From: a virus
DNA: 40,872 nucleotides
Virus record (IMG/VR): IMGVR_UViG_3300010413_001149
Coordinates: 1 to 40,872 of that record
Reading direction: 5' to 3' (one strand)
In this document: positions 1 through 40,872 of the stretch, piece after piece
Layout of the letters: each line of letters begins with the position of its first letter
Position numbering within the stretch: the stretch's first letter is position 1
Notes under the pieces: generated by a model
Database searches by the model: none
Seen by the model: only the letters and a program-made list of their open reading frames with translations
What the model was told of the DNA's origin: nothing
Made by a program: the position numbers and the translations under genes

Positions 1-1
1 A

Positions 2-175
2 ATTAAATGTTTAATGGAATGTATATGCTATAATGTAAAAAGTTATATTATTCAATATCGCAGACATATTGGCAATAAAAGCACAAGGAATGCCGGAAAG
101 ATGAAAGAATATGAAGAAATATTTAAAGCAAGATTAAGAGAAAGATATAAAGATATATGGACAGTGAAATATTAA
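2..175 (+). CDS. C-terminal end of a family 2 glycosyltransferase (partial)
   Basis: The reading frame is open from the left edge and stops at 173-175, so only the last 57 residues are present. They closely resemble the C-terminus of the complete GT2 encoded at 4581-5213: YRRHIGNKSTRNAGKMKEYE here against YRRHRGNKVLLNAGKLKHYE there, followed in both by a basic Arg-Glu-Arg-Tyr-Lys tail. The two are therefore probable paralogues. This tail is the cap after the GT-A fold; the catalytic DxD region lies outside the window. The stop overlaps the next gene by 19 bases, which fits one polycistronic mRNA. Confidence 0.75.
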   Translation: MKCLMECICYNVKSYIIQYRRHIGNKSTRNAGKMKEYEEIFKARLRERYKDIWTVKY

Positions 176-819
176 ACAATGATCTATTGATTGATTATGC
201 TGAATATATAAAATGGACAGGATCGCTAGAGGAGTTATGGAATATATTATATAAATATTCAAATAATGCTTTGTATATGGAATGGTATCAAGAAAATCCT
301 AAAACTTTAATCGAAAGAAAAGAGTTTTATACATATAACAAAATGTATTTACCAGAATTAGTTAGGTGGAATATAGAGAGCAGAAAATCAATAAAAAAAA
401 TAGTTAATTTTTGTATTGAAAAAAAAATAAGTAGAATTTGTGAATATGGTAGAGGTATAGGAACTATATCAATTGAATTATTTAAAAATAAAATTCATTC
501 TTTTGGTTATGAAATAAATAATAGTTGTAATAATTTTTATATATATAGATTGAAAAAATATGGTTTTTATAATAACTCATTAAAATATATCCTCAAAAAA
601 GAAATGGTTATATGCTTAGATGTATTAGAGCATCTTGAAAAACCTATTGAAATATTAAATATTTTATTGAATGATTATGATTATATAGCTGTCAATTTTT
701 CAGAAAATTTTGATATCCCCATGCATTTGGATTCTAATAAAAAATATATAAAGGAATTTAAAGAGATCATGGGCAAATATAAAATGATTCAACAAGATAT
801 ATATGAGGTTAATCCATGA
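157..819 (+). CDS. SAM-dependent methyltransferase (class I)
   Basis: A 220-residue protein with a class I methyltransferase core. The SAM-binding motif I is EYGRGIGTISIELF (about residues 96-109), an acidic residue follows near 119, and a CLDVLEHLEKP segment (153-163) matches the D-x-x-E-H motif of methyltransferase types 11/12. The first 90 residues are an extra AT-rich N-terminal region that I do not recognise. Its likely role, from context, is methylation of a sugar or lipid-linked intermediate, because it sits between glycosyltransferase genes. The ATG overlaps the previous gene by 19 bases and the stop overlaps the next start (ATGA), so translation is probably coupled. Substrate unknown. 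Confidence 0.75.
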   Translation: MDSEILNNDLLIDYAEYIKWTGSLEELWNILYKYSNNALYMEWYQENPKTLIERKEFYTYNKMYLPELVRWNIESRKSIKKIVNFCIEKKISRICEYGRGIGTISIELFKNKIHSFGYEINNSCNNFYIYRLKKYGFYNNSLKYILKKEMVICLDVLEHLEKPIEILNILLNDYDYIAVNFSENFDIPMHLDSNKKYIKEFKEIMGKYKMIQQDIYEVNP

Positions 820-2276
820 AAACAATTATCGGTTTAATAATGACATATAACGAAATTGATTTTATAGAAATGTGGCTTAAAAATGTTGAGTATATGGTTG
901 ATAAAATATTGATAATGGATGGCGGAAGTACTGACGGAACGATCGCAATTATAAATAAATATATAGAAGATAGAAGATATAAAACACCAATTGAATTAAT
1001 TATTGATCCACAGAAAGGCGAAAATTATAACGATCAAGAGTATAATCACCGGGAAAGACGTAATAAATTAATCAAATTAGCTGCCGGAAAGTCTGATTAT
1101 ATATTTCAGATGGATGTTGACGAGAGCATAAAAATTATTGATGCAGATATTTTGAGAGAATTAATAATTAGAGATAGATTAGTATATACATTTCCAAGAA
1201 AAGATTTTTGTTTTCATCCGCATTATTATCGGAAACGGTGTAATAGTCGTGTGCCGTGGCTGTATAAAAATAATGTTGGTATAGAATACATTGACGACGA
1301 TCCCCCACATGAACCACTTGGATATAAGGGTAAAAATTTAATGTCATTGTCTAAGGAATATAAAGAGGACACGGATATTTTAATTTATCATTGGCATTAT
1401 TGTTATGGACGTAAGGCCATGCGCGATTATCAGATACCAAATTGGAAAAGATTTTTAGTTAGCCGCAAATGGGCGATTGAGCATAAAGAAGAAGAAGGCC
1501 TTGTTAAATATGATAATATTCCATTTGATTATTATATATATTGTGAGAGGCCGCCACAAACAATCCAGGCAGTAACAATGGTTTATAACGAAGTTGATTT
1601 TATAGAAATGTGGCTTAATAATATTTCTAAATTTGTAGATAGTATTTTGATTATGGATGGTGGCAGTACGGATGGAACACTCGATAAAGTTAGAGAATGG
1701 CGTAGTTATTCGGATATAAAAATTGATTTTTTTATAGATAAACAATCAGGTGAAGATTATAATGATAAAACTTTTGATCACGCTGGAAGATGGAATAGAT
1801 TAATTGATATGGCAACAGGCGATTATATTTTACAAATTATGTGTGATGCTATTTTCCCCGAAGATGATCCAGAATTATTGCATAATTTAATTTTATTAGA
1901 AAAGTGGGTTTATGTATTCAAATGTTATAATTTTTGGTATTCTCCGTATATATATAAGAGCGTGAACCGTGTCCCGCGATTATTTAAGAAGGGATTGGGT
2001 ATTAAATATGGAACTGAAAATCCACCACACGAAGCGACACAATTGAATGGAGTTAATCTTTTAGAGGTTAAAAATAGGCTTGAGACTGATATACCAGTAT
2101 ATCATTATCATTACTGCCATGGCCGGAAATGTTACCGGGACACAGACGCTCAAAATATTGATGAATTAATCAAAAAACGGAATTTTGTTGAGAAAAATTA
2201 TGTTGACATTGGCTGGAAAAAATTAGATTATACGCTGCCTGAAAGTTATAGGAGATATTGTGAAAAAAATACTTAG
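816..2276 (+). CDS. Double-domain family 2 glycosyltransferase
   Basis: A 486-residue fusion of two homologous GT2 (GT-A fold) domains. Domain 1 has TYNEIDFIEMWL (10-21), ILIMDGGSTDGT (31-42) and a DVDES acid motif (100-104). Domain 2 begins near residue 248 with VYNEVDFIEMWL and ILIMDGGSTDGT, but the position equivalent to DVDES reads MCDAI (about 342-346), so the first Asp is lost. Each domain ends in the same signature: HWHYCYGRKAMRD in the first and HYHYCHGRKCYRD in the second. This is an internal duplication of about 240 residues. GT2 enzymes transfer a sugar from an NDP-sugar in the cytoplasm. The second domain may be catalytically altered or serve acceptor binding. The ATG overlaps the upstream stop (ATGA). 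Confidence 0.85.
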   Translation: MKTIIGLIMTYNEIDFIEMWLKNVEYMVDKILIMDGGSTDGTIAIINKYIEDRRYKTPIELIIDPQKGENYNDQEYNHRERRNKLIKLAAGKSDYIFQMDVDESIKIIDADILRELIIRDRLVYTFPRKDFCFHPHYYRKRCNSRVPWLYKNNVGIEYIDDDPPHEPLGYKGKNLMSLSKEYKEDTDILIYHWHYCYGRKAMRDYQIPNWKRFLVSRKWAIEHKEEEGLVKYDNIPFDYYIYCERPPQTIQAVTMVYNEVDFIEMWLNNISKFVDSILIMDGGSTDGTLDKVREWRSYSDIKIDFFIDKQSGEDYNDKTFDHAGRWNRLIDMATGDYILQIMCDAIFPEDDPELLHNLILLEKWVYVFKCYNFWYSPYIYKSVNRVPRLFKKGLGIKYGTENPPHEATQLNGVNLLEVKNRLETDIPVYHYHYCHGRKCYRDTDAQNIDELIKKRNFVEKNYVDIGWKKLDYTLPESYRRYCEKNT

Positions 2277-3159
2277 TTTTGATTGCCATGAAGCTTTATT
2301 AACTCTTTATTCTAAGCTTGGTTATGATATGGATTTGATGCATTATAAAGATATTTATTCCTGGCGAGAACACTATAGACCAATACCTAAAAATATACGG
2401 ATATTGCCTAAAGATTATAAAGTCAATCCGGACGATTATTTTTGTTGTTTGATATTTAATAGACACACTCAATTTTTGCGAGTGAAAGATTTGGGGTTGC
2501 CAATATTTTTACAGTTTGCAACAAGTAAATGTAATGAGCCAGATTTGAGTGGATTAGAAAATGTCAATATTGCATTTTGTGGATATAATCAAAAGATGGA
2601 ATATGGATACGAAAATACAAATTATCCTGTTATCTGGTATGGTATAGATGCGAATGAATTTAAAGGATATAAGGGAAATGCGGGATATATTTTGACTACT
2701 GTAAATGATTATAGAATTCGTGAAAAAGTAACTAGGTTTTTTATGTATGAGCTGTTAACAAATGGATTACCTGCAATTAATTACGGAGAACAGGAAGACG
2801 ATTGGCCATGCCCCAAAAGTAAATCATATGAGCATATGAAACAGATATATAGAGAAGCCGCCATTTATTTGGATACAACTTTACATAGTCCACTTTCTTT
2901 TTCTGTTTTGGAGGCTATGGCTACCGGCATGCCAGTTGTAACAACTAGACACGATGACATGGATCTTATAATAAATAATAACGTTAATGGAATAATAAAT
3001 AATCTTGCCCATTATTTGAGGGACGAAATAGAAAATTTATTGAGTAGTAGAAGGTATAGAAAAAGATTAGGAGAAAATGCAAGAGAAACAATAAAGCAAC
3101 GATTTACAATAGATAAATTTTGTGAAAAGTGGCATAAATATTTTAAGCAGGTGTTATAA
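2260..3159 (+). CDS. GT4-like glycosyltransferase (GT-B fold)
   Basis: 299 residues. The start is GTG at 2260 behind GGAG at 2251-2254, and the gene overlaps the previous one by 17 bases. The C-terminal half carries the GT4 donor-site signature SPLSFSVLEAMATGMPVV near residues 210-227, followed by a typical DLI-NNVNGI segment and a terminal KQRFTIDKFCEKW helix. The usual first Glu of the E-x7-E motif is replaced here (the segment begins HSPLSFSVLE), a deviation worth noting. The N-terminal half is shorter than in typical 350-400 residue GT4 enzymes. It probably adds one sugar in the cluster A pathway; donor and acceptor are unknown. Confidence 0.75.
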   Translation: MKKILSFDCHEALLTLYSKLGYDMDLMHYKDIYSWREHYRPIPKNIRILPKDYKVNPDDYFCCLIFNRHTQFLRVKDLGLPIFLQFATSKCNEPDLSGLENVNIAFCGYNQKMEYGYENTNYPVIWYGIDANEFKGYKGNAGYILTTVNDYRIREKVTRFFMYELLTNGLPAINYGEQEDDWPCPKSKSYEHMKQIYREAAIYLDTTLHSPLSFSVLEAMATGMPVVTTRHDDMDLIINNNVNGIINNLAHYLRDEIENLLSSRRYRKRLGENARETIKQRFTIDKFCEKWHKYFKQVL

Positions 3160-3160
3160 T

Positions 3161-4390
3161 ATGGAAGTTAATTGGGATTTAATAATGCGGAAAGAAAAGG
3201 TTTTATATGTATTTAGTTTTGGGTGTCCAAGATCCGGCACTACATTTTTGCAATATGTACTTAATCAAGGACGTGGATATTATCATGCAAAAATAACAGA
3301 AAATATGAATTTTCACCCCGGTAATAATCCGAATGCTTTATATCATATTAATGATATGCTTGGCCATATGGGAGATCAAGTGTTATTTGTACGGATTAAA
3401 AGAAATCCGATAGATATATTTGAGAGTTTTCATGCCGCGAGATTAGAAGATTCTGTAAATAGGGGCCTTAAAGACAATACCGATGAGATGATTTATGATT
3501 ATATAGAGCACGAATCTATAGGCGTTGATCATATAAAAAGAGAATTTCCACAGTTAAATTTAATAGAGGTGAAATATGAAGATTTAGGTGATTATATAAA
3601 AAGAAAAGAATTTTTATCTAAATTATGTAAATTTTTACCCAAAGGAAATGAGGGTGTAATAAAGATTGCTTTAAATGATTTTGATAAACAGTTTGTAAGA
3701 GAAGGTAAAAAAAGTAGGAATATAACGAGAAAATTGTTGAGTGCTGATAAAATAAAAGAGATTAAATTATTATTACGATCTACATTTATTCGAGAAGGGT
3801 ACGGAGAGAAAAAATATACAGATGAAATAACTTTTTCTACCTGGCGTAGAGGTATAGAACATTTCAAGGAATGGCGCAAACATCAAGCAGAAAGTACCGA
3901 AATATCATTTAGAAATAAAGTTATTATGTTATGTGATCCTTATGTTTATCCGGATCCACTTATTATATTTAATTGTGCTAATATGACGGGCAAAGTTTTA
4001 GATATCGGATGTGGTGGCGGGCTAAAGAGTTATTTTCCGCTGGCCCAATATATAGGTATAGATCCAATTGCAAAAACAGATGATGAAAAACAGATATATC
4101 ATGGAATTGGTGAGAATCTTAAAAGATATAAAGATGGCGAAATTGACAATATATTCTGTAAATCGGTTTTGCAGCATTCTTATAAACCGGAAATGATTTT
4201 AAGTGAATGTTTCAGGGTTTTAAAAAAGAAGGGGCGGTTATATATGACTGTATTTTATGATCAAGTTGCCGGATATGTTACACATGCATTTACAACACCA
4301 AAAGTAATAGAATATTTAATTAATGCCGGATTTAAGCTTGTTCATAACTTTGAGACAAAAAATTCAGGCTATTTTATAGCGGAGAAATAA
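3161..4390 (+). CDS. Sulfotransferase-methyltransferase fusion protein
   Basis: 409 residues from the ATG at 3161 (AGGTG upstream); the ATG at 3185 is also possible. The N-terminal domain is a PAPS-dependent sulfotransferase: the 5'-phosphosulfate loop GCPRSGTTFL is at residues 21-30 and the 3'-phosphate-binding stretch VRIKRNPIDIFESF near 77-90, where Arg and Ser are the expected contacts. The C-terminal domain, from about residue 275, is a class I methyltransferase with motif I VLDIGCGGGLKSYF, an IGIDPI acidic strand and an ECFRVLKKKGRLYMTVF strand. Sulfotransferases move sulfate from PAPS to a hydroxyl or amine. One polypeptide that can sulfate and methylate suggests both act on the same glycan. 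Fusion partners of this kind are unfamiliar to me. Confidence 0.85.
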   Translation: MEVNWDLIMRKEKVLYVFSFGCPRSGTTFLQYVLNQGRGYYHAKITENMNFHPGNNPNALYHINDMLGHMGDQVLFVRIKRNPIDIFESFHAARLEDSVNRGLKDNTDEMIYDYIEHESIGVDHIKREFPQLNLIEVKYEDLGDYIKRKEFLSKLCKFLPKGNEGVIKIALNDFDKQFVREGKKSRNITRKLLSADKIKEIKLLLRSTFIREGYGEKKYTDEITFSTWRRGIEHFKEWRKHQAESTEISFRNKVIMLCDPYVYPDPLIIFNCANMTGKVLDIGCGGGLKSYFPLAQYIGIDPIAKTDDEKQIYHGIGENLKRYKDGEIDNIFCKSVLQHSYKPEMILSECFRVLKKKGRLYMTVFYDQVAGYVTHAFTTPKVIEYLINAGFKLVHNFETKNSGYFIAEK

Positions 4391-4558
4391 ATGAAAAGAA
4401 ATAAAAATATAAAAACAGTAGAAAAAATGTTTCTAAAATATAAAAATTTAAATAACTTAAATAAATTAGATAAAAATGAGTATATAAAGTGGATAGAATT
4501 CGCCTTAACTCAGACATTAGAATGGTTAAAATCTATTGATGATTATTTACAGTCATAG
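4391..4558 (+). CDS. Small hypothetical protein in cluster A
   Basis: A 55-residue ORF starting at the ATG immediately after the upstream stop codon, with GGAG just inside the end of the previous gene (4381-4384). It is Lys/Asn-rich at the N-terminus and probably alpha-helical; a WIEFALTQTLEWLKS segment looks like an amphipathic helix. I recognise no family. It fills the gap between the sulfotransferase fusion and the next glycosyltransferase and is co-directional, so it is probably real. Confidence 0.5.
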   Translation: MKRNKNIKTVEKMFLKYKNLNNLNKLDKNEYIKWIEFALTQTLEWLKSIDDYLQS

Positions 4559-4580
4559 CTATAAATAATAGGGGTGTATA

Positions 4581-5213
4581 ATGAAAATAACAACCATAAT
4601 ACCCACAATACCGGAACGTAAGAAAATGCTAAAAGAGGCGGTTGAATCTTGGAAAATGCAGGTTTATAGCGATAAAGAATTAATTGTTGTTGAGGATATT
4701 GACAAAAAAGGTGTATCATGGGCTTGTAATCGTGGAATAGAAAAGGCTAGTGGCGAGATAATTAATATTTTACATGACGACGATAAATATTATAATGAAG
4801 ATGTTTTATTTAATATATTTTGGAAATTTAATTTTAACGAATGTGATTTTTTATGGACTGGATATAAAGAATTTTGTAGGACAGATAAAGAGATTAAAGC
4901 AAAATGTATAACCACAAGTGATATTTGGAAAGAAGATATAGTTAATTTATGTTCAATTTTTTGGATGAAATCTATTCATAATAAAATAGGTTATTTTGAT
5001 GAACGGTTATTATCCAATGAGGATTGGCATTTCAAAATTAGACTATTTATGGAATGTATAGGAAAATCATTTAATATTATATCCGTATATTATAGGCGAC
5101 ATCGCGGAAACAAAGTATTATTGAATGCCGGAAAATTAAAACATTATGAAAAAATAATGAGAGAAGATTTAAAGGAACGGTATAAACATTTATTTGATGG
5201 GGATATGATATGA
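4581..5213 (+). CDS. Family 2 glycosyltransferase
   Basis: A 210-residue compact GT2. It starts with TTIIPTIPER (4-13), the usual first strand of the GT-A fold, continues with ELIVVEDID (33-41), and has the metal-binding acid motif HDDD (65-68). Near residue 146 SNEDWHFKIRL matches the E/D-D-x-x-x-x-x-R catalytic-base region of GT2 enzymes. Its C-terminus is paralogous to the partial gene at the left edge. The ATG follows a GGGGTG ribosome site. The stop overlaps the next gene by 4 bases. Sugar specificity cannot be read from the sequence. Confidence 0.85.
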   Translation: MKITTIIPTIPERKKMLKEAVESWKMQVYSDKELIVVEDIDKKGVSWACNRGIEKASGEIINILHDDDKYYNEDVLFNIFWKFNFNECDFLWTGYKEFCRTDKEIKAKCITTSDIWKEDIVNLCSIFWMKSIHNKIGYFDERLLSNEDWHFKIRLFMECIGKSFNIISVYYRRHRGNKVLLNAGKLKHYEKIMREDLKERYKHLFDGDMI

Positions 5214-5422
5214 AAAAAGAGTTAAGTAAAATTATAGAGAAATTTAGAAATATAGACAATTTATATACAGATGTTCCCGGTAATCATATAGAAATTATTG
5301 AAACACCAGAAAAATACGAAAATATAGTTAATATATATAAAAATGGCCAGTTATTTGCTACTATGCCAGTGAGTCAGTTTATAAAATTAAAAAATTATAG
5401 TAATTGGGTTAATAAATTATGA
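5210..5422 (+). CDS. Small hypothetical protein
   Basis: 70 residues, overlapping the GT2 gene upstream (ATGA) and the GT9-like gene downstream by 4 bases each. That tight coupling supports it being translated. It looks like a small alpha/beta protein: a charged N-terminal helix, then strands with IEIIETPEKYENIVNIYKNG. There are no Cys pairs, signal peptide or membrane segment. No family recognised. Confidence 0.55.
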   Translation: MKKELSKIIEKFRNIDNLYTDVPGNHIEIIETPEKYENIVNIYKNGQLFATMPVSQFIKLKNYSNWVNKL

Positions 5423-6363
5423 ATATATTATGTTGTAGAGCATGGGGAATCGGCAATATTATAATGTGTACTCCTGCCTTATTAGCGCTTAGAAAGTTAT
5501 ATCCGGACGCTAGGATTGATTTAATTAGTGATCTTGTGGCGGATATGCTTATTAATGACCCTAAAATATTAGATAATATATATAGCAGATGGCACGACGT
5601 AGAACAGAACTTATATGATGTTGTTATATATTTTCATCCCGGATCAACACATTATAAATTCCCCGATATCCCGAAACAAATCCGGCATAAGACAGACAAT
5701 TACCAGATAAGCGAAATAAATAGTAACCTGGATTTAATAGCAAGGTTGGGTGATATAGGAGATTATGCACAATATAGGTCATTTATAAGTAGTGTAGAAG
5801 TATTTAAGAGAAACAATGAAAGAAAGGCTATTTGTATTCATATGGGAAAGGCACCTAAAGAAGAAGTTGATTTTATACGCCGAGAATGGATTGACGAATA
5901 TTGGCTTGAATTAATCAATAAATTGACAGGTAAAGACTATAAAGTTGGGATTTTGGGTGGTAAAGAAGAAGAAGAAAATATAAAAACTTGGTTTGATAAT
6001 TATGGAAGATCATTAAAACATAATGAATTAGTATATAATTTTGTTGGAAGTTGGGATATAGAAAGCACGTGTATTATATTATCATCGTGTGATTTATTGA
6101 TCACGGTTGACTCTGGGGTAATGAATTTGGGCAGGGCGGCAAAAACTCCGATGATTGTACTTGGCGGATGTCTACATAAAAATAAATCCGGCCCCTGGGA
6201 AGATCATATAAGATTTATCTACAAAGAAGTATGTAAATATCAACCATGTTATGGTGTCAATGGTCATTTTAATATAAATTGTATTGATAGATTATGTATG
6301 AAGGCCATTAAACCGGACGAAATTTTTAATATTGCGAAAGAGTTATTAAATGAAAGAGAGTAA
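5419..6363 (+). CDS. GT9-like (heptosyltransferase-family) glycosyltransferase
   Basis: 314 residues with the features of family 9 GT-B enzymes (ADP-heptose:LPS heptosyltransferases). The N-terminus has WGIGNIIMCTPALLALRKL (9-27), matching the GD-x-(I/V)-x-TPA-x-x-x-L loop. The donor-site segment TVDSGVMNLGRAAKTP is near 229-244 and is followed by MIVLGG. This family builds LPS inner core in Gram-negative bacteria, but phage and plasmid members use other sugars, so the heptose assignment is only by family. It overlaps both neighbours (4 bases upstream, 14 downstream), again pointing to a single mRNA. Confidence 0.8.
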   Translation: MNILCCRAWGIGNIIMCTPALLALRKLYPDARIDLISDLVADMLINDPKILDNIYSRWHDVEQNLYDVVIYFHPGSTHYKFPDIPKQIRHKTDNYQISEINSNLDLIARLGDIGDYAQYRSFISSVEVFKRNNERKAICIHMGKAPKEEVDFIRREWIDEYWLELINKLTGKDYKVGILGGKEEEENIKTWFDNYGRSLKHNELVYNFVGSWDIESTCIILSSCDLLITVDSGVMNLGRAAKTPMIVLGGCLHKNKSGPWEDHIRFIYKEVCKYQPCYGVNGHFNINCIDRLCMKAIKPDEIFNIAKELLNERE

Positions 6364-6559
6364 TCAATCAGAAATCGAATTAAAAACAGCCATTATCAAT
6401 GGCAAGGTACATTTAATAATACTAATTGATAATGATAGATTTAGTATTGATTTAGGCATATTTGATGCATTATACCGTAATATATTATATGAGACGGCGA
6501 AACAATTACAAATAATAACTGCCGTGAAAACTGATGATGATAAATTAGAGGTGAACTAA
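6350..6559 (+). CDS. Small hypothetical protein
   Basis: 69 residues, starting inside the last codons of the GT9-like gene and ending on the A of the next gene's ATG (TAATG). The sequence alternates strands and a helix (INGKVHLIILIDNDRFSIDL, then FDALYRNILYETAKQL). It is acidic at the C-terminus and has no recognisable domain. The tight overlaps on both sides argue for a real, coupled gene. Confidence 0.5.
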   Translation: MKESNQSEIELKTAIINGKVHLIILIDNDRFSIDLGIFDALYRNILYETAKQLQIITAVKTDDDKLEVN

Positions 6560-6939
6560 TGAAATATAGGGAAAGTTTAACTGTCGGGGATAGATTAGTA
6601 GATCGTTATAAGGAATATTTTGACAATTTATTACATACACAACCAGAGATATTTTTTGAATTAATGCGAGAATATAAGAAAAGCATAGAATCAAAGGTTA
6701 AAGAAATACCATATCGGGACTGTGTAATCGAATATATTTTAAACAAAAAACATGAATGTGGTGGAATTAAGATAAATAAATTAAATGTTGAATTAACTAT
6801 CAGAGAATCGCTAGTATTCCAACTTTATTTCGTTGATCAATTAGATGTTGAAACAATAGCACATCTTTTAGAATGCACGGAATCTGCTATATATAATCAT
6901 ATCGGTAGAATCAAAAAAAAGTTTAATGAAAAAACTTGA
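6559..6939 (+). CDS. Sigma-70 region 4-like HTH protein, possible late regulator
   Basis: 126 residues. The C-terminal third (about 85-124) reads as a sigma-region-4/LuxR-type helix-turn-helix: LTIRESLVFQLYFVDQLDVE is followed by TIAHLLECTESAIYNHIGRI, in which LECTESAIYNHIGR is the recognition helix. The N-terminal part is helical and contains no sigma region 2. Small proteins of this kind (RinA/ArpU-like) often sit just before phage terminase genes and activate late transcription. That role is inferred from position; a small-terminase role is less likely because a better candidate lies at 7615. It ends the cluster A operon, just before a candidate promoter and a terminator. Confidence 0.6.
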   Translation: MKYRESLTVGDRLVDRYKEYFDNLLHTQPEIFFELMREYKKSIESKVKEIPYRDCVIEYILNKKHECGGIKINKLNVELTIRESLVFQLYFVDQLDVETIAHLLECTESAIYNHIGRIKKKFNEKT

Positions 6940-6974
6940 CTTTAAAATTTAATTTTTTTTAGCAGAAATATAAT
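6936..6974 (+). promoter_or_regulatory. Candidate promoter with unusually long spacing
   Basis: A TTGACT hexamer (6936-6941, preceded by C as in the other promoters here) and a perfect TATAAT (6969-6974) lie 27 bases apart, whereas 17 is normal. No better -35 box exists for this TATAAT. It could be an activator-dependent late promoter or a coincidence. Confidence 0.3.
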
Positions 6975-7006
6975 AGAAATCCTCCTAAATATATACATTT
7001 TTCAAT

Positions 7007-7040
7007 AAGTCGCGGGTTTCATCACCACCGCGGCTTTTTT
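7007..7040 (+). terminator. Rho-independent terminator after cluster A
   Basis: The left arm 7007-7015 (AAGTCGCGG) pairs with 7028-7036 (CCGCGGCTT), nine base pairs with one G-T wobble, across a 12-base loop. A T-run follows at 7035-7040. It separates cluster A from the kinase and packaging genes. Confidence 0.8.
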
Positions 7041-7054
7041 TATGTGCAATTTAT

Positions 7055-7068
7055 CTCTATATATAGAG
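7055..7068. promoter_or_regulatory. Perfect 14-base palindrome, possible operator
   Basis: CTCTATATATAGAG is a perfect inverted repeat in the spacer between the terminator and the APS-kinase-like gene. A related imperfect version (CTCTATATAGATAG) occurs at about 13641-13654, just upstream of cluster B. A dimeric regulator could bind it, but an AT-rich palindrome may arise by chance. Confidence 0.25.
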
Positions 7069-7117
7069 GGAAATATATTTGTAGTGCATGCACGACATTC
7101 CCCTAATAGGAGATAAT

Positions 7118-7576
7118 ATGATTGTATGGTTGACCGGGCCAAGTGGGGCAGGGAAAACAACTCTAGCAAAAAAATTAATTAATAATGGGTTATGGATAAA
7201 TTTAGATGGCGACGAAATGCGGGCAACTATATCAACAGATGAGGGATTCTCACGGGAAGATAGAAGAAAACATAATTTACGGATTGCCAGATTAGCGCAA
7301 TTTTTACATAGTCAATATAATTCATTATTAGGGATTAACATAGTTGTTTCAGTAATAGCACCTATGGAAAATGTCCGTAAAGAAATCGAAAAAATATGTC
7401 ATCCCATATGGATTTATATAAAAAGGAAGTTGCCACAAAGAGAGGGTCATTTTTATGAAGTCCCGGAAAGTCCCGAATATATTATTGATAATGATGAATT
7501 ATCAGAAGAAATGGCATATCACAAATTGGTTGGAATTGTAATGCAAGAGAGATCAATTGAGAATAAAATTGAATAA
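7118..7576 (+). CDS. APS kinase-family protein (short form)
   Basis: 152 residues from the ATG at 7118, chosen because AGGAG lies at 7108-7112; an upstream ATG at 7088 lacks a ribosome site. APS-kinase landmarks appear in order: P-loop GPSGAGKTT (7-15), LDGDEMR (29-35), GFSREDRRKHNLRIARLA (43-60), the VSVIAPM strand (78-83), and PESPEYIIDND (116-126). APS kinase phosphorylates adenylylsulfate to PAPS, the donor for sulfotransferases, and this window encodes two of those. The protein is about 50 residues shorter than E. coli CysC (201 residues); the lid segment between APM and PESPE, which normally carries a DPKGLYKKAR-like motif, is reduced. It could instead be a related sugar or phosphoramidate kinase, such as the CysC-like enzymes of Campylobacter capsule loci. 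Confidence 0.75.
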   Translation: MIVWLTGPSGAGKTTLAKKLINNGLWINLDGDEMRATISTDEGFSREDRRKHNLRIARLAQFLHSQYNSLLGINIVVSVIAPMENVRKEIEKICHPIWIYIKRKLPQREGHFYEVPESPEYIIDNDELSEEMAYHKLVGIVMQERSIENKIE

Positions 7577-7614
7577 TACGGTATTTTTAATTTAAAAAAC
7601 AGGATTAAAACAGG

Positions 7615-7980
7615 ATGGATGAAAAGGGAAGATGGGAACCTGGGGAAAGTGGGAATCCCAACGGGAGACCACCTAAAGAGATTTCATTGACAGAATTGGC
7701 TAAACAATACTTAAGAAAAGAATTAACTAACGAGAAAGACGAAAAGAAGTTATTAAAAGAAATATTTATTGAAAAGGTTTTTAATATGGCCATTGCGGGA
7801 GATATATCAGCCATTAAACTTTTATTTAATTATGTTGAGGGTATGCCAAGCCAATCAATTAAATACCAGGATTTGAGTATTAAGAATCCGATCGCAGAAG
7901 AAATAAGGAAATTAAGAGAGGGGATTAATAAAGAGGAAGATGTTAAAGAGAACGATATTACTGATATTTCTGGTGGTTAG
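7615..7980 (+). CDS. Probable terminase small subunit / DUF5681-like protein
   Basis: 121 residues. The N-terminal GRWEPGESGNPNGRPPK (5-21) is the hallmark PG-x-SGNP-x-GRP motif of DUF5681-type phage proteins. These are usually encoded directly before the large terminase and are often assumed to be its DNA-recognition subunit. The rest is helical (LAKQYLRKELTNEKDEKKLL, then an AGDISAIKLLFNYVEG stretch) with an acidic tail. The start is ATG at 7615 behind AGGAT. Its function as small terminase is inferred from position and family, not from a recognisable HTH. Confidence 0.6.
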   Translation: MDEKGRWEPGESGNPNGRPPKEISLTELAKQYLRKELTNEKDEKKLLKEIFIEKVFNMAIAGDISAIKLLFNYVEGMPSQSIKYQDLSIKNPIAEEIRKLREGINKEEDVKENDITDISGG

Positions 7981-7981
7981 T

Positions 7982-9262
7982 GTGGCTATTTCTGCTAAAC
8001 AACAAGATTATTTATTAAATTCTACTCACAGCTTCAATATTTCAAGCGGTGTTGTGTCTTCCGGGAAAACATTCGCGCAGATTCTCAGGTGGATTGATTT
8101 TATCTATAACGAGACCCCTAATAATTGCCTTTTGATGATGTCCGGTAAAACAAAAGAGAGTTTATATGACAATGTAATTAGAGACATGCAATCATTAGAT
8201 AGCATCAATGATTTAAAGTACGACAAAAATCCTCAACGATTAACTGTATTGTCGAAGAACATAGAAATAGCGTGCGCCAGTGCTGATAACGAACGGTCTT
8301 GGGGACGGATACAAGGCAAAACTGTATATGGGTGGCTGGCTGATGAAATAGTCCAACATCCGAAACAGTTTGTGAAAATGGCGCATTCGCGTTGCCGCGG
8401 TGGTGGTGTCCCGTCCCCTAAATTCTGGACATGTAATCCGGACAGTCCTAGTCATTTTATTAAGACAGATTATATAGATAATCAGAAAATAGATGTAAAA
8501 AACTGGTTTTTTGGCTTCCAGGACAATCCGCTTTTGTCACAAGAATATATAGACGAGTTAAAAAACAGCTATACTGGTGTGTTTTATCAGCGGTTTTGTG
8601 AGGGGAAGTGGGTGCTGGCCGAGGGTGTCATATATGATAAATTTCACCGGGCGCAGCATGTTGTTGACACGTATCCGGTACGGGAAGTTAATGAGTATAT
8701 AATAGGTATAGATTGGGGTTATGCAAATGATCATCCATTAGTTTTATCGTTAATTGCGTGTACAAACGATGCTTATTATGTTATTGATGAGCTTTATATT
8801 GAGCAGCAGTTGATAGATAAGACGCTTGTTGAGATTTTGCTAAATAGAGGGTGGTTAAAACTTCCGTTTAAGCGGTGGAATGGTTATAAGTGGGTAGATA
8901 CAGAGGGACGGCCATCCGCCGCTTATCCAGACTCAGCCCGGCCGGATCTTATTAATCAATTCTATAAATTAACCAATATTCCGACCTATCCTGCTGTTAA
9001 AGATGTTGAGGATGGTATACAAGCAGTTCAACGGCGATTTGTCCCGCAGGGCAATAATAGGTATGGATTATATTTTTTAAGTAAATGTATAAATCACATA
9101 AGGGAATTCGAGCTGTACAGATGGGATCAGTTCCAGAGTGGCGATGGTAAAAATGTACCGCTTAAGAAAAATGATCATTGTCCAGATTCTATAAGATATG
9201 CAATATATACAAGAGATAGGGGACGAGCCAGGCAAATTAAAGATTTCAGGAAGGCAAGTTAA
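7982..9262 (+). CDS. terL: Terminase large subunit
   Basis: About 426 residues: the ATPase-nuclease motor that packages DNA through the portal. The Walker A-like loop GVVSSGKT lies near residues 22-29, Walker B GWLADE near 117-122, and the RNase H-like nuclease has IIGIDWGYAND (from about 240) and HCPDSIRYAIYT near the C-terminus. It resembles PBSX-type terminases. I prefer the GTG at 7982, giving the usual SAKQQDYLLNSTHSFNI start, with GGTGG at 7972-7976. An in-frame ATG at 7940 would add a hydrophobic 14-residue leader that merely reads through the end of the preceding gene. It ends on the A of the portal ATG. Confidence 0.9.
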   Translation: MAISAKQQDYLLNSTHSFNISSGVVSSGKTFAQILRWIDFIYNETPNNCLLMMSGKTKESLYDNVIRDMQSLDSINDLKYDKNPQRLTVLSKNIEIACASADNERSWGRIQGKTVYGWLADEIVQHPKQFVKMAHSRCRGGGVPSPKFWTCNPDSPSHFIKTDYIDNQKIDVKNWFFGFQDNPLLSQEYIDELKNSYTGVFYQRFCEGKWVLAEGVIYDKFHRAQHVVDTYPVREVNEYIIGIDWGYANDHPLVLSLIACTNDAYYVIDELYIEQQLIDKTLVEILLNRGWLKLPFKRWNGYKWVDTEGRPSAAYPDSARPDLINQFYKLTNIPTYPAVKDVEDGIQAVQRRFVPQGNNRYGLYFLSKCINHIREFELYRWDQFQSGDGKNVPLKKNDHCPDSIRYAIYTRDRGRARQIKDFRKAS

Positions 9263-10692
9263 TGTTTAAAAAAGGCGATATATTTCCAAAAAAAGAAGAC
9301 GCAATAAGAATAAAGCTAGAAACAGACTGGGAGAAAATGTTTCATAGCGAGTATATTTATGTTAAATTAATTGATCCTATAAAACAGAAATATGTAAATA
9401 TAGATCCGTTAATACCACTCCCGGCGCTTATTTCAGAAATCAACGGCGATCTTTTGTTCGGAGAGTTTCCAAAATTTGATTTTGGAAATGAGGCAATTAC
9501 CGATGAGGTTAAAAATTGGATTAAACAATATAAGACATTTGCTTCTGATTGGCTAGAAGCTGCCACATATACCTCAGCCATGGGGACAAATTTTATCTAT
9601 TTATTTCGGTTTGGCGATCGGATGTTTTATGATTTTATTAAATCGAATAAAGTTATCTGGGAAGAAGACATTTTAGGTTTAACCAGGGTTTTGATTTATG
9701 AGATTATAGAGGTGAATAATAAAAAGAACTATATAGACTATAAGGTGCAAGAGCATTATTACGAGTGGCACGATAAAGAGAAAAACGAAAACGGTGATTT
9801 GAAATATCCATCTCCGTTATTAGATGAGGGAAGAAAGCATATCATAGAAAATTATGAAATGAGGGTTGACACGGTTAGTTCGGAAGAACATAAAGTAAAA
9901 GAGATAAGGGAGTTAACAAAAAAAGCAACAGAACTTAATTTCATACCAATTATTAAAATCTGCAACATAAAACAACAGGGCCAAAAAACCGGGAAATCTG
10001 ATTATCAGGGAAAGAAACAATTGTTTGCGGATGTTGATGACAGATTTGATCAAGTTAACCATATTTTAAATGAGCATGCCGACCCGTGGACATTGATCCC
10101 GTCCGGAATTTTAGATCAAAATGGAAATTTTAATCGCTCTCAAGGGAAAATGATAGAGAAAGCCCCGGCCGGATCTGCTGATAATACAGTGGATGTCGTC
10201 ACATGGGATGGTAATATAGAATCATCGTTTAAAGCGATTGATAAATTCGTCGAAATGATAATGTTGACATCGCGCATTAGTACCCCTATTGCCGGGCTTA
10301 CCGACCGGGCCGGGGGCCAGGCAGAGAGCGGCCGGGCACTGAAATGGAAATCAATCAATACATTTTCCATGATTGGTCGTAAGCGCGAGTACTGGGAAGA
10401 AGCATTCAGACAATTTTTTTGGATGGCGGAGAGGTTGGATAATGCTCTTAAGGGTAAAAATTTATCTGAAAATATGCGTACTATATGGCAAGATGGCCTT
10501 CCTCTGGATCGTGTGGAGGTTGTGGATAATATTGTTAAGGAAAAGTCTGCGGGAATAAAGAGTACACTATCAAGTATTATGGACGCGAACGAAATGACAG
10601 AAGATGAGGCACAAAGCGAATTGGAGCGAATACAAAGTGAGCGTCAAAAAGATGCCGATATCCAGGCGAGTAAGTTTAGGGAGACTGTGTAA
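9262..10692 (+). CDS. Portal protein (SPP1 gp6-like)
   Basis: 476 residues. Its place between the large terminase and the minor head protein, its size, and a segment with the portal-type signature QAESGRALKWKS followed by a long helical WEEAFRQFFWMAERL stretch support a portal. The dodecameric portal forms the DNA entry and exit channel at one capsid vertex. The C-terminal tail is charged and Gln/Glu-rich, typical of the portal crown. It starts on the terminase stop codon (TAATG) and its own stop overlaps the next small gene, so the head genes are translationally coupled. Confidence 0.85.
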   Translation: MFKKGDIFPKKEDAIRIKLETDWEKMFHSEYIYVKLIDPIKQKYVNIDPLIPLPALISEINGDLLFGEFPKFDFGNEAITDEVKNWIKQYKTFASDWLEAATYTSAMGTNFIYLFRFGDRMFYDFIKSNKVIWEEDILGLTRVLIYEIIEVNNKKNYIDYKVQEHYYEWHDKEKNENGDLKYPSPLLDEGRKHIIENYEMRVDTVSSEEHKVKEIRELTKKATELNFIPIIKICNIKQQGQKTGKSDYQGKKQLFADVDDRFDQVNHILNEHADPWTLIPSGILDQNGNFNRSQGKMIEKAPAGSADNTVDVVTWDGNIESSFKAIDKFVEMIMLTSRISTPIAGLTDRAGGQAESGRALKWKSINTFSMIGRKREYWEEAFRQFFWMAERLDNALKGKNLSENMRTIWQDGLPLDRVEVVDNIVKEKSAGIKSTLSSIMDANEMTEDEAQSELERIQSERQKDADIQASKFRETV

Positions 10693-10868
10693 TGAATATT
10701 TGCTGTTGTCAATTAGCCGGAACCCAGGCTTGTGAAGATTGTCCCAATAATAAAATGATGCCACAATGGGAATTTAGAACTAATTATTTTCAGCCCAAAG
10801 AAATAATCAAAGAAAAGTATGATAATAAGGGTAGATTAATAGAAAAGATTATAGAATATGAGTTTTAA
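10692..10868 (+). CDS. Cys-rich microprotein
   Basis: 58 residues, starting at the ATG that shares its A with the portal stop. It begins MNICCCQLAGTQACEDCPNN, a cluster of five cysteines (residues 4, 5, 6, 14, 17) suitable for binding zinc, followed by a charged tail. The next ORF has a similar Cys pattern, so the two may be diverged duplicates. It may be a small regulator or a metal-binding accessory protein; the function is unknown. Confidence 0.55.
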   Translation: MNICCCQLAGTQACEDCPNNKMMPQWEFRTNYFQPKEIIKEKYDNKGRLIEKIIEYEF

Positions 10869-10879
10869 GGGTGATTTGG

Positions 10880-11017
10880 ATGAATATGATATGTTGGTGT
10901 TATAATGTATGTATTAAAAAATGTAAAAAATGTCCCTTAGCTTATGGTTTTAAAATAGTTGAATATAAAAAATTTGATAGGGTTGAGTTTGTTTATTTAG
11001 TTAAAGATGAGTGTTAA
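10880..11017 (+). CDS. Second Cys-rich microprotein
   Basis: 45 residues, MNMICWCYNVCIKKCKKCPL at the start: five cysteines spaced C-x-C-x4-C-x3-C-x2-C. It resembles the preceding 58-residue protein in beginning MN with a Cys cluster and then a CP. The 3' end overlaps the minor head gene by 11 bases. GGGTG lies at 10869-10873. No family recognised; a zinc-binding role is plausible. Confidence 0.5.
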   Translation: MNMICWCYNVCIKKCKKCPLAYGFKIVEYKKFDRVEFVYLVKDEC

Positions 11018-11921
11018 AAGTGTTAAATTTATAGCGCAAAGTTTAGATAATAATCAATATACGACAAAAAACGAAATAATTAGATTTATGTCGTTGATCA
11101 ATGCCTGGGAGTTTGACTCTTTAGGCTTGAGAGGGTCAACGGACATTGTAACGCGCAAAAATATCAATCTATGGTTGGATGATTTTGAATTATTATGGCG
11201 TAACCAAATGCAGTCGATCAATTTGCTATCCGGTTTTGGTGGTTATACGATTGCCAATGAGGCAATAGACCAGTTTAGCGATTTTGTGGCATACAAAGAG
11301 ATATATGCCAGGCAGATCAATGTATTATCCAGAGTTGATTTGACAGAGGCTGTAATGTTAAGGAATAATCTAGCGCGTCAAATGCGTGGTAATTGGCAAG
11401 AGTTTTATAACCAGTTTGATGAGTTTGCATTAGCACGGGCCGGACAGAACCTTGATAGTATTAAGCGTATTTTTATAGATACACCAGAATTCCGGGACAA
11501 TGTATATTTATTAGACCGGGCCGGCCGTCATTGGGAGCCGGAAACATATGCCAATATGTGGGCCAGGACGCGGAACCGCGAAATCGAAGACGATATAATG
11601 AGAGATGAATGTGGCGATTTGGGTATTGATATCGTGCAGATCAACAACGTTAATACCACAACCCCAATTTGCAAACAATACGAAGGCAAATATTTTAGTT
11701 TAAATGGCGCCACACCTGGATTGCCAATTTTAAAAATAAAGCCTCCTTTTCATCCTCGTTGCCGCCATAGAATGTTGCCAATGGAGCGAGACAGAATTGA
11801 ACCATTGCTTGAAAGAAATAAAAAGATTGACCGAGAAGTTGCGGTCGCCCGTAATGGTTGGACACGTAAACAAAAGTTAGCTATTATAAAACAAGAGAAG
11901 TGGAATGAATTAAACAGATAA
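11007..11921 (+). CDS. Minor head / head morphogenesis protein (SPP1 gp7-like)
   Basis: 304 residues. The C-terminal part carries the phage head morphogenesis signature: NTTTPICKQYEGKYF, then a loop and KPPFHPRCRHRMLP (about residues 247-260), i.e. the C-x-x-x-x-G ... P-x-HP-x-CRH pattern of the Mu gpF/SPP1 gp7 family. These proteins bind the portal and are present in few copies, influencing DNA ejection. The N-terminal 180 residues are helical. The position right after the portal agrees. Confidence is high for the family and moderate for the exact function. Confidence 0.85.
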   Translation: MSVKSVKFIAQSLDNNQYTTKNEIIRFMSLINAWEFDSLGLRGSTDIVTRKNINLWLDDFELLWRNQMQSINLLSGFGGYTIANEAIDQFSDFVAYKEIYARQINVLSRVDLTEAVMLRNNLARQMRGNWQEFYNQFDEFALARAGQNLDSIKRIFIDTPEFRDNVYLLDRAGRHWEPETYANMWARTRNREIEDDIMRDECGDLGIDIVQINNVNTTTPICKQYEGKYFSLNGATPGLPILKIKPPFHPRCRHRMLPMERDRIEPLLERNKKIDREVAVARNGWTRKQKLAIIKQEKWNELNR

Positions 11922-11923
11922 TA

Positions 11924-11941
11924 TTTCGGACCAGTCCGAAA
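11924..11941 (+). other. Intergenic hairpin between minor head and scaffold genes
   Basis: TTTCGGA-CCAG-TCCGAAA forms a perfect 7-bp stem directly after the stop codon. No T-run follows on the plus strand, so it is more likely an mRNA stability or processing element than a terminator. A second, weaker stem (GGTTTTAT with ATAAAATC, about 11951-11978) lies between it and the scaffold ribosome site. Confidence 0.45.
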
Positions 11942-11992
11942 AAAATAAAAGGTTTTATTCAAGGTGCGGGATAAAATCATAAGGAGTTAAAA

Positions 11993-12661
11993 ATGAGTAG
12001 TGAACAAAAAGTATCGGTTGTTAAGGAAGGAAAACAGGGAGATATTATTGACACACCAGATAATGATCATGAACCAAAACAATCGGCCGTCAATCAAAAA
12101 CAGGTTGACGATGAGAAAAAAACAAACAGGACATTCAATCAGAGTGAGTTTGACTCTCGGTTAAAAGAAGAACAAAAAAAGATTAAAGATCAATATCGAG
12201 ATTATAACGACATTAAAACACAATTATCAGAATTGAAACAGAAAGAAGAAGAACGGAAATTGGCTGAAATGTCCGAGATTGAGCAATGGAAAACAAAATA
12301 TGATAGCATCACGACGGAGAATGAAGAACTCAAAAAATCGTTAGAATCTGAAGTTATTAAAGGTTTAAGAAACGAAATACTCAGTAATAACGAATATAGC
12401 ATTTTAACAAGACCTTACAAAAAAATGGTTGTTGGCAATACAGAATCAGAAGTTAGGGAAAGTGCACAACAAATACTTGAGGAGTTTAAAAAGGATATTG
12501 AAAAGATAAAGGGTAAATCAGTAGATTTTACTCCTCCGACAGACCTGAAACAAGAAATTGAAAAGAAACCTGAGCCTAAAACACCAGCTATGCGGTTGAA
12601 AGATGCTGTAAAAAAAGTATTTTTGGATAATGCCTTCAGACCCTCCAATCGTGAAGACTAA
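11993..12661 (+). CDS. Capsid scaffolding protein
   Basis: 222 residues, strongly charged and almost wholly helical. A disordered acidic N-terminus leads to a long coiled coil (about residues 40-120, with KLAEMSEIEQWKTKYDSIT and TENEELKKSL heptads), and a basic C-terminus MRLKDAVKKVF may bind the capsid protein. The length, composition and position directly before the major capsid gene are typical of internal scaffolds (GP20-like), which guide procapsid assembly and are then lost. Ribosome site AAGGAG lies 8 bases before the ATG. Confidence 0.75.
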   Translation: MSSEQKVSVVKEGKQGDIIDTPDNDHEPKQSAVNQKQVDDEKKTNRTFNQSEFDSRLKEEQKKIKDQYRDYNDIKTQLSELKQKEEERKLAEMSEIEQWKTKYDSITTENEELKKSLESEVIKGLRNEILSNNEYSILTRPYKKMVVGNTESEVRESAQQILEEFKKDIEKIKGKSVDFTPPTDLKQEIEKKPEPKTPAMRLKDAVKKVFLDNAFRPSNRED

Positions 12662-12677
12662 TAGGGGGATTATTTAA

Positions 12678-13631
12678 ATGGCTACTGCTTATATTGACAA
12701 AACTAGTTTGGCGCAAGTTATTGGAACATCGTTTGATAATATCACGACCAAACCCTTGCGACCCAAATATATTTTTGATGCGCTCTGTCAAGAGCGTATA
12801 TGGAATCTGGGAACTAACCCCAATCGGGGTGACGCTCTTCAGTTTCCTGTATTAAGTGCCCTGAGTTCAAACACTGGTGCACTCGATCCTACCGCTGCCA
12901 CCATTACCGGGAGCCAGACGCTGACCTACACTCGACGTGCTGTAACCCTTGAAGCTTATGGTGATCATGGTGTTTTGGATCTTTTAGAATCTCACAATGA
13001 GACGTTTATCAATGACGTTGCCGATATGGCTTTTAGTTTGACCGATCAGGCAATGAATTCATTGAACAAGCTGGCGCGTACCGCTATGGACTTAAATAAG
13101 TATAGTAACGAGACTAGCGGCACTCTGTCACAAACATATCATTATTACGGCTCGTATGGTGCTGGCGCATCAACTGCCGGCCCGATGCGTGCTAAAACTG
13201 TACGTGAGGTTGTATCTGACATGAGGGCTGACAATGTACAGCCTTTTGCAGATGGTTTGTATCGTGGTATTATTCATCCGATACAATACACCCAGCTTCG
13301 CGCAGATAGTGATAACGCTGCCTGGACAAAATCTACTCAATATGTTACCAACGCTCCATTCACCATGGGCGAAATGGGAGATTTTGAGGGTGTCCGGTGG
13401 GCGGTTAATAATGAAGTGAGTGGAGCCGGAACGGGCACGATTAGTGCATACATTATGGGACAAGAATTTTGTGGTAAGGCCGTAGGGCGCGACGTTAATG
13501 TCAAAACTAACGACAAACTTGAAGGGCCTCAGGAAAATCTGCTTGTAATGCACTGGAATGCGCTTGTAGGGTATAAAATTATTCGGCGTGAGGCGGGCCG
13601 GATTATTGAATGTACTAACACTAAAGAATAA
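12678..13631 (+). CDS. Major capsid protein (N4-gp56-like family)
   Basis: 317 residues. It resembles the N4-gp56 family of HK97-fold capsid proteins: an early RPKYIFDALCQERIWN region, a TYTRRAVTLEAYGDHG strand pair, a long helix with TDQAMNSLNKLARTAMD, the YRGIIHPIQYTQLRAD segment typical of the A-domain, and a C-terminal strand HWNALVGYKIIRREAGRI. It self-assembles into the icosahedral shell. Base composition is visibly richer in G+C than in the flanking glycan genes, as expected for a highly expressed structural gene. It is preceded by a strong AGGGGG ribosome site. Glycan cluster B starts only 59 bases downstream. Confidence 0.85.
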   Translation: MATAYIDKTSLAQVIGTSFDNITTKPLRPKYIFDALCQERIWNLGTNPNRGDALQFPVLSALSSNTGALDPTAATITGSQTLTYTRRAVTLEAYGDHGVLDLLESHNETFINDVADMAFSLTDQAMNSLNKLARTAMDLNKYSNETSGTLSQTYHYYGSYGAGASTAGPMRAKTVREVVSDMRADNVQPFADGLYRGIIHPIQYTQLRADSDNAAWTKSTQYVTNAPFTMGEMGDFEGVRWAVNNEVSGAGTGTISAYIMGQEFCGKAVGRDVNVKTNDKLEGPQENLLVMHWNALVGYKIIRREAGRIIECTNTKE

Positions 13632-13690
13632 TGTAGGAGCCTCTATATAGATAGCCGTAGGAGAAACGTCTTTTTATTAAGGAGAAAATA

Positions 13691-15712
13691 ATGATTAAAC
13701 TTTCCGCATGTCTAATCTTGAAAAATGAGGGAGAAACAATCTACAGATGTCTTGACTCGATAAAAGATTTTGTCGATGAATATATAATCGGAATTGATGA
13801 TAAGACAGACGATAATACAGAAGAACAAATACAGAAGTTTTTTAACGATAACGATAAACCTAAAATTATTTATAAATATACCTGGCAGAATGATTTCAGT
13901 AAGGCCCGTAATGAGGGAATGGATAAAGCGACAGGTGATTATTTATTAATTATGGATGGTCACGAGTTTTTTCCAAATGCTTGGTATAATATCACACAAG
14001 AAAATACACTCGATGTACAAAGACAAGTATTACCGCATATAAAGCCACTAATTGAGAAAGAAAAGCCGGACGAAATATATTTTTATCTTTATCAACAGCC
14101 ATTTATCGGAGAGATCCCGAATAATTTCTTTTTGCAGCCGAGGATATACAGAAATGATCCACAGATAAGATTTGGCCGGGCTGCTCATAATACAATACAA
14201 AATACCGATCGTGACAAATCAATGCATTGTCCAGAAGTTTTACTTATTCATGATGCACCGGAAAATAATAGAGAAGATCGTAAAAAACAACGTGTGGAAA
14301 TGAATACAGAAGAACTACAGAAGATGATCAAAGAGAAAGAGAATGATACGAGAGCCATGTTTTATTTGGGAAATACGTTAATTGAGGCTGGTAATTTTAA
14401 GGGTGCTATTAAAGCGTTTAATAACTATCTTAAACACCGACAAGATGAAAATTCGGAGAAATATCAAGTCTTAATACACCAGGCGATATGTTATAATAAG
14501 CTCAAACAGATAGATAAGGCAATTGAATGTCTATATAAAGCGATGCATATAAACCCGGCACGCAGGGACGCGCGTATTCTAATGGGCGATATTTATATTG
14601 ATAACAAAGACTACGATAAAGCCGAAATTAATTATAAATTGGCTCTGGTCTTAAAACCTCAACCATCCCGGATGTTCCAAAATGGCGCGGCACTTACATT
14701 TGATCCACACCAAAAATTAGCACATATATATAAACTAAAAAATGATATGGTTAAAGCAATTGCACATTTACGTAGAGCTTATCAATATTTTCCCAGTCCA
14801 CAGTGGGCGGCAGAAATAGAACGGATGAGCGCTGGAAAGCCAAATATTTTAATCGTTGATAAAATTGGATCATTTACAAAAAAATTATATGGACATTTAG
14901 AACGAACTGGTATATATAATATAGCCAGAACGCAGCAATATAATTCTCAATTAGGTTCATGGGCTGATTATATATTTTGTGAATGGGTTGACGAGAACGC
15001 TATTCGATGTTCAAGAGAGTATCCGGAAAAGACTGTAATCCGATGTCATGGATATGAATATTATCTGTTAAAAAATGTATTTAGAAGTATAGATTTTTCA
15101 AAGATTAAAAAGATTATTTTTGTAGCTGTTCATATTATGAACAAAGCTGTAAAAGAGTTCAACATACCAAAAGAAAAGGTTGAAATGATTTACAATGATG
15201 TCGATGTCGAGAGTTTTTATATTAAAAATGAAGATCGCGATCCGCTTAATATCGGATATGTTGGTTTTATTAACGAGAAGAAAAATCCTTATTTGTTATG
15301 CAGAATTATCAAAAAGAATCCGAAATTTAAGTTTCATTTGCGCGTAGACCACCAGTCGCCATTTTGGGAAAGCGCTATGAAGTATGAATTAAAAGATTGT
15401 AAGAATGTTGTGTACCATGGACGATATGACGATCTAAATGATTTCTGGAATCAAATGTCCGGTGTTTTGAGTACGTCTATTATTGAGTCGTTCAGCTACA
15501 ATATAGCTGAGGCCATGGCGTGCGGATGCCGGCCATATATATATGATTGGGAGGGATCAAGAAATATCTGGAATAAAGAATGGATATTTAAAGATTTGCC
15601 TGTATTAAGTACCAAAAAATTAACACGTGAGAAAATGGACGAATATAGACTATATATAATTGATCTATTTACAAATAAGTTACCTGAACTCGAAAAGGAA
15701 TTAATCGCATGA
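13691..15712 (+). CDS. GT2-TPR-GT4 fusion glycosyltransferase
   Basis: 673 residues with three parts. Residues 1-200 are a GT2 domain (ACLILKNEGETIYRCLDSI, then YIIGIDDKTDDNTEEQI) whose acid motif reads MDGHEFF (88-94), lacking the second Asp of the usual DxDE. Residues about 217-325 hold tetratricopeptide-like repeats (AMFYLGNTLIEAGNFKGAIK; YDKAEINYKLALVLKP). Residues about 380-660 are a GT-B/GT4-like domain ending STSIIESFSYNIAEAMACG, the E-x7-E donor signature. TPR-linked transferases such as SunS and OGT act on proteins, and this gene directly follows the capsid gene, so capsid or tail glycosylation is a reasonable inference. The ATG has AAGGAG upstream. Confidence 0.8.
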   Translation: MIKLSACLILKNEGETIYRCLDSIKDFVDEYIIGIDDKTDDNTEEQIQKFFNDNDKPKIIYKYTWQNDFSKARNEGMDKATGDYLLIMDGHEFFPNAWYNITQENTLDVQRQVLPHIKPLIEKEKPDEIYFYLYQQPFIGEIPNNFFLQPRIYRNDPQIRFGRAAHNTIQNTDRDKSMHCPEVLLIHDAPENNREDRKKQRVEMNTEELQKMIKEKENDTRAMFYLGNTLIEAGNFKGAIKAFNNYLKHRQDENSEKYQVLIHQAICYNKLKQIDKAIECLYKAMHINPARRDARILMGDIYIDNKDYDKAEINYKLALVLKPQPSRMFQNGAALTFDPHQKLAHIYKLKNDMVKAIAHLRRAYQYFPSPQWAAEIERMSAGKPNILIVDKIGSFTKKLYGHLERTGIYNIARTQQYNSQLGSWADYIFCEWVDENAIRCSREYPEKTVIRCHGYEYYLLKNVFRSIDFSKIKKIIFVAVHIMNKAVKEFNIPKEKVEMIYNDVDVESFYIKNEDRDPLNIGYVGFINEKKNPYLLCRIIKKNPKFKFHLRVDHQSPFWESAMKYELKDCKNVVYHGRYDDLNDFWNQMSGVLSTSIIESFSYNIAEAMACGCRPYIYDWEGSRNIWNKEWIFKDLPVLSTKKLTREKMDEYRLYIIDLFTNKLPELEKELIA

Positions 15713-15912
15713 TGTTAAAGGAATTAAAGAAAGGGGAATTTTTTAAGTTGTTACAGGGACATGAAAAATTTAAACAATGTTTATTTTTAAAAATTAATAA
15801 TGATATCCCTTCATGTGATTGTTATAATTTTGATTATAATATATTATATCGGCTTAATTATATGGACGAAATTGAGAAAATTAATATCAAATTGGGGGCA
15901 AATAATGTATAA
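15709..15912 (+). CDS. Small hypothetical protein
   Basis: 67 residues overlapping the upstream stop by 4 bases; two adjacent ATGs are possible starts. The LKELKKGEFFKLL beginning recalls small beta-barrel-like phage proteins that start with a K-x-L-K-x-G-(D/E)-x-F motif, but I cannot name a family. It overlaps the next gene's ATG at 15905. Confidence 0.5.
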   Translation: MMLKELKKGEFFKLLQGHEKFKQCLFLKINNDIPSCDCYNFDYNILYRLNYMDEIEKINIKLGANNV

Positions 15913-16480
15913 TGAATCTTATTTTAACGATAAATGGCGAACTGTAATGAAATGTTTACCAACTGGTGGTGCATATCATTTTAATCTCCGTCAATATGGA
16001 TACGATATTACAAAAAATATAATAGCAGATGGTAGTAAAATATTCGATTATGCGTGTGGGCTTGGTCTTATAGATATACAACTAGAAAAAGAAAAGAATT
16101 GTAAAGTGTACGGATGCGACATTTCAGAAGTGGCAGTTAATTATGTAAACTCGAAATTAAAATATAAAACACATTTTAAAATAGGATCTGATTTTTTCGG
16201 TTCTGATTATGATTATATTTTAGCAATTTATTTTTTGGAGCATATTAAAAAACCATGGGAGTGGGTTGAACAGGCTTTTAAATTTGGTAAAAAGGTTATT
16301 TGTATTGTGCCAAATAATTTTAGAAGATCCGGTGAACATAAGGACATGGCATGGAAAAACTGGACTGAATTTTATAGAATGTTTGATCAGTTTAATCCTG
16401 TGAGAATTGACGGAAATAAATATCCAAAAAGTCTAAGTCATGCGTTTAAACATCCGATTATTTTGTTTAATGGTAAATAA
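15905..16480 (+). CDS. SAM-dependent methyltransferase
   Basis: 191 residues from the ATG at 15905, chosen for the strong GGGGG ribosome site just upstream. Motif I is IFDYACGLGLIDIQL (46-60), the acidic strand end CDIS is at 71-74, and YFLEHIKKPWEW (109-120) is the type 11/12 motif post-I. KVICIVPNNFRR follows as strand five. Probably methylates a sugar within cluster B. It differs from the methyltransferase at 157-819 and from the fused one at 3161-4390, so the window encodes three separate methyltransferase domains. The stop overlaps the next ATG (TAATG). Confidence 0.8.
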   Translation: MYNESYFNDKWRTVMKCLPTGGAYHFNLRQYGYDITKNIIADGSKIFDYACGLGLIDIQLEKEKNCKVYGCDISEVAVNYVNSKLKYKTHFKIGSDFFGSDYDYILAIYFLEHIKKPWEWVEQAFKFGKKVICIVPNNFRRSGEHKDMAWKNWTEFYRMFDQFNPVRIDGNKYPKSLSHAFKHPIILFNGK

Positions 16481-16617
16481 TGAGAAAAGATAATATAGAA
16501 ATTAAATTGCTTGTAATTAATATAATAGTTAAAAATATTTTAATTGTTGGAATGACTATATTTTTAATAGTATTTTTCAAAAGCTGCTGGTGGATATTAT
16601 TATTATTGTTGTTATAA
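16480..16617 (+). CDS. Small membrane protein
   Basis: 45 residues coupled to the methyltransferase stop. After a short charged N-terminus it is almost entirely hydrophobic (LVINIIVKNILIVGMTIFLI and a C-terminal WWILLLLLL), predicting one or two membrane helices. It may anchor the glycan enzymes at the inner membrane or act on host envelope physiology. It is unlike the lysis proteins downstream. No family recognised. Confidence 0.5.
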   Translation: MRKDNIEIKLLVINIIVKNILIVGMTIFLIVFFKSCWWILLLLLL

Positions 16618-16633
16618 ACAATGGGTGATAAAA

Positions 16634-16894
16634 ATGAAGTATAAACAATATAATACTATGTTATATGTCGAGTGGGTCGATAGTGTAGCCGGTACAGACA
16701 GTTGGTATTCAAAGAGCGACATCGAAACTTATTTTTGTTCACAAGATATAAAAAATACAAAGACGTGTGGTTTTTTTGTCAATCAAGATAGGGAAATTTT
16801 AATGTTATGTTTAAGTATAAGCGAAGATCAATTTGGTCAATACATTTTAATTCCTAAAAAAGCGATATTAAAATTAGAGGTGTTGCATGTGTAA
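16634..16894 (+). CDS. Small phage protein with WVDS motif
   Basis: 86 residues; the ATG at 16634 is preferred (GGGTGAT just before it) over GTG at 16625. The layout YVEWVDSVAGTDSWYSKSDI, then CGFFVNQDREILMLCLSIS and a closing YILIPKKAI resembles a widespread small phage protein with a V-x-W-x-DS ... W ... IPK-x-AI pattern of unknown function. This resemblance is from memory of the family pattern. The stop overlaps the next gene by 8 bases. Confidence 0.55.
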   Translation: MKYKQYNTMLYVEWVDSVAGTDSWYSKSDIETYFCSQDIKNTKTCGFFVNQDREILMLCLSISEDQFGQYILIPKKAILKLEVLHV

Positions 16895-17483
16895 ATTAAT
16901 TGTAACTAGCATGTGTACTATTGATACACCATACGAAAAAGAAATCGAACGGTTAATTAAATCAATGAAAAAGTTTGATTTGGAATATCATATTGAACGA
17001 TTTAAGAATACCGGGAATTGGACTAAAAATTGCAAGTATAATACAGAGTGTATCAAGAATACAATGGTTAAATTTCCAAGACGTAATATTTTATACGTTG
17101 ATGCTGATGCCGAATTTTTAGAAAAACCGATACTTTTTTATAGAAAGGATATAGCTGATATTGCTTTGCACATGATACAATATGAAAAACATATAGAACA
17201 TTGTACCGGAACCCTTTTTATTAAAAACAACATCAGTAATTTTTATTTAATGTCAAAATGGGATTGTTTAAATAGGCAAAGAGAAGATTTGGACGATCAA
17301 CAGTGCCTCGAACTGGTATTAAAAGAAGTTGATTATGACAAGGTTTTAAATTTACCTAAAGAATATTGCTATATTCCTGGGAATAGAATACAGAAATTAA
17401 TGCCTACACAAAACGTGATTATTAAGCATTACCAGGCAAGTAGAAAGTATAAAAAATTAATTAATGATAAACGAAATATTTAA
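16887..17483 (+). CDS. Probable GT-A-fold glycosyltransferase
   Basis: 198 residues. ILYVDADAEFLEKP (68-81) is a classic DxD metal- and nucleotide-sugar-binding motif at the end of a beta strand, as in nucleotide-diphospho-sugar transferases. The N-terminus (LIVTSMCTIDTPYEKEIERL) is a Rossmann-like first strand and helix, and a CTGTLFIKNN segment followed by DDQQCLELVLKE fits the acceptor side. Short for a full enzyme but complete at both ends. The start overlaps the upstream gene. Donor sugar unknown. Confidence 0.7.
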   Translation: MCKLIVTSMCTIDTPYEKEIERLIKSMKKFDLEYHIERFKNTGNWTKNCKYNTECIKNTMVKFPRRNILYVDADAEFLEKPILFYRKDIADIALHMIQYEKHIEHCTGTLFIKNNISNFYLMSKWDCLNRQREDLDDQQCLELVLKEVDYDKVLNLPKEYCYIPGNRIQKLMPTQNVIIKHYQASRKYKKLINDKRNI

Positions 17484-18165
17484 AAAATATAAAAATAAGC
17501 ACATAGGAGAAACTTGTATATTTTATGGAACCGGGCCGAGTATTAATAATTTTATTAATAATTTTGATGCGATAAGAGTAGGTACAAATGAGATAATATA
17601 TAAGCCATATTTTATGCATTATTATTTCATTGGTGATCCTGGTAATAAGGGCCGTGGTTATTTATCTGATCCAGAGGCATACGATAATTACAATCCATTG
17701 ATAGCCAAATTTACCAGAAAAAAACATTATAAAGTAGCCGGATTTTCAAAAGGTAATTATGAAATTACAGATAGATTGTATTATGATGGCATATATTATA
17801 CCGATATAAGCCAGGGAATGGGATGTCTTGCATCTATAAGCATGGAAGCCATGCAGTTTATTTTGTATGCAGGATTTAAGCGCATTTATCTTGTTGGTCA
17901 TGATTGCACATATGATCATGGTAGTTTTTGGGATAAGGAACAGTCAAAAAAAATAGATGCCGGACAAATGATTAAGGCCTGGCGCTACATGAAAAAATTT
18001 ATTGATGATAATTACCCCGGTGTTAGTGTATATAGTATCAATCCGGTTAATCTTGATATATTCCCAGAGTGGAAACAGCAATACATTATAGAAAATATTG
18101 ATGGGATAGATTATATCAGTATATATATTGATGGCGAAATAAAGAGGTATAGGTGGGAAAAGTAG
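17464..18165 (+). CDS. DUF115 / GT42-like putative sugar transferase
   Basis: 233 residues. CIFYGTGPSINNF (about 18-30) is the nucleotide-binding G-x-GPS loop shared by DUF115 (Maf-type) proteins and GT42 sialyltransferases such as CstII. Later, ISMEAMQFILYAGFKRIYLV is followed by GHDCTY, matching the conserved region after the acceptor lid, and VYSINPVNL matches the last strand. DUF115/Maf proteins attach nonulosonic acids to flagellin. The gene lies between a GT-A enzyme and a sulfotransferase, so a role adding an acidic sugar is possible. It starts inside the preceding gene without a clear ribosome site and overlaps the next by 13 bases, so coupled translation is likely. Confidence 0.7.
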   Translation: MINEIFKKYKNKHIGETCIFYGTGPSINNFINNFDAIRVGTNEIIYKPYFMHYYFIGDPGNKGRGYLSDPEAYDNYNPLIAKFTRKKHYKVAGFSKGNYEITDRLYYDGIYYTDISQGMGCLASISMEAMQFILYAGFKRIYLVGHDCTYDHGSFWDKEQSKKIDAGQMIKAWRYMKKFIDDNYPGVSVYSINPVNLDIFPEWKQQYIIENIDGIDYISIYIDGEIKRYRWEK

Positions 18166-18845
18166 GTATATTTATAGTGGGCGGTATGAAATGTGGGACT
18201 ACTAGTCTATTTAATTACTTGATACACCATAATCATATTGCCGGTGGTATGAAAAAAGAACCTTTTTATTTTTCTACAAACTATAAGGGCGATGATAGTT
18301 ATACCGGATATGAAAAACAATATAATAATAGATTTAATGTTGATGCAAGTACTAATTATCTGGTATATCATGTCACGGCAGAACGAATTTATAAATATAA
18401 TTCGAGCGCTAAGATTATTATTTTATGCCGCGAACCTATACGCCGCTGTTGGTCACATTGGTGTCATAATAAGCGCGTCCGGGGCCGGGATAGAAGAACA
18501 TTATTGCAGGCAATTAAAGATAAAGAAACAGATTTGACATATAAAGCCTATAAGACAATAGGATTGTATAAAAAACATCTCGACTGGTGGTATTCAATAT
18601 GGCCTAAGAAACAGATTTGTGTTGTTAAATCTGAAGACTTATTCTGCGAACCTGACAATCTGACCGGACAAATATTTGATTTTTTGGAAATTGATAAACC
18701 AGAAAAAATAAATTATAAAAACTGGTCGCCCAAACAATCATCTGGTCAAATGCCCGATGATTGTGTTGATGTATTATGTGAGTATTATAAAATTCCAAAT
18801 AAAGAGTTAAATGATAGTTATGGTATTTCATGGGGGTATCAATGA
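18153..18845 (+). CDS. PAPS-dependent sulfotransferase
   Basis: 230 residues, GTG start behind AGAGG. The 5'-phosphosulfate-binding loop is GGMKCGTTSLFNYL (10-23), and the 3'-phosphate site IIILCREPIRRCWSHW is near 88-103, with the Arg and Ser of the classical R-x7-S motif. KEPFYFS (about 35-41) matches the region carrying the catalytic residue in heparan N/O-sulfotransferases, and PKKQICVVKSEDLF matches the next conserved strand. It transfers sulfate from PAPS to a carbohydrate. It is a second, unfused sulfotransferase, and the window also holds an APS-kinase-family gene that could supply the donor. Confidence is high for the family; the acceptor is unknown. Confidence 0.9.
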   Translation: MGKVGIFIVGGMKCGTTSLFNYLIHHNHIAGGMKKEPFYFSTNYKGDDSYTGYEKQYNNRFNVDASTNYLVYHVTAERIYKYNSSAKIIILCREPIRRCWSHWCHNKRVRGRDRRTLLQAIKDKETDLTYKAYKTIGLYKKHLDWWYSIWPKKQICVVKSEDLFCEPDNLTGQIFDFLEIDKPEKINYKNWSPKQSSGQMPDDCVDVLCEYYKIPNKELNDSYGISWGYQ

Positions 18846-19702
18846 AAGTATCAATAATAATAATTAATTATAATGATAAAACACGCATTAATCGCGCAAT
18901 AGAATCGTGTATAAATCAGACATGGGAAGATAAGGAGGTGATATTAGTAGATGATGGATCCGATGAAGAAACAAGAGAAATATATAAAAAATACGCCTCT
19001 AAGATTAAACTGGTGCAACTGGAACGCGGAAAAGAGGAAACAGAAAGACGAACTCCTTCACGCGCAAGAAATGCGGGTATTAAAGTTGCAACTGGTGCTT
19101 TTATTTGTTTTCTCGATTCTGACAATTATTATGATCTTAACTTTGTCGCGGAGTGTATGAAATATAATTATAATGTAATGTTTTGCGACTGGCAAATAAT
19201 AGGATTACATAACGAAGTAATTAAAATCAATTCAGTATGGGATCAGAATAGATCACTACTGGACAATTATTTGAAATATACCAGATTGGATCATCAATGT
19301 TTAATGATAAAAAAAGAAATATTAGATCAAGTTGGTTATTATGACGAACGATTACCACGTTCCCAGGATTGTGATTTGATTGTCCGGTTAATGCGTAACA
19401 CGGAACAATGGAAATATATACCCAAGATATTATTCTTTTTTGAAAAACACGAAGAAGATCAAAATAAAGCCTTTGCTAGTTTGTACGGTAAAATGTTATG
19501 GACGCTTAAAAATAATATACCGATCCAATGGTTTGTATATTTAGTACAAGCCAATCCCGGTTATTTTTTGTGTATTTATCAGGCAATATATGATTTTATG
19601 CATAAAAAAGAATGGGAGGTTGAACGAAAAAGCGGTGAATTTAATAGAATGTATGTGCAATTTTTGCCTATACTTGAGGGGCAACAAAAAGAAAATGTAT
19701 AG
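18842..19702 (+). CDS. Family 2 glycosyltransferase
   Basis: 286 residues from the ATG at 18842, chosen because GGGGG at 18832-18836 is well spaced. SIIIINYNDKTRINRAIES (4-22) and VILVDDGSDEET (33-44) form the nucleotide-binding half, LDSDNYYDL (91-99) the DxD region, and RSQDCDLIVRLM the catalytic-base region. The C-terminal 60 residues are aromatic-rich and may contact membrane or acceptor. It is the last gene of cluster B; small virion-type genes follow. Confidence 0.85.
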   Translation: MKVSIIIINYNDKTRINRAIESCINQTWEDKEVILVDDGSDEETREIYKKYASKIKLVQLERGKEETERRTPSRARNAGIKVATGAFICFLDSDNYYDLNFVAECMKYNYNVMFCDWQIIGLHNEVIKINSVWDQNRSLLDNYLKYTRLDHQCLMIKKEILDQVGYYDERLPRSQDCDLIVRLMRNTEQWKYIPKILFFFEKHEEDQNKAFASLYGKMLWTLKNNIPIQWFVYLVQANPGYFLCIYQAIYDFMHKKEWEVERKSGEFNRMYVQFLPILEGQQKENV

Positions 19703-19717
19703 AGGTAAGGAGCGGAT

Positions 19718-19846
19718 ATGCCTGCAAAATTAGAGCGATGCGTAAAAAAAATTATTGCAAAAGGCAAAAGTAAATCTAGCGCCTGGGCTATATGTCAATC
19801 ATCTGTTATGAAAAAAGGTAATCGCAAAAAACGCAATAAAAAATAA
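19718..19846 (+). CDS. Small basic phage protein
   Basis: 42 residues: LERCVKKIIAKGKSKSSAWA, then ICQSSVMKKG and a run of Lys/Arg/Asn. The LE-x-CV-x-K-x-x-x-(K/Q)GKSKSSA-x-AIC pattern is common among very small phage proteins of unknown function, often beside structural genes. Strong AAGGAG ribosome site at 19707-19712. The net positive charge would suit nucleic-acid binding, but nothing proves it. Confidence 0.65.
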   Translation: MPAKLERCVKKIIAKGKSKSSAWAICQSSVMKKGNRKKRNKK

Positions 19847-19876
19847 GATAATGGTGTTATTTAGGAGGAAATATAA

Positions 19877-20254
19877 ATGAGTGGTCATGTCATTGTAGAT
19901 AAAGGCCGTATGCGTATAAGTGGTGGTACAGTCGGAAACATTTCGGGAACTGTGTCAACGCTTCAACTTGACGGAACAAAATATTTTTCCGTCGAGGGTA
20001 CTATAGCAAGCGGTGTGGCAAATACATCAATCAGTTATGGGAGTGTATCTAATTGTTATTCATTGATGGTTAGTAATGATAATAGTGTCGTTGGTGAGGA
20101 TATTACGATAAGGCTTAATAGTTCCGCCGGAAACGAAATAACCGTGAAAGCTACCGAAGCTCTCAGTATAGATGATTTTTTGTCTACATCTATATATATG
20201 AGCAATACGAGTGGCACGGTTGTATCATATAGAGTGTCCGGTCTGGGGGTTTAA
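19877..20254 (+). CDS. Putative virion-associated beta-rich protein
   Basis: 125 residues, rich in Ser/Thr/Gly/Val and lacking Cys except one. Alternating short strands (RMRISGGTVGNISGTVSTLQ, ITIRLNSSAGNEITVKATEA) suggest a beta-sandwich like head-decoration or fibre-knob proteins. It is preceded by a near-perfect ribosome site TTAGGAGGA, implying high expression. It sits between cluster B and the LamG-like genes. A capsid decoration role is a guess from composition and position. Confidence 0.5.
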   Translation: MSGHVIVDKGRMRISGGTVGNISGTVSTLQLDGTKYFSVEGTIASGVANTSISYGSVSNCYSLMVSNDNSVVGEDITIRLNSSAGNEITVKATEALSIDDFLSTSIYMSNTSGTVVSYRVSGLGV

Positions 20255-20256
20255 TC

Positions 20257-20811
20257 ATGATAAAATTAGAAAAACCAGATGTCCAGGCATCAACACGTAG
20301 AATTTATGTTCCGGCCTATGCTATGATCCCATCTTATACGGCTGGATGCAGTAATTTAATCACTACAGAAACTACGGCGGCCCGGCCCGACATTTCAGGA
20401 TTATATTTTGACGATACTACAGCAGAACATGCCAAGTTTTTTTTGGTAATGCCAAATTATTGGAATAAGGGAACTATTAATTTTAGAGTTAATTGGACGA
20501 CAGTCGGACATGCTAATGCAGGCAATGTGGGATGGGACTTAAAGGCGGTTGCTGTTTCTGACAATGATACTATTGATGTTGTATATGGCACAGCAGTTGA
20601 GGTAATAGATGCAAGTTTAACTACAGCTGAGGATTTGCATGTGAGTGCGCAGAGTGGTGCTGTAACGGTTAGCGGAAATCCAGCAAATGAAGACAAAATA
20701 TTTTTTGACATTTACAGAAATACTTCGGTGGGGTCTAATATGACAGGTGACGCTGTACTCCTGGGTGTATCAATTATTTATGGCGCAGCTGCGTCCTTGG
20801 ATGAGGCATAA
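20257..20811 (+). CDS. Putative virion structural protein
   Basis: 184 residues, beginning 2 bases after the previous stop behind a GGGGG ribosome site. Predicted to be all-beta: TINFRVNWTTVGHANAGNV and WDLKAVAVSDNDTIDVVYG alternate with short turns, and the C-terminus is a hydrophobic strand VLLGVSIIYGAAAS. This is the composition of minor virion or adsorption proteins from environmental tailed phages. No enzyme motif is present. Possibly a head-fibre or receptor-contact protein; the function is unassigned. Confidence 0.5.
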   Translation: MIKLEKPDVQASTRRIYVPAYAMIPSYTAGCSNLITTETTAARPDISGLYFDDTTAEHAKFFLVMPNYWNKGTINFRVNWTTVGHANAGNVGWDLKAVAVSDNDTIDVVYGTAVEVIDASLTTAEDLHVSAQSGAVTVSGNPANEDKIFFDIYRNTSVGSNMTGDAVLLGVSIIYGAAASLDEA

Positions 20812-20812
20812 T

Positions 20813-21529
20813 ATGTTTCAACTAAAAAATGCAGCACAGTATATACAGCTAGCTAACTCAATCAGTCCCGGCGATTTAAATCTTGTATACCCGATGTGGG
20901 AACGAAAAGGTACGGTTGGTTATGAACAGATAACCGGACTAAAAAATTTAACTTATACCAGTGTCACATTAGATAATACTAAGTTTGTGACCGGGGATCG
21001 TGCTCCTATTTGGGACGGGATAAATGATATAGCAGAGAATACGGCTATAAATCCATACATTGACCAGGTTAAAGGGACAATAGCGATATGGGTAAAAGTC
21101 AATGCTGCATTTTGGGTAGATGATTCGTTTCGAATGTTTTGGGATTTTAGACTTAACAGTAATAATTATTTTCAGTTTGGAAAACATTCTAATAATAAAT
21201 TACGTATTTATTATTATGGTAATGGTAGCGTTGGGGCATTTACTACTGGAATAGTCCCATCAAATTTAACTACGTGGTGGTTGTGTACTGTAACTTATGA
21301 TATTACAGGATCTCAACGTGTAGAAGTATATGAGAATGATGCGTATTTGAGCGGGGTAAACACTACCCCGGCCAATGTAATGGTTGGCCCACCAACGAGC
21401 TTAAATGTGGGATCTAGGCCAGGTGGGACTTGGGGTCATGTAGGTAATCTTGCATATTTCATGCATTGGAAATCTAAAGTTTTGGCATTGGCAGACATAC
21501 AAAAATTATACCGGAGGTTGGCAGCATAA
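20813..21529 (+). CDS. LamG/concanavalin A-like lectin-fold virion protein 1
   Basis: 238 residues from the ATG at 20813, one base after the previous stop. The core has VYPMWERKG, then TGDRAPIWDGIND, TIAIWVKVNAAFWVDD, a central strand NKLRIYYYGNGSVGAF, VYENDAYLSGVNTTP and LNVGSRPGG, ending NLAYFMHWKSKVLALADIQK. This order is the concanavalin A-like (Laminin_G_3) jelly-roll, which usually binds sugars. Its neighbour at 21577 is a clear paralogue, and a third, more distant copy is at 32217. It is probably exposed on the virion and contacts a glycan receptor, or caps a decoration protein. Confidence 0.75.
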   Translation: MFQLKNAAQYIQLANSISPGDLNLVYPMWERKGTVGYEQITGLKNLTYTSVTLDNTKFVTGDRAPIWDGINDIAENTAINPYIDQVKGTIAIWVKVNAAFWVDDSFRMFWDFRLNSNNYFQFGKHSNNKLRIYYYGNGSVGAFTTGIVPSNLTTWWLCTVTYDITGSQRVEVYENDAYLSGVNTTPANVMVGPPTSLNVGSRPGGTWGHVGNLAYFMHWKSKVLALADIQKLYRRLAA

Positions 21530-21576
21530 TAAATTTAATTAAAAATTCAGCTGCATATATTGAACTATTAAAAGGC

Positions 21577-22236
21577 ATGTATCCAGACAACTTAATTAGA
21601 TTATATCCATTATGGGAACGTAGCGGTATTATAGCCCGAGATTTTTCACCTAAAAATAAAAATGGATTATATACGAGCGTAACTGTAAATAACAATAAAT
21701 TTTTGACAGGTGATCGTGCTCCCACTTTTGACGGCATCAATGATTTTGTCAATAATAATAATTTGTCAGCTGATATTGATATAAATGTTGGAACGATAAA
21801 TGTCTGGGTAAAACCATACAATATTTCATTATGGAGTGATAGTACACACAGAATTATTATGAGTATCTATTTCGATACTAATAATCTTATCAGGATACAC
21901 CGATATACTGGTAATAATTCGGTTAGGTTTTGGTATATAGGTGATGGTAATAATACATTAACTGGGGAAACGGTAACACCAACGGCAGGTTGGAAAATGT
22001 TAACTTTATCATGGAATGTGACTGGTGATGGAAAAATGCATGTTTACGAAAATGGTGTCGAGTTTGGAACAGGATACACAATTTCTCATGTTATTGCAAG
22101 CACCCCTACAGATATATATTTGGGGTCCCGCGCGGGTAGTGCATGGTTTTGGAGTGGTAATATTGCCTTTGCATCTATTTGGAATAGAGTATTGACAAAC
22201 AGTGAAATTTTATATCTATATAGGAGAATAACATGA
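21577..22236 (+). CDS. LamG-like lectin-fold virion protein 2 (abnormal start)
   Basis: 219 residues from the first in-frame ATG. It is a paralogue of the preceding gene: LYPLWERSG, LTGDRAPTFDGINDF, GTINVWVKPY, HVYENGVEFGTG, YLGSRAGSAWFWSGNIAFAS. Homology continues upstream of this ATG to the previous stop: INLIKNSAAYIEL matches MFQLKNAAQYIQL of copy 1, but the codon facing the paralogue's ATG is ATA (21529-21531), and ATT follows at 21538. GGAGG at 21513-21517 serves that earlier position. The true start may be a rare AUA or AUU codon, or the gene may have lost its start through a 2-base loss. Jelly-roll, probably sugar-binding. Confidence 0.7.
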   Translation: MYPDNLIRLYPLWERSGIIARDFSPKNKNGLYTSVTVNNNKFLTGDRAPTFDGINDFVNNNNLSADIDINVGTINVWVKPYNISLWSDSTHRIIMSIYFDTNNLIRIHRYTGNNSVRFWYIGDGNNTLTGETVTPTAGWKMLTLSWNVTGDGKMHVYENGVEFGTGYTISHVIASTPTDIYLGSRAGSAWFWSGNIAFASIWNRVLTNSEILYLYRRIT

Positions 22237-22562
22237 TCTGGCATGGTTATACATTATTGGAAAAAAAAGACGGTTCTGATTTTATTGCATCTGATAAACA
22301 GTATATTTTGCAAATGGGGTATTCTGAAAGTAAATGGGCGCATTATATTTCGGCCTGGCGATTATCTACAGACCGAAAACAAGTAATTTTGGAATATGTG
22401 ATGGATCATGTCCCAACCATTGATGATGTCCCGGCAGTTATTAGAAACAATATCAATTTTACAAAAGCTCCAGGTCATGATGAAAATGACTATGAACAAA
22501 TGAGAGCAGCAACGGCATTATATATAAAAAATCATGCTGCAAATTGGGATGAAGACGAATAG
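22233..22562 (+). CDS. Hypothetical phage protein
   Basis: 109 residues, overlapping the upstream gene by 4 bases (ATGA) behind AGGAG. The N-terminal part is strand-rich with several Trp/Tyr (IWHGYTLLEKKDGSDFIASD), and the C-terminus is acidic and helical (YEQMRAATALYIKNHAANWD). No domain recognised. Its place between the LamG proteins and the head-tail connector suggests a minor structural or chaperone role. Confidence 0.5.
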   Translation: MIWHGYTLLEKKDGSDFIASDKQYILQMGYSESKWAHYISAWRLSTDRKQVILEYVMDHVPTIDDVPAVIRNNINFTKAPGHDENDYEQMRAATALYIKNHAANWDEDE

Positions 22563-22571
22563 GAGATACAA

Positions 22572-23075
22572 ATGGCAATACATACAAGTATCGGTACATC
22601 AACAGCTGATAGTTATGTGAGCGTAGCATCAGCAGATGCTTATCTTGATGTTAAGGAAAATGCTGATGCATGGGTCAATGTGGTTAATAGTTCGACTGGG
22701 ACACTTTCTGCAACATCGAGAAAAGAGGCACTTTTAAAGCAGGCAACAAGAGAAATAGACCGTAGTTTCAGATTTTTTGACAGCAAATATTATCAAGGCA
22801 TACGAGGACAAAGCACATATCAGGCATTAGAGTTCCCCAGAAGTAGCAATGTCGATGCGGATAGCGAAATATATATACCGGACGAAATTAAATATGCTGC
22901 GTATGAACAGGCCTTATGGATTTTACAAAGAGGTGGCCTTAGGACTAATCCGGAAACCGGATTTTTATTTCAATTAAGTGTTATAGGGAAAGAATGTTAT
23001 AATTATTTACGTGGTTGGGTTAACAGACAAGTGACAAAAGTTAATAGATGGGATTGGCAGGGAAGTGATTTTTAA
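22572..23075 (+). CDS. Head-tail connector protein (DnaT-like/gp6-like)
   Basis: 167 residues. The layout SYVSVASADAYLDV, a helix KEALLKQATREIDRSFRFF, then YQALEFPRSS and IPDEIKYAAYEQALWIL matches the phage family often annotated as DnaT-like or head-completion protein. Those usually follow the capsid gene and attach below the portal as an adaptor ring. The ribosome site AGGAG is 7 bases before the ATG, and the stop overlaps the next ATG. The connector role is by family and gene order. Confidence 0.7.
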   Translation: MAIHTSIGTSTADSYVSVASADAYLDVKENADAWVNVVNSSTGTLSATSRKEALLKQATREIDRSFRFFDSKYYQGIRGQSTYQALEFPRSSNVDADSEIYIPDEIKYAAYEQALWILQRGGLRTNPETGFLFQLSVIGKECYNYLRGWVNRQVTKVNRWDWQGSDF

Positions 23076-23500
23076 TGTCTAGTGACAATATAAAAGAATT
23101 TGCATTTAATATAGATAAATTTGATGATATAATTGTACGTGATGTATTTGCAAAATGGAATAAAAATACACTTTTGGCGATGGGAAAAGCGCAAGTTTAT
23201 TCGCCAGTTCGTACCGGAAATTTACAGGGGAGCGCCCGGAGGATTACTGCAAAAATCACACCAACAGGAATAAAAAGTGAATTTAGATTTATTGTCAGAT
23301 CTCCTTTGGGATATGGCTATGCACCAGTTTTAGAAAAAGGATATATGATTAAAAAGGGAAAGCGTATTAATTTAAATATTAATACCGGTATTAATCCACT
23401 TGCGCAGTCTGGATATGCCGAACGAGCGCGGCAAGAGCAAGTTCCATTTTTTATGAAAGATTTAAATAGTGCTATTAGTGAGGCGTGGAAAAAAGTATAG
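23075..23500 (+). CDS. Head-tail joining protein (HK97 gp10-like)
   Basis: 141 residues. AQVYSPVRTGNLQGSARRI (about 39-57) is the typical (T/S)PV-x-TG-x-L-x-x-S signature of HK97 gp10-type neck proteins. GYGYAPVLEKGYMIKKGKR and a C-terminal helix DLNSAISEAWKKV fit the same family. It is thought to form part of the stopper or neck complex between connector and tail. TAATG coupling to the preceding connector gene. Confidence 0.8.
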   Translation: MSSDNIKEFAFNIDKFDDIIVRDVFAKWNKNTLLAMGKAQVYSPVRTGNLQGSARRITAKITPTGIKSEFRFIVRSPLGYGYAPVLEKGYMIKKGKRINLNINTGINPLAQSGYAERARQEQVPFFMKDLNSAISEAWKKV

Positions 23501-23509
23501 GAGCAAACA

Positions 23510-23764
23510 ATGTTTTTTAAAAAAAGAAAGGAAATAAAAGATTTTATGAATGATTTTATTTCTTTATGCAAAAAAATAGAAGATAAAAAATTAGAAGTCG
23601 TATATTACGACAATGGTAATATTACACATGTTAAATCTGGTAAAATAAAACATCAGATTGGTTGGGTTATAAAAGAACATAAAGAAAGATTAAGCGATGT
23701 TCAAATTGATAGAGTTATATATCCTCAATATAAAGAGGCGTTAATAGGAATTTTACATGGGTAG
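23510..23764 (+). CDS. Small hypothetical protein in the neck gene group
   Basis: 84 residues, with a charged helical N-terminus (FFKKRKEIKDFMNDFISLCK) and then strands around VVYYDNGNITHVKSGKI. AGGAG precedes the ATG, and the stop overlaps the next gene by 8 bases. It is not typical of neck modules; it may be an inserted accessory gene. No family recognised. Confidence 0.5.
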   Translation: MFFKKRKEIKDFMNDFISLCKKIEDKKLEVVYYDNGNITHVKSGKIKHQIGWVIKEHKERLSDVQIDRVIYPQYKEALIGILHG

Positions 23765-24137
23765 CATGGATAGTTTAAAAAATTTATTGAACAATCAATT
23801 TAGCGACGGCCGGAAAAAGATACCAGTGATGATCAATGAAGAACCATGGATCGCGGATGCCGCTGCTATTAGATTATTTTATACCGGATCGTCTGCTTAT
23901 ACTACTGAGACTTTAGCGCCATATTATAATACTACTATTCAGGTAGCTGTTCGGCATAATTTATTTGATAAGGCGCGCGATATAGCATATCAATGTATAG
24001 AAAGAATAAATTCAAATCGTAAAGACACATCTACTGTTTATTTTCAGCCGGTGAATGCACCTATTTACCTAGGTGAAGATGATCAGCAGGGTGGTTATGT
24101 CTGGGGGTTTGAAGTAAATTTAAAAGGGGGGAAATAA
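23757..24137 (+). CDS. Tail terminator / minor capsid protein candidate
   Basis: 126 residues. A helical N-terminus is followed by PVMINEEPWIADAAAIRLFY and an IQVAVRHNLFDKARDIAYQC stretch, then a closing beta strand GGYVWGFEVNLKGG. Size, the ARDIAYQCIERIN helix and the position between the gp10-like protein and the tail tube match tail-completion or minor-capsid proteins that end the tail tube. An internal ATG at 23766 is possible, but AGGA is spaced for 23757. Confidence 0.6.
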   Translation: MGSMDSLKNLLNNQFSDGRKKIPVMINEEPWIADAAAIRLFYTGSSAYTTETLAPYYNTTIQVAVRHNLFDKARDIAYQCIERINSNRKDTSTVYFQPVNAPIYLGEDDQQGGYVWGFEVNLKGGK

Positions 24138-24752
24138 ATGTCTGTAACCAAATTTACCAGTTTGGGCGAAGTCGTTACCAATTTTTTGCTTAACGATTTT
24201 GATATGTACATTATGAATACCTCCGCCACTGGTGGGTATGTTGGCACGGATTGGGAAAAAGTAGGTTTTACCTCCCCGGAGAAAGAAATCACGCCAATTC
24301 GTGAAGTTTATACCAGGGAAGATAAAATCCCACGCGTACCGACCTATAAAAAAACTATTAGAAAGGGCCTTGAATTAAAACATGGTCTTTCTAATCAAAA
24401 TGCAGAGTTTGAAGCTATTGTTAGCAAGGGTACGAAATCAAGCGTTACCGGAACTAACACAGGGACGAGGATTGCACATGGAACCGATGAGCCATCGGTA
24501 GAATATCGTGCCGTTAGATATGTGTCAAAGCGTGATGATGGGGTACATTATTGTATTACTATCCCCAAAGCTGATATTTCTCTTGATGGTTCTAAAAACT
24601 ATGGCGGAGAGACAGAGACAGTAACACCGTTACTTGTTTCTGCACAGTACAACGCTCAAAGCGGTGTGAACGCAACCGCTAATTTATATTATGAGAGTTA
24701 TTTTGACTCTGGCGTTTCTCCTACAGCTGATGTGCCCGATGGGTACAATTAG
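24138..24752 (+). CDS. Major tail (tube) protein
   Basis: 204 residues starting directly after the upstream stop, behind a very strong AGGGGGG ribosome site. It is an all-beta protein with EVYTREDKIPRVPTYKKTIR, KGLELKHGLSNQNAEFEAIV and YRAVRYVSKRDDGVHYCITI, as expected for tail-tube subunits that stack as hexamers around the tape measure. Like the capsid gene it is richer in G+C and better matched to high expression than its neighbours. A strong hairpin follows the stop, and the chaperone and tape-measure genes come next, the canonical order. Confidence 0.75.
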   Translation: MSVTKFTSLGEVVTNFLLNDFDMYIMNTSATGGYVGTDWEKVGFTSPEKEITPIREVYTREDKIPRVPTYKKTIRKGLELKHGLSNQNAEFEAIVSKGTKSSVTGTNTGTRIAHGTDEPSVEYRAVRYVSKRDDGVHYCITIPKADISLDGSKNYGGETETVTPLLVSAQYNAQSGVNATANLYYESYFDSGVSPTADVPDGYN

Positions 24753-24758
24753 TTTTCC

Positions 24759-24778
24759 GGGAGGGCTTCGGCTCTCCC
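24759..24778 (+). terminator. UUCG-loop hairpin after the tail tube gene
   Basis: GGGAGGGC-TTCG-GCTCTCCC: an 8-bp stem with one G-T wobble and a very stable UUCG tetraloop, 7 bases after the stop. There is no T-run, so it is probably a partial terminator or 3' mRNA-stabilising element that lets the tube protein be made in excess over downstream tail genes. Confidence 0.6.
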
Positions 24779-24788
24779 ATGCAATATT

Positions 24789-25247
24789 ATGGATTTTGAT
24801 ATAAAAAGAATATTACAATCAGTCAAAGTTGACGATGAGCACATTGTTTTAAATAAGCCACTTGTTATTGATATGTATGGCCGGGAAATTATTATTAAAC
24901 AGATTAAATGGCTAGATCAATGGGATAATTTTGTTTTATATCTGGGTCTTTTTTTGGATTGTCTATCTGTTCAATGTGGATTAACAGAACTTCCAGCCGA
25001 TTTAAACGAGCTTAAAAATTTTAGGTTTATACTGAAAACTGCTATCGGAACGATTGCGAGACGTAAGTTAATAATGGGATACTTGAAAAATCTATGTGGA
25101 TTTGCTGAAAATTGCGACGAAAAATTTATGAAACAATTTAGTATTGACGATTATATTATTTTATTTTTATATTTATATTTATACAATGTAATGGGCGTAA
25201 AAAAAAACTTGAAAATCGCGTTTCAAATTCTACGCACAGTGGCATAA
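24789..25247 (+). CDS. Tail assembly chaperone, short (G-like) form
   Basis: 152 residues in the zero frame: an alpha/beta N-terminus with VIDMYGREIIIKQIKWLDQW, then a helical domain. It lies between tail tube and tape measure, where tail assembly chaperones (lambda G/GT type) are always found. Near its end the mRNA has a run of nine A residues; ribosomes that slip -1 there make a longer fusion protein, entered separately. No clear ribosome site beyond the weak spacing after the hairpin. Confidence 0.7.
   Translation: MDFDIKRILQSVKVDDEHIVLNKPLVIDMYGREIIIKQIKWLDQWDNFVLYLGLFLDCLSVQCGLTELPADLNELKNFRFILKTAIGTIARRKLIMGYLKNLCGFAENCDEKFMKQFSIDDYIILFLYLYLYNVMGVKKNLKIAFQILRTVA
25199..25208 (+). other. 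Programmed -1 frameshift slippery site
   Basis: Nine A residues then C (25199-25208) contain the heptamer A AAA AAC in phase (25202-25208). Slipping back one base after codon 140 opens a frame of 72 more codons that runs exactly to the tape-measure start. This is the position and mechanism used by most siphophage tail chaperones. Confidence 0.8.
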
Positions 25248-25426
25248 AATTGTCACAGAGTAAAGGTGATACAATTTTATTTTTAAAAAAGTTAAATTTT
25301 ACGATGGAAGAAATAAAAGAAATGACAGTATTGCAGGTCAATATGTATATACAGCGTCATAATGAACCGTTTTTTGCTGATAATCTCAATAGGGCAATTA
25401 GTAGGGCGAAAGAAGGATCTAATTAA
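25208..25426 (+). CDS. Tail assembly chaperone extension (T-like, reached by -1 frameshift)
   Basis: Seventy-two residues in the -1 frame after the slippery site, beginning LENRVSNSTHSGIKL and containing TILFLKKLNFTMEEIKEMTV and an NEPFFADNLNRAISRAKEGS tail. It has no well-placed start codon at its beginning, so it is read as the C-terminal part of a fusion of about 212 residues (140 from the G frame plus 72). In lambda the T domain recruits tail tube protein onto the tape measure. The stop TAA shares its last A with the tape-measure ATG (TAATG). Confidence 0.75.
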   Translation, partial: LENRVSNSTHSGIKLSQSKGDTILFLKKLNFTMEEIKEMTVLQVNMYIQRHNEPFFADNLNRAISRAKEGSN

Positions 25427-27432
25427 TGGCCGATGATGTAAAAGATTTAGTAGTTCGACTGACGTTAGAAAATGATCAACTTAAAAAAGCGCTAGATGAC
25501 ACTAAAAAGGCAACTCAAAAAAGTGAAACTGCCTTCGGTAAGTTTGGTCAAAATGTCAAAAAACATTGGTTCGCTCTTACCGCTGCAATAGGTGGTACTG
25601 TTTTAGCATTGACAAAAGTTATTAAATCTGCAATAGATTCCGAAGAAACATTCAGCAAATTTAATACGGTATTTTCGAAAATAAGAGTTGAGGCAGATAA
25701 AACAGCTAAAGAATTAGTAAAGGGATTTGGTTTAAGTTCAACCAAGGCACGCGAATTATTAGGCGCAACGGGAGATTTACTAACTGGTTTCGGATTTACA
25801 CAAGAAGAAGCACTTCGGTTGTCTGGTGAAGTCAATAAATTAGCCGTTGATTTGGCTTCTTTTACCAATGCGCAGGGCGGTGCTGAGGCGGTTAGTCAGG
25901 CACTTACAAAAGCCTTGCTTGGTGAAAGAGAAAGTTTAAAAACCTATGGCATAGCCATAATGGAAACAGATGTACAACAACAATTGTTTAGAAAAGGACA
26001 ACAAAATTTAACCGGAGAATCGTTAAGGCAGGCGAAGGCGCAAGCAACATTAGAATTGGCATTAAAACAAAGTAAAAATGCAATAGGTGATTTTCAACGC
26101 ACTCAAAAAAATACAGCTAATCAGTTGAGAATTTTGGGTTCTAGTATTGATGATATAATTACAGGCATAGGTGTATTTTTTAAGGATGCGTTAGATTCAA
26201 TTTTACCAGTTTTAAATAGTATAGTTGATAAGGTTGCAGATTGGGCTAGAGGCATGCGAGAAGCTAGAGCAATGCATGAACAATTTCAAAAGACACTTGA
26301 TGCGGAAGATTCTATTTTAAGAAAATATAATATTACCACTAAAGAACATAAAGACGCATTATTTAAGCTTGGTCATGCATATGATAGATGGCAAGGCGCT
26401 ATAATGAATATAAAATTAGCTCAAAGCGAATTATCTAAAACAAATAGAGATGCCAGCCAAGATTTATTTGATTGGAATAAAGAACTTGAATATTTTACTA
26501 AACAATTAAAAGAATCTGGAATGACAATGACAAAATATAAAAAAATTCTAGAGGAAACTCAAATAAAAACTGGTAAAGAGGCGTCTAAAGTTTTAGAAAC
26601 ATTAACACAAGATTCTTATAATCTAGTCGATGCTACCGAAAAAGCAAAGGTTGAGCAAGAAAAATCAGCCGAAGCGATCAAGCAAGAAATGCAATTAAGA
26701 AAAAGTTTATTTACTAGTGCTATAAATGAAGAAATTAAATTAAGAGAACAGATAAGGGAATTAAAGGGCGAGGATGAATTAACAGCACAACAAGAATTAC
26801 AACTGCAAAAAGATAGAATTCGCGAATTAATTGATTTTCAATCTGCGGCAAATCAAGAACAGGTATTATTAAATAAAATTAAAAATAATAAAATTTTGGA
26901 ATCCGATAAAGAAAAACTAGAAGCAGATAAAAAATTAGATGAAAAAAAATTAGAAACGCACCGGACTACGCTTGGGTTAATTTCGGGATTAGCACAATCA
27001 ACGAATAAAACATTATTTACAATAGGTAAGGCCGCCGCATTGGCAGATGCAATAATAAATACAGCTCAAGGAGTAACAAAAACTTTAGCGTCGTATCCAT
27101 TCCCGGTTAACATACCTCTTGCCGCGTTAGTGGGTGCTGCCGGAGCTGTGCAGATTGATAAAATAAGCAATACAAAATTACCGACGAAAAGAACAGGTGG
27201 TATAATTGATGAGGTTTATCCTGCCGCAATAAATGGGGAAGATGGTATAATCGCCGTACAACGCGGAGAATCGGTACTTAATAGACAGGCAACGGCGGTT
27301 TTGGGACGTGATGCCATAGACGCACTCAATTCTGGGCGCAGTGTGTCCGCTCCGGTTTCTATTAATATCTATGGCGGCGATAAAGATGAAATAGTTGATA
27401 TACTAAATGATTATTTTAGGCAAGCGATTTAA
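25426..27432 (+). CDS. Tail tape measure protein
   Basis: 668 residues, the longest helical gene of the tail module. A coiled N-terminus (LTLENDQLKKALDDTKKATQ) is followed by a hydrophobic segment HWFALTAAIGGTVLALTKVI (46-65). Residues 75-200 carry the conserved SSTKARELLGATGDLLTGFG and LTKALLGERESLKTYGIAI motifs of this family. A Lys/Glu-rich coiled coil spans about 390-530, and a second hydrophobic stretch lies near 535-590. At roughly 1.5 angstrom per residue the length predicts a tail of about 100 nm. It sets tail length and is ejected with DNA. ATG shared with the chaperone stop. Confidence 0.9.
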   Translation: MADDVKDLVVRLTLENDQLKKALDDTKKATQKSETAFGKFGQNVKKHWFALTAAIGGTVLALTKVIKSAIDSEETFSKFNTVFSKIRVEADKTAKELVKGFGLSSTKARELLGATGDLLTGFGFTQEEALRLSGEVNKLAVDLASFTNAQGGAEAVSQALTKALLGERESLKTYGIAIMETDVQQQLFRKGQQNLTGESLRQAKAQATLELALKQSKNAIGDFQRTQKNTANQLRILGSSIDDIITGIGVFFKDALDSILPVLNSIVDKVADWARGMREARAMHEQFQKTLDAEDSILRKYNITTKEHKDALFKLGHAYDRWQGAIMNIKLAQSELSKTNRDASQDLFDWNKELEYFTKQLKESGMTMTKYKKILEETQIKTGKEASKVLETLTQDSYNLVDATEKAKVEQEKSAEAIKQEMQLRKSLFTSAINEEIKLREQIRELKGEDELTAQQELQLQKDRIRELIDFQSAANQEQVLLNKIKNNKILESDKEKLEADKKLDEKKLETHRTTLGLISGLAQSTNKTLFTIGKAAALADAIINTAQGVTKTLASYPFPVNIPLAALVGAAGAVQIDKISNTKLPTKRTGGIIDEVYPAAINGEDGIIAVQRGESVLNRQATAVLGRDAIDALNSGRSVSAPVSINIYGGDKDEIVDILNDYFRQAI

Positions 27433-27827
27433 TGGCTGAATTTATCATACAGAGTAGCGATGGGACTTATACTTATAATTCATTGACTGCGGGTAATGGC
27501 GGATGTAAAACGGCTACGATATCATTCAGCAACGAAGCAAATAATAAATTTTCCGATACCCAGGGATTTTTAAGAAAGAAACAGGTTGGTAGAAATCGTG
27601 TCAAAGTAAGTGTTGATTTAGTTGTCGCACAAACCGATTATGAAAATATATTTATACCTCTTGACGTTTATCAAGATACCGTAGAATGTACATTTGACCG
27701 AAATATACCGGGCAAAACGTCGACGCAGGGGACATTTATTTTAGAAAAAATAGCTGTAAAAAAGGAATTGCCAGGGCCAACGTATAATATAGAATTATCA
27801 TTGACCGAAAAGATATCATCAATATAA
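27432..27827 (+). CDS. Tail protein, distal-tail candidate
   Basis: 131 residues, all-beta: ATISFSNEANNKFSDTQGFL and KVSVDLVVAQTDYENIFIPL precede a C-terminal strand GPTYNIELSLTEKISSI. It directly follows the tape measure (TAATG), where the distal tail protein (Dit) or a tail-hub component normally lies, but is shorter than usual Dit proteins of 200 or more residues. A hub-attached adaptor is likely; the exact identity is not certain. Confidence 0.5.
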   Translation: MAEFIIQSSDGTYTYNSLTAGNGGCKTATISFSNEANNKFSDTQGFLRKKQVGRNRVKVSVDLVVAQTDYENIFIPLDVYQDTVECTFDRNIPGKTSTQGTFILEKIAVKKELPGPTYNIELSLTEKISSI

Positions 27828-27828
27828 T

Positions 27829-29778
27829 ATGAAAACAGATTATACAAGTACAATAAGTGAAGTGATCCAGTATGATGTTGCCGGTGGTGCTGTCAGTAAA
27901 CCATACATAAAAACCGAATATTATTCAAGCACACAATCTACATTTGTCGATTTTACGGATTTAGAGGGCCGTACAATCGAGTTGAGTAATGAAAATCGTA
28001 GATATATGGTTTATAGTTTTATGCCGCCGTCAAAAAAGATATCATTCACATTAAATAATTTTGAGCAGTTATATAGTACCGGATCAGGTAATACTAAGGC
28101 TACAATTTTAAAGAAAAATTTAATTGTCCGGGCCTGGAGTGGTTTTGAATTAACACAATCCGAAGCACAGACAAGTCAATCAGACGATTTTGCAAGCACT
28201 AATAAATTTGTACATACTCAAAAAAGTGGTAGTACCGTAATATATGATATTTCTTCTTACACCGGAACGGTTGACGGCAATCTTTTAAAGAATATGTATA
28301 ATAGCAATACATACGGAGCTACCACGTACGAATATTCAGGATATTATCTTAAGACATTTACTATTACTGATGCCGAACGTAAGTTTAAACAGGCAACTAT
28401 TACTACCAGCAGCGCAGATTTTGATTTCCGCTATCGTGTTAGCCCATATTCTGATTTTTTTGGTGCTACCTGGTCAACGATATCATCAATAGCAAGCGGT
28501 TCTAATACTAAAAATTTTAATGCTGACTTAGACGATGATTATTTACAAGTTGCACTATTATTCAAAAAAGCAACCGGGGCGATTAATTCTATTAGTGTTC
28601 TTAAAGAAGATAATGTATTTTTATTTAAACAGGGAACTTTTATTTTAGACGATCCCAATTATCAAGATACAAAAGTAGTTTGCAATGGTAGAGATTATTT
28701 AAAAAAGGCACTCGAAACAGAAATTAATCTGCCAGATTTAACCGGGACATTAAATGTCGCTACAGCTATGACATATGTTTTAGATAGATGTGGTGTGCCA
28801 TACGACACGGCGGAATGGGATACAACGTCCACGACTATTTCTGTCGATGCAACAGTCGCCGAGCAATTGGACAATATAAGCGGATGGCAGGCACTCGATT
28901 TTTTAATGGATGCGGTGAACGCGGGCGATGATGATTGGCGACTAAAAACAGAAGAAACAGGTAATTTGAGCCTCAAAAAAATCCCGACTGATGTTGAGGC
29001 AGATTATACAATACATTATTTTTATAATATAGAAAGTATAGACAAGGATCTTGATAGCGATAAACAATTACAGCGAATCACGGTGATGAATAAAGATATC
29101 GTTGTTAACCCGGAAATCGAATTAAAAACATATACCGGAACGGCGACAGCATTACATCTAACCTATGGTACAACGGCACTATATGTCAGATATACAGATG
29201 ATAATAGCGTTATTATTACAGAGGATTCTAGGAGTAATACTGCTATTGATTTTACCTTATCCGGTAGCACCTCGGATATCGTTTTGTATGGTTGTACGCC
29301 TAAAAATGCTTTGACAGTAGAGGTATTCGCAGAGGCCGGGAATTCTGATAATATAGTTAATAACGAAGGCAGCACATATAAAAGAATTAATCCATTTATG
29401 TCGGCTAATATGTGCCAAAAATTTGCTGATTATTTAATTGGGTTTTATGGCGATCCAGCAAAAAAAATAACTTTATCAATGGTTCCTAATCCATACCTAG
29501 AATTAAATGACAATCTGGTTATATTTGATTTATATACATATACAGACGATATTTATGGCTTGACATCAATCAGGGAATCGTGGAACGAACCAGCGCTAAA
29601 AGTTCAACTGACTTTAGAAGACCGTGGTTTTGATTTGGGGGATTTTATCTGGGATCGAAACGGTTTTAAATCCGGTATAAATGATTTGGATTATGATAAA
29701 GGTTTTGTGTGGGATCAAAACTTAGAAATTGGTGGAAGCGATTCTAATACATATTTAAAACCAATAAGGATGCAATAA
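27829..29778 (+). CDS. Tail tip / baseplate hub protein
   Basis: 649 residues. Predominantly beta with little helix. Residues 30-120 contain EGRTIELSNENRRYMVYSFM. A middle part holds TFILDDPNYQDTKVVCNGRD followed by a helix and LDRCGVPYDTAEWD, and later YLIGFYGDPAKKITLSMVPN and LELNDNLVIFDLYTYTDDIY resemble the gp27-like hub domains of siphophage tail tips. The order tape measure, small adaptor, large beta-rich protein supports a tail-associated hub or spike. No lysozyme motif. It lacks a visible ribosome site and starts one base after the previous stop, suggesting translational coupling. Confidence 0.65.
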   Translation: MKTDYTSTISEVIQYDVAGGAVSKPYIKTEYYSSTQSTFVDFTDLEGRTIELSNENRRYMVYSFMPPSKKISFTLNNFEQLYSTGSGNTKATILKKNLIVRAWSGFELTQSEAQTSQSDDFASTNKFVHTQKSGSTVIYDISSYTGTVDGNLLKNMYNSNTYGATTYEYSGYYLKTFTITDAERKFKQATITTSSADFDFRYRVSPYSDFFGATWSTISSIASGSNTKNFNADLDDDYLQVALLFKKATGAINSISVLKEDNVFLFKQGTFILDDPNYQDTKVVCNGRDYLKKALETEINLPDLTGTLNVATAMTYVLDRCGVPYDTAEWDTTSTTISVDATVAEQLDNISGWQALDFLMDAVNAGDDDWRLKTEETGNLSLKKIPTDVEADYTIHYFYNIESIDKDLDSDKQLQRITVMNKDIVVNPEIELKTYTGTATALHLTYGTTALYVRYTDDNSVIITEDSRSNTAIDFTLSGSTSDIVLYGCTPKNALTVEVFAEAGNSDNIVNNEGSTYKRINPFMSANMCQKFADYLIGFYGDPAKKITLSMVPNPYLELNDNLVIFDLYTYTDDIYGLTSIRESWNEPALKVQLTLEDRGFDLGDFIWDRNGFKSGINDLDYDKGFVWDQNLEIGGSDSNTYLKPIRMQ

Positions 29779-30851
29779 TGAGTAGCGATTTAAATTTAAA
29801 TAGCATTAGTTATCAAAATCAACTTAGAAGTAAACCGATAAGAGAAAATTTTACCGATATACAAAATGAATTTAATGATTTACGATCAGAAGTATATGCC
29901 AGTATAGCAAGTACAGCTAGTGAAGTGACGAGCGCACGTGATAATTTTAGTAACTTATCCGACAATTTACACATTAGAAAGATTAATCCAGCTGGAGTTT
30001 TTAATACCGGCGGCCGGGTATATGCTCAGGGAACACCTGATAATACCGTAAGAATAACAAGTGGTTCCGGTATATGTCCCAACGGAGTGGGTGTCAATTG
30101 GACAAGTGCCACGAGCGATACAATAGCGGCAGTTGATAAACCGCGCTTTATTGTTGCCGTTGTTAATAGTGATAATTCGTTAAGTTTGGAATTGGGATCT
30201 ACTTCCGATGATCCTATACTCCCATCATTGGCAAAAACTCAATTGCCACTTGCTATAATTTATCAGAATACGGCCGGAACAGTTGCCGTGACAAATGCAT
30301 ATATTAATGATGCGCGCAGACAGGGCGCACGTGTATATAATCAGTATTTCTTTCATATACAAGATGCTGTGGATTTGGTTAACGATACTTTGGGCGGTAA
30401 TATTGATATAGGGGCGGGTTATTATTATGAGGAAATAGATATTAGAGGCAAGAGTAATTTGACTTTAAATTTTGAAAATGGTGCACGAGTATATAGACCA
30501 ACAGATAGTAATTATTGTATTAATTCAGCAAATACTGCTAGTAGTGTGACGGAAGGTATTAAAATAATAGGCGGTTCATTCTATGGTACTAGCAAATTGG
30601 GTAATAAAGAATTATTAAGAATAGAATATACTGACAAATTTATACTTGTTGAAAATATATTTGATGGAAATATTGCAGCAACAGCGACATATAAAAACGC
30701 TTATATAGATCAATGTGATAGTTTTAAATTGACAAGAAATATGTTTTTTGGTACAAGTGGTGAACAGGATATGAATACATATAAAATAACAAGCACATGT
30801 ACAGATTATATAACAGATGATTTATTATTTTTATATTCTATATTAATATAG
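29778..30851 (+). CDS. Tail fibre/spike protein with beta-helix, short C-terminus
   Basis: 357 residues. The N-terminal 170 form a virion-attachment part (LRSKPIRENFTDIQNEFNDL, then a beta-rich domain). From about 195, GNIDIGAGYYYEEIDIRGKS, LTLNFENGARVYRP, IKIIGGSFYGTSKLG and DSFKLTRNMFFGTS read as right-handed parallel beta-helix coils of the pectate-lyase type, as in depolymerase tailspikes. Only about five coils are present, and the protein ends in an abrupt hydrophobic DDLLFLYSILI, so it may be truncated or complemented by the next genes. It may bind or degrade a surface polysaccharide; no catalytic residues can be assigned. TAATG coupling upstream. Confidence 0.65.
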   Translation: MSSDLNLNSISYQNQLRSKPIRENFTDIQNEFNDLRSEVYASIASTASEVTSARDNFSNLSDNLHIRKINPAGVFNTGGRVYAQGTPDNTVRITSGSGICPNGVGVNWTSATSDTIAAVDKPRFIVAVVNSDNSLSLELGSTSDDPILPSLAKTQLPLAIIYQNTAGTVAVTNAYINDARRQGARVYNQYFFHIQDAVDLVNDTLGGNIDIGAGYYYEEIDIRGKSNLTLNFENGARVYRPTDSNYCINSANTASSVTEGIKIIGGSFYGTSKLGNKELLRIEYTDKFILVENIFDGNIAATATYKNAYIDQCDSFKLTRNMFFGTSGEQDMNTYKITSTCTDYITDDLLFLYSILI

Positions 30852-30860
30852 GGGTTTATA

Positions 30861-31217
30861 ATGGCAACTTATACATTACCATCTTTAAGAATGACATCAT
30901 TAATTGGGGATGGTACAATAACAGTACCAGCAAATCAGACATGGATTGTTAAGACTATAAATTACGAATTCGAACAATCGGTCACTGGGAACAAACAGTT
31001 TGGACGTGCCGTTGCAACTATAAATAGCAACTCTTTAGTATTGGTAGATATTGTAATTGATTATGGTGGTGGTGAATCAATAGTAGGTGATGGCGGCTCC
31101 TGCAATGGTAGTTCTTTGGTGATGAAAACGGGCGATACAATAGTAACTACCAAGACAGCAGGGGCCGCCACTTTTAATTTGTATGTATATTATTATATTT
31201 TTGAACAGGATTTTTAA
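30861..31217 (+). CDS. Putative tail fibre accessory protein
   Basis: 118 residues, beta-rich: GDGTITVPANQTWIVKTINY resembles the beginning of small trimeric fibre or receptor-tip domains, followed by a Gly-rich loop (GGGESIVGDGGSCNGSS) and Tyr-rich closing strand NLYVYYYIFEQDF. Ribosome site AGGGG. The stop overlaps by 4 bases the stop of the convergent minus-strand lipoprotein gene. Function assigned only from location and composition. Confidence 0.5.
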   Translation: MATYTLPSLRMTSLIGDGTITVPANQTWIVKTINYEFEQSVTGNKQFGRAVATINSNSLVLVDIVIDYGGGESIVGDGGSCNGSSLVMKTGDTIVTTKTAGAATFNLYVYYYIFEQDF

Positions 31218-31573
31218 TTCGGATTATATCCTAAAAACAAGGAACCATAGTTTGTTTGATTTGAATTTACTGTATAATTTTCTATATAACTTTTTGATAC
31301 GATTTCAGATTCGCTATATAGAGGTGTCGAATAATGATGAATAATTTGTCCAGAAATATACCCATATTTTGTATGTTTATATACTCGGACTATAACCGTA
31401 TCGTCATGAGTTATATCAGTGGAAAAATTATATTGTTTATTCAAAAAATCAGTAGAAAAATTTTCCTTTGTTATAACACATTGATAAGAAGTGTCAGATT
31501 GCAAGTTCAATTCATAGGTGTGGGAGCAACCCATGATTAATAGAATCGGTAACAAAACTAATAATTTTTTCAT
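31214..31573 (-). CDS. Minus-strand lipoprotein, probable moron
   Basis: 119 residues and the only credible minus-strand gene. The N-terminus MKKLLVLLPILLIMGC is a lipoprotein signal with lipid-accepting Cys16; the mature part is polar with Ser/Thr/Tyr and no known domain. It has its own TTGACT-17-TATATT promoter and AAGGAGG ribosome site, so it can be expressed independently of the late operon. These are hallmarks of a moron. Phage lipoproteins such as T5 Llp or TP-J34 Ltp block superinfection by acting on receptors or DNA entry; such a role here is inference. The leader is identical over 29 bases to that of the lipoprotein gene at 34718. Confidence 0.8.
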   Translation of the reverse strand: MKKLLVLLPILLIMGCSHTYELNLQSDTSYQCVITKENFSTDFLNKQYNFSTDITHDDTVIVRVYKHTKYGYISGQIIHHYSTPLYSESEIVSKSYIENYTVNSNQTNYGSLFLGYNPN

Positions 31574-31602
31574 AATGTTTACCTCCTTAAGGTATTTTAT
31601 AT

Positions 31603-31631
31603 AATATACGGCATTTTTTAAAAAAAGTCAA
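31603..31631 (-). promoter_or_regulatory. Promoter of the minus-strand lipoprotein gene
   Basis: On the minus strand TTGACT (31626-31631) and TATATT (31603-31608) are separated by exactly 17 bases. The -35 context CTTGACTTTTT matches the promoters at 34652 and 35353. Confidence 0.8.
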
Positions 31632-31665
31632 GTACTTTTTACAAATATTTTTTTGGGAGAAATAA

Positions 31666-32217
31666 ATGGGTAGACCTTTACCAAGCAGATCGACAAGTGA
31701 TCCGAATAGTGCGGCTGATATTAATACGTTATCTGGCGCAATAGAGGATATGATTGATGGTTCGACGGCATTTACATCAATAACTTTTACAGATACAACC
31801 GGAACAGCTGGACTTCATACAGAAAGCGGTGTTCTTAAATATCAGGGAGCCACGATAGCAACAGGGAGCGGCGGAAGTGGTGTAACAAAAAATCAATTGA
31901 TATTTACAATGATGGGGGCCGTGAATACAGGTGTTGCAATACAACAAGCGTTAATGGGGACGGCAGGTACTTTCAGAAAGTGTCTAATATATTCAGACGC
32001 TGCACCGAGTTCTACCATTACGGCGGATGTTAATAAAGACGGTGTATCTATATTTGGAACATTGCCAGAGATAGGGGCGGGAGAAAACACTGGATCAAGC
32101 GTATACTTTTCATCTGCAACGTTTAATGAATTTAGTGTTTTTACAATTGATATTGATGCCTGTCCAACGGGAGGGACATTGGGAAACAATTTGTCGGTAT
32201 GTCTTCCATATAGCTAA
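31666..32217 (+). CDS. Tail fibre-like protein
   Basis: 183 residues. The N-terminus GRPLPSRSTSDPNSAADINT recalls small fibre or hinge proteins with a short Pro/Ser attachment peptide, followed by a helix (LSGAIEDMIDG), a Gly/Thr-rich linker (TGSGGSG), and a beta-rich C-terminal domain (FTIDIDACPTGGTLGNNLSV). Ribosome site GGGAG. The stop overlaps the next ATG (TAATG). It is probably a trimeric fibre that carries or is followed by the LamG-like tip protein at 32217. Confidence 0.55.
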   Translation: MGRPLPSRSTSDPNSAADINTLSGAIEDMIDGSTAFTSITFTDTTGTAGLHTESGVLKYQGATIATGSGGSGVTKNQLIFTMMGAVNTGVAIQQALMGTAGTFRKCLIYSDAAPSSTITADVNKDGVSIFGTLPEIGAGENTGSSVYFSSATFNEFSVFTIDIDACPTGGTLGNNLSVCLPYS

Positions 32218-32894
32218 TGAGTGCGATAACTATATATAATAAATTGGGTAATGCTGATGAAGTGGCTAATAGTTTGGCTGGTCAAAATGGAACTTGGTCT
32301 GGAACCGCAGCATATTCTGCTGTAAAATTTGGAAATGGCGCATATAGTAATAATGCCGGTGATTATATAAGTTTTCCGGAAGGAAATTTCAACCCCAATA
32401 AATTTACCATAGAATTTTGGTTTAAATCTGATTGGAATTGTGTTAATGGTGGGGGTGGCGGCGCAAATCAACATTATTTTACTTGGTATATTAATGCTAA
32501 TAATAGAATTCTATTTTATGAATTGAACGGACATTGGATTAATCATATTATTGGTGGTGCATCAGATGCGCAAAGATTTAATCCGGCCTCGATGGATTGG
32601 ACGGCCGGGGATATAATACATCTAGCATTAGTATATCAAAGAAGTGGGATCAATGGTACCTCTGATACCAAAAGGTTATATTTTAATAATTCTTTAGTCG
32701 GCTCAACAACATCTATACCGGCAAATCAAAGTTTATCCGGAGGCACATTGTATATTCTAAATGAGGGAGGCGCGGCGGCTAATCCGATTAATGGGGCGGT
32801 CGATAATTTTAAAATTTATACTTATGCCAAAACGAATTTTGCAGACCGGAACGATGAGCGTGCCGGTTTGGGTGACATTACGGTAATAGCATAA
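32217..32894 (+). CDS. LamG/concanavalin A-like tail protein 3
   Basis: 225 residues forming a jelly-roll of the LamG type: WSGTAAYSAVKFGNGAYSNN, FPEGNFNPNKFTIEFWFKSD (the TIEFWFK strand is characteristic), IIHLALVYQRSG, KRLYFNNSLVGSTTSI, LYILNEGGAAA, and a final GAVDNFKIYTYAKT strand before an FADRNDERAG helix. Such domains are common receptor-binding tips of phage fibres. More diverged than the two tandem LamG genes at 20813 and 21577. TAATG coupling on both sides. Confidence 0.75.
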   Translation: MSAITIYNKLGNADEVANSLAGQNGTWSGTAAYSAVKFGNGAYSNNAGDYISFPEGNFNPNKFTIEFWFKSDWNCVNGGGGGANQHYFTWYINANNRILFYELNGHWINHIIGGASDAQRFNPASMDWTAGDIIHLALVYQRSGINGTSDTKRLYFNNSLVGSTTSIPANQSLSGGTLYILNEGGAAANPINGAVDNFKIYTYAKTNFADRNDERAGLGDITVIA

Positions 32895-33130
32895 TGAAAT
32901 ATGAAATATTATATAGATGGAAATGTGAATGTAATAATAATGTACATAGATTGAGTTTTGGTGTATGTAATTCGACAACAGAATACAATATAGCTGATAT
33001 AGAATGTATTTTTTGTAATAAAAAAATAATACATGTTGAAACGGTACGGAGAGAACTTGATCAAGGAATTATTTTAAGAGATATCGAGACGTTTTCTGTT
33101 ATTGCAGAAATAAAAGAAAAAATAAAGTGA
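32894..33130 (+). CDS. Small zinc-ribbon-like protein
   Basis: 78 residues. Cys pairs C-E-C (11-13) and C-I-F-C, with a further Cys at 25, resemble a zinc ribbon (WKCECNNNVHRLSFGVC ... IECIFCNKK). It is between the LamG fibre protein and the lysis genes. TAATG coupled. May be a small regulator; unassigned. Confidence 0.5.
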   Translation: MKYEILYRWKCECNNNVHRLSFGVCNSTTEYNIADIECIFCNKKIIHVETVRRELDQGIILRDIETFSVIAEIKEKIK

Positions 33131-33139
33131 GGGTTAGGG

Positions 33140-33316
33140 ATGGGTAATATTGGATTGATTTTTACAATTGGGAGTTTGATATTTAACGGTATTATGTTCG
33201 CGATTATTAAGTTCAATGATCTCAAACATCTTAGTGCCGACGTTAAGGAAATTAAAACAGATGTTAAAATACATACTGAGAGAATAGCTCATATTGAGGG
33301 GAGGTTGGATAAATAA
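33140..33316 (+). CDS. Small membrane protein, holin-accessory (XhlA-like) candidate
   Basis: 58 residues: an N-terminal membrane segment (IGLIFTIGSLIFNGIMFAII) followed by an amphipathic helix with KEIKTDVKIHTERIAHIEGR, the mirror order of the usual XhlA. It precedes the endolysin and overlaps its ATG (TAATG). AGGGAT is the ribosome site. Role as holin or holin-accessory is inferred from topology and location. Confidence 0.5.
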   Translation: MGNIGLIFTIGSLIFNGIMFAIIKFNDLKHLSADVKEIKTDVKIHTERIAHIEGRLDK

Positions 33317-33888
33317 TGTTGAAAAAATTATTAAAATTTATATCCGATTTATGGAATGGAAAAGTTGGTTTACCGTTTCAATATATAAAAACAAAAAATA
33401 TAAATAGTAAATCAAAAATATCTTATGTGATAAAATTTATTTCAGACTTTTCTGGATATTGTTTGAATGCCGAAAGGAGATATCATTTGCCAGCCGAGGT
33501 TTTACTTGCACAAATTGCTGGTGAGACCGGGTGGGGTAGAAAAATATTATGTGAAGATGAAAAGGACAGTAAAAATTTATTTAATATAAAAATAAATTCT
33601 GAATGGGCCGGGGATTATGTTAATAAGAAAGTTCTTGAATATATAAATGGTGAAAAGAAATATATCTATCAAAAATTTAAAAAATATGAAACATATCAAG
33701 ACAGTGTTGATGATTATTGTCATCTAATTTTAAAGTATACTAGATATAAAGAATGTCAAGAATGGAATGGAGATATTGATAAATATATCAATGGCCTTTT
33801 AAAAGGTGGCTATGCCACTGATCCGCAGTATGGGGTTAAATTAAAAAAAATTATAGACAATTATTTTATAATCGAATATGAGGTATAA
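33316..33888 (+). CDS. Endolysin, glucosaminidase (LYZ2/FlgJ-like)
   Basis: 190 residues with the family's main landmarks: LPAEVLLAQIAGETGWGRKI holds the catalytic Glu at residue 70, then KNLFNIKINSEWAG, FKKYETYQDSVDDYCHLILK, and GYATDPQYGVKLKKIID near the end. This fold (GH73-type) hydrolyses the beta-1,4 linkage after N-acetylglucosamine in peptidoglycan. No Sec signal peptide is obvious, so release presumably depends on a holin. It is followed at once by a membrane protein and a spanin-like pair, completing a lysis cassette. Confidence 0.85.
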   Translation: MLKKLLKFISDLWNGKVGLPFQYIKTKNINSKSKISYVIKFISDFSGYCLNAERRYHLPAEVLLAQIAGETGWGRKILCEDEKDSKNLFNIKINSEWAGDYVNKKVLEYINGEKKYIYQKFKKYETYQDSVDDYCHLILKYTRYKECQEWNGDIDKYINGLLKGGYATDPQYGVKLKKIIDNYFIIEYEV

Positions 33889-33889
33889 G

Positions 33890-34096
33890 ATGAATTTTGT
33901 AAAGAAATTATTAAGGCGTTTGGAAAAATTAATTTTAAAGGCGGTAAGTCTTTCTTTTTTGACCTGGTGTTTTTTATTTTGGGCCTGGCAAACTAGCAAG
34001 ATTAATATTGACGGGAAAGATTTTTTGCTTTTCACAGCTGCCATCGTAGGGATTAAATCATATAAGATGATTAAGGAGAAAGACAATGTTGAATAA
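33890..34096 (+). CDS. Holin-like small membrane protein
   Basis: 68 residues from the ATG at 33890 (GAGG at 33880-33883). A basic N-terminus (VKKLLRRLEKLILK) is followed by two hydrophobic segments (AVSLSFLTWCFLFWAW and DFLLFTAAIVGIKSY) and a charged tail. Two-helix topology and location right after the endolysin fit a holin. The 33878 ATG in the same frame would add four residues. Stop overlaps the next gene. Confidence 0.6.
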   Translation: MNFVKKLLRRLEKLILKAVSLSFLTWCFLFWAWQTSKINIDGKDFLLFTAAIVGIKSYKMIKEKDNVE

Positions 34097-34343
34097 ACTT
34101 TTATTGTTCATTAAAAAAAACTGGTTTTCTTTGTTACTTTTTATTTGCGGATTAATTAAAATATATCTGGGTATTAAAAATAAAAACATAAAAAAAATTA
34201 CTGGCGAATATAATAAAAAAATAAAACAAATTGATAAGGAAATTGACAAACTTGAAAAGGAAAAAGTAAATGAAAAAGATTTTGATGATATTTCTCGTGA
34301 GTCTCTCATCAGTCGTATACACAAACTGCTTGGCGGACACTAA
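34086..34343 (+). CDS. i-spanin-like (Rz-type) protein
   Basis: 85 residues: an N-terminal membrane anchor (NWFSLLLFICGLIKIYLG, about 12-29) followed by a long charged coiled coil (ITGEYNKKIKQIDKEIDKLE and onward). This is the topology of inner-membrane spanins, which fuse inner and outer membranes at the last step of lysis in Gram-negative hosts. AAGGAG is well placed. The next gene begins inside it in another frame, as in Rz/Rz1 pairs. Confidence 0.6.
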   Translation: MLNKLLLFIKKNWFSLLLFICGLIKIYLGIKNKNIKKITGEYNKKIKQIDKEIDKLEKEKVNEKDFDDISRESLISRIHKLLGGH

Positions 34344-34584
34344 TGAATTTAGTTCAATAGAGCTTAAAAAAATAAATGTTATATTACATAATCATAGTAT
34401 CGTAACCCAACAATATAATTTAGAAAAAGAAAAAAGCAAAAGTAAAGATGACTTTATAAAATACCAGCGAGATCTGATTAACGATCTCCGGCCCACCTGG
34501 TATCAGCAAATTGGAAAGGAAATATATTTTTGGGCTAAGATATATATTGTAGTAAAAATCTTACAATTTTCTTTAAGCAAATAA
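34270..34584 (+). CDS. Nested partner of the i-spanin-like gene
   Basis: 104 residues. It starts 74 bases inside the preceding gene in a different frame. Signal-like N-terminus MKKILMIFLVSLSSVVYTNC is followed by a charged coil (EKEKSKSKDDFIKYQRDLIN) and a C-terminal hydrophobic stretch (EIYFWAKIYIVVKILQF). Cys20 could be lipidated, but Y-T-N-C is not a good lipobox; cleavage after CLA is an alternative. The overlap and signal peptide are Rz1-like, whereas the C-terminal membrane segment is more like a u-spanin. Assignment as outer-membrane spanin partner is inference. Confidence 0.5.
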   Translation: MKKILMIFLVSLSSVVYTNCLADTNEFSSIELKKINVILHNHSIVTQQYNLEKEKSKSKDDFIKYQRDLINDLRPTWYQQIGKEIYFWAKIYIVVKILQFSLSK

Positions 34585-34606
34585 TTTTTTTCATTGTTTA
34601 TCTCCG

Positions 34607-34650
34607 CTCTCTCTGGTTGGGAATGCCCGGCCGGGGAGAGTATTTTTTTT
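34607..34650 (+). terminator. Rho-independent terminator after the lysis cassette
   Basis: The left arm 34607-34616 (CTCTCTCTGG) pairs with 34631-34640 (CCGGGGAGAG), ten base pairs with two G-T wobbles, and a T-rich tail follows to 34650. It ends the late operon. Confidence 0.8.
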
Positions 34651-34651
34651 C

Positions 34652-34680
34652 TTGACTTTTTGTTAAAGGTGTAATATATT
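34652..34680 (+). promoter_or_regulatory. Promoter of the second lipoprotein gene
   Basis: TTGACT (34652-34657), 17 bases, TATATT (34675-34680). The context CTTGACTTTTTG equals that of the promoter at 35353 and resembles the minus-strand promoter at 31603-31631. It starts immediately after the terminator. Confidence 0.85.
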
Positions 34681-34717
34681 ATGTCGATAAATGTATATAT
34701 TTAAGGAGGTAAACATT

Positions 34718-35221
34718 ATGAAAAAATTAATGTTAGTTTTGTTTTTGTGTATGTGTTCGTGTGCCACATATAAAATAACCACACACGTTGATAAGTTCTC
34801 CGATATGCAAATCATATCAATGGAAAACAACAGATTGGATAATAATGTGTTCTGGGGTTATCCAAAAGTTGATTTGAATTTGCGTAAGATAATTAATAAG
34901 AGTGGTATTTCTTATTCCATTAATATTGATTATGTTGATACTCAATGGCTTTTCATTAGTTCCGGTAAGTCTTTGATGTTAGAAGTGGACGGTGAGAAAA
35001 AATATTTTTCTGGCCCTGGCAGTTCTAGATCAAGGACGGTTCGTTCTGGTGACGAAATAGCCGAGCATGCTTTCTATTCTGCCACAAAAAAAGATTTTTT
35101 AGAATTGGCACAAGCGAAAAAAATTGACGTGTTTATTTCTGGAAAATATGTTTGTGAGTGTTCTTGCACTTCTGGGAATTTGGAAAATATTAAAGAGTTT
35201 GTTGAAAAACATATAAAATAA
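34718..35221 (+). CDS. Lipoprotein, probable moron
   Basis: 167 residues from the ATG at 34718 (AAGGAGG upstream). Signal MKKLMLVLFLCMCSC suggests lipidation at Cys15; its lipobox is not canonical. The mature part contains TQWLFISSGKSLMLEVDGEK, followed by a YFSGPGSSRSR turn and a final helix ENIKEFVEKHI, a pattern I associate with small bacterial periplasmic lipoproteins of unknown function. It has its own promoter and terminator, so it is an independent transcription unit between late and early regions. Possible roles: superinfection exclusion or host envelope change. The leader and first codons match those of the minus-strand lipoprotein gene. Confidence 0.75.
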   Translation: MKKLMLVLFLCMCSCATYKITTHVDKFSDMQIISMENNRLDNNVFWGYPKVDLNLRKIINKSGISYSINIDYVDTQWLFISSGKSLMLEVDGEKKYFSGPGSSRSRTVRSGDEIAEHAFYSATKKDFLELAQAKKIDVFISGKYVCECSCTSGNLENIKEFVEKHIK

Positions 35222-35244
35222 TTAAACCCATACCAAAAAGTTTT

Positions 35245-35269
35245 AGCCCCACTTTTGTGGGGTTTTTTT
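35245..35269 (+). terminator. Rho-independent terminator of the lipoprotein unit
   Basis: AGCCCCAC-TTTT-GTGGGGTT (35245-35264): 8-bp stem, TTTT loop, T-run to 35269, 23 bases after the stop. Confidence 0.9.
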
Positions 35270-35352
35270 ATGCCATGATAAAATATTCTAAAAATAATTT
35301 TTTATTTCCCATTATACCGTAAAATATATTTTAAAACAATTGCAAAAAATAC

Positions 35353-35381
35353 TTGACTTTTTGCAATAAATGTGGTATATT
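35353..35381 (+). promoter_or_regulatory. Promoter of the accessory gene block
   Basis: TTGACT (35353-35358), 17 bases, TATATT (35376-35381), in the same CTTGACTTTTTG context as the promoter at 34652. It drives the genes from 35429 onward. Confidence 0.85.
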
Positions 35382-35428
35382 ATATATTATACGATAGTAA
35401 TTAACTATCAAATTTTAGGAGGTTGAGT

Positions 35429-35698
35429 ATGGATACATTAACATTTAAAACAAAGTATAATCAAATAGAAATTAGTATTAATGTTGTTGATCTTATTAGT
35501 GGATCAGAAAAACAAATTGAGTGGGCTAATAGAATTAGATATAATATAATTTCCGAAGCTGTACACACTTATGGAGAAAATGCTGATATTTTACCTATAA
35601 TTATTAAAGCGGGTACAATTAATGACTCGACTTATTGGATTAATCACAGAGATGATTTAGTAAGATTAATATTAAAAGATATTAGGGATAATCAATAA
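35429..35698 (+). CDS. Hypothetical early protein
   Basis: 89 residues from the ATG at 35429, six bases after a perfect AGGAGG. First gene of the unit. It is soluble and mixed alpha/beta: TLTFKTKYNQIEISINVVDL, then a helix EKQIEWANRIRYNIISEAVH and a C-terminal helix DDLVRLILKDIRDN. No motif recognised; the strong promoter and ribosome site imply early high expression. Confidence 0.6.
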   Translation: MDTLTFKTKYNQIEISINVVDLISGSEKQIEWANRIRYNIISEAVHTYGENADILPIIIKAGTINDSTYWINHRDDLVRLILKDIRDNQ

Positions 35699-35705
35699 TT
35701 TCGAA

Positions 35706-35721
35706 ACGGGCTTCGGCCCGT
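35706..35721 (+). other. UUCG-loop hairpin in the leader of the next gene
   Basis: ACGGGC-TTCG-GCCCGT is a 6-bp stem with a UUCG tetraloop. It has no T-run and lies 52 bases upstream of the next ATG, so it may stabilise transcript ends or act as a weak attenuator. Confidence 0.5.
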
Positions 35722-35772
35722 CTGACCGGAGGTGGTTGTCCGTCATTGATAAGATAGACCAGGAGGTTAAAT

Positions 35773-36420
35773 ATGGATTATTTTTTACCAATACCAAAAG
35801 AATTAAATTTTATAAGAAAATTCCCTGTTTATGGTGGTTGGGGAATGCTTATACCTGTATCAGCTGGACTATATAAAAGATCAATTCCTAATTTTTGTAA
35901 AGAATTAGACATTAACCCTTTCGATATTTTTTATGTAAGCAATGAACGAATCAAAAAACAACCTCTTGAAAAAATTAAAAAGGATCTTGGCTTATATGAA
36001 GAAATGGAAGATGATAAATTTATTAAATATAGAGTGTTTGACATTTTAGAAGATTTTTCAAATTGCATTCAGCATACTATACTAGATGCACATTTAGGAA
36101 AAAGTAAATTAATAAGATTCTTTTCTGGTGAATTGAATGTAATAACAGAGGATAAATTAAAAAATTTAATTGAATTTTATAATATAAAACCTTTAAATAT
36201 TATACAAAAAAGATTAGAAGATAATCCGCTTCTCGAAGATACTATAAAAGATTTAATTGGTGCACTCCAAATTGATGGATTATCTAAAAATGAAGCGATA
36301 CAAACTGTAGTTGAATGGAATGAATTAGATGTCAATACCGGTAAAAAAATAATAGATATGCCTAATCACTATTACAGTTTAAAAAAAGAAAATCTAGAAA
36401 TTATGAAACAATATTTTTAA
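35773..36420 (+). CDS. Hypothetical early protein
   Basis: 215 residues, mostly alpha-helical, Lys/Asn/Ile-rich. The N-terminus PVYGGWGMLIPVSAGLYKRS has a hydrophobic Gly-rich segment. Later DLIGALQIDGLSKNEAIQTV and VEWNELDVNTGKKIID look like a small helical bundle. No enzyme motif or domain that I recognise. Ribosome site AGGAGG. In the same direction as its neighbours. Confidence 0.6.
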   Translation: MDYFLPIPKELNFIRKFPVYGGWGMLIPVSAGLYKRSIPNFCKELDINPFDIFYVSNERIKKQPLEKIKKDLGLYEEMEDDKFIKYRVFDILEDFSNCIQHTILDAHLGKSKLIRFFSGELNVITEDKLKNLIEFYNIKPLNIIQKRLEDNPLLEDTIKDLIGALQIDGLSKNEAIQTVVEWNELDVNTGKKIIDMPNHYYSLKKENLEIMKQYF

Positions 36421-36422
36421 TA

Positions 36423-36456
36423 ATCCCCACAGCTGCCCTACCGGCTATACGGGGAT
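36423..36456 (+). other. Two-stem RNA hairpin before a membrane-protein gene
   Basis: ATCCCC (36423-36428) pairs with GGGGAT (36451-36456); inside, AGCTG (36431-36435) pairs with CGGCT (36442-36446) across a CCCTAC loop. There is no T-run. It is directly followed by AAGGAGG, so it could affect translation or mRNA stability. Confidence 0.5.
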
Positions 36457-36474
36457 AATTTAAGGAGGTTAGTT

Positions 36475-36759
36475 ATGAAAAAGTTTATATCTTTATTTAT
36501 GTTATTTATATCGGTAATAATATTATATGGTATTACAAAATGCACAATATCGGCCATAAACAAAAATAAAATTTTAGATGAACAATATAAAGAATCTCAT
36601 ACCGTTTATAAACTAAATCAATATGATACTATGTCATTGCCAAAAGAAGCAAAGGTAATAAAACAATACAATGAGGAATGGATTTTATTTGAACTCGAGG
36701 GAAAAATATTTTTATTTTATGAACGGTACAAAATGGCGGCATTAACACAAGTTAAATAA
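36475..36759 (+). CDS. Membrane-anchored hypothetical protein
   Basis: 94 residues: an N-terminal membrane segment FISLFMLFISVIILYGITK (residues 4-22) that is probably an uncleaved anchor, followed by a charged, mixed domain (EAKVIKQYNEEWILFELEGK). The lack of a cleavage site and of a lipobox argues against secretion. Ribosome site AAGGAGG. A small inner-membrane accessory protein; function unknown. Confidence 0.55.
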   Translation: MKKFISLFMLFISVIILYGITKCTISAINKNKILDEQYKESHTVYKLNQYDTMSLPKEAKVIKQYNEEWILFELEGKIFLFYERYKMAALTQVK

Positions 36760-36780
36760 TTTTATTATGGGAGGTTGGTT

Positions 36781-37074
36781 ATGAAAACATTAGAAGAACG
36801 ATTTGACAAAGCAATAGAAAAGGGTGATAAAAAAGATGAGAAAGAAATGAAAAATATTTATCGTAATGAAATATCATTAGATAAAACAATTCCAATTTAT
36901 GATCCTTACAAAGAAAATTACGAAGGCAAGGCCGTCATAAAAAAAATCTATTCTATATCTCATCGTAGAAATAGAGAGATAGTAACCGCAGCTGTATTAT
37001 TTATTGAAAATAAATATGGTGTAAAAATTACAGATGGGATGGAAGTTATACGGGATATATATTTAACAACATAA
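36781..37074 (+). CDS. Hypothetical early protein
   Basis: 97 residues from the ATG at 36781. A strongly charged N-terminal helix (EERFDKAIEKGDKKDEKEM) leads to a small domain with KAVIKKIYSISHRRNREIVT and IENKYGVKITDGMEVI. Its leader TTATGGGAGGTTGGTTATG is repeated identically before the gene at 37103. No family recognised. Confidence 0.5.
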   Translation: MKTLEERFDKAIEKGDKKDEKEMKNIYRNEISLDKTIPIYDPYKENYEGKAVIKKIYSISHRRNREIVTAAVLFIENKYGVKITDGMEVIRDIYLTT

Positions 37075-37102
37075 AAAAAATAAATTTTATGGGAGGTTGG
37101 TT

Positions 37103-37240
37103 ATGGATTACAAAAAAAATTATAAGATAATTTATACCAATGGGAAGGAAACAATCATGTGGTTATTTGGATCACAATTACCAATCATTACCAGGGCAAT
37201 GAAAGCCTTGGGGATTAGGTTTATTATTCCAGTGAGTTAA
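37103..37240 (+). CDS. Small hypothetical protein
   Basis: 45 residues with the same GGGAGGTTGGTT leader as its upstream neighbour. Basic and partly hydrophobic (YKIIYTNGKETIMWLFGSQL). No motif recognised. Confidence 0.45.
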   Translation: MDYKKNYKIIYTNGKETIMWLFGSQLPIITRAMKALGIRFIIPVS

Positions 37241-37252
37241 AGGAGAAAAGCA

Positions 37253-37993
37253 ATGAAACTAACAATTAAAGAGTGTAAGAAATTAGGAGGTTGTGCATCT
37301 GCCATTGAATACTACTCAAAACAAAATGAACGTGATTTAATTAAAGTTTTAGAAATGTCAATGCAGAAAAAACATATTGACGCAGTAAGGAAAGGATATG
37401 ATGCAGATATTTTGTTGTGGTCAATTTGGATAATTCCGAGAAAGTTAAAAAATAAAAGAGATATAGTTAAGTTTGCTATTTTTTGCGCTGAGCAAGTATT
37501 GCCTATATTTGAATCGGAATATCCTAACGATAATTGTCCACGCAAGGCAATTGAAGCGGCTAAAAAATGGTTGAAATGTTGTTCTAAAAATTTTGCTGCT
37601 GCTCAGACTGCTGCTCGGGCTGCTGCTCAGACTGCTGCTCAGACTGCTGCTCGGGCTGCTGCTCAGACTGCTGCTCAGACTGCTGCTGTTCGGGCTGCTG
37701 CTGCTGCTTGGGCTGCTGCTGCTGCTTGGGCTGCTGCTGCTGCTCGGGCTGCTGCTCGGGCTGCTGCTCGGGCTGCTGCTCGGGCTGCTGCTGCTGATGC
37801 TGCTGATGCTGCTCGGGCTGCTGCTCGGGCTGCTGCTTGGGCTGCTGCTGCTGATGCTGCTGATGCTGCTCGGGCTGCTGCTTGGGCTGCTGCTGCTGCT
37901 GCTGATGCTGCCAAAACAAAAATGCCAAAGAAAATTATTATGTATGGTATTAAACTTTTAAAAGGAGAAAAAAAATGTCAACAATTGAAGTAA
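37253..37993 (+). CDS. Alanine-rich repeat protein (putative immunity-protein-like)
   Basis: 246 residues. The first 112 resemble small bacterial proteins labelled putative immunity protein (Imm5-like): FAIFCAEQVLPIFESEYPND and PRKAIEAAKKWLKC are typical. Residues about 115-220 are almost pure Ala with Gln-Thr, Arg, Trp and Asp inserted at short regular intervals (AAQTAARAAAQTAAQ; AAWAAAAAWAAAAARAA; DAADAARAA), presumably one long helix. It ends in a short basic tail. The DNA of the repeat is GC-rich against an AT-rich background and built from 9-base GCTGCTNNN-type units. The start is ATG at 37253 behind AGGAG. Function unknown; possibly an anti-restriction or DNA-mimic-like helix, which is speculation. 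Confidence 0.65.
   Translation: MKLTIKECKKLGGCASAIEYYSKQNERDLIKVLEMSMQKKHIDAVRKGYDADILLWSIWIIPRKLKNKRDIVKFAIFCAEQVLPIFESEYPNDNCPRKAIEAAKKWLKCCSKNFAAAQTAARAAAQTAAQTAARAAAQTAAQTAAVRAAAAAWAAAAAWAAAAARAAARAAARAAARAAAADAADAARAAARAAAWAAAADAADAARAAAWAAAAAADAAKTKMPKKIIMYGIKLLKGEKKCQQLK
37595..37912 (+). repeat. GC-rich trinucleotide/9-base tandem repeat tract
   Basis: About 318 bases of GCT-based units (GCTGCTCAG, GCTGCTCGG, GCTGCTTGG, GCTGATGCT variants) inside the Ala-rich gene. All reading frames are open through it because the repeat contains no stop on either strand. The tract is prone to slippage and to assembly error. Confidence 0.9.
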
Positions 37994-38139
37994 TTCTATT
38001 AATAATTTTTGGTATTGTAGTATCGTTTATTTGCGCTGCAATGGAAGCGCACGAAAAGGCAAAGAAATTAGAGAAAAGAATTGATGAAGAACAAAATATG
38101 AAAAGGAGAGTTCAAAATGAAAACAGATTTAAGAAATGA
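37975..38139 (+). CDS. Small membrane protein with charged tail
   Basis: 54 residues, starting 19 bases before the end of the Ala-rich gene behind AAAGGAG. VILLIIFGIVVSFICAA is a membrane segment, followed by a basic coiled coil (HEKAKKLEKRIDEEQNMKRR). The stop overlaps the next ATG. Single-pass topology with a cytoplasmic coil; function unknown. Confidence 0.5.
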   Translation: MSTIEVILLIIFGIVVSFICAAMEAHEKAKKLEKRIDEEQNMKRRVQNENRFKK

Positions 38140-38401
38140 TTTAAATAATAAATTAATTGAACGGTTTAACAATTTATTCAAAGATGATATTGTGCGATTG
38201 AGGTTATATTCAACTGGAAGCGTAGAAGTTTTTTTAGATACGGGCAAATCGAAATTTTTAGATAGTGTATATGATAAAGGGGATGCATATATATATTTAC
38301 ATAAGAGATTCTTTGATTTTATAGAAGATTTTGCTTTAACTCATAATGTCAGTGTAAATTATAATAATACAAAAACAATTTTCCATTTTACAAATAAATA
38401 A
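38117..38401 (+). CDS. Hypothetical early protein
   Basis: 94 residues. ATG preceded by AAAGGAG. Soluble, charged alpha/beta, with RLRLYSTGSVEVFLDTGKSK and YIYLHKRFFDFIEDFALTHN. No recognisable motif. It overlaps the preceding gene by 23 bases. Confidence 0.5.
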   Translation: MKTDLRNDLNNKLIERFNNLFKDDIVRLRLYSTGSVEVFLDTGKSKFLDSVYDKGDAYIYLHKRFFDFIEDFALTHNVSVNYNNTKTIFHFTNK

Positions 38402-38416
38402 AAGGAGGGTAATAAA

Positions 38417-38626
38417 ATGAAAAAAGGAAATGTTTTATCAGTTAATATTTTGGTATGTAATATCTGTGGCCATGAGGTTACAACGTGCGCGGGTAAAGAG
38501 TGTGGCAATTATTTGGGCAATAATGAATCTGTATATTGCGATTATGAGAATGGGATGGAAGGTTTCGAACATTTTTGTGGTGATTGCGGCAAATATTTGA
38601 AAACATTCGATATTAAAAATAAATAA
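38417..38626 (+). CDS. Small Cys-rich zinc-finger-like protein
   Basis: 69 residues. Four Cys pairs or singles: VCNICGHEVTTCAGKECGNY and FCGDCGKYLKTF, i.e. two C-x2-C knuckles with additional Cys, arranged as in a zinc ribbon. Ribosome site AGGAGGG. Small zinc proteins in early phage regions often bind nucleic acid or host RNA polymerase, but no such target is visible here. Confidence 0.6.
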   Translation: MKKGNVLSVNILVCNICGHEVTTCAGKECGNYLGNNESVYCDYENGMEGFEHFCGDCGKYLKTFDIKNK

Positions 38627-38644
38627 AAGGAGGGAGTGATTATG
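38615..38644 (+). repeat. Repeated gene leader, copy 1
   Basis: AAAAATAAATAAAAGGAGGG plus AGTGATTATG: thirty bases identical to 38884-38913, ending in a start codon. It contains the ribosome site AGGAGGG. A shorter version (17 bases) precedes the gene at 39108. Confidence 0.85.
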
Positions 38645-38872
38645 ATACAAATATATTTTAAAAATGGTTTTAAATTTATTGAAATTAGAAAATGGCTTGT
38701 GATATCTATTGGAAAATTTAACAAAAAAAAATATTATGGTATGCTCAATGGAACTATTGTTTATAAAAATCAAAATCAATTTTTATTATTTGATAATTTG
38801 GAAATTGCCACATTAGAATTAATTCAATATATTAAAGAGGTTATGGAAAATGCTAATAATATATTGTTTTGA
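38642..38872 (+). CDS. Hypothetical early protein
   Basis: 76 residues from the ATG at 38642. A GTG two codons earlier is less well placed relative to AGGAGGG. Beta-rich, Lys/Asn/Ile-rich: IQIYFKNGFKFIEIRKWLVI, then a helix ELIQYIKEVMENANNI. No motif recognised. Confidence 0.5.
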   Translation: MIQIYFKNGFKFIEIRKWLVISIGKFNKKKYYGMLNGTIVYKNQNQFLLFDNLEIATLELIQYIKEVMENANNILF

Positions 38873-38883
38873 TGCTAAAATAA

Positions 38884-38913
38884 AAAAATAAATAAAAGGA
38901 GGGAGTGATTATG
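38884..38913 (+). repeat. Repeated gene leader, copy 2
   Basis: Thirty bases identical to 38615-38644 and ending in the start codon of the next gene. Confidence 0.85.
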
Positions 38914-39078
38914 GATAATGATATTTTGATTTTTTTAAAAAATAGTATTGATAATGCTATGAATAGCGGTAATACTTTGACTGATTTACGCGATTTCAAA
39001 CAATCAGAAAAACAGGGAATTGTTATTCCTATCGAGATGGCAAGGAGAATTATTGACTATGATAATATAAAATATTAG
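38911..39078 (+). CDS. Small hypothetical protein
   Basis: 55 residues starting at the end of leader copy 2. Helical and acidic at the N-terminus (MDNDILIFLKNSIDNAMNSG), with EKQGIVIPIEMARRIIDYDN near the C-terminus. No family recognised. Confidence 0.5.
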   Translation: MDNDILIFLKNSIDNAMNSGNTLTDLRDFKQSEKQGIVIPIEMARRIIDYDNIKY

Positions 39079-39107
39079 AAAATAATTTATTATAGGAGGG
39101 AGTGATT

Positions 39108-39341
39108 ATGGAAAAACAATTTAGATTTTATTTTAAAATTGTTTTAAATGGGAATGAAAAATGTAAATCTTTTCTGGCAAAAACCTGGGAAGATTTGAAA
39201 GAGAAATCACAAAAATATTTTGACTCCATTGATTGTGTTATAATTCCTTTAGGATATCACAAAAAAGATTCTCAATTAAGTCTATTGGGAAATCTAATTA
39301 ATTTACACCCTAACCACAAATGGGCTAAATGGCTAATATAG
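39108..39341 (+). CDS. Hypothetical early protein
   Basis: 77 residues from the ATG at 39108, behind the shared leader AGGAGGGAGTGATT (39094-39107). Mixed alpha/beta: RFYFKIVLNGNEKCKSFLAK, then WEDLKEKSQKYFDSIDCVII, ending in a hydrophobic, Trp-containing tail. No recognisable motif. A hairpin with a T-run follows 20 bases after the stop. Confidence 0.5.
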   Translation: MEKQFRFYFKIVLNGNEKCKSFLAKTWEDLKEKSQKYFDSIDCVIIPLGYHKKDSQLSLLGNLINLHPNHKWAKWLI

Positions 39342-39361
39342 GAATCCATAATCAACCTTAA

Positions 39362-39401
39362 GGGTGGGTAACAGGTTAGGCTGGCCCACCCGACCTTTTT
39401 T
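39362..39401 (+). terminator. Probable rho-independent terminator
   Basis: GGGTGGG (39362-39368) pairs perfectly with CCCACCC (39385-39391) across a 16-base loop. GACC and a run of six T follow (39396-39401). It lies directly before the ribosome site of the next gene, so read-through or a start downstream is expected. Confidence 0.6.
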
Positions 39402-39415
39402 AAAGGAGGTATACA

Positions 39416-39556
39416 ATGAAAAAGTTAAAAGATCCTCTTAAAGAGATTATTCAATTACAATATATTGTAACTAAAAAGTTATATTGTTCTCAAAAGCTTA
39501 CCAAAACGGAGAAAAAAAAGTTAAAAGATTATGAGAATTATATGATTAAAAATTGA
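39416..39556 (+). CDS. Small hypothetical protein
   Basis: 46 residues, very basic and helical (MKKLKDPLKEIIQLQYIVTK then KLYCSQKLTKTEKKKLKDYE). Ribosome site AAAGGAGG. Follows the terminator hairpin. May bind nucleic acid through its lysines; the function is unknown. Confidence 0.5.
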   Translation: MKKLKDPLKEIIQLQYIVTKKLYCSQKLTKTEKKKLKDYENYMIKN

Positions 39557-39566
39557 GGAGGTAGTT

Positions 39567-39758
39567 ATGAAAAAACAAAGAACGATGTTAAGACTATGCG
39601 CATGGCATAACAAATACTTCGGTCACAGTTTATTATTGGGTAAAAAACTAACCGAAAATGAACATGAATCTACTTACGGTATTTGTAATGCCTGCAAAGA
39701 ACTTTATGAAAAAGAAATCATAGAATTTAAAGGCGTGAGAAATGAAATTAAAAGATAA
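39567..39758 (+). CDS. Small HC-type zinc-finger-like protein
   Basis: 63 residues. CAWHNKYFGHSLLL followed by a Gly/Lys turn, and ICNACKELYEKEI: a C-x2-H plus C-x2-C pair, as in small treble-clef-like phage proteins. GAGGAGG-type ribosome site (GGAGG at 39557). The next gene begins within its last codons. Confidence 0.55.
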   Translation: MKKQRTMLRLCAWHNKYFGHSLLLGKKLTENEHESTYGICNACKELYEKEIIEFKGVRNEIKR

Positions 39759-39963
39759 TATAACAATTGAGGTTGATTCTGAGCATACAAATGAGTGTAG
39801 TTATAAATGTCCATATTTGACGTTAAATGATTCTATGATAAATATCTGTGATTTTTTTGAAATGGTTTTAGAAAATAATATAAAAAATAACATGCCATAT
39901 CGTTGTGGTACATATCGTTGTGATAAATGTTTAAAAAGATTTACCAAGGAGGTGAAAAAATGA
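39742..39963 (+). CDS. Small Cys-rich protein
   Basis: 73 residues overlapping its upstream neighbour by 17 bases and its downstream neighbour by 4. Cys pattern: ECSYKCPYL, then ICDFFEMV, and RCGTYRCDKCLKRF at the C-terminus. Seven Cys in all, consistent with a metal-binding mini-protein. No family recognised. Confidence 0.55.
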   Translation: MKLKDNITIEVDSEHTNECSYKCPYLTLNDSMINICDFFEMVLENNIKNNMPYRCGTYRCDKCLKRFTKEVKK

Positions 39964-40172
39964 AAAGAGAATTAAACAAAGAATTTATCGAAAAGCGCAT
40001 GAAAGAACTTGGGCTTAACATTACATCTTTAGCCGCAAAAATGAAAATGAACTATCACACTTTGTATAATTGGTTAAAGCGTGGTAAGGGGCGGCCTGAT
40101 ATTATAGCGCTTGCCGAGGCGTTGGAGTCTCAACCAATTGAAATTTACATCGAACAAATCTTTTCTTTTTAA
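39960..40172 (+). CDS. XRE/Cro-type HTH regulator
   Basis: 70 residues from the ATG at 39960, eight bases after AAGGAGG. KRMKELGLNITSLAAKMKMN followed by YHTLYNWLKRGKGRPDIIAL is an XRE helix-turn-helix, with the recognition helix YHTLYNWLKRG. The C-terminal EALESQPIEIYIEQIFSF may form the dimer interface. Probably regulates early genes or the lysis-lysogeny choice; no partner repressor is present in the window. Confidence 0.75.
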   Translation: MKRELNKEFIEKRMKELGLNITSLAAKMKMNYHTLYNWLKRGKGRPDIIALAEALESQPIEIYIEQIFSF

Positions 40173-40182
40173 GGAGGAAAAT

Positions 40183-40599
40183 ATGAATACAATTACTTTA
40201 TTTGGTCGCGTTACAAGAATGGGCGATCTTAAAACAACACAAACGGGAAATAATATTTTAAATATTTCCGTTGTCGACGATGAGTACGATTATAAAACAA
40301 AGCAAAAAGTAGGAAAGTTTTATAGTGTAGTTATCTTTGGAAAAGTAGCGGAAACGTGCAAGAAATTTCTTACGGTCGGTCAGTCTGTTTACATTACTGG
40401 GCATTTAACATATTGGACAGACAGGGAAGAAAAAAAAGTTTATCAGATCCAAACAGAAAAAATTGAGTTTGGAGCCAAGCCACGCGGAAAATCAATACAA
40501 CCGGAAATGTCGCACAGGGACGACATGCCAAAACCATCAAACGAACCATTACATTTAGAAGACGTAAACGAAACAAGTGATGAGGATGTACCATTTTAA
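40183..40599 (+). CDS. ssb: Single-stranded DNA-binding protein
   Basis: 138 residues from the ATG at 40183, behind AAGGAGG. The OB-fold starts NTITLFGRVTRMGDLKTTQT, with NILNISVVDDEYDYKT, a KVGKFYSVVIFGKVAETCKK strand-loop and the VGQSVYITGHLTYWTD barrel strand. The C-terminal acidic tip NETSDEDVPF matches the D-D-D-I-P-F motif that recruits replication partners. It coats single-stranded DNA during phage replication, so the right side of the window is entering the replication region. Confidence 0.9.
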   Translation: MNTITLFGRVTRMGDLKTTQTGNNILNISVVDDEYDYKTKQKVGKFYSVVIFGKVAETCKKFLTVGQSVYITGHLTYWTDREEKKVYQIQTEKIEFGAKPRGKSIQPEMSHRDDMPKPSNEPLHLEDVNETSDEDVPF

Positions 40600-40608
40600 A
40601 AAAATATC

Positions 40609-40636
40609 TTGACTTTTTGATTTAATGATGTATAAT
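40609..40636 (+). promoter_or_regulatory. Promoter before the pentapeptide-repeat gene
   Basis: TTGACT (40609-40614), 16 bases, TATAAT (40631-40636), in a TCTTGACTTTTTG context like the other promoters of the window. Confidence 0.75.
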
Positions 40637-40650
40637 ATAAGTGTTATGTC

Positions 40651-40704
40651 AATAATCGGCGGACAATTTATCCCTCCCGAAAAAAAGTCCGCTGATTATT
40701 TTTT
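40651..40704 (+). terminator. Leader terminator/attenuator
   Basis: AATAATCGGCGGAC (40651-40664) pairs with GTCCGCTGATTATT (40687-40700), 14 base pairs with one G-T wobble. A run of six T (40699-40704) follows. The loop contains TCCCTCCC. Transcription from the promoter at 40609 would meet it about 10-60 bases after the start, before the pentapeptide gene's ribosome site. Confidence 0.75.
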
Positions 40705-40715
40705 AGGAGAATGAT

Positions 40716-40872
40716 ATGAAAATACAATTAAAAAATATTTATGGCAAGATATTAATTGAAGGAAGTTATAAATCAATCAAAGATTTATTAGACAAAAACT
40801 GTGGAGCCGATCTCTGGGAGGCCGATCTCAGGGGGGCCGATCTCAGGGGGGCCGATCTCTGGGAGGCCGATC
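40716..40872 (+). CDS. Pentapeptide-repeat protein (partial)
   Basis: Start ATG at 40716, with AGGAG just upstream; an ATG at 40711 meets a stop at once. The visible 52 residues begin MKIQLKNIYGKILIEGSY and become A-D-L-W-E and A-D-L-R-G pentapeptides from 40806 on, each encoded by a 15-base unit (four full copies to 40865, then the edge). Pentapeptide repeats fold into a right-handed quadrilateral beta-helix; some mimic DNA and shield gyrase, others have unknown roles. It has its own promoter and an attenuator, so its expression is probably controlled separately. The C-terminus lies outside the window. Confidence 0.8.
   Translation, partial: MKIQLKNIYGKILIEGSYKSIKDLLDKNCGADLWEADLRGADLRGADLWEAD
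40806..40872 (+). repeat. 15-base tandem repeat in the pentapeptide gene
   Basis: Units at 40806, 40821, 40836, 40851 and partial at 40866. They share GCCGATCTC and alternate CTGGGAG with CAGGGGG endings (units 1 and 4 are identical, as are units 2 and 3). The repeat is GC-rich in an AT-rich context. Confidence 0.9.

Follow-up and report, generated by a model that had tools for sequence, protein, structure and literature searches.

What are glycosyltransferases, sulfotransferases and a member of the APS-kinase family doing among the head genes of a tailed virus? The stretch of DNA analysed here (hereafter the window) is the whole of the linear IMG/VR record IMGVR_UViG_3300010413_001149 (40,872 bp), yet it may be a genome fragment. 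It is the late region of a tailed virus, a part of its genome, and encodes a DUF5681 (TerS-like) protein, TerL, an SPP1-type portal, minor head, scaffold, major head and tape measure proteins, a glucosaminidase endolysin and an SSB. Our answer, which we hold to be rather likely, is that the late operon contains genes for building and sulfating a glycan, a module in which the kinase supplies PAPS and the likely target is the virion. The genes concerned are as follows.

157–819, + strand: possible methyltransferase, weak (Methyltransf_23, 17.4 bits, below the cut-off of 27; match to L018 3540–4700, E 2e-6)
816–2276, + strand: glycosyltransferase with two GT2 domains (PF00535, E 5e-15, two stretches)
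2260–3159, + strand: GT1/GT4-type (GT-B) glycosyltransferase (PF00534, E 9e-11)
3161–4390, + strand: sulfotransferase–methyltransferase fusion (Sulfotransfer_3 PF13469, 34.1 bits, cut-off 27; Methyltransf_11 PF08241, 43.8 bits, cut-off 21)
4581–5213, + strand: GT2 glycosyltransferase (PF00535, E 1.7e-8)
5419–6363, + strand: GT9 (heptosyltransferase-type) glycosyltransferase (PF01075, E 1.2e-11)
7118–7576, + strand: short-lid APS-kinase-family protein (APS_kinase PF01583, 63.9 bits, cut-off 21.1, E 2e-17)
7615–13631, + strand: DUF5681 (TerS-like) protein, TerL, portal, minor head, scaffold and major head protein, between the two enzyme clusters (Pfam and PHROGs)
13691–15712, + strand: GT2–TPR–GT4-like glycosyltransferase, 673 aa (PF00535, E 3.5e-17; TPR, E 6e-16; PF13692, E 1.7e-6)
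15800–16480, + strand: SAM methyltransferase (PF13489, E 5e-9)
16887–17483, + strand: GT-A-like transferase, weak (PF03407 Nucleotid_trans, E 0.004, 17.6 bits, below the cut-off of 22)
17464–18165, + strand: DUF115/MptE-like, GT42-like transferase (PF01973, E 9e-6, 26 bits, below the cut-off of 34.6)
18153–18845, + strand: predicted PAPS-dependent sulfotransferase, 230 aa (Sulfotransfer_1 PF00685, 56 bits, cut-off 22, E 4e-15)
18830–19702, + strand: GT2 glycosyltransferase (PF00535, E 3.6e-26)

The enzyme genes are all open, run in one direction (+) and mostly overlap or are closely spaced, as the initial annotation of this DNA had described, and its two clusters flanking and interrupting the head genes are borne out by Pfam and PHROG matches that place TerL through the major head protein between them. 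The GT2, GT4-, GT9-, GT-A- and DUF115/GT42-like transferases that it named were all found again with Pfam: four GT2 genes, the GT1/GT4-like and GT9 genes, two methyltransferase domains, two sulfotransferases and the APS-kinase-family gene score over the cut-off, and the GT-A-like gene, the DUF115-like gene and the first methyltransferase score below it. Three methyltransferase domains had been counted; those of the 3161 fusion and of 15800–16480 hold, but that of 157–819 reaches 17 bits against a cut-off of 27. The GT-A-like gene has relatives in the kinase-bearing viral contigs L018 (E 1e-24) and L022 (E 1e-16), and the DUF115-like gene weakly matches the phrog_4603 sialyltransferase (E 9e-6). 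Glycosyltransferase genes stand inside an operon of virion genes, one of the features expected of a phage virion glycosylation system.

GC content is ~28–32% in the two enzyme clusters versus 37–39% in the head genes between them; this A+T-richness fits a later acquisition of the clusters, with which it is compatible without proving it. TerL reaches only ~30% identity with its best matches in 50,697 phage records, and in these distant phages no such enzymes were evident in the open reading frames inspected. Single-protein scans with the window's sulfotransferase and major head protein gave no relatives, and neither sulfotransferase had a tblastn match in the same 50,697 records. The TerL and major head scans found no close relative of the backbone through which gain or loss of the module could be traced.

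Both sulfotransferases proposed by the initial annotation score over their Pfam cut-offs and carry predicted 5′ and 3′ PAPS-binding motifs. An alignment of the 18153 protein with heparan 3-O-sulfotransferase 5 (E 4e-14) has GGMKCGTTSL, KKEPFYFS and REPIRRCWS in place; the protein shares with heparan sulfate 3-O-sulfotransferase and Sulfotransfer_1 proteins the 5′-phosphosulfate loop, the KE catalytic-glutamate motif and the 3′-phosphate-binding motif, and differs from them in being short (230 aa). The more diverged protein at 3161, for which this start fits better than 3122, has a 5′ loop CPRSGTTFL and, as judged from sequence, a 3′ motif RNPIDIFES of the RxPxxxxxS type. A sulfotransferase of similar size and architecture is encoded at 10070–11194 of the viral contig L007, which has backbone genes without a match to those of the window; Pfam confirms its sulfotransferase part, and its C-terminal half is methyltransferase-like by eye.

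The kinase ORF is open from 7088, and the start at 7118 is favoured since GGAGATAATATG precedes it and the remaining family members start near the corresponding Met. The protein keeps the P-loop (Walker A), LDGDxxR and GFSxxDRxxxN motifs, residues G22, K23, D40–D42, R45, R59 and N63 are invariant in an alignment of 17 sequences, and the top PDB fold matches of its AlphaFold2 model (pLDDT 89.5) are all APS kinases (best E 1.7e-10, query TM-score ~0.7–0.78). Motifs and fold are thus those of canonical APS kinases (CysC, PF01583; Archaeoglobus 7yq1, human PAPSS1 2ofx), with which a short-lid relative on bacterial contig L028 also shares a gene place after CysDN. In contrast to them, the window kinase has LPQREGHFYE in place of the ~27-residue lid (CExRDxKGLY...FTGID), the KGLY/FTGI lid being missing from it and from all close short-lid relatives, and it scores half of the NCBIfam apsK equivalog cut-off (70 vs. 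138.7 bits). The earlier assignment to the APS-kinase family is therefore upheld by Pfam, motifs and fold, but extends neither to the canonical lid nor to the apsK equivalog. Our first suspicion, raised by the missing lid, was that this is not an APS kinase; it was set aside, and the APS-kinase reading restored, on the evidence of the L028 operon and a fusion in viral contig L157 (below). The protein is placed in a short-lid branch of the family with a probable APS-kinase-like function, not in apsK, and is a probable PAPS former. Directly upstream, 6559–6939 encodes a small sigma-70 region 4-like protein, a possible late regulator.

Relatives were collected in two rounds, an alignment of the window and L007 kinases leading to 15 viral and 3 MAG contigs, and a second round to 196 viral stretches, 80 of them retained. 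Linkage was counted in the 43 short-lid viral records left after deduplication (1.60 Mb), with PF00685 or PF13469 taken as sulfotransferase, and in a random set of 50 viral contigs (2.42 Mb) chosen by an arbitrary 14-mer and unmatched for habitat. A sulfotransferase match at E≤0.01 was present in 29/43 kinase records vs. 1/50 random contigs (Fisher p=1.8e-12), and a match over the curated cut-off in 17/43 vs. 1/50 (Fisher p=5.5e-6), counts that come from records that are not phylogenetically independent and include some weak matches. Kinase and sulfotransferase shared a strand in all 29 records, as genes of the largely co-directional phages often would, and were separated by a median gap of 1,267 bp, compared to ~8,200 bp expected by random placement. 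No sulfotransferase was detected in the other 14 short-lid records, several of which are short fragments. The frequency over cut-off is not different in viral kinases with a canonical lid (6/21, p=0.42); a sulfotransferase link special to the short-lid branch is rejected on this comparison, and the lid is not the distinguishing factor.

Two loci bind the genes more tightly. Viral contig L157 (10004–10948) has a single 314-aa ORF that fuses APS_kinase (80.7 bits) to Sulfotransfer_1 (35.4 bits), and the bacterial MAG contig L028 (7836–11353) has the order CysD, CysN, short-lid kinase, sulfotransferase, with CysD and CysN named by NCBIfam models and a kinase 55–59% identical to that of the window. 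Independent evidence thus supports the link between kinase and sulfotransferase far beyond what chance would give, and the co-occurrence, the fusion and the operon are best read as phage provision of PAPS for sulfation. The initial annotation had proposed one pathway with its own donor kinase and a survey of relatives for co-occurrence; the co-occurrence in kinase-bearing viral records bears out the part that assigns the kinase to the sulfotransferases. Of the 15 viral contigs first found to carry the kinase, most also have GT2 genes. On viral contig L018 (35–13206), two sulfotransferase-like genes, several glycosyltransferases, sugar epimerase/reductase-like genes and a kinase–nucleotidyltransferase make up a glycan pathway that looks fuller than the window's, and L176 (486–2303), classed as viral, encodes a CysN–CysC fusion.

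A further partner of these kinases, absent from the window, is a nucleotidyltransferase of ~110 aa (PF01467; motifs GRxQPxHxGH and ISATxIR) whose nearest solved relative is an archaeal NMNAT (PDB, E 2.6e-5) and which is also nearest to NMNAT in NCBIfam. It adjoins the kinase or is fused with it at 27/46 short-lid and 8/21 canonical loci vs. 1/80 random viral loci (small HxGH examples fused to or adjoining phage APS kinases are L017 1630–1965 and L027 4715–5041), and is fused to a full-lid canonical APS kinase at L203 9578–10546; in L028, CysDN takes its place. In the reverse view, 75/80 nucleotidyltransferase loci have an APS-kinase-family gene within 4 kb, which argues against a plain NMNAT of NAD salvage, though many of those kinases are diverged. 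Our guess would be that it makes APS as a minimal ATP sulfurylase, a member of the same HxGH superfamily. PAPS synthetase, a fusion of ATP sulfurylase and APS kinase, likewise joins an HxGH nucleotidyltransferase to an APS kinase, as the relatives of the window kinase do; the phage protein differs in its ~110-aa length, its NMNAT-like sequence, which is not that of a sulfurylase, and its absence from the window. Cultured Casjensviridae encode diverged kinase–nucleotidyltransferase fusions (L295 8995–9735 and L297 8995–9732) with no sulfotransferase annotated nearby, the former adjoining a NADAR-domain gene.

In the mechanism that we propose, APS would be made by the ATP sulfurylase of the host, or in relatives possibly of the phage, and the short-lid kinase at 7118 would phosphorylate it to PAPS. 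A sugar chain assembled by the GT2, GT4, GT9, GT-A and DUF115 transferases, which the methyltransferases would cap or modify, would then receive sulfate on its hydroxyls or amines from the two sulfotransferases with PAPS as the donor; seven or more transferases would in this way serve a single pathway. We infer that the enzymes most likely decorate virion proteins, because they are encoded among the head genes.

This late-operon position is also compatible with a target on the host surface, where sulfation or glycosylation of LPS, capsule or S-layer would block superinfection or progeny adsorption. GT9 and GT2 are enzyme types characteristic of surface polysaccharides, and one PHROG match is to GtrB-like O-antigen conversion; however, the genes lie inside the late head operon, unrelated viruses also place the kinase among packaging, head or other structural genes, and the genes read include no recognisable membrane flippase or anchored transferase, so that we regard a surface target as the less probable, though a serious, alternative. 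It is unlikely that the short-lid kinase acts on another substrate altogether, as a 3′-kinase for a different nucleotide conjugate, of which the cytidine diphosphoramidate kinase of Campylobacter, an APS-kinase homologue, would be the model, or as a ribosylnicotinamide-kinase-like enzyme paired with an NMNAT. The missing lid, the frequent partner closest to NMNAT and the NADAR-type neighbour of the Casjensviridae proteins all speak for such a substrate, but the CysD–CysN neighbour in L028, the sulfotransferase fusion in L157 and the attachment of the same nucleotidyltransferase to a full-lid APS kinase in L203 speak against it. Some phages glycosylate their DNA, and the window's transferases might accordingly modify DNA or nucleotides; we give this very little credence, since none of the proteins examined was recognisable as an enzyme of base hydroxymethylation or other DNA hypermodification, and we know of no role of sulfotransferases or GT9 enzymes in DNA modification.

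Published work takes phage cysC as a gene of assimilatory sulfate reduction, both for 62 cysC in freshwater phages (PMC10914622) and where viral CysC clusters apart from prokaryotic CysC (PMC9529941), and the window kinase could by the same reasoning be an auxiliary gene that feeds host PAPS to sulfite and cysteine, unrelated to the sulfotransferases. Assimilation needs a PAPS reductase, and profile search found none over the cut-off in the 43 short-lid viral records, a count against it, and one in the 21 canonical-lid records; nor is one among the window's annotated genes. Sulfotransferases, in contrast, are common, near and once fused to the kinase, which makes the assimilatory role quite improbable here. 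Together with the L157 fusion and the L028 operon, the missing reductase ties the kinase to PAPS and sulfation and not to something else, and the short-lid branch looks like a supplier of PAPS for sulfation rather than a sulfate-assimilation gene. It shares with the published phage cysC that these are viral APS-kinase-family proteins, some very short, that form a virus clade, and is set apart by its linkage to sulfotransferases and not PAPS reductase.

The initial annotation took the window's combination of glycosylation, methylation, sulfation and donor kinase to be undescribed. Phage cysC, viral sulfotransferases and virion glycosyltransferases have each been published, but a linkage of these parts was not found in the literature, and a search covering few subscription journals and preprints found no phage sulfation module. 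The likeness to mycobacteriophages, for which glycosylation of capsid and tail proteins is reported (Freeman 2023, cited in PMC12619734), would lie in phage-associated modification of capsid or tail proteins; sulfation and a donor kinase go unmentioned in the part of PMC12619734 consulted, and the window's system is predicted from its genes.

It is probable that these viruses activate sulfate themselves and use it for the decoration of sugars, a role unlike that in sulfur nutrition usually given to such kinases. Phage cysC in viromes is counted as evidence for virus-driven host sulfur assimilation, an ecological claim that would change if the short-lid branch serves sulfotransferases instead; sulfated glycans would then be a new virus surface chemistry open to simple assays. 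More tentatively, viruses of bacteria and archaea might widely encode a compact module in which a ~110-aa NMNAT-like minimal ATP sulfurylase and a short-lid kinase make PAPS for neighbouring sulfotransferases acting on virus-built glycans; much of the 'sulfur assimilation' catalogued for phage cysC would then be virion or surface sulfation, with the window representing the kinase-plus-sulfotransferase form.

Among the structural genes of the window, three encode proteins with a Laminin_G_3 (concanavalin A-like lectin) domain (20747–21529, slightly under the cut-off; 21577–22236; and 32217–32894), and an Imm-5-like protein at 37253–37993 is extremely alanine-rich and of low complexity, with AARAAA repeats.
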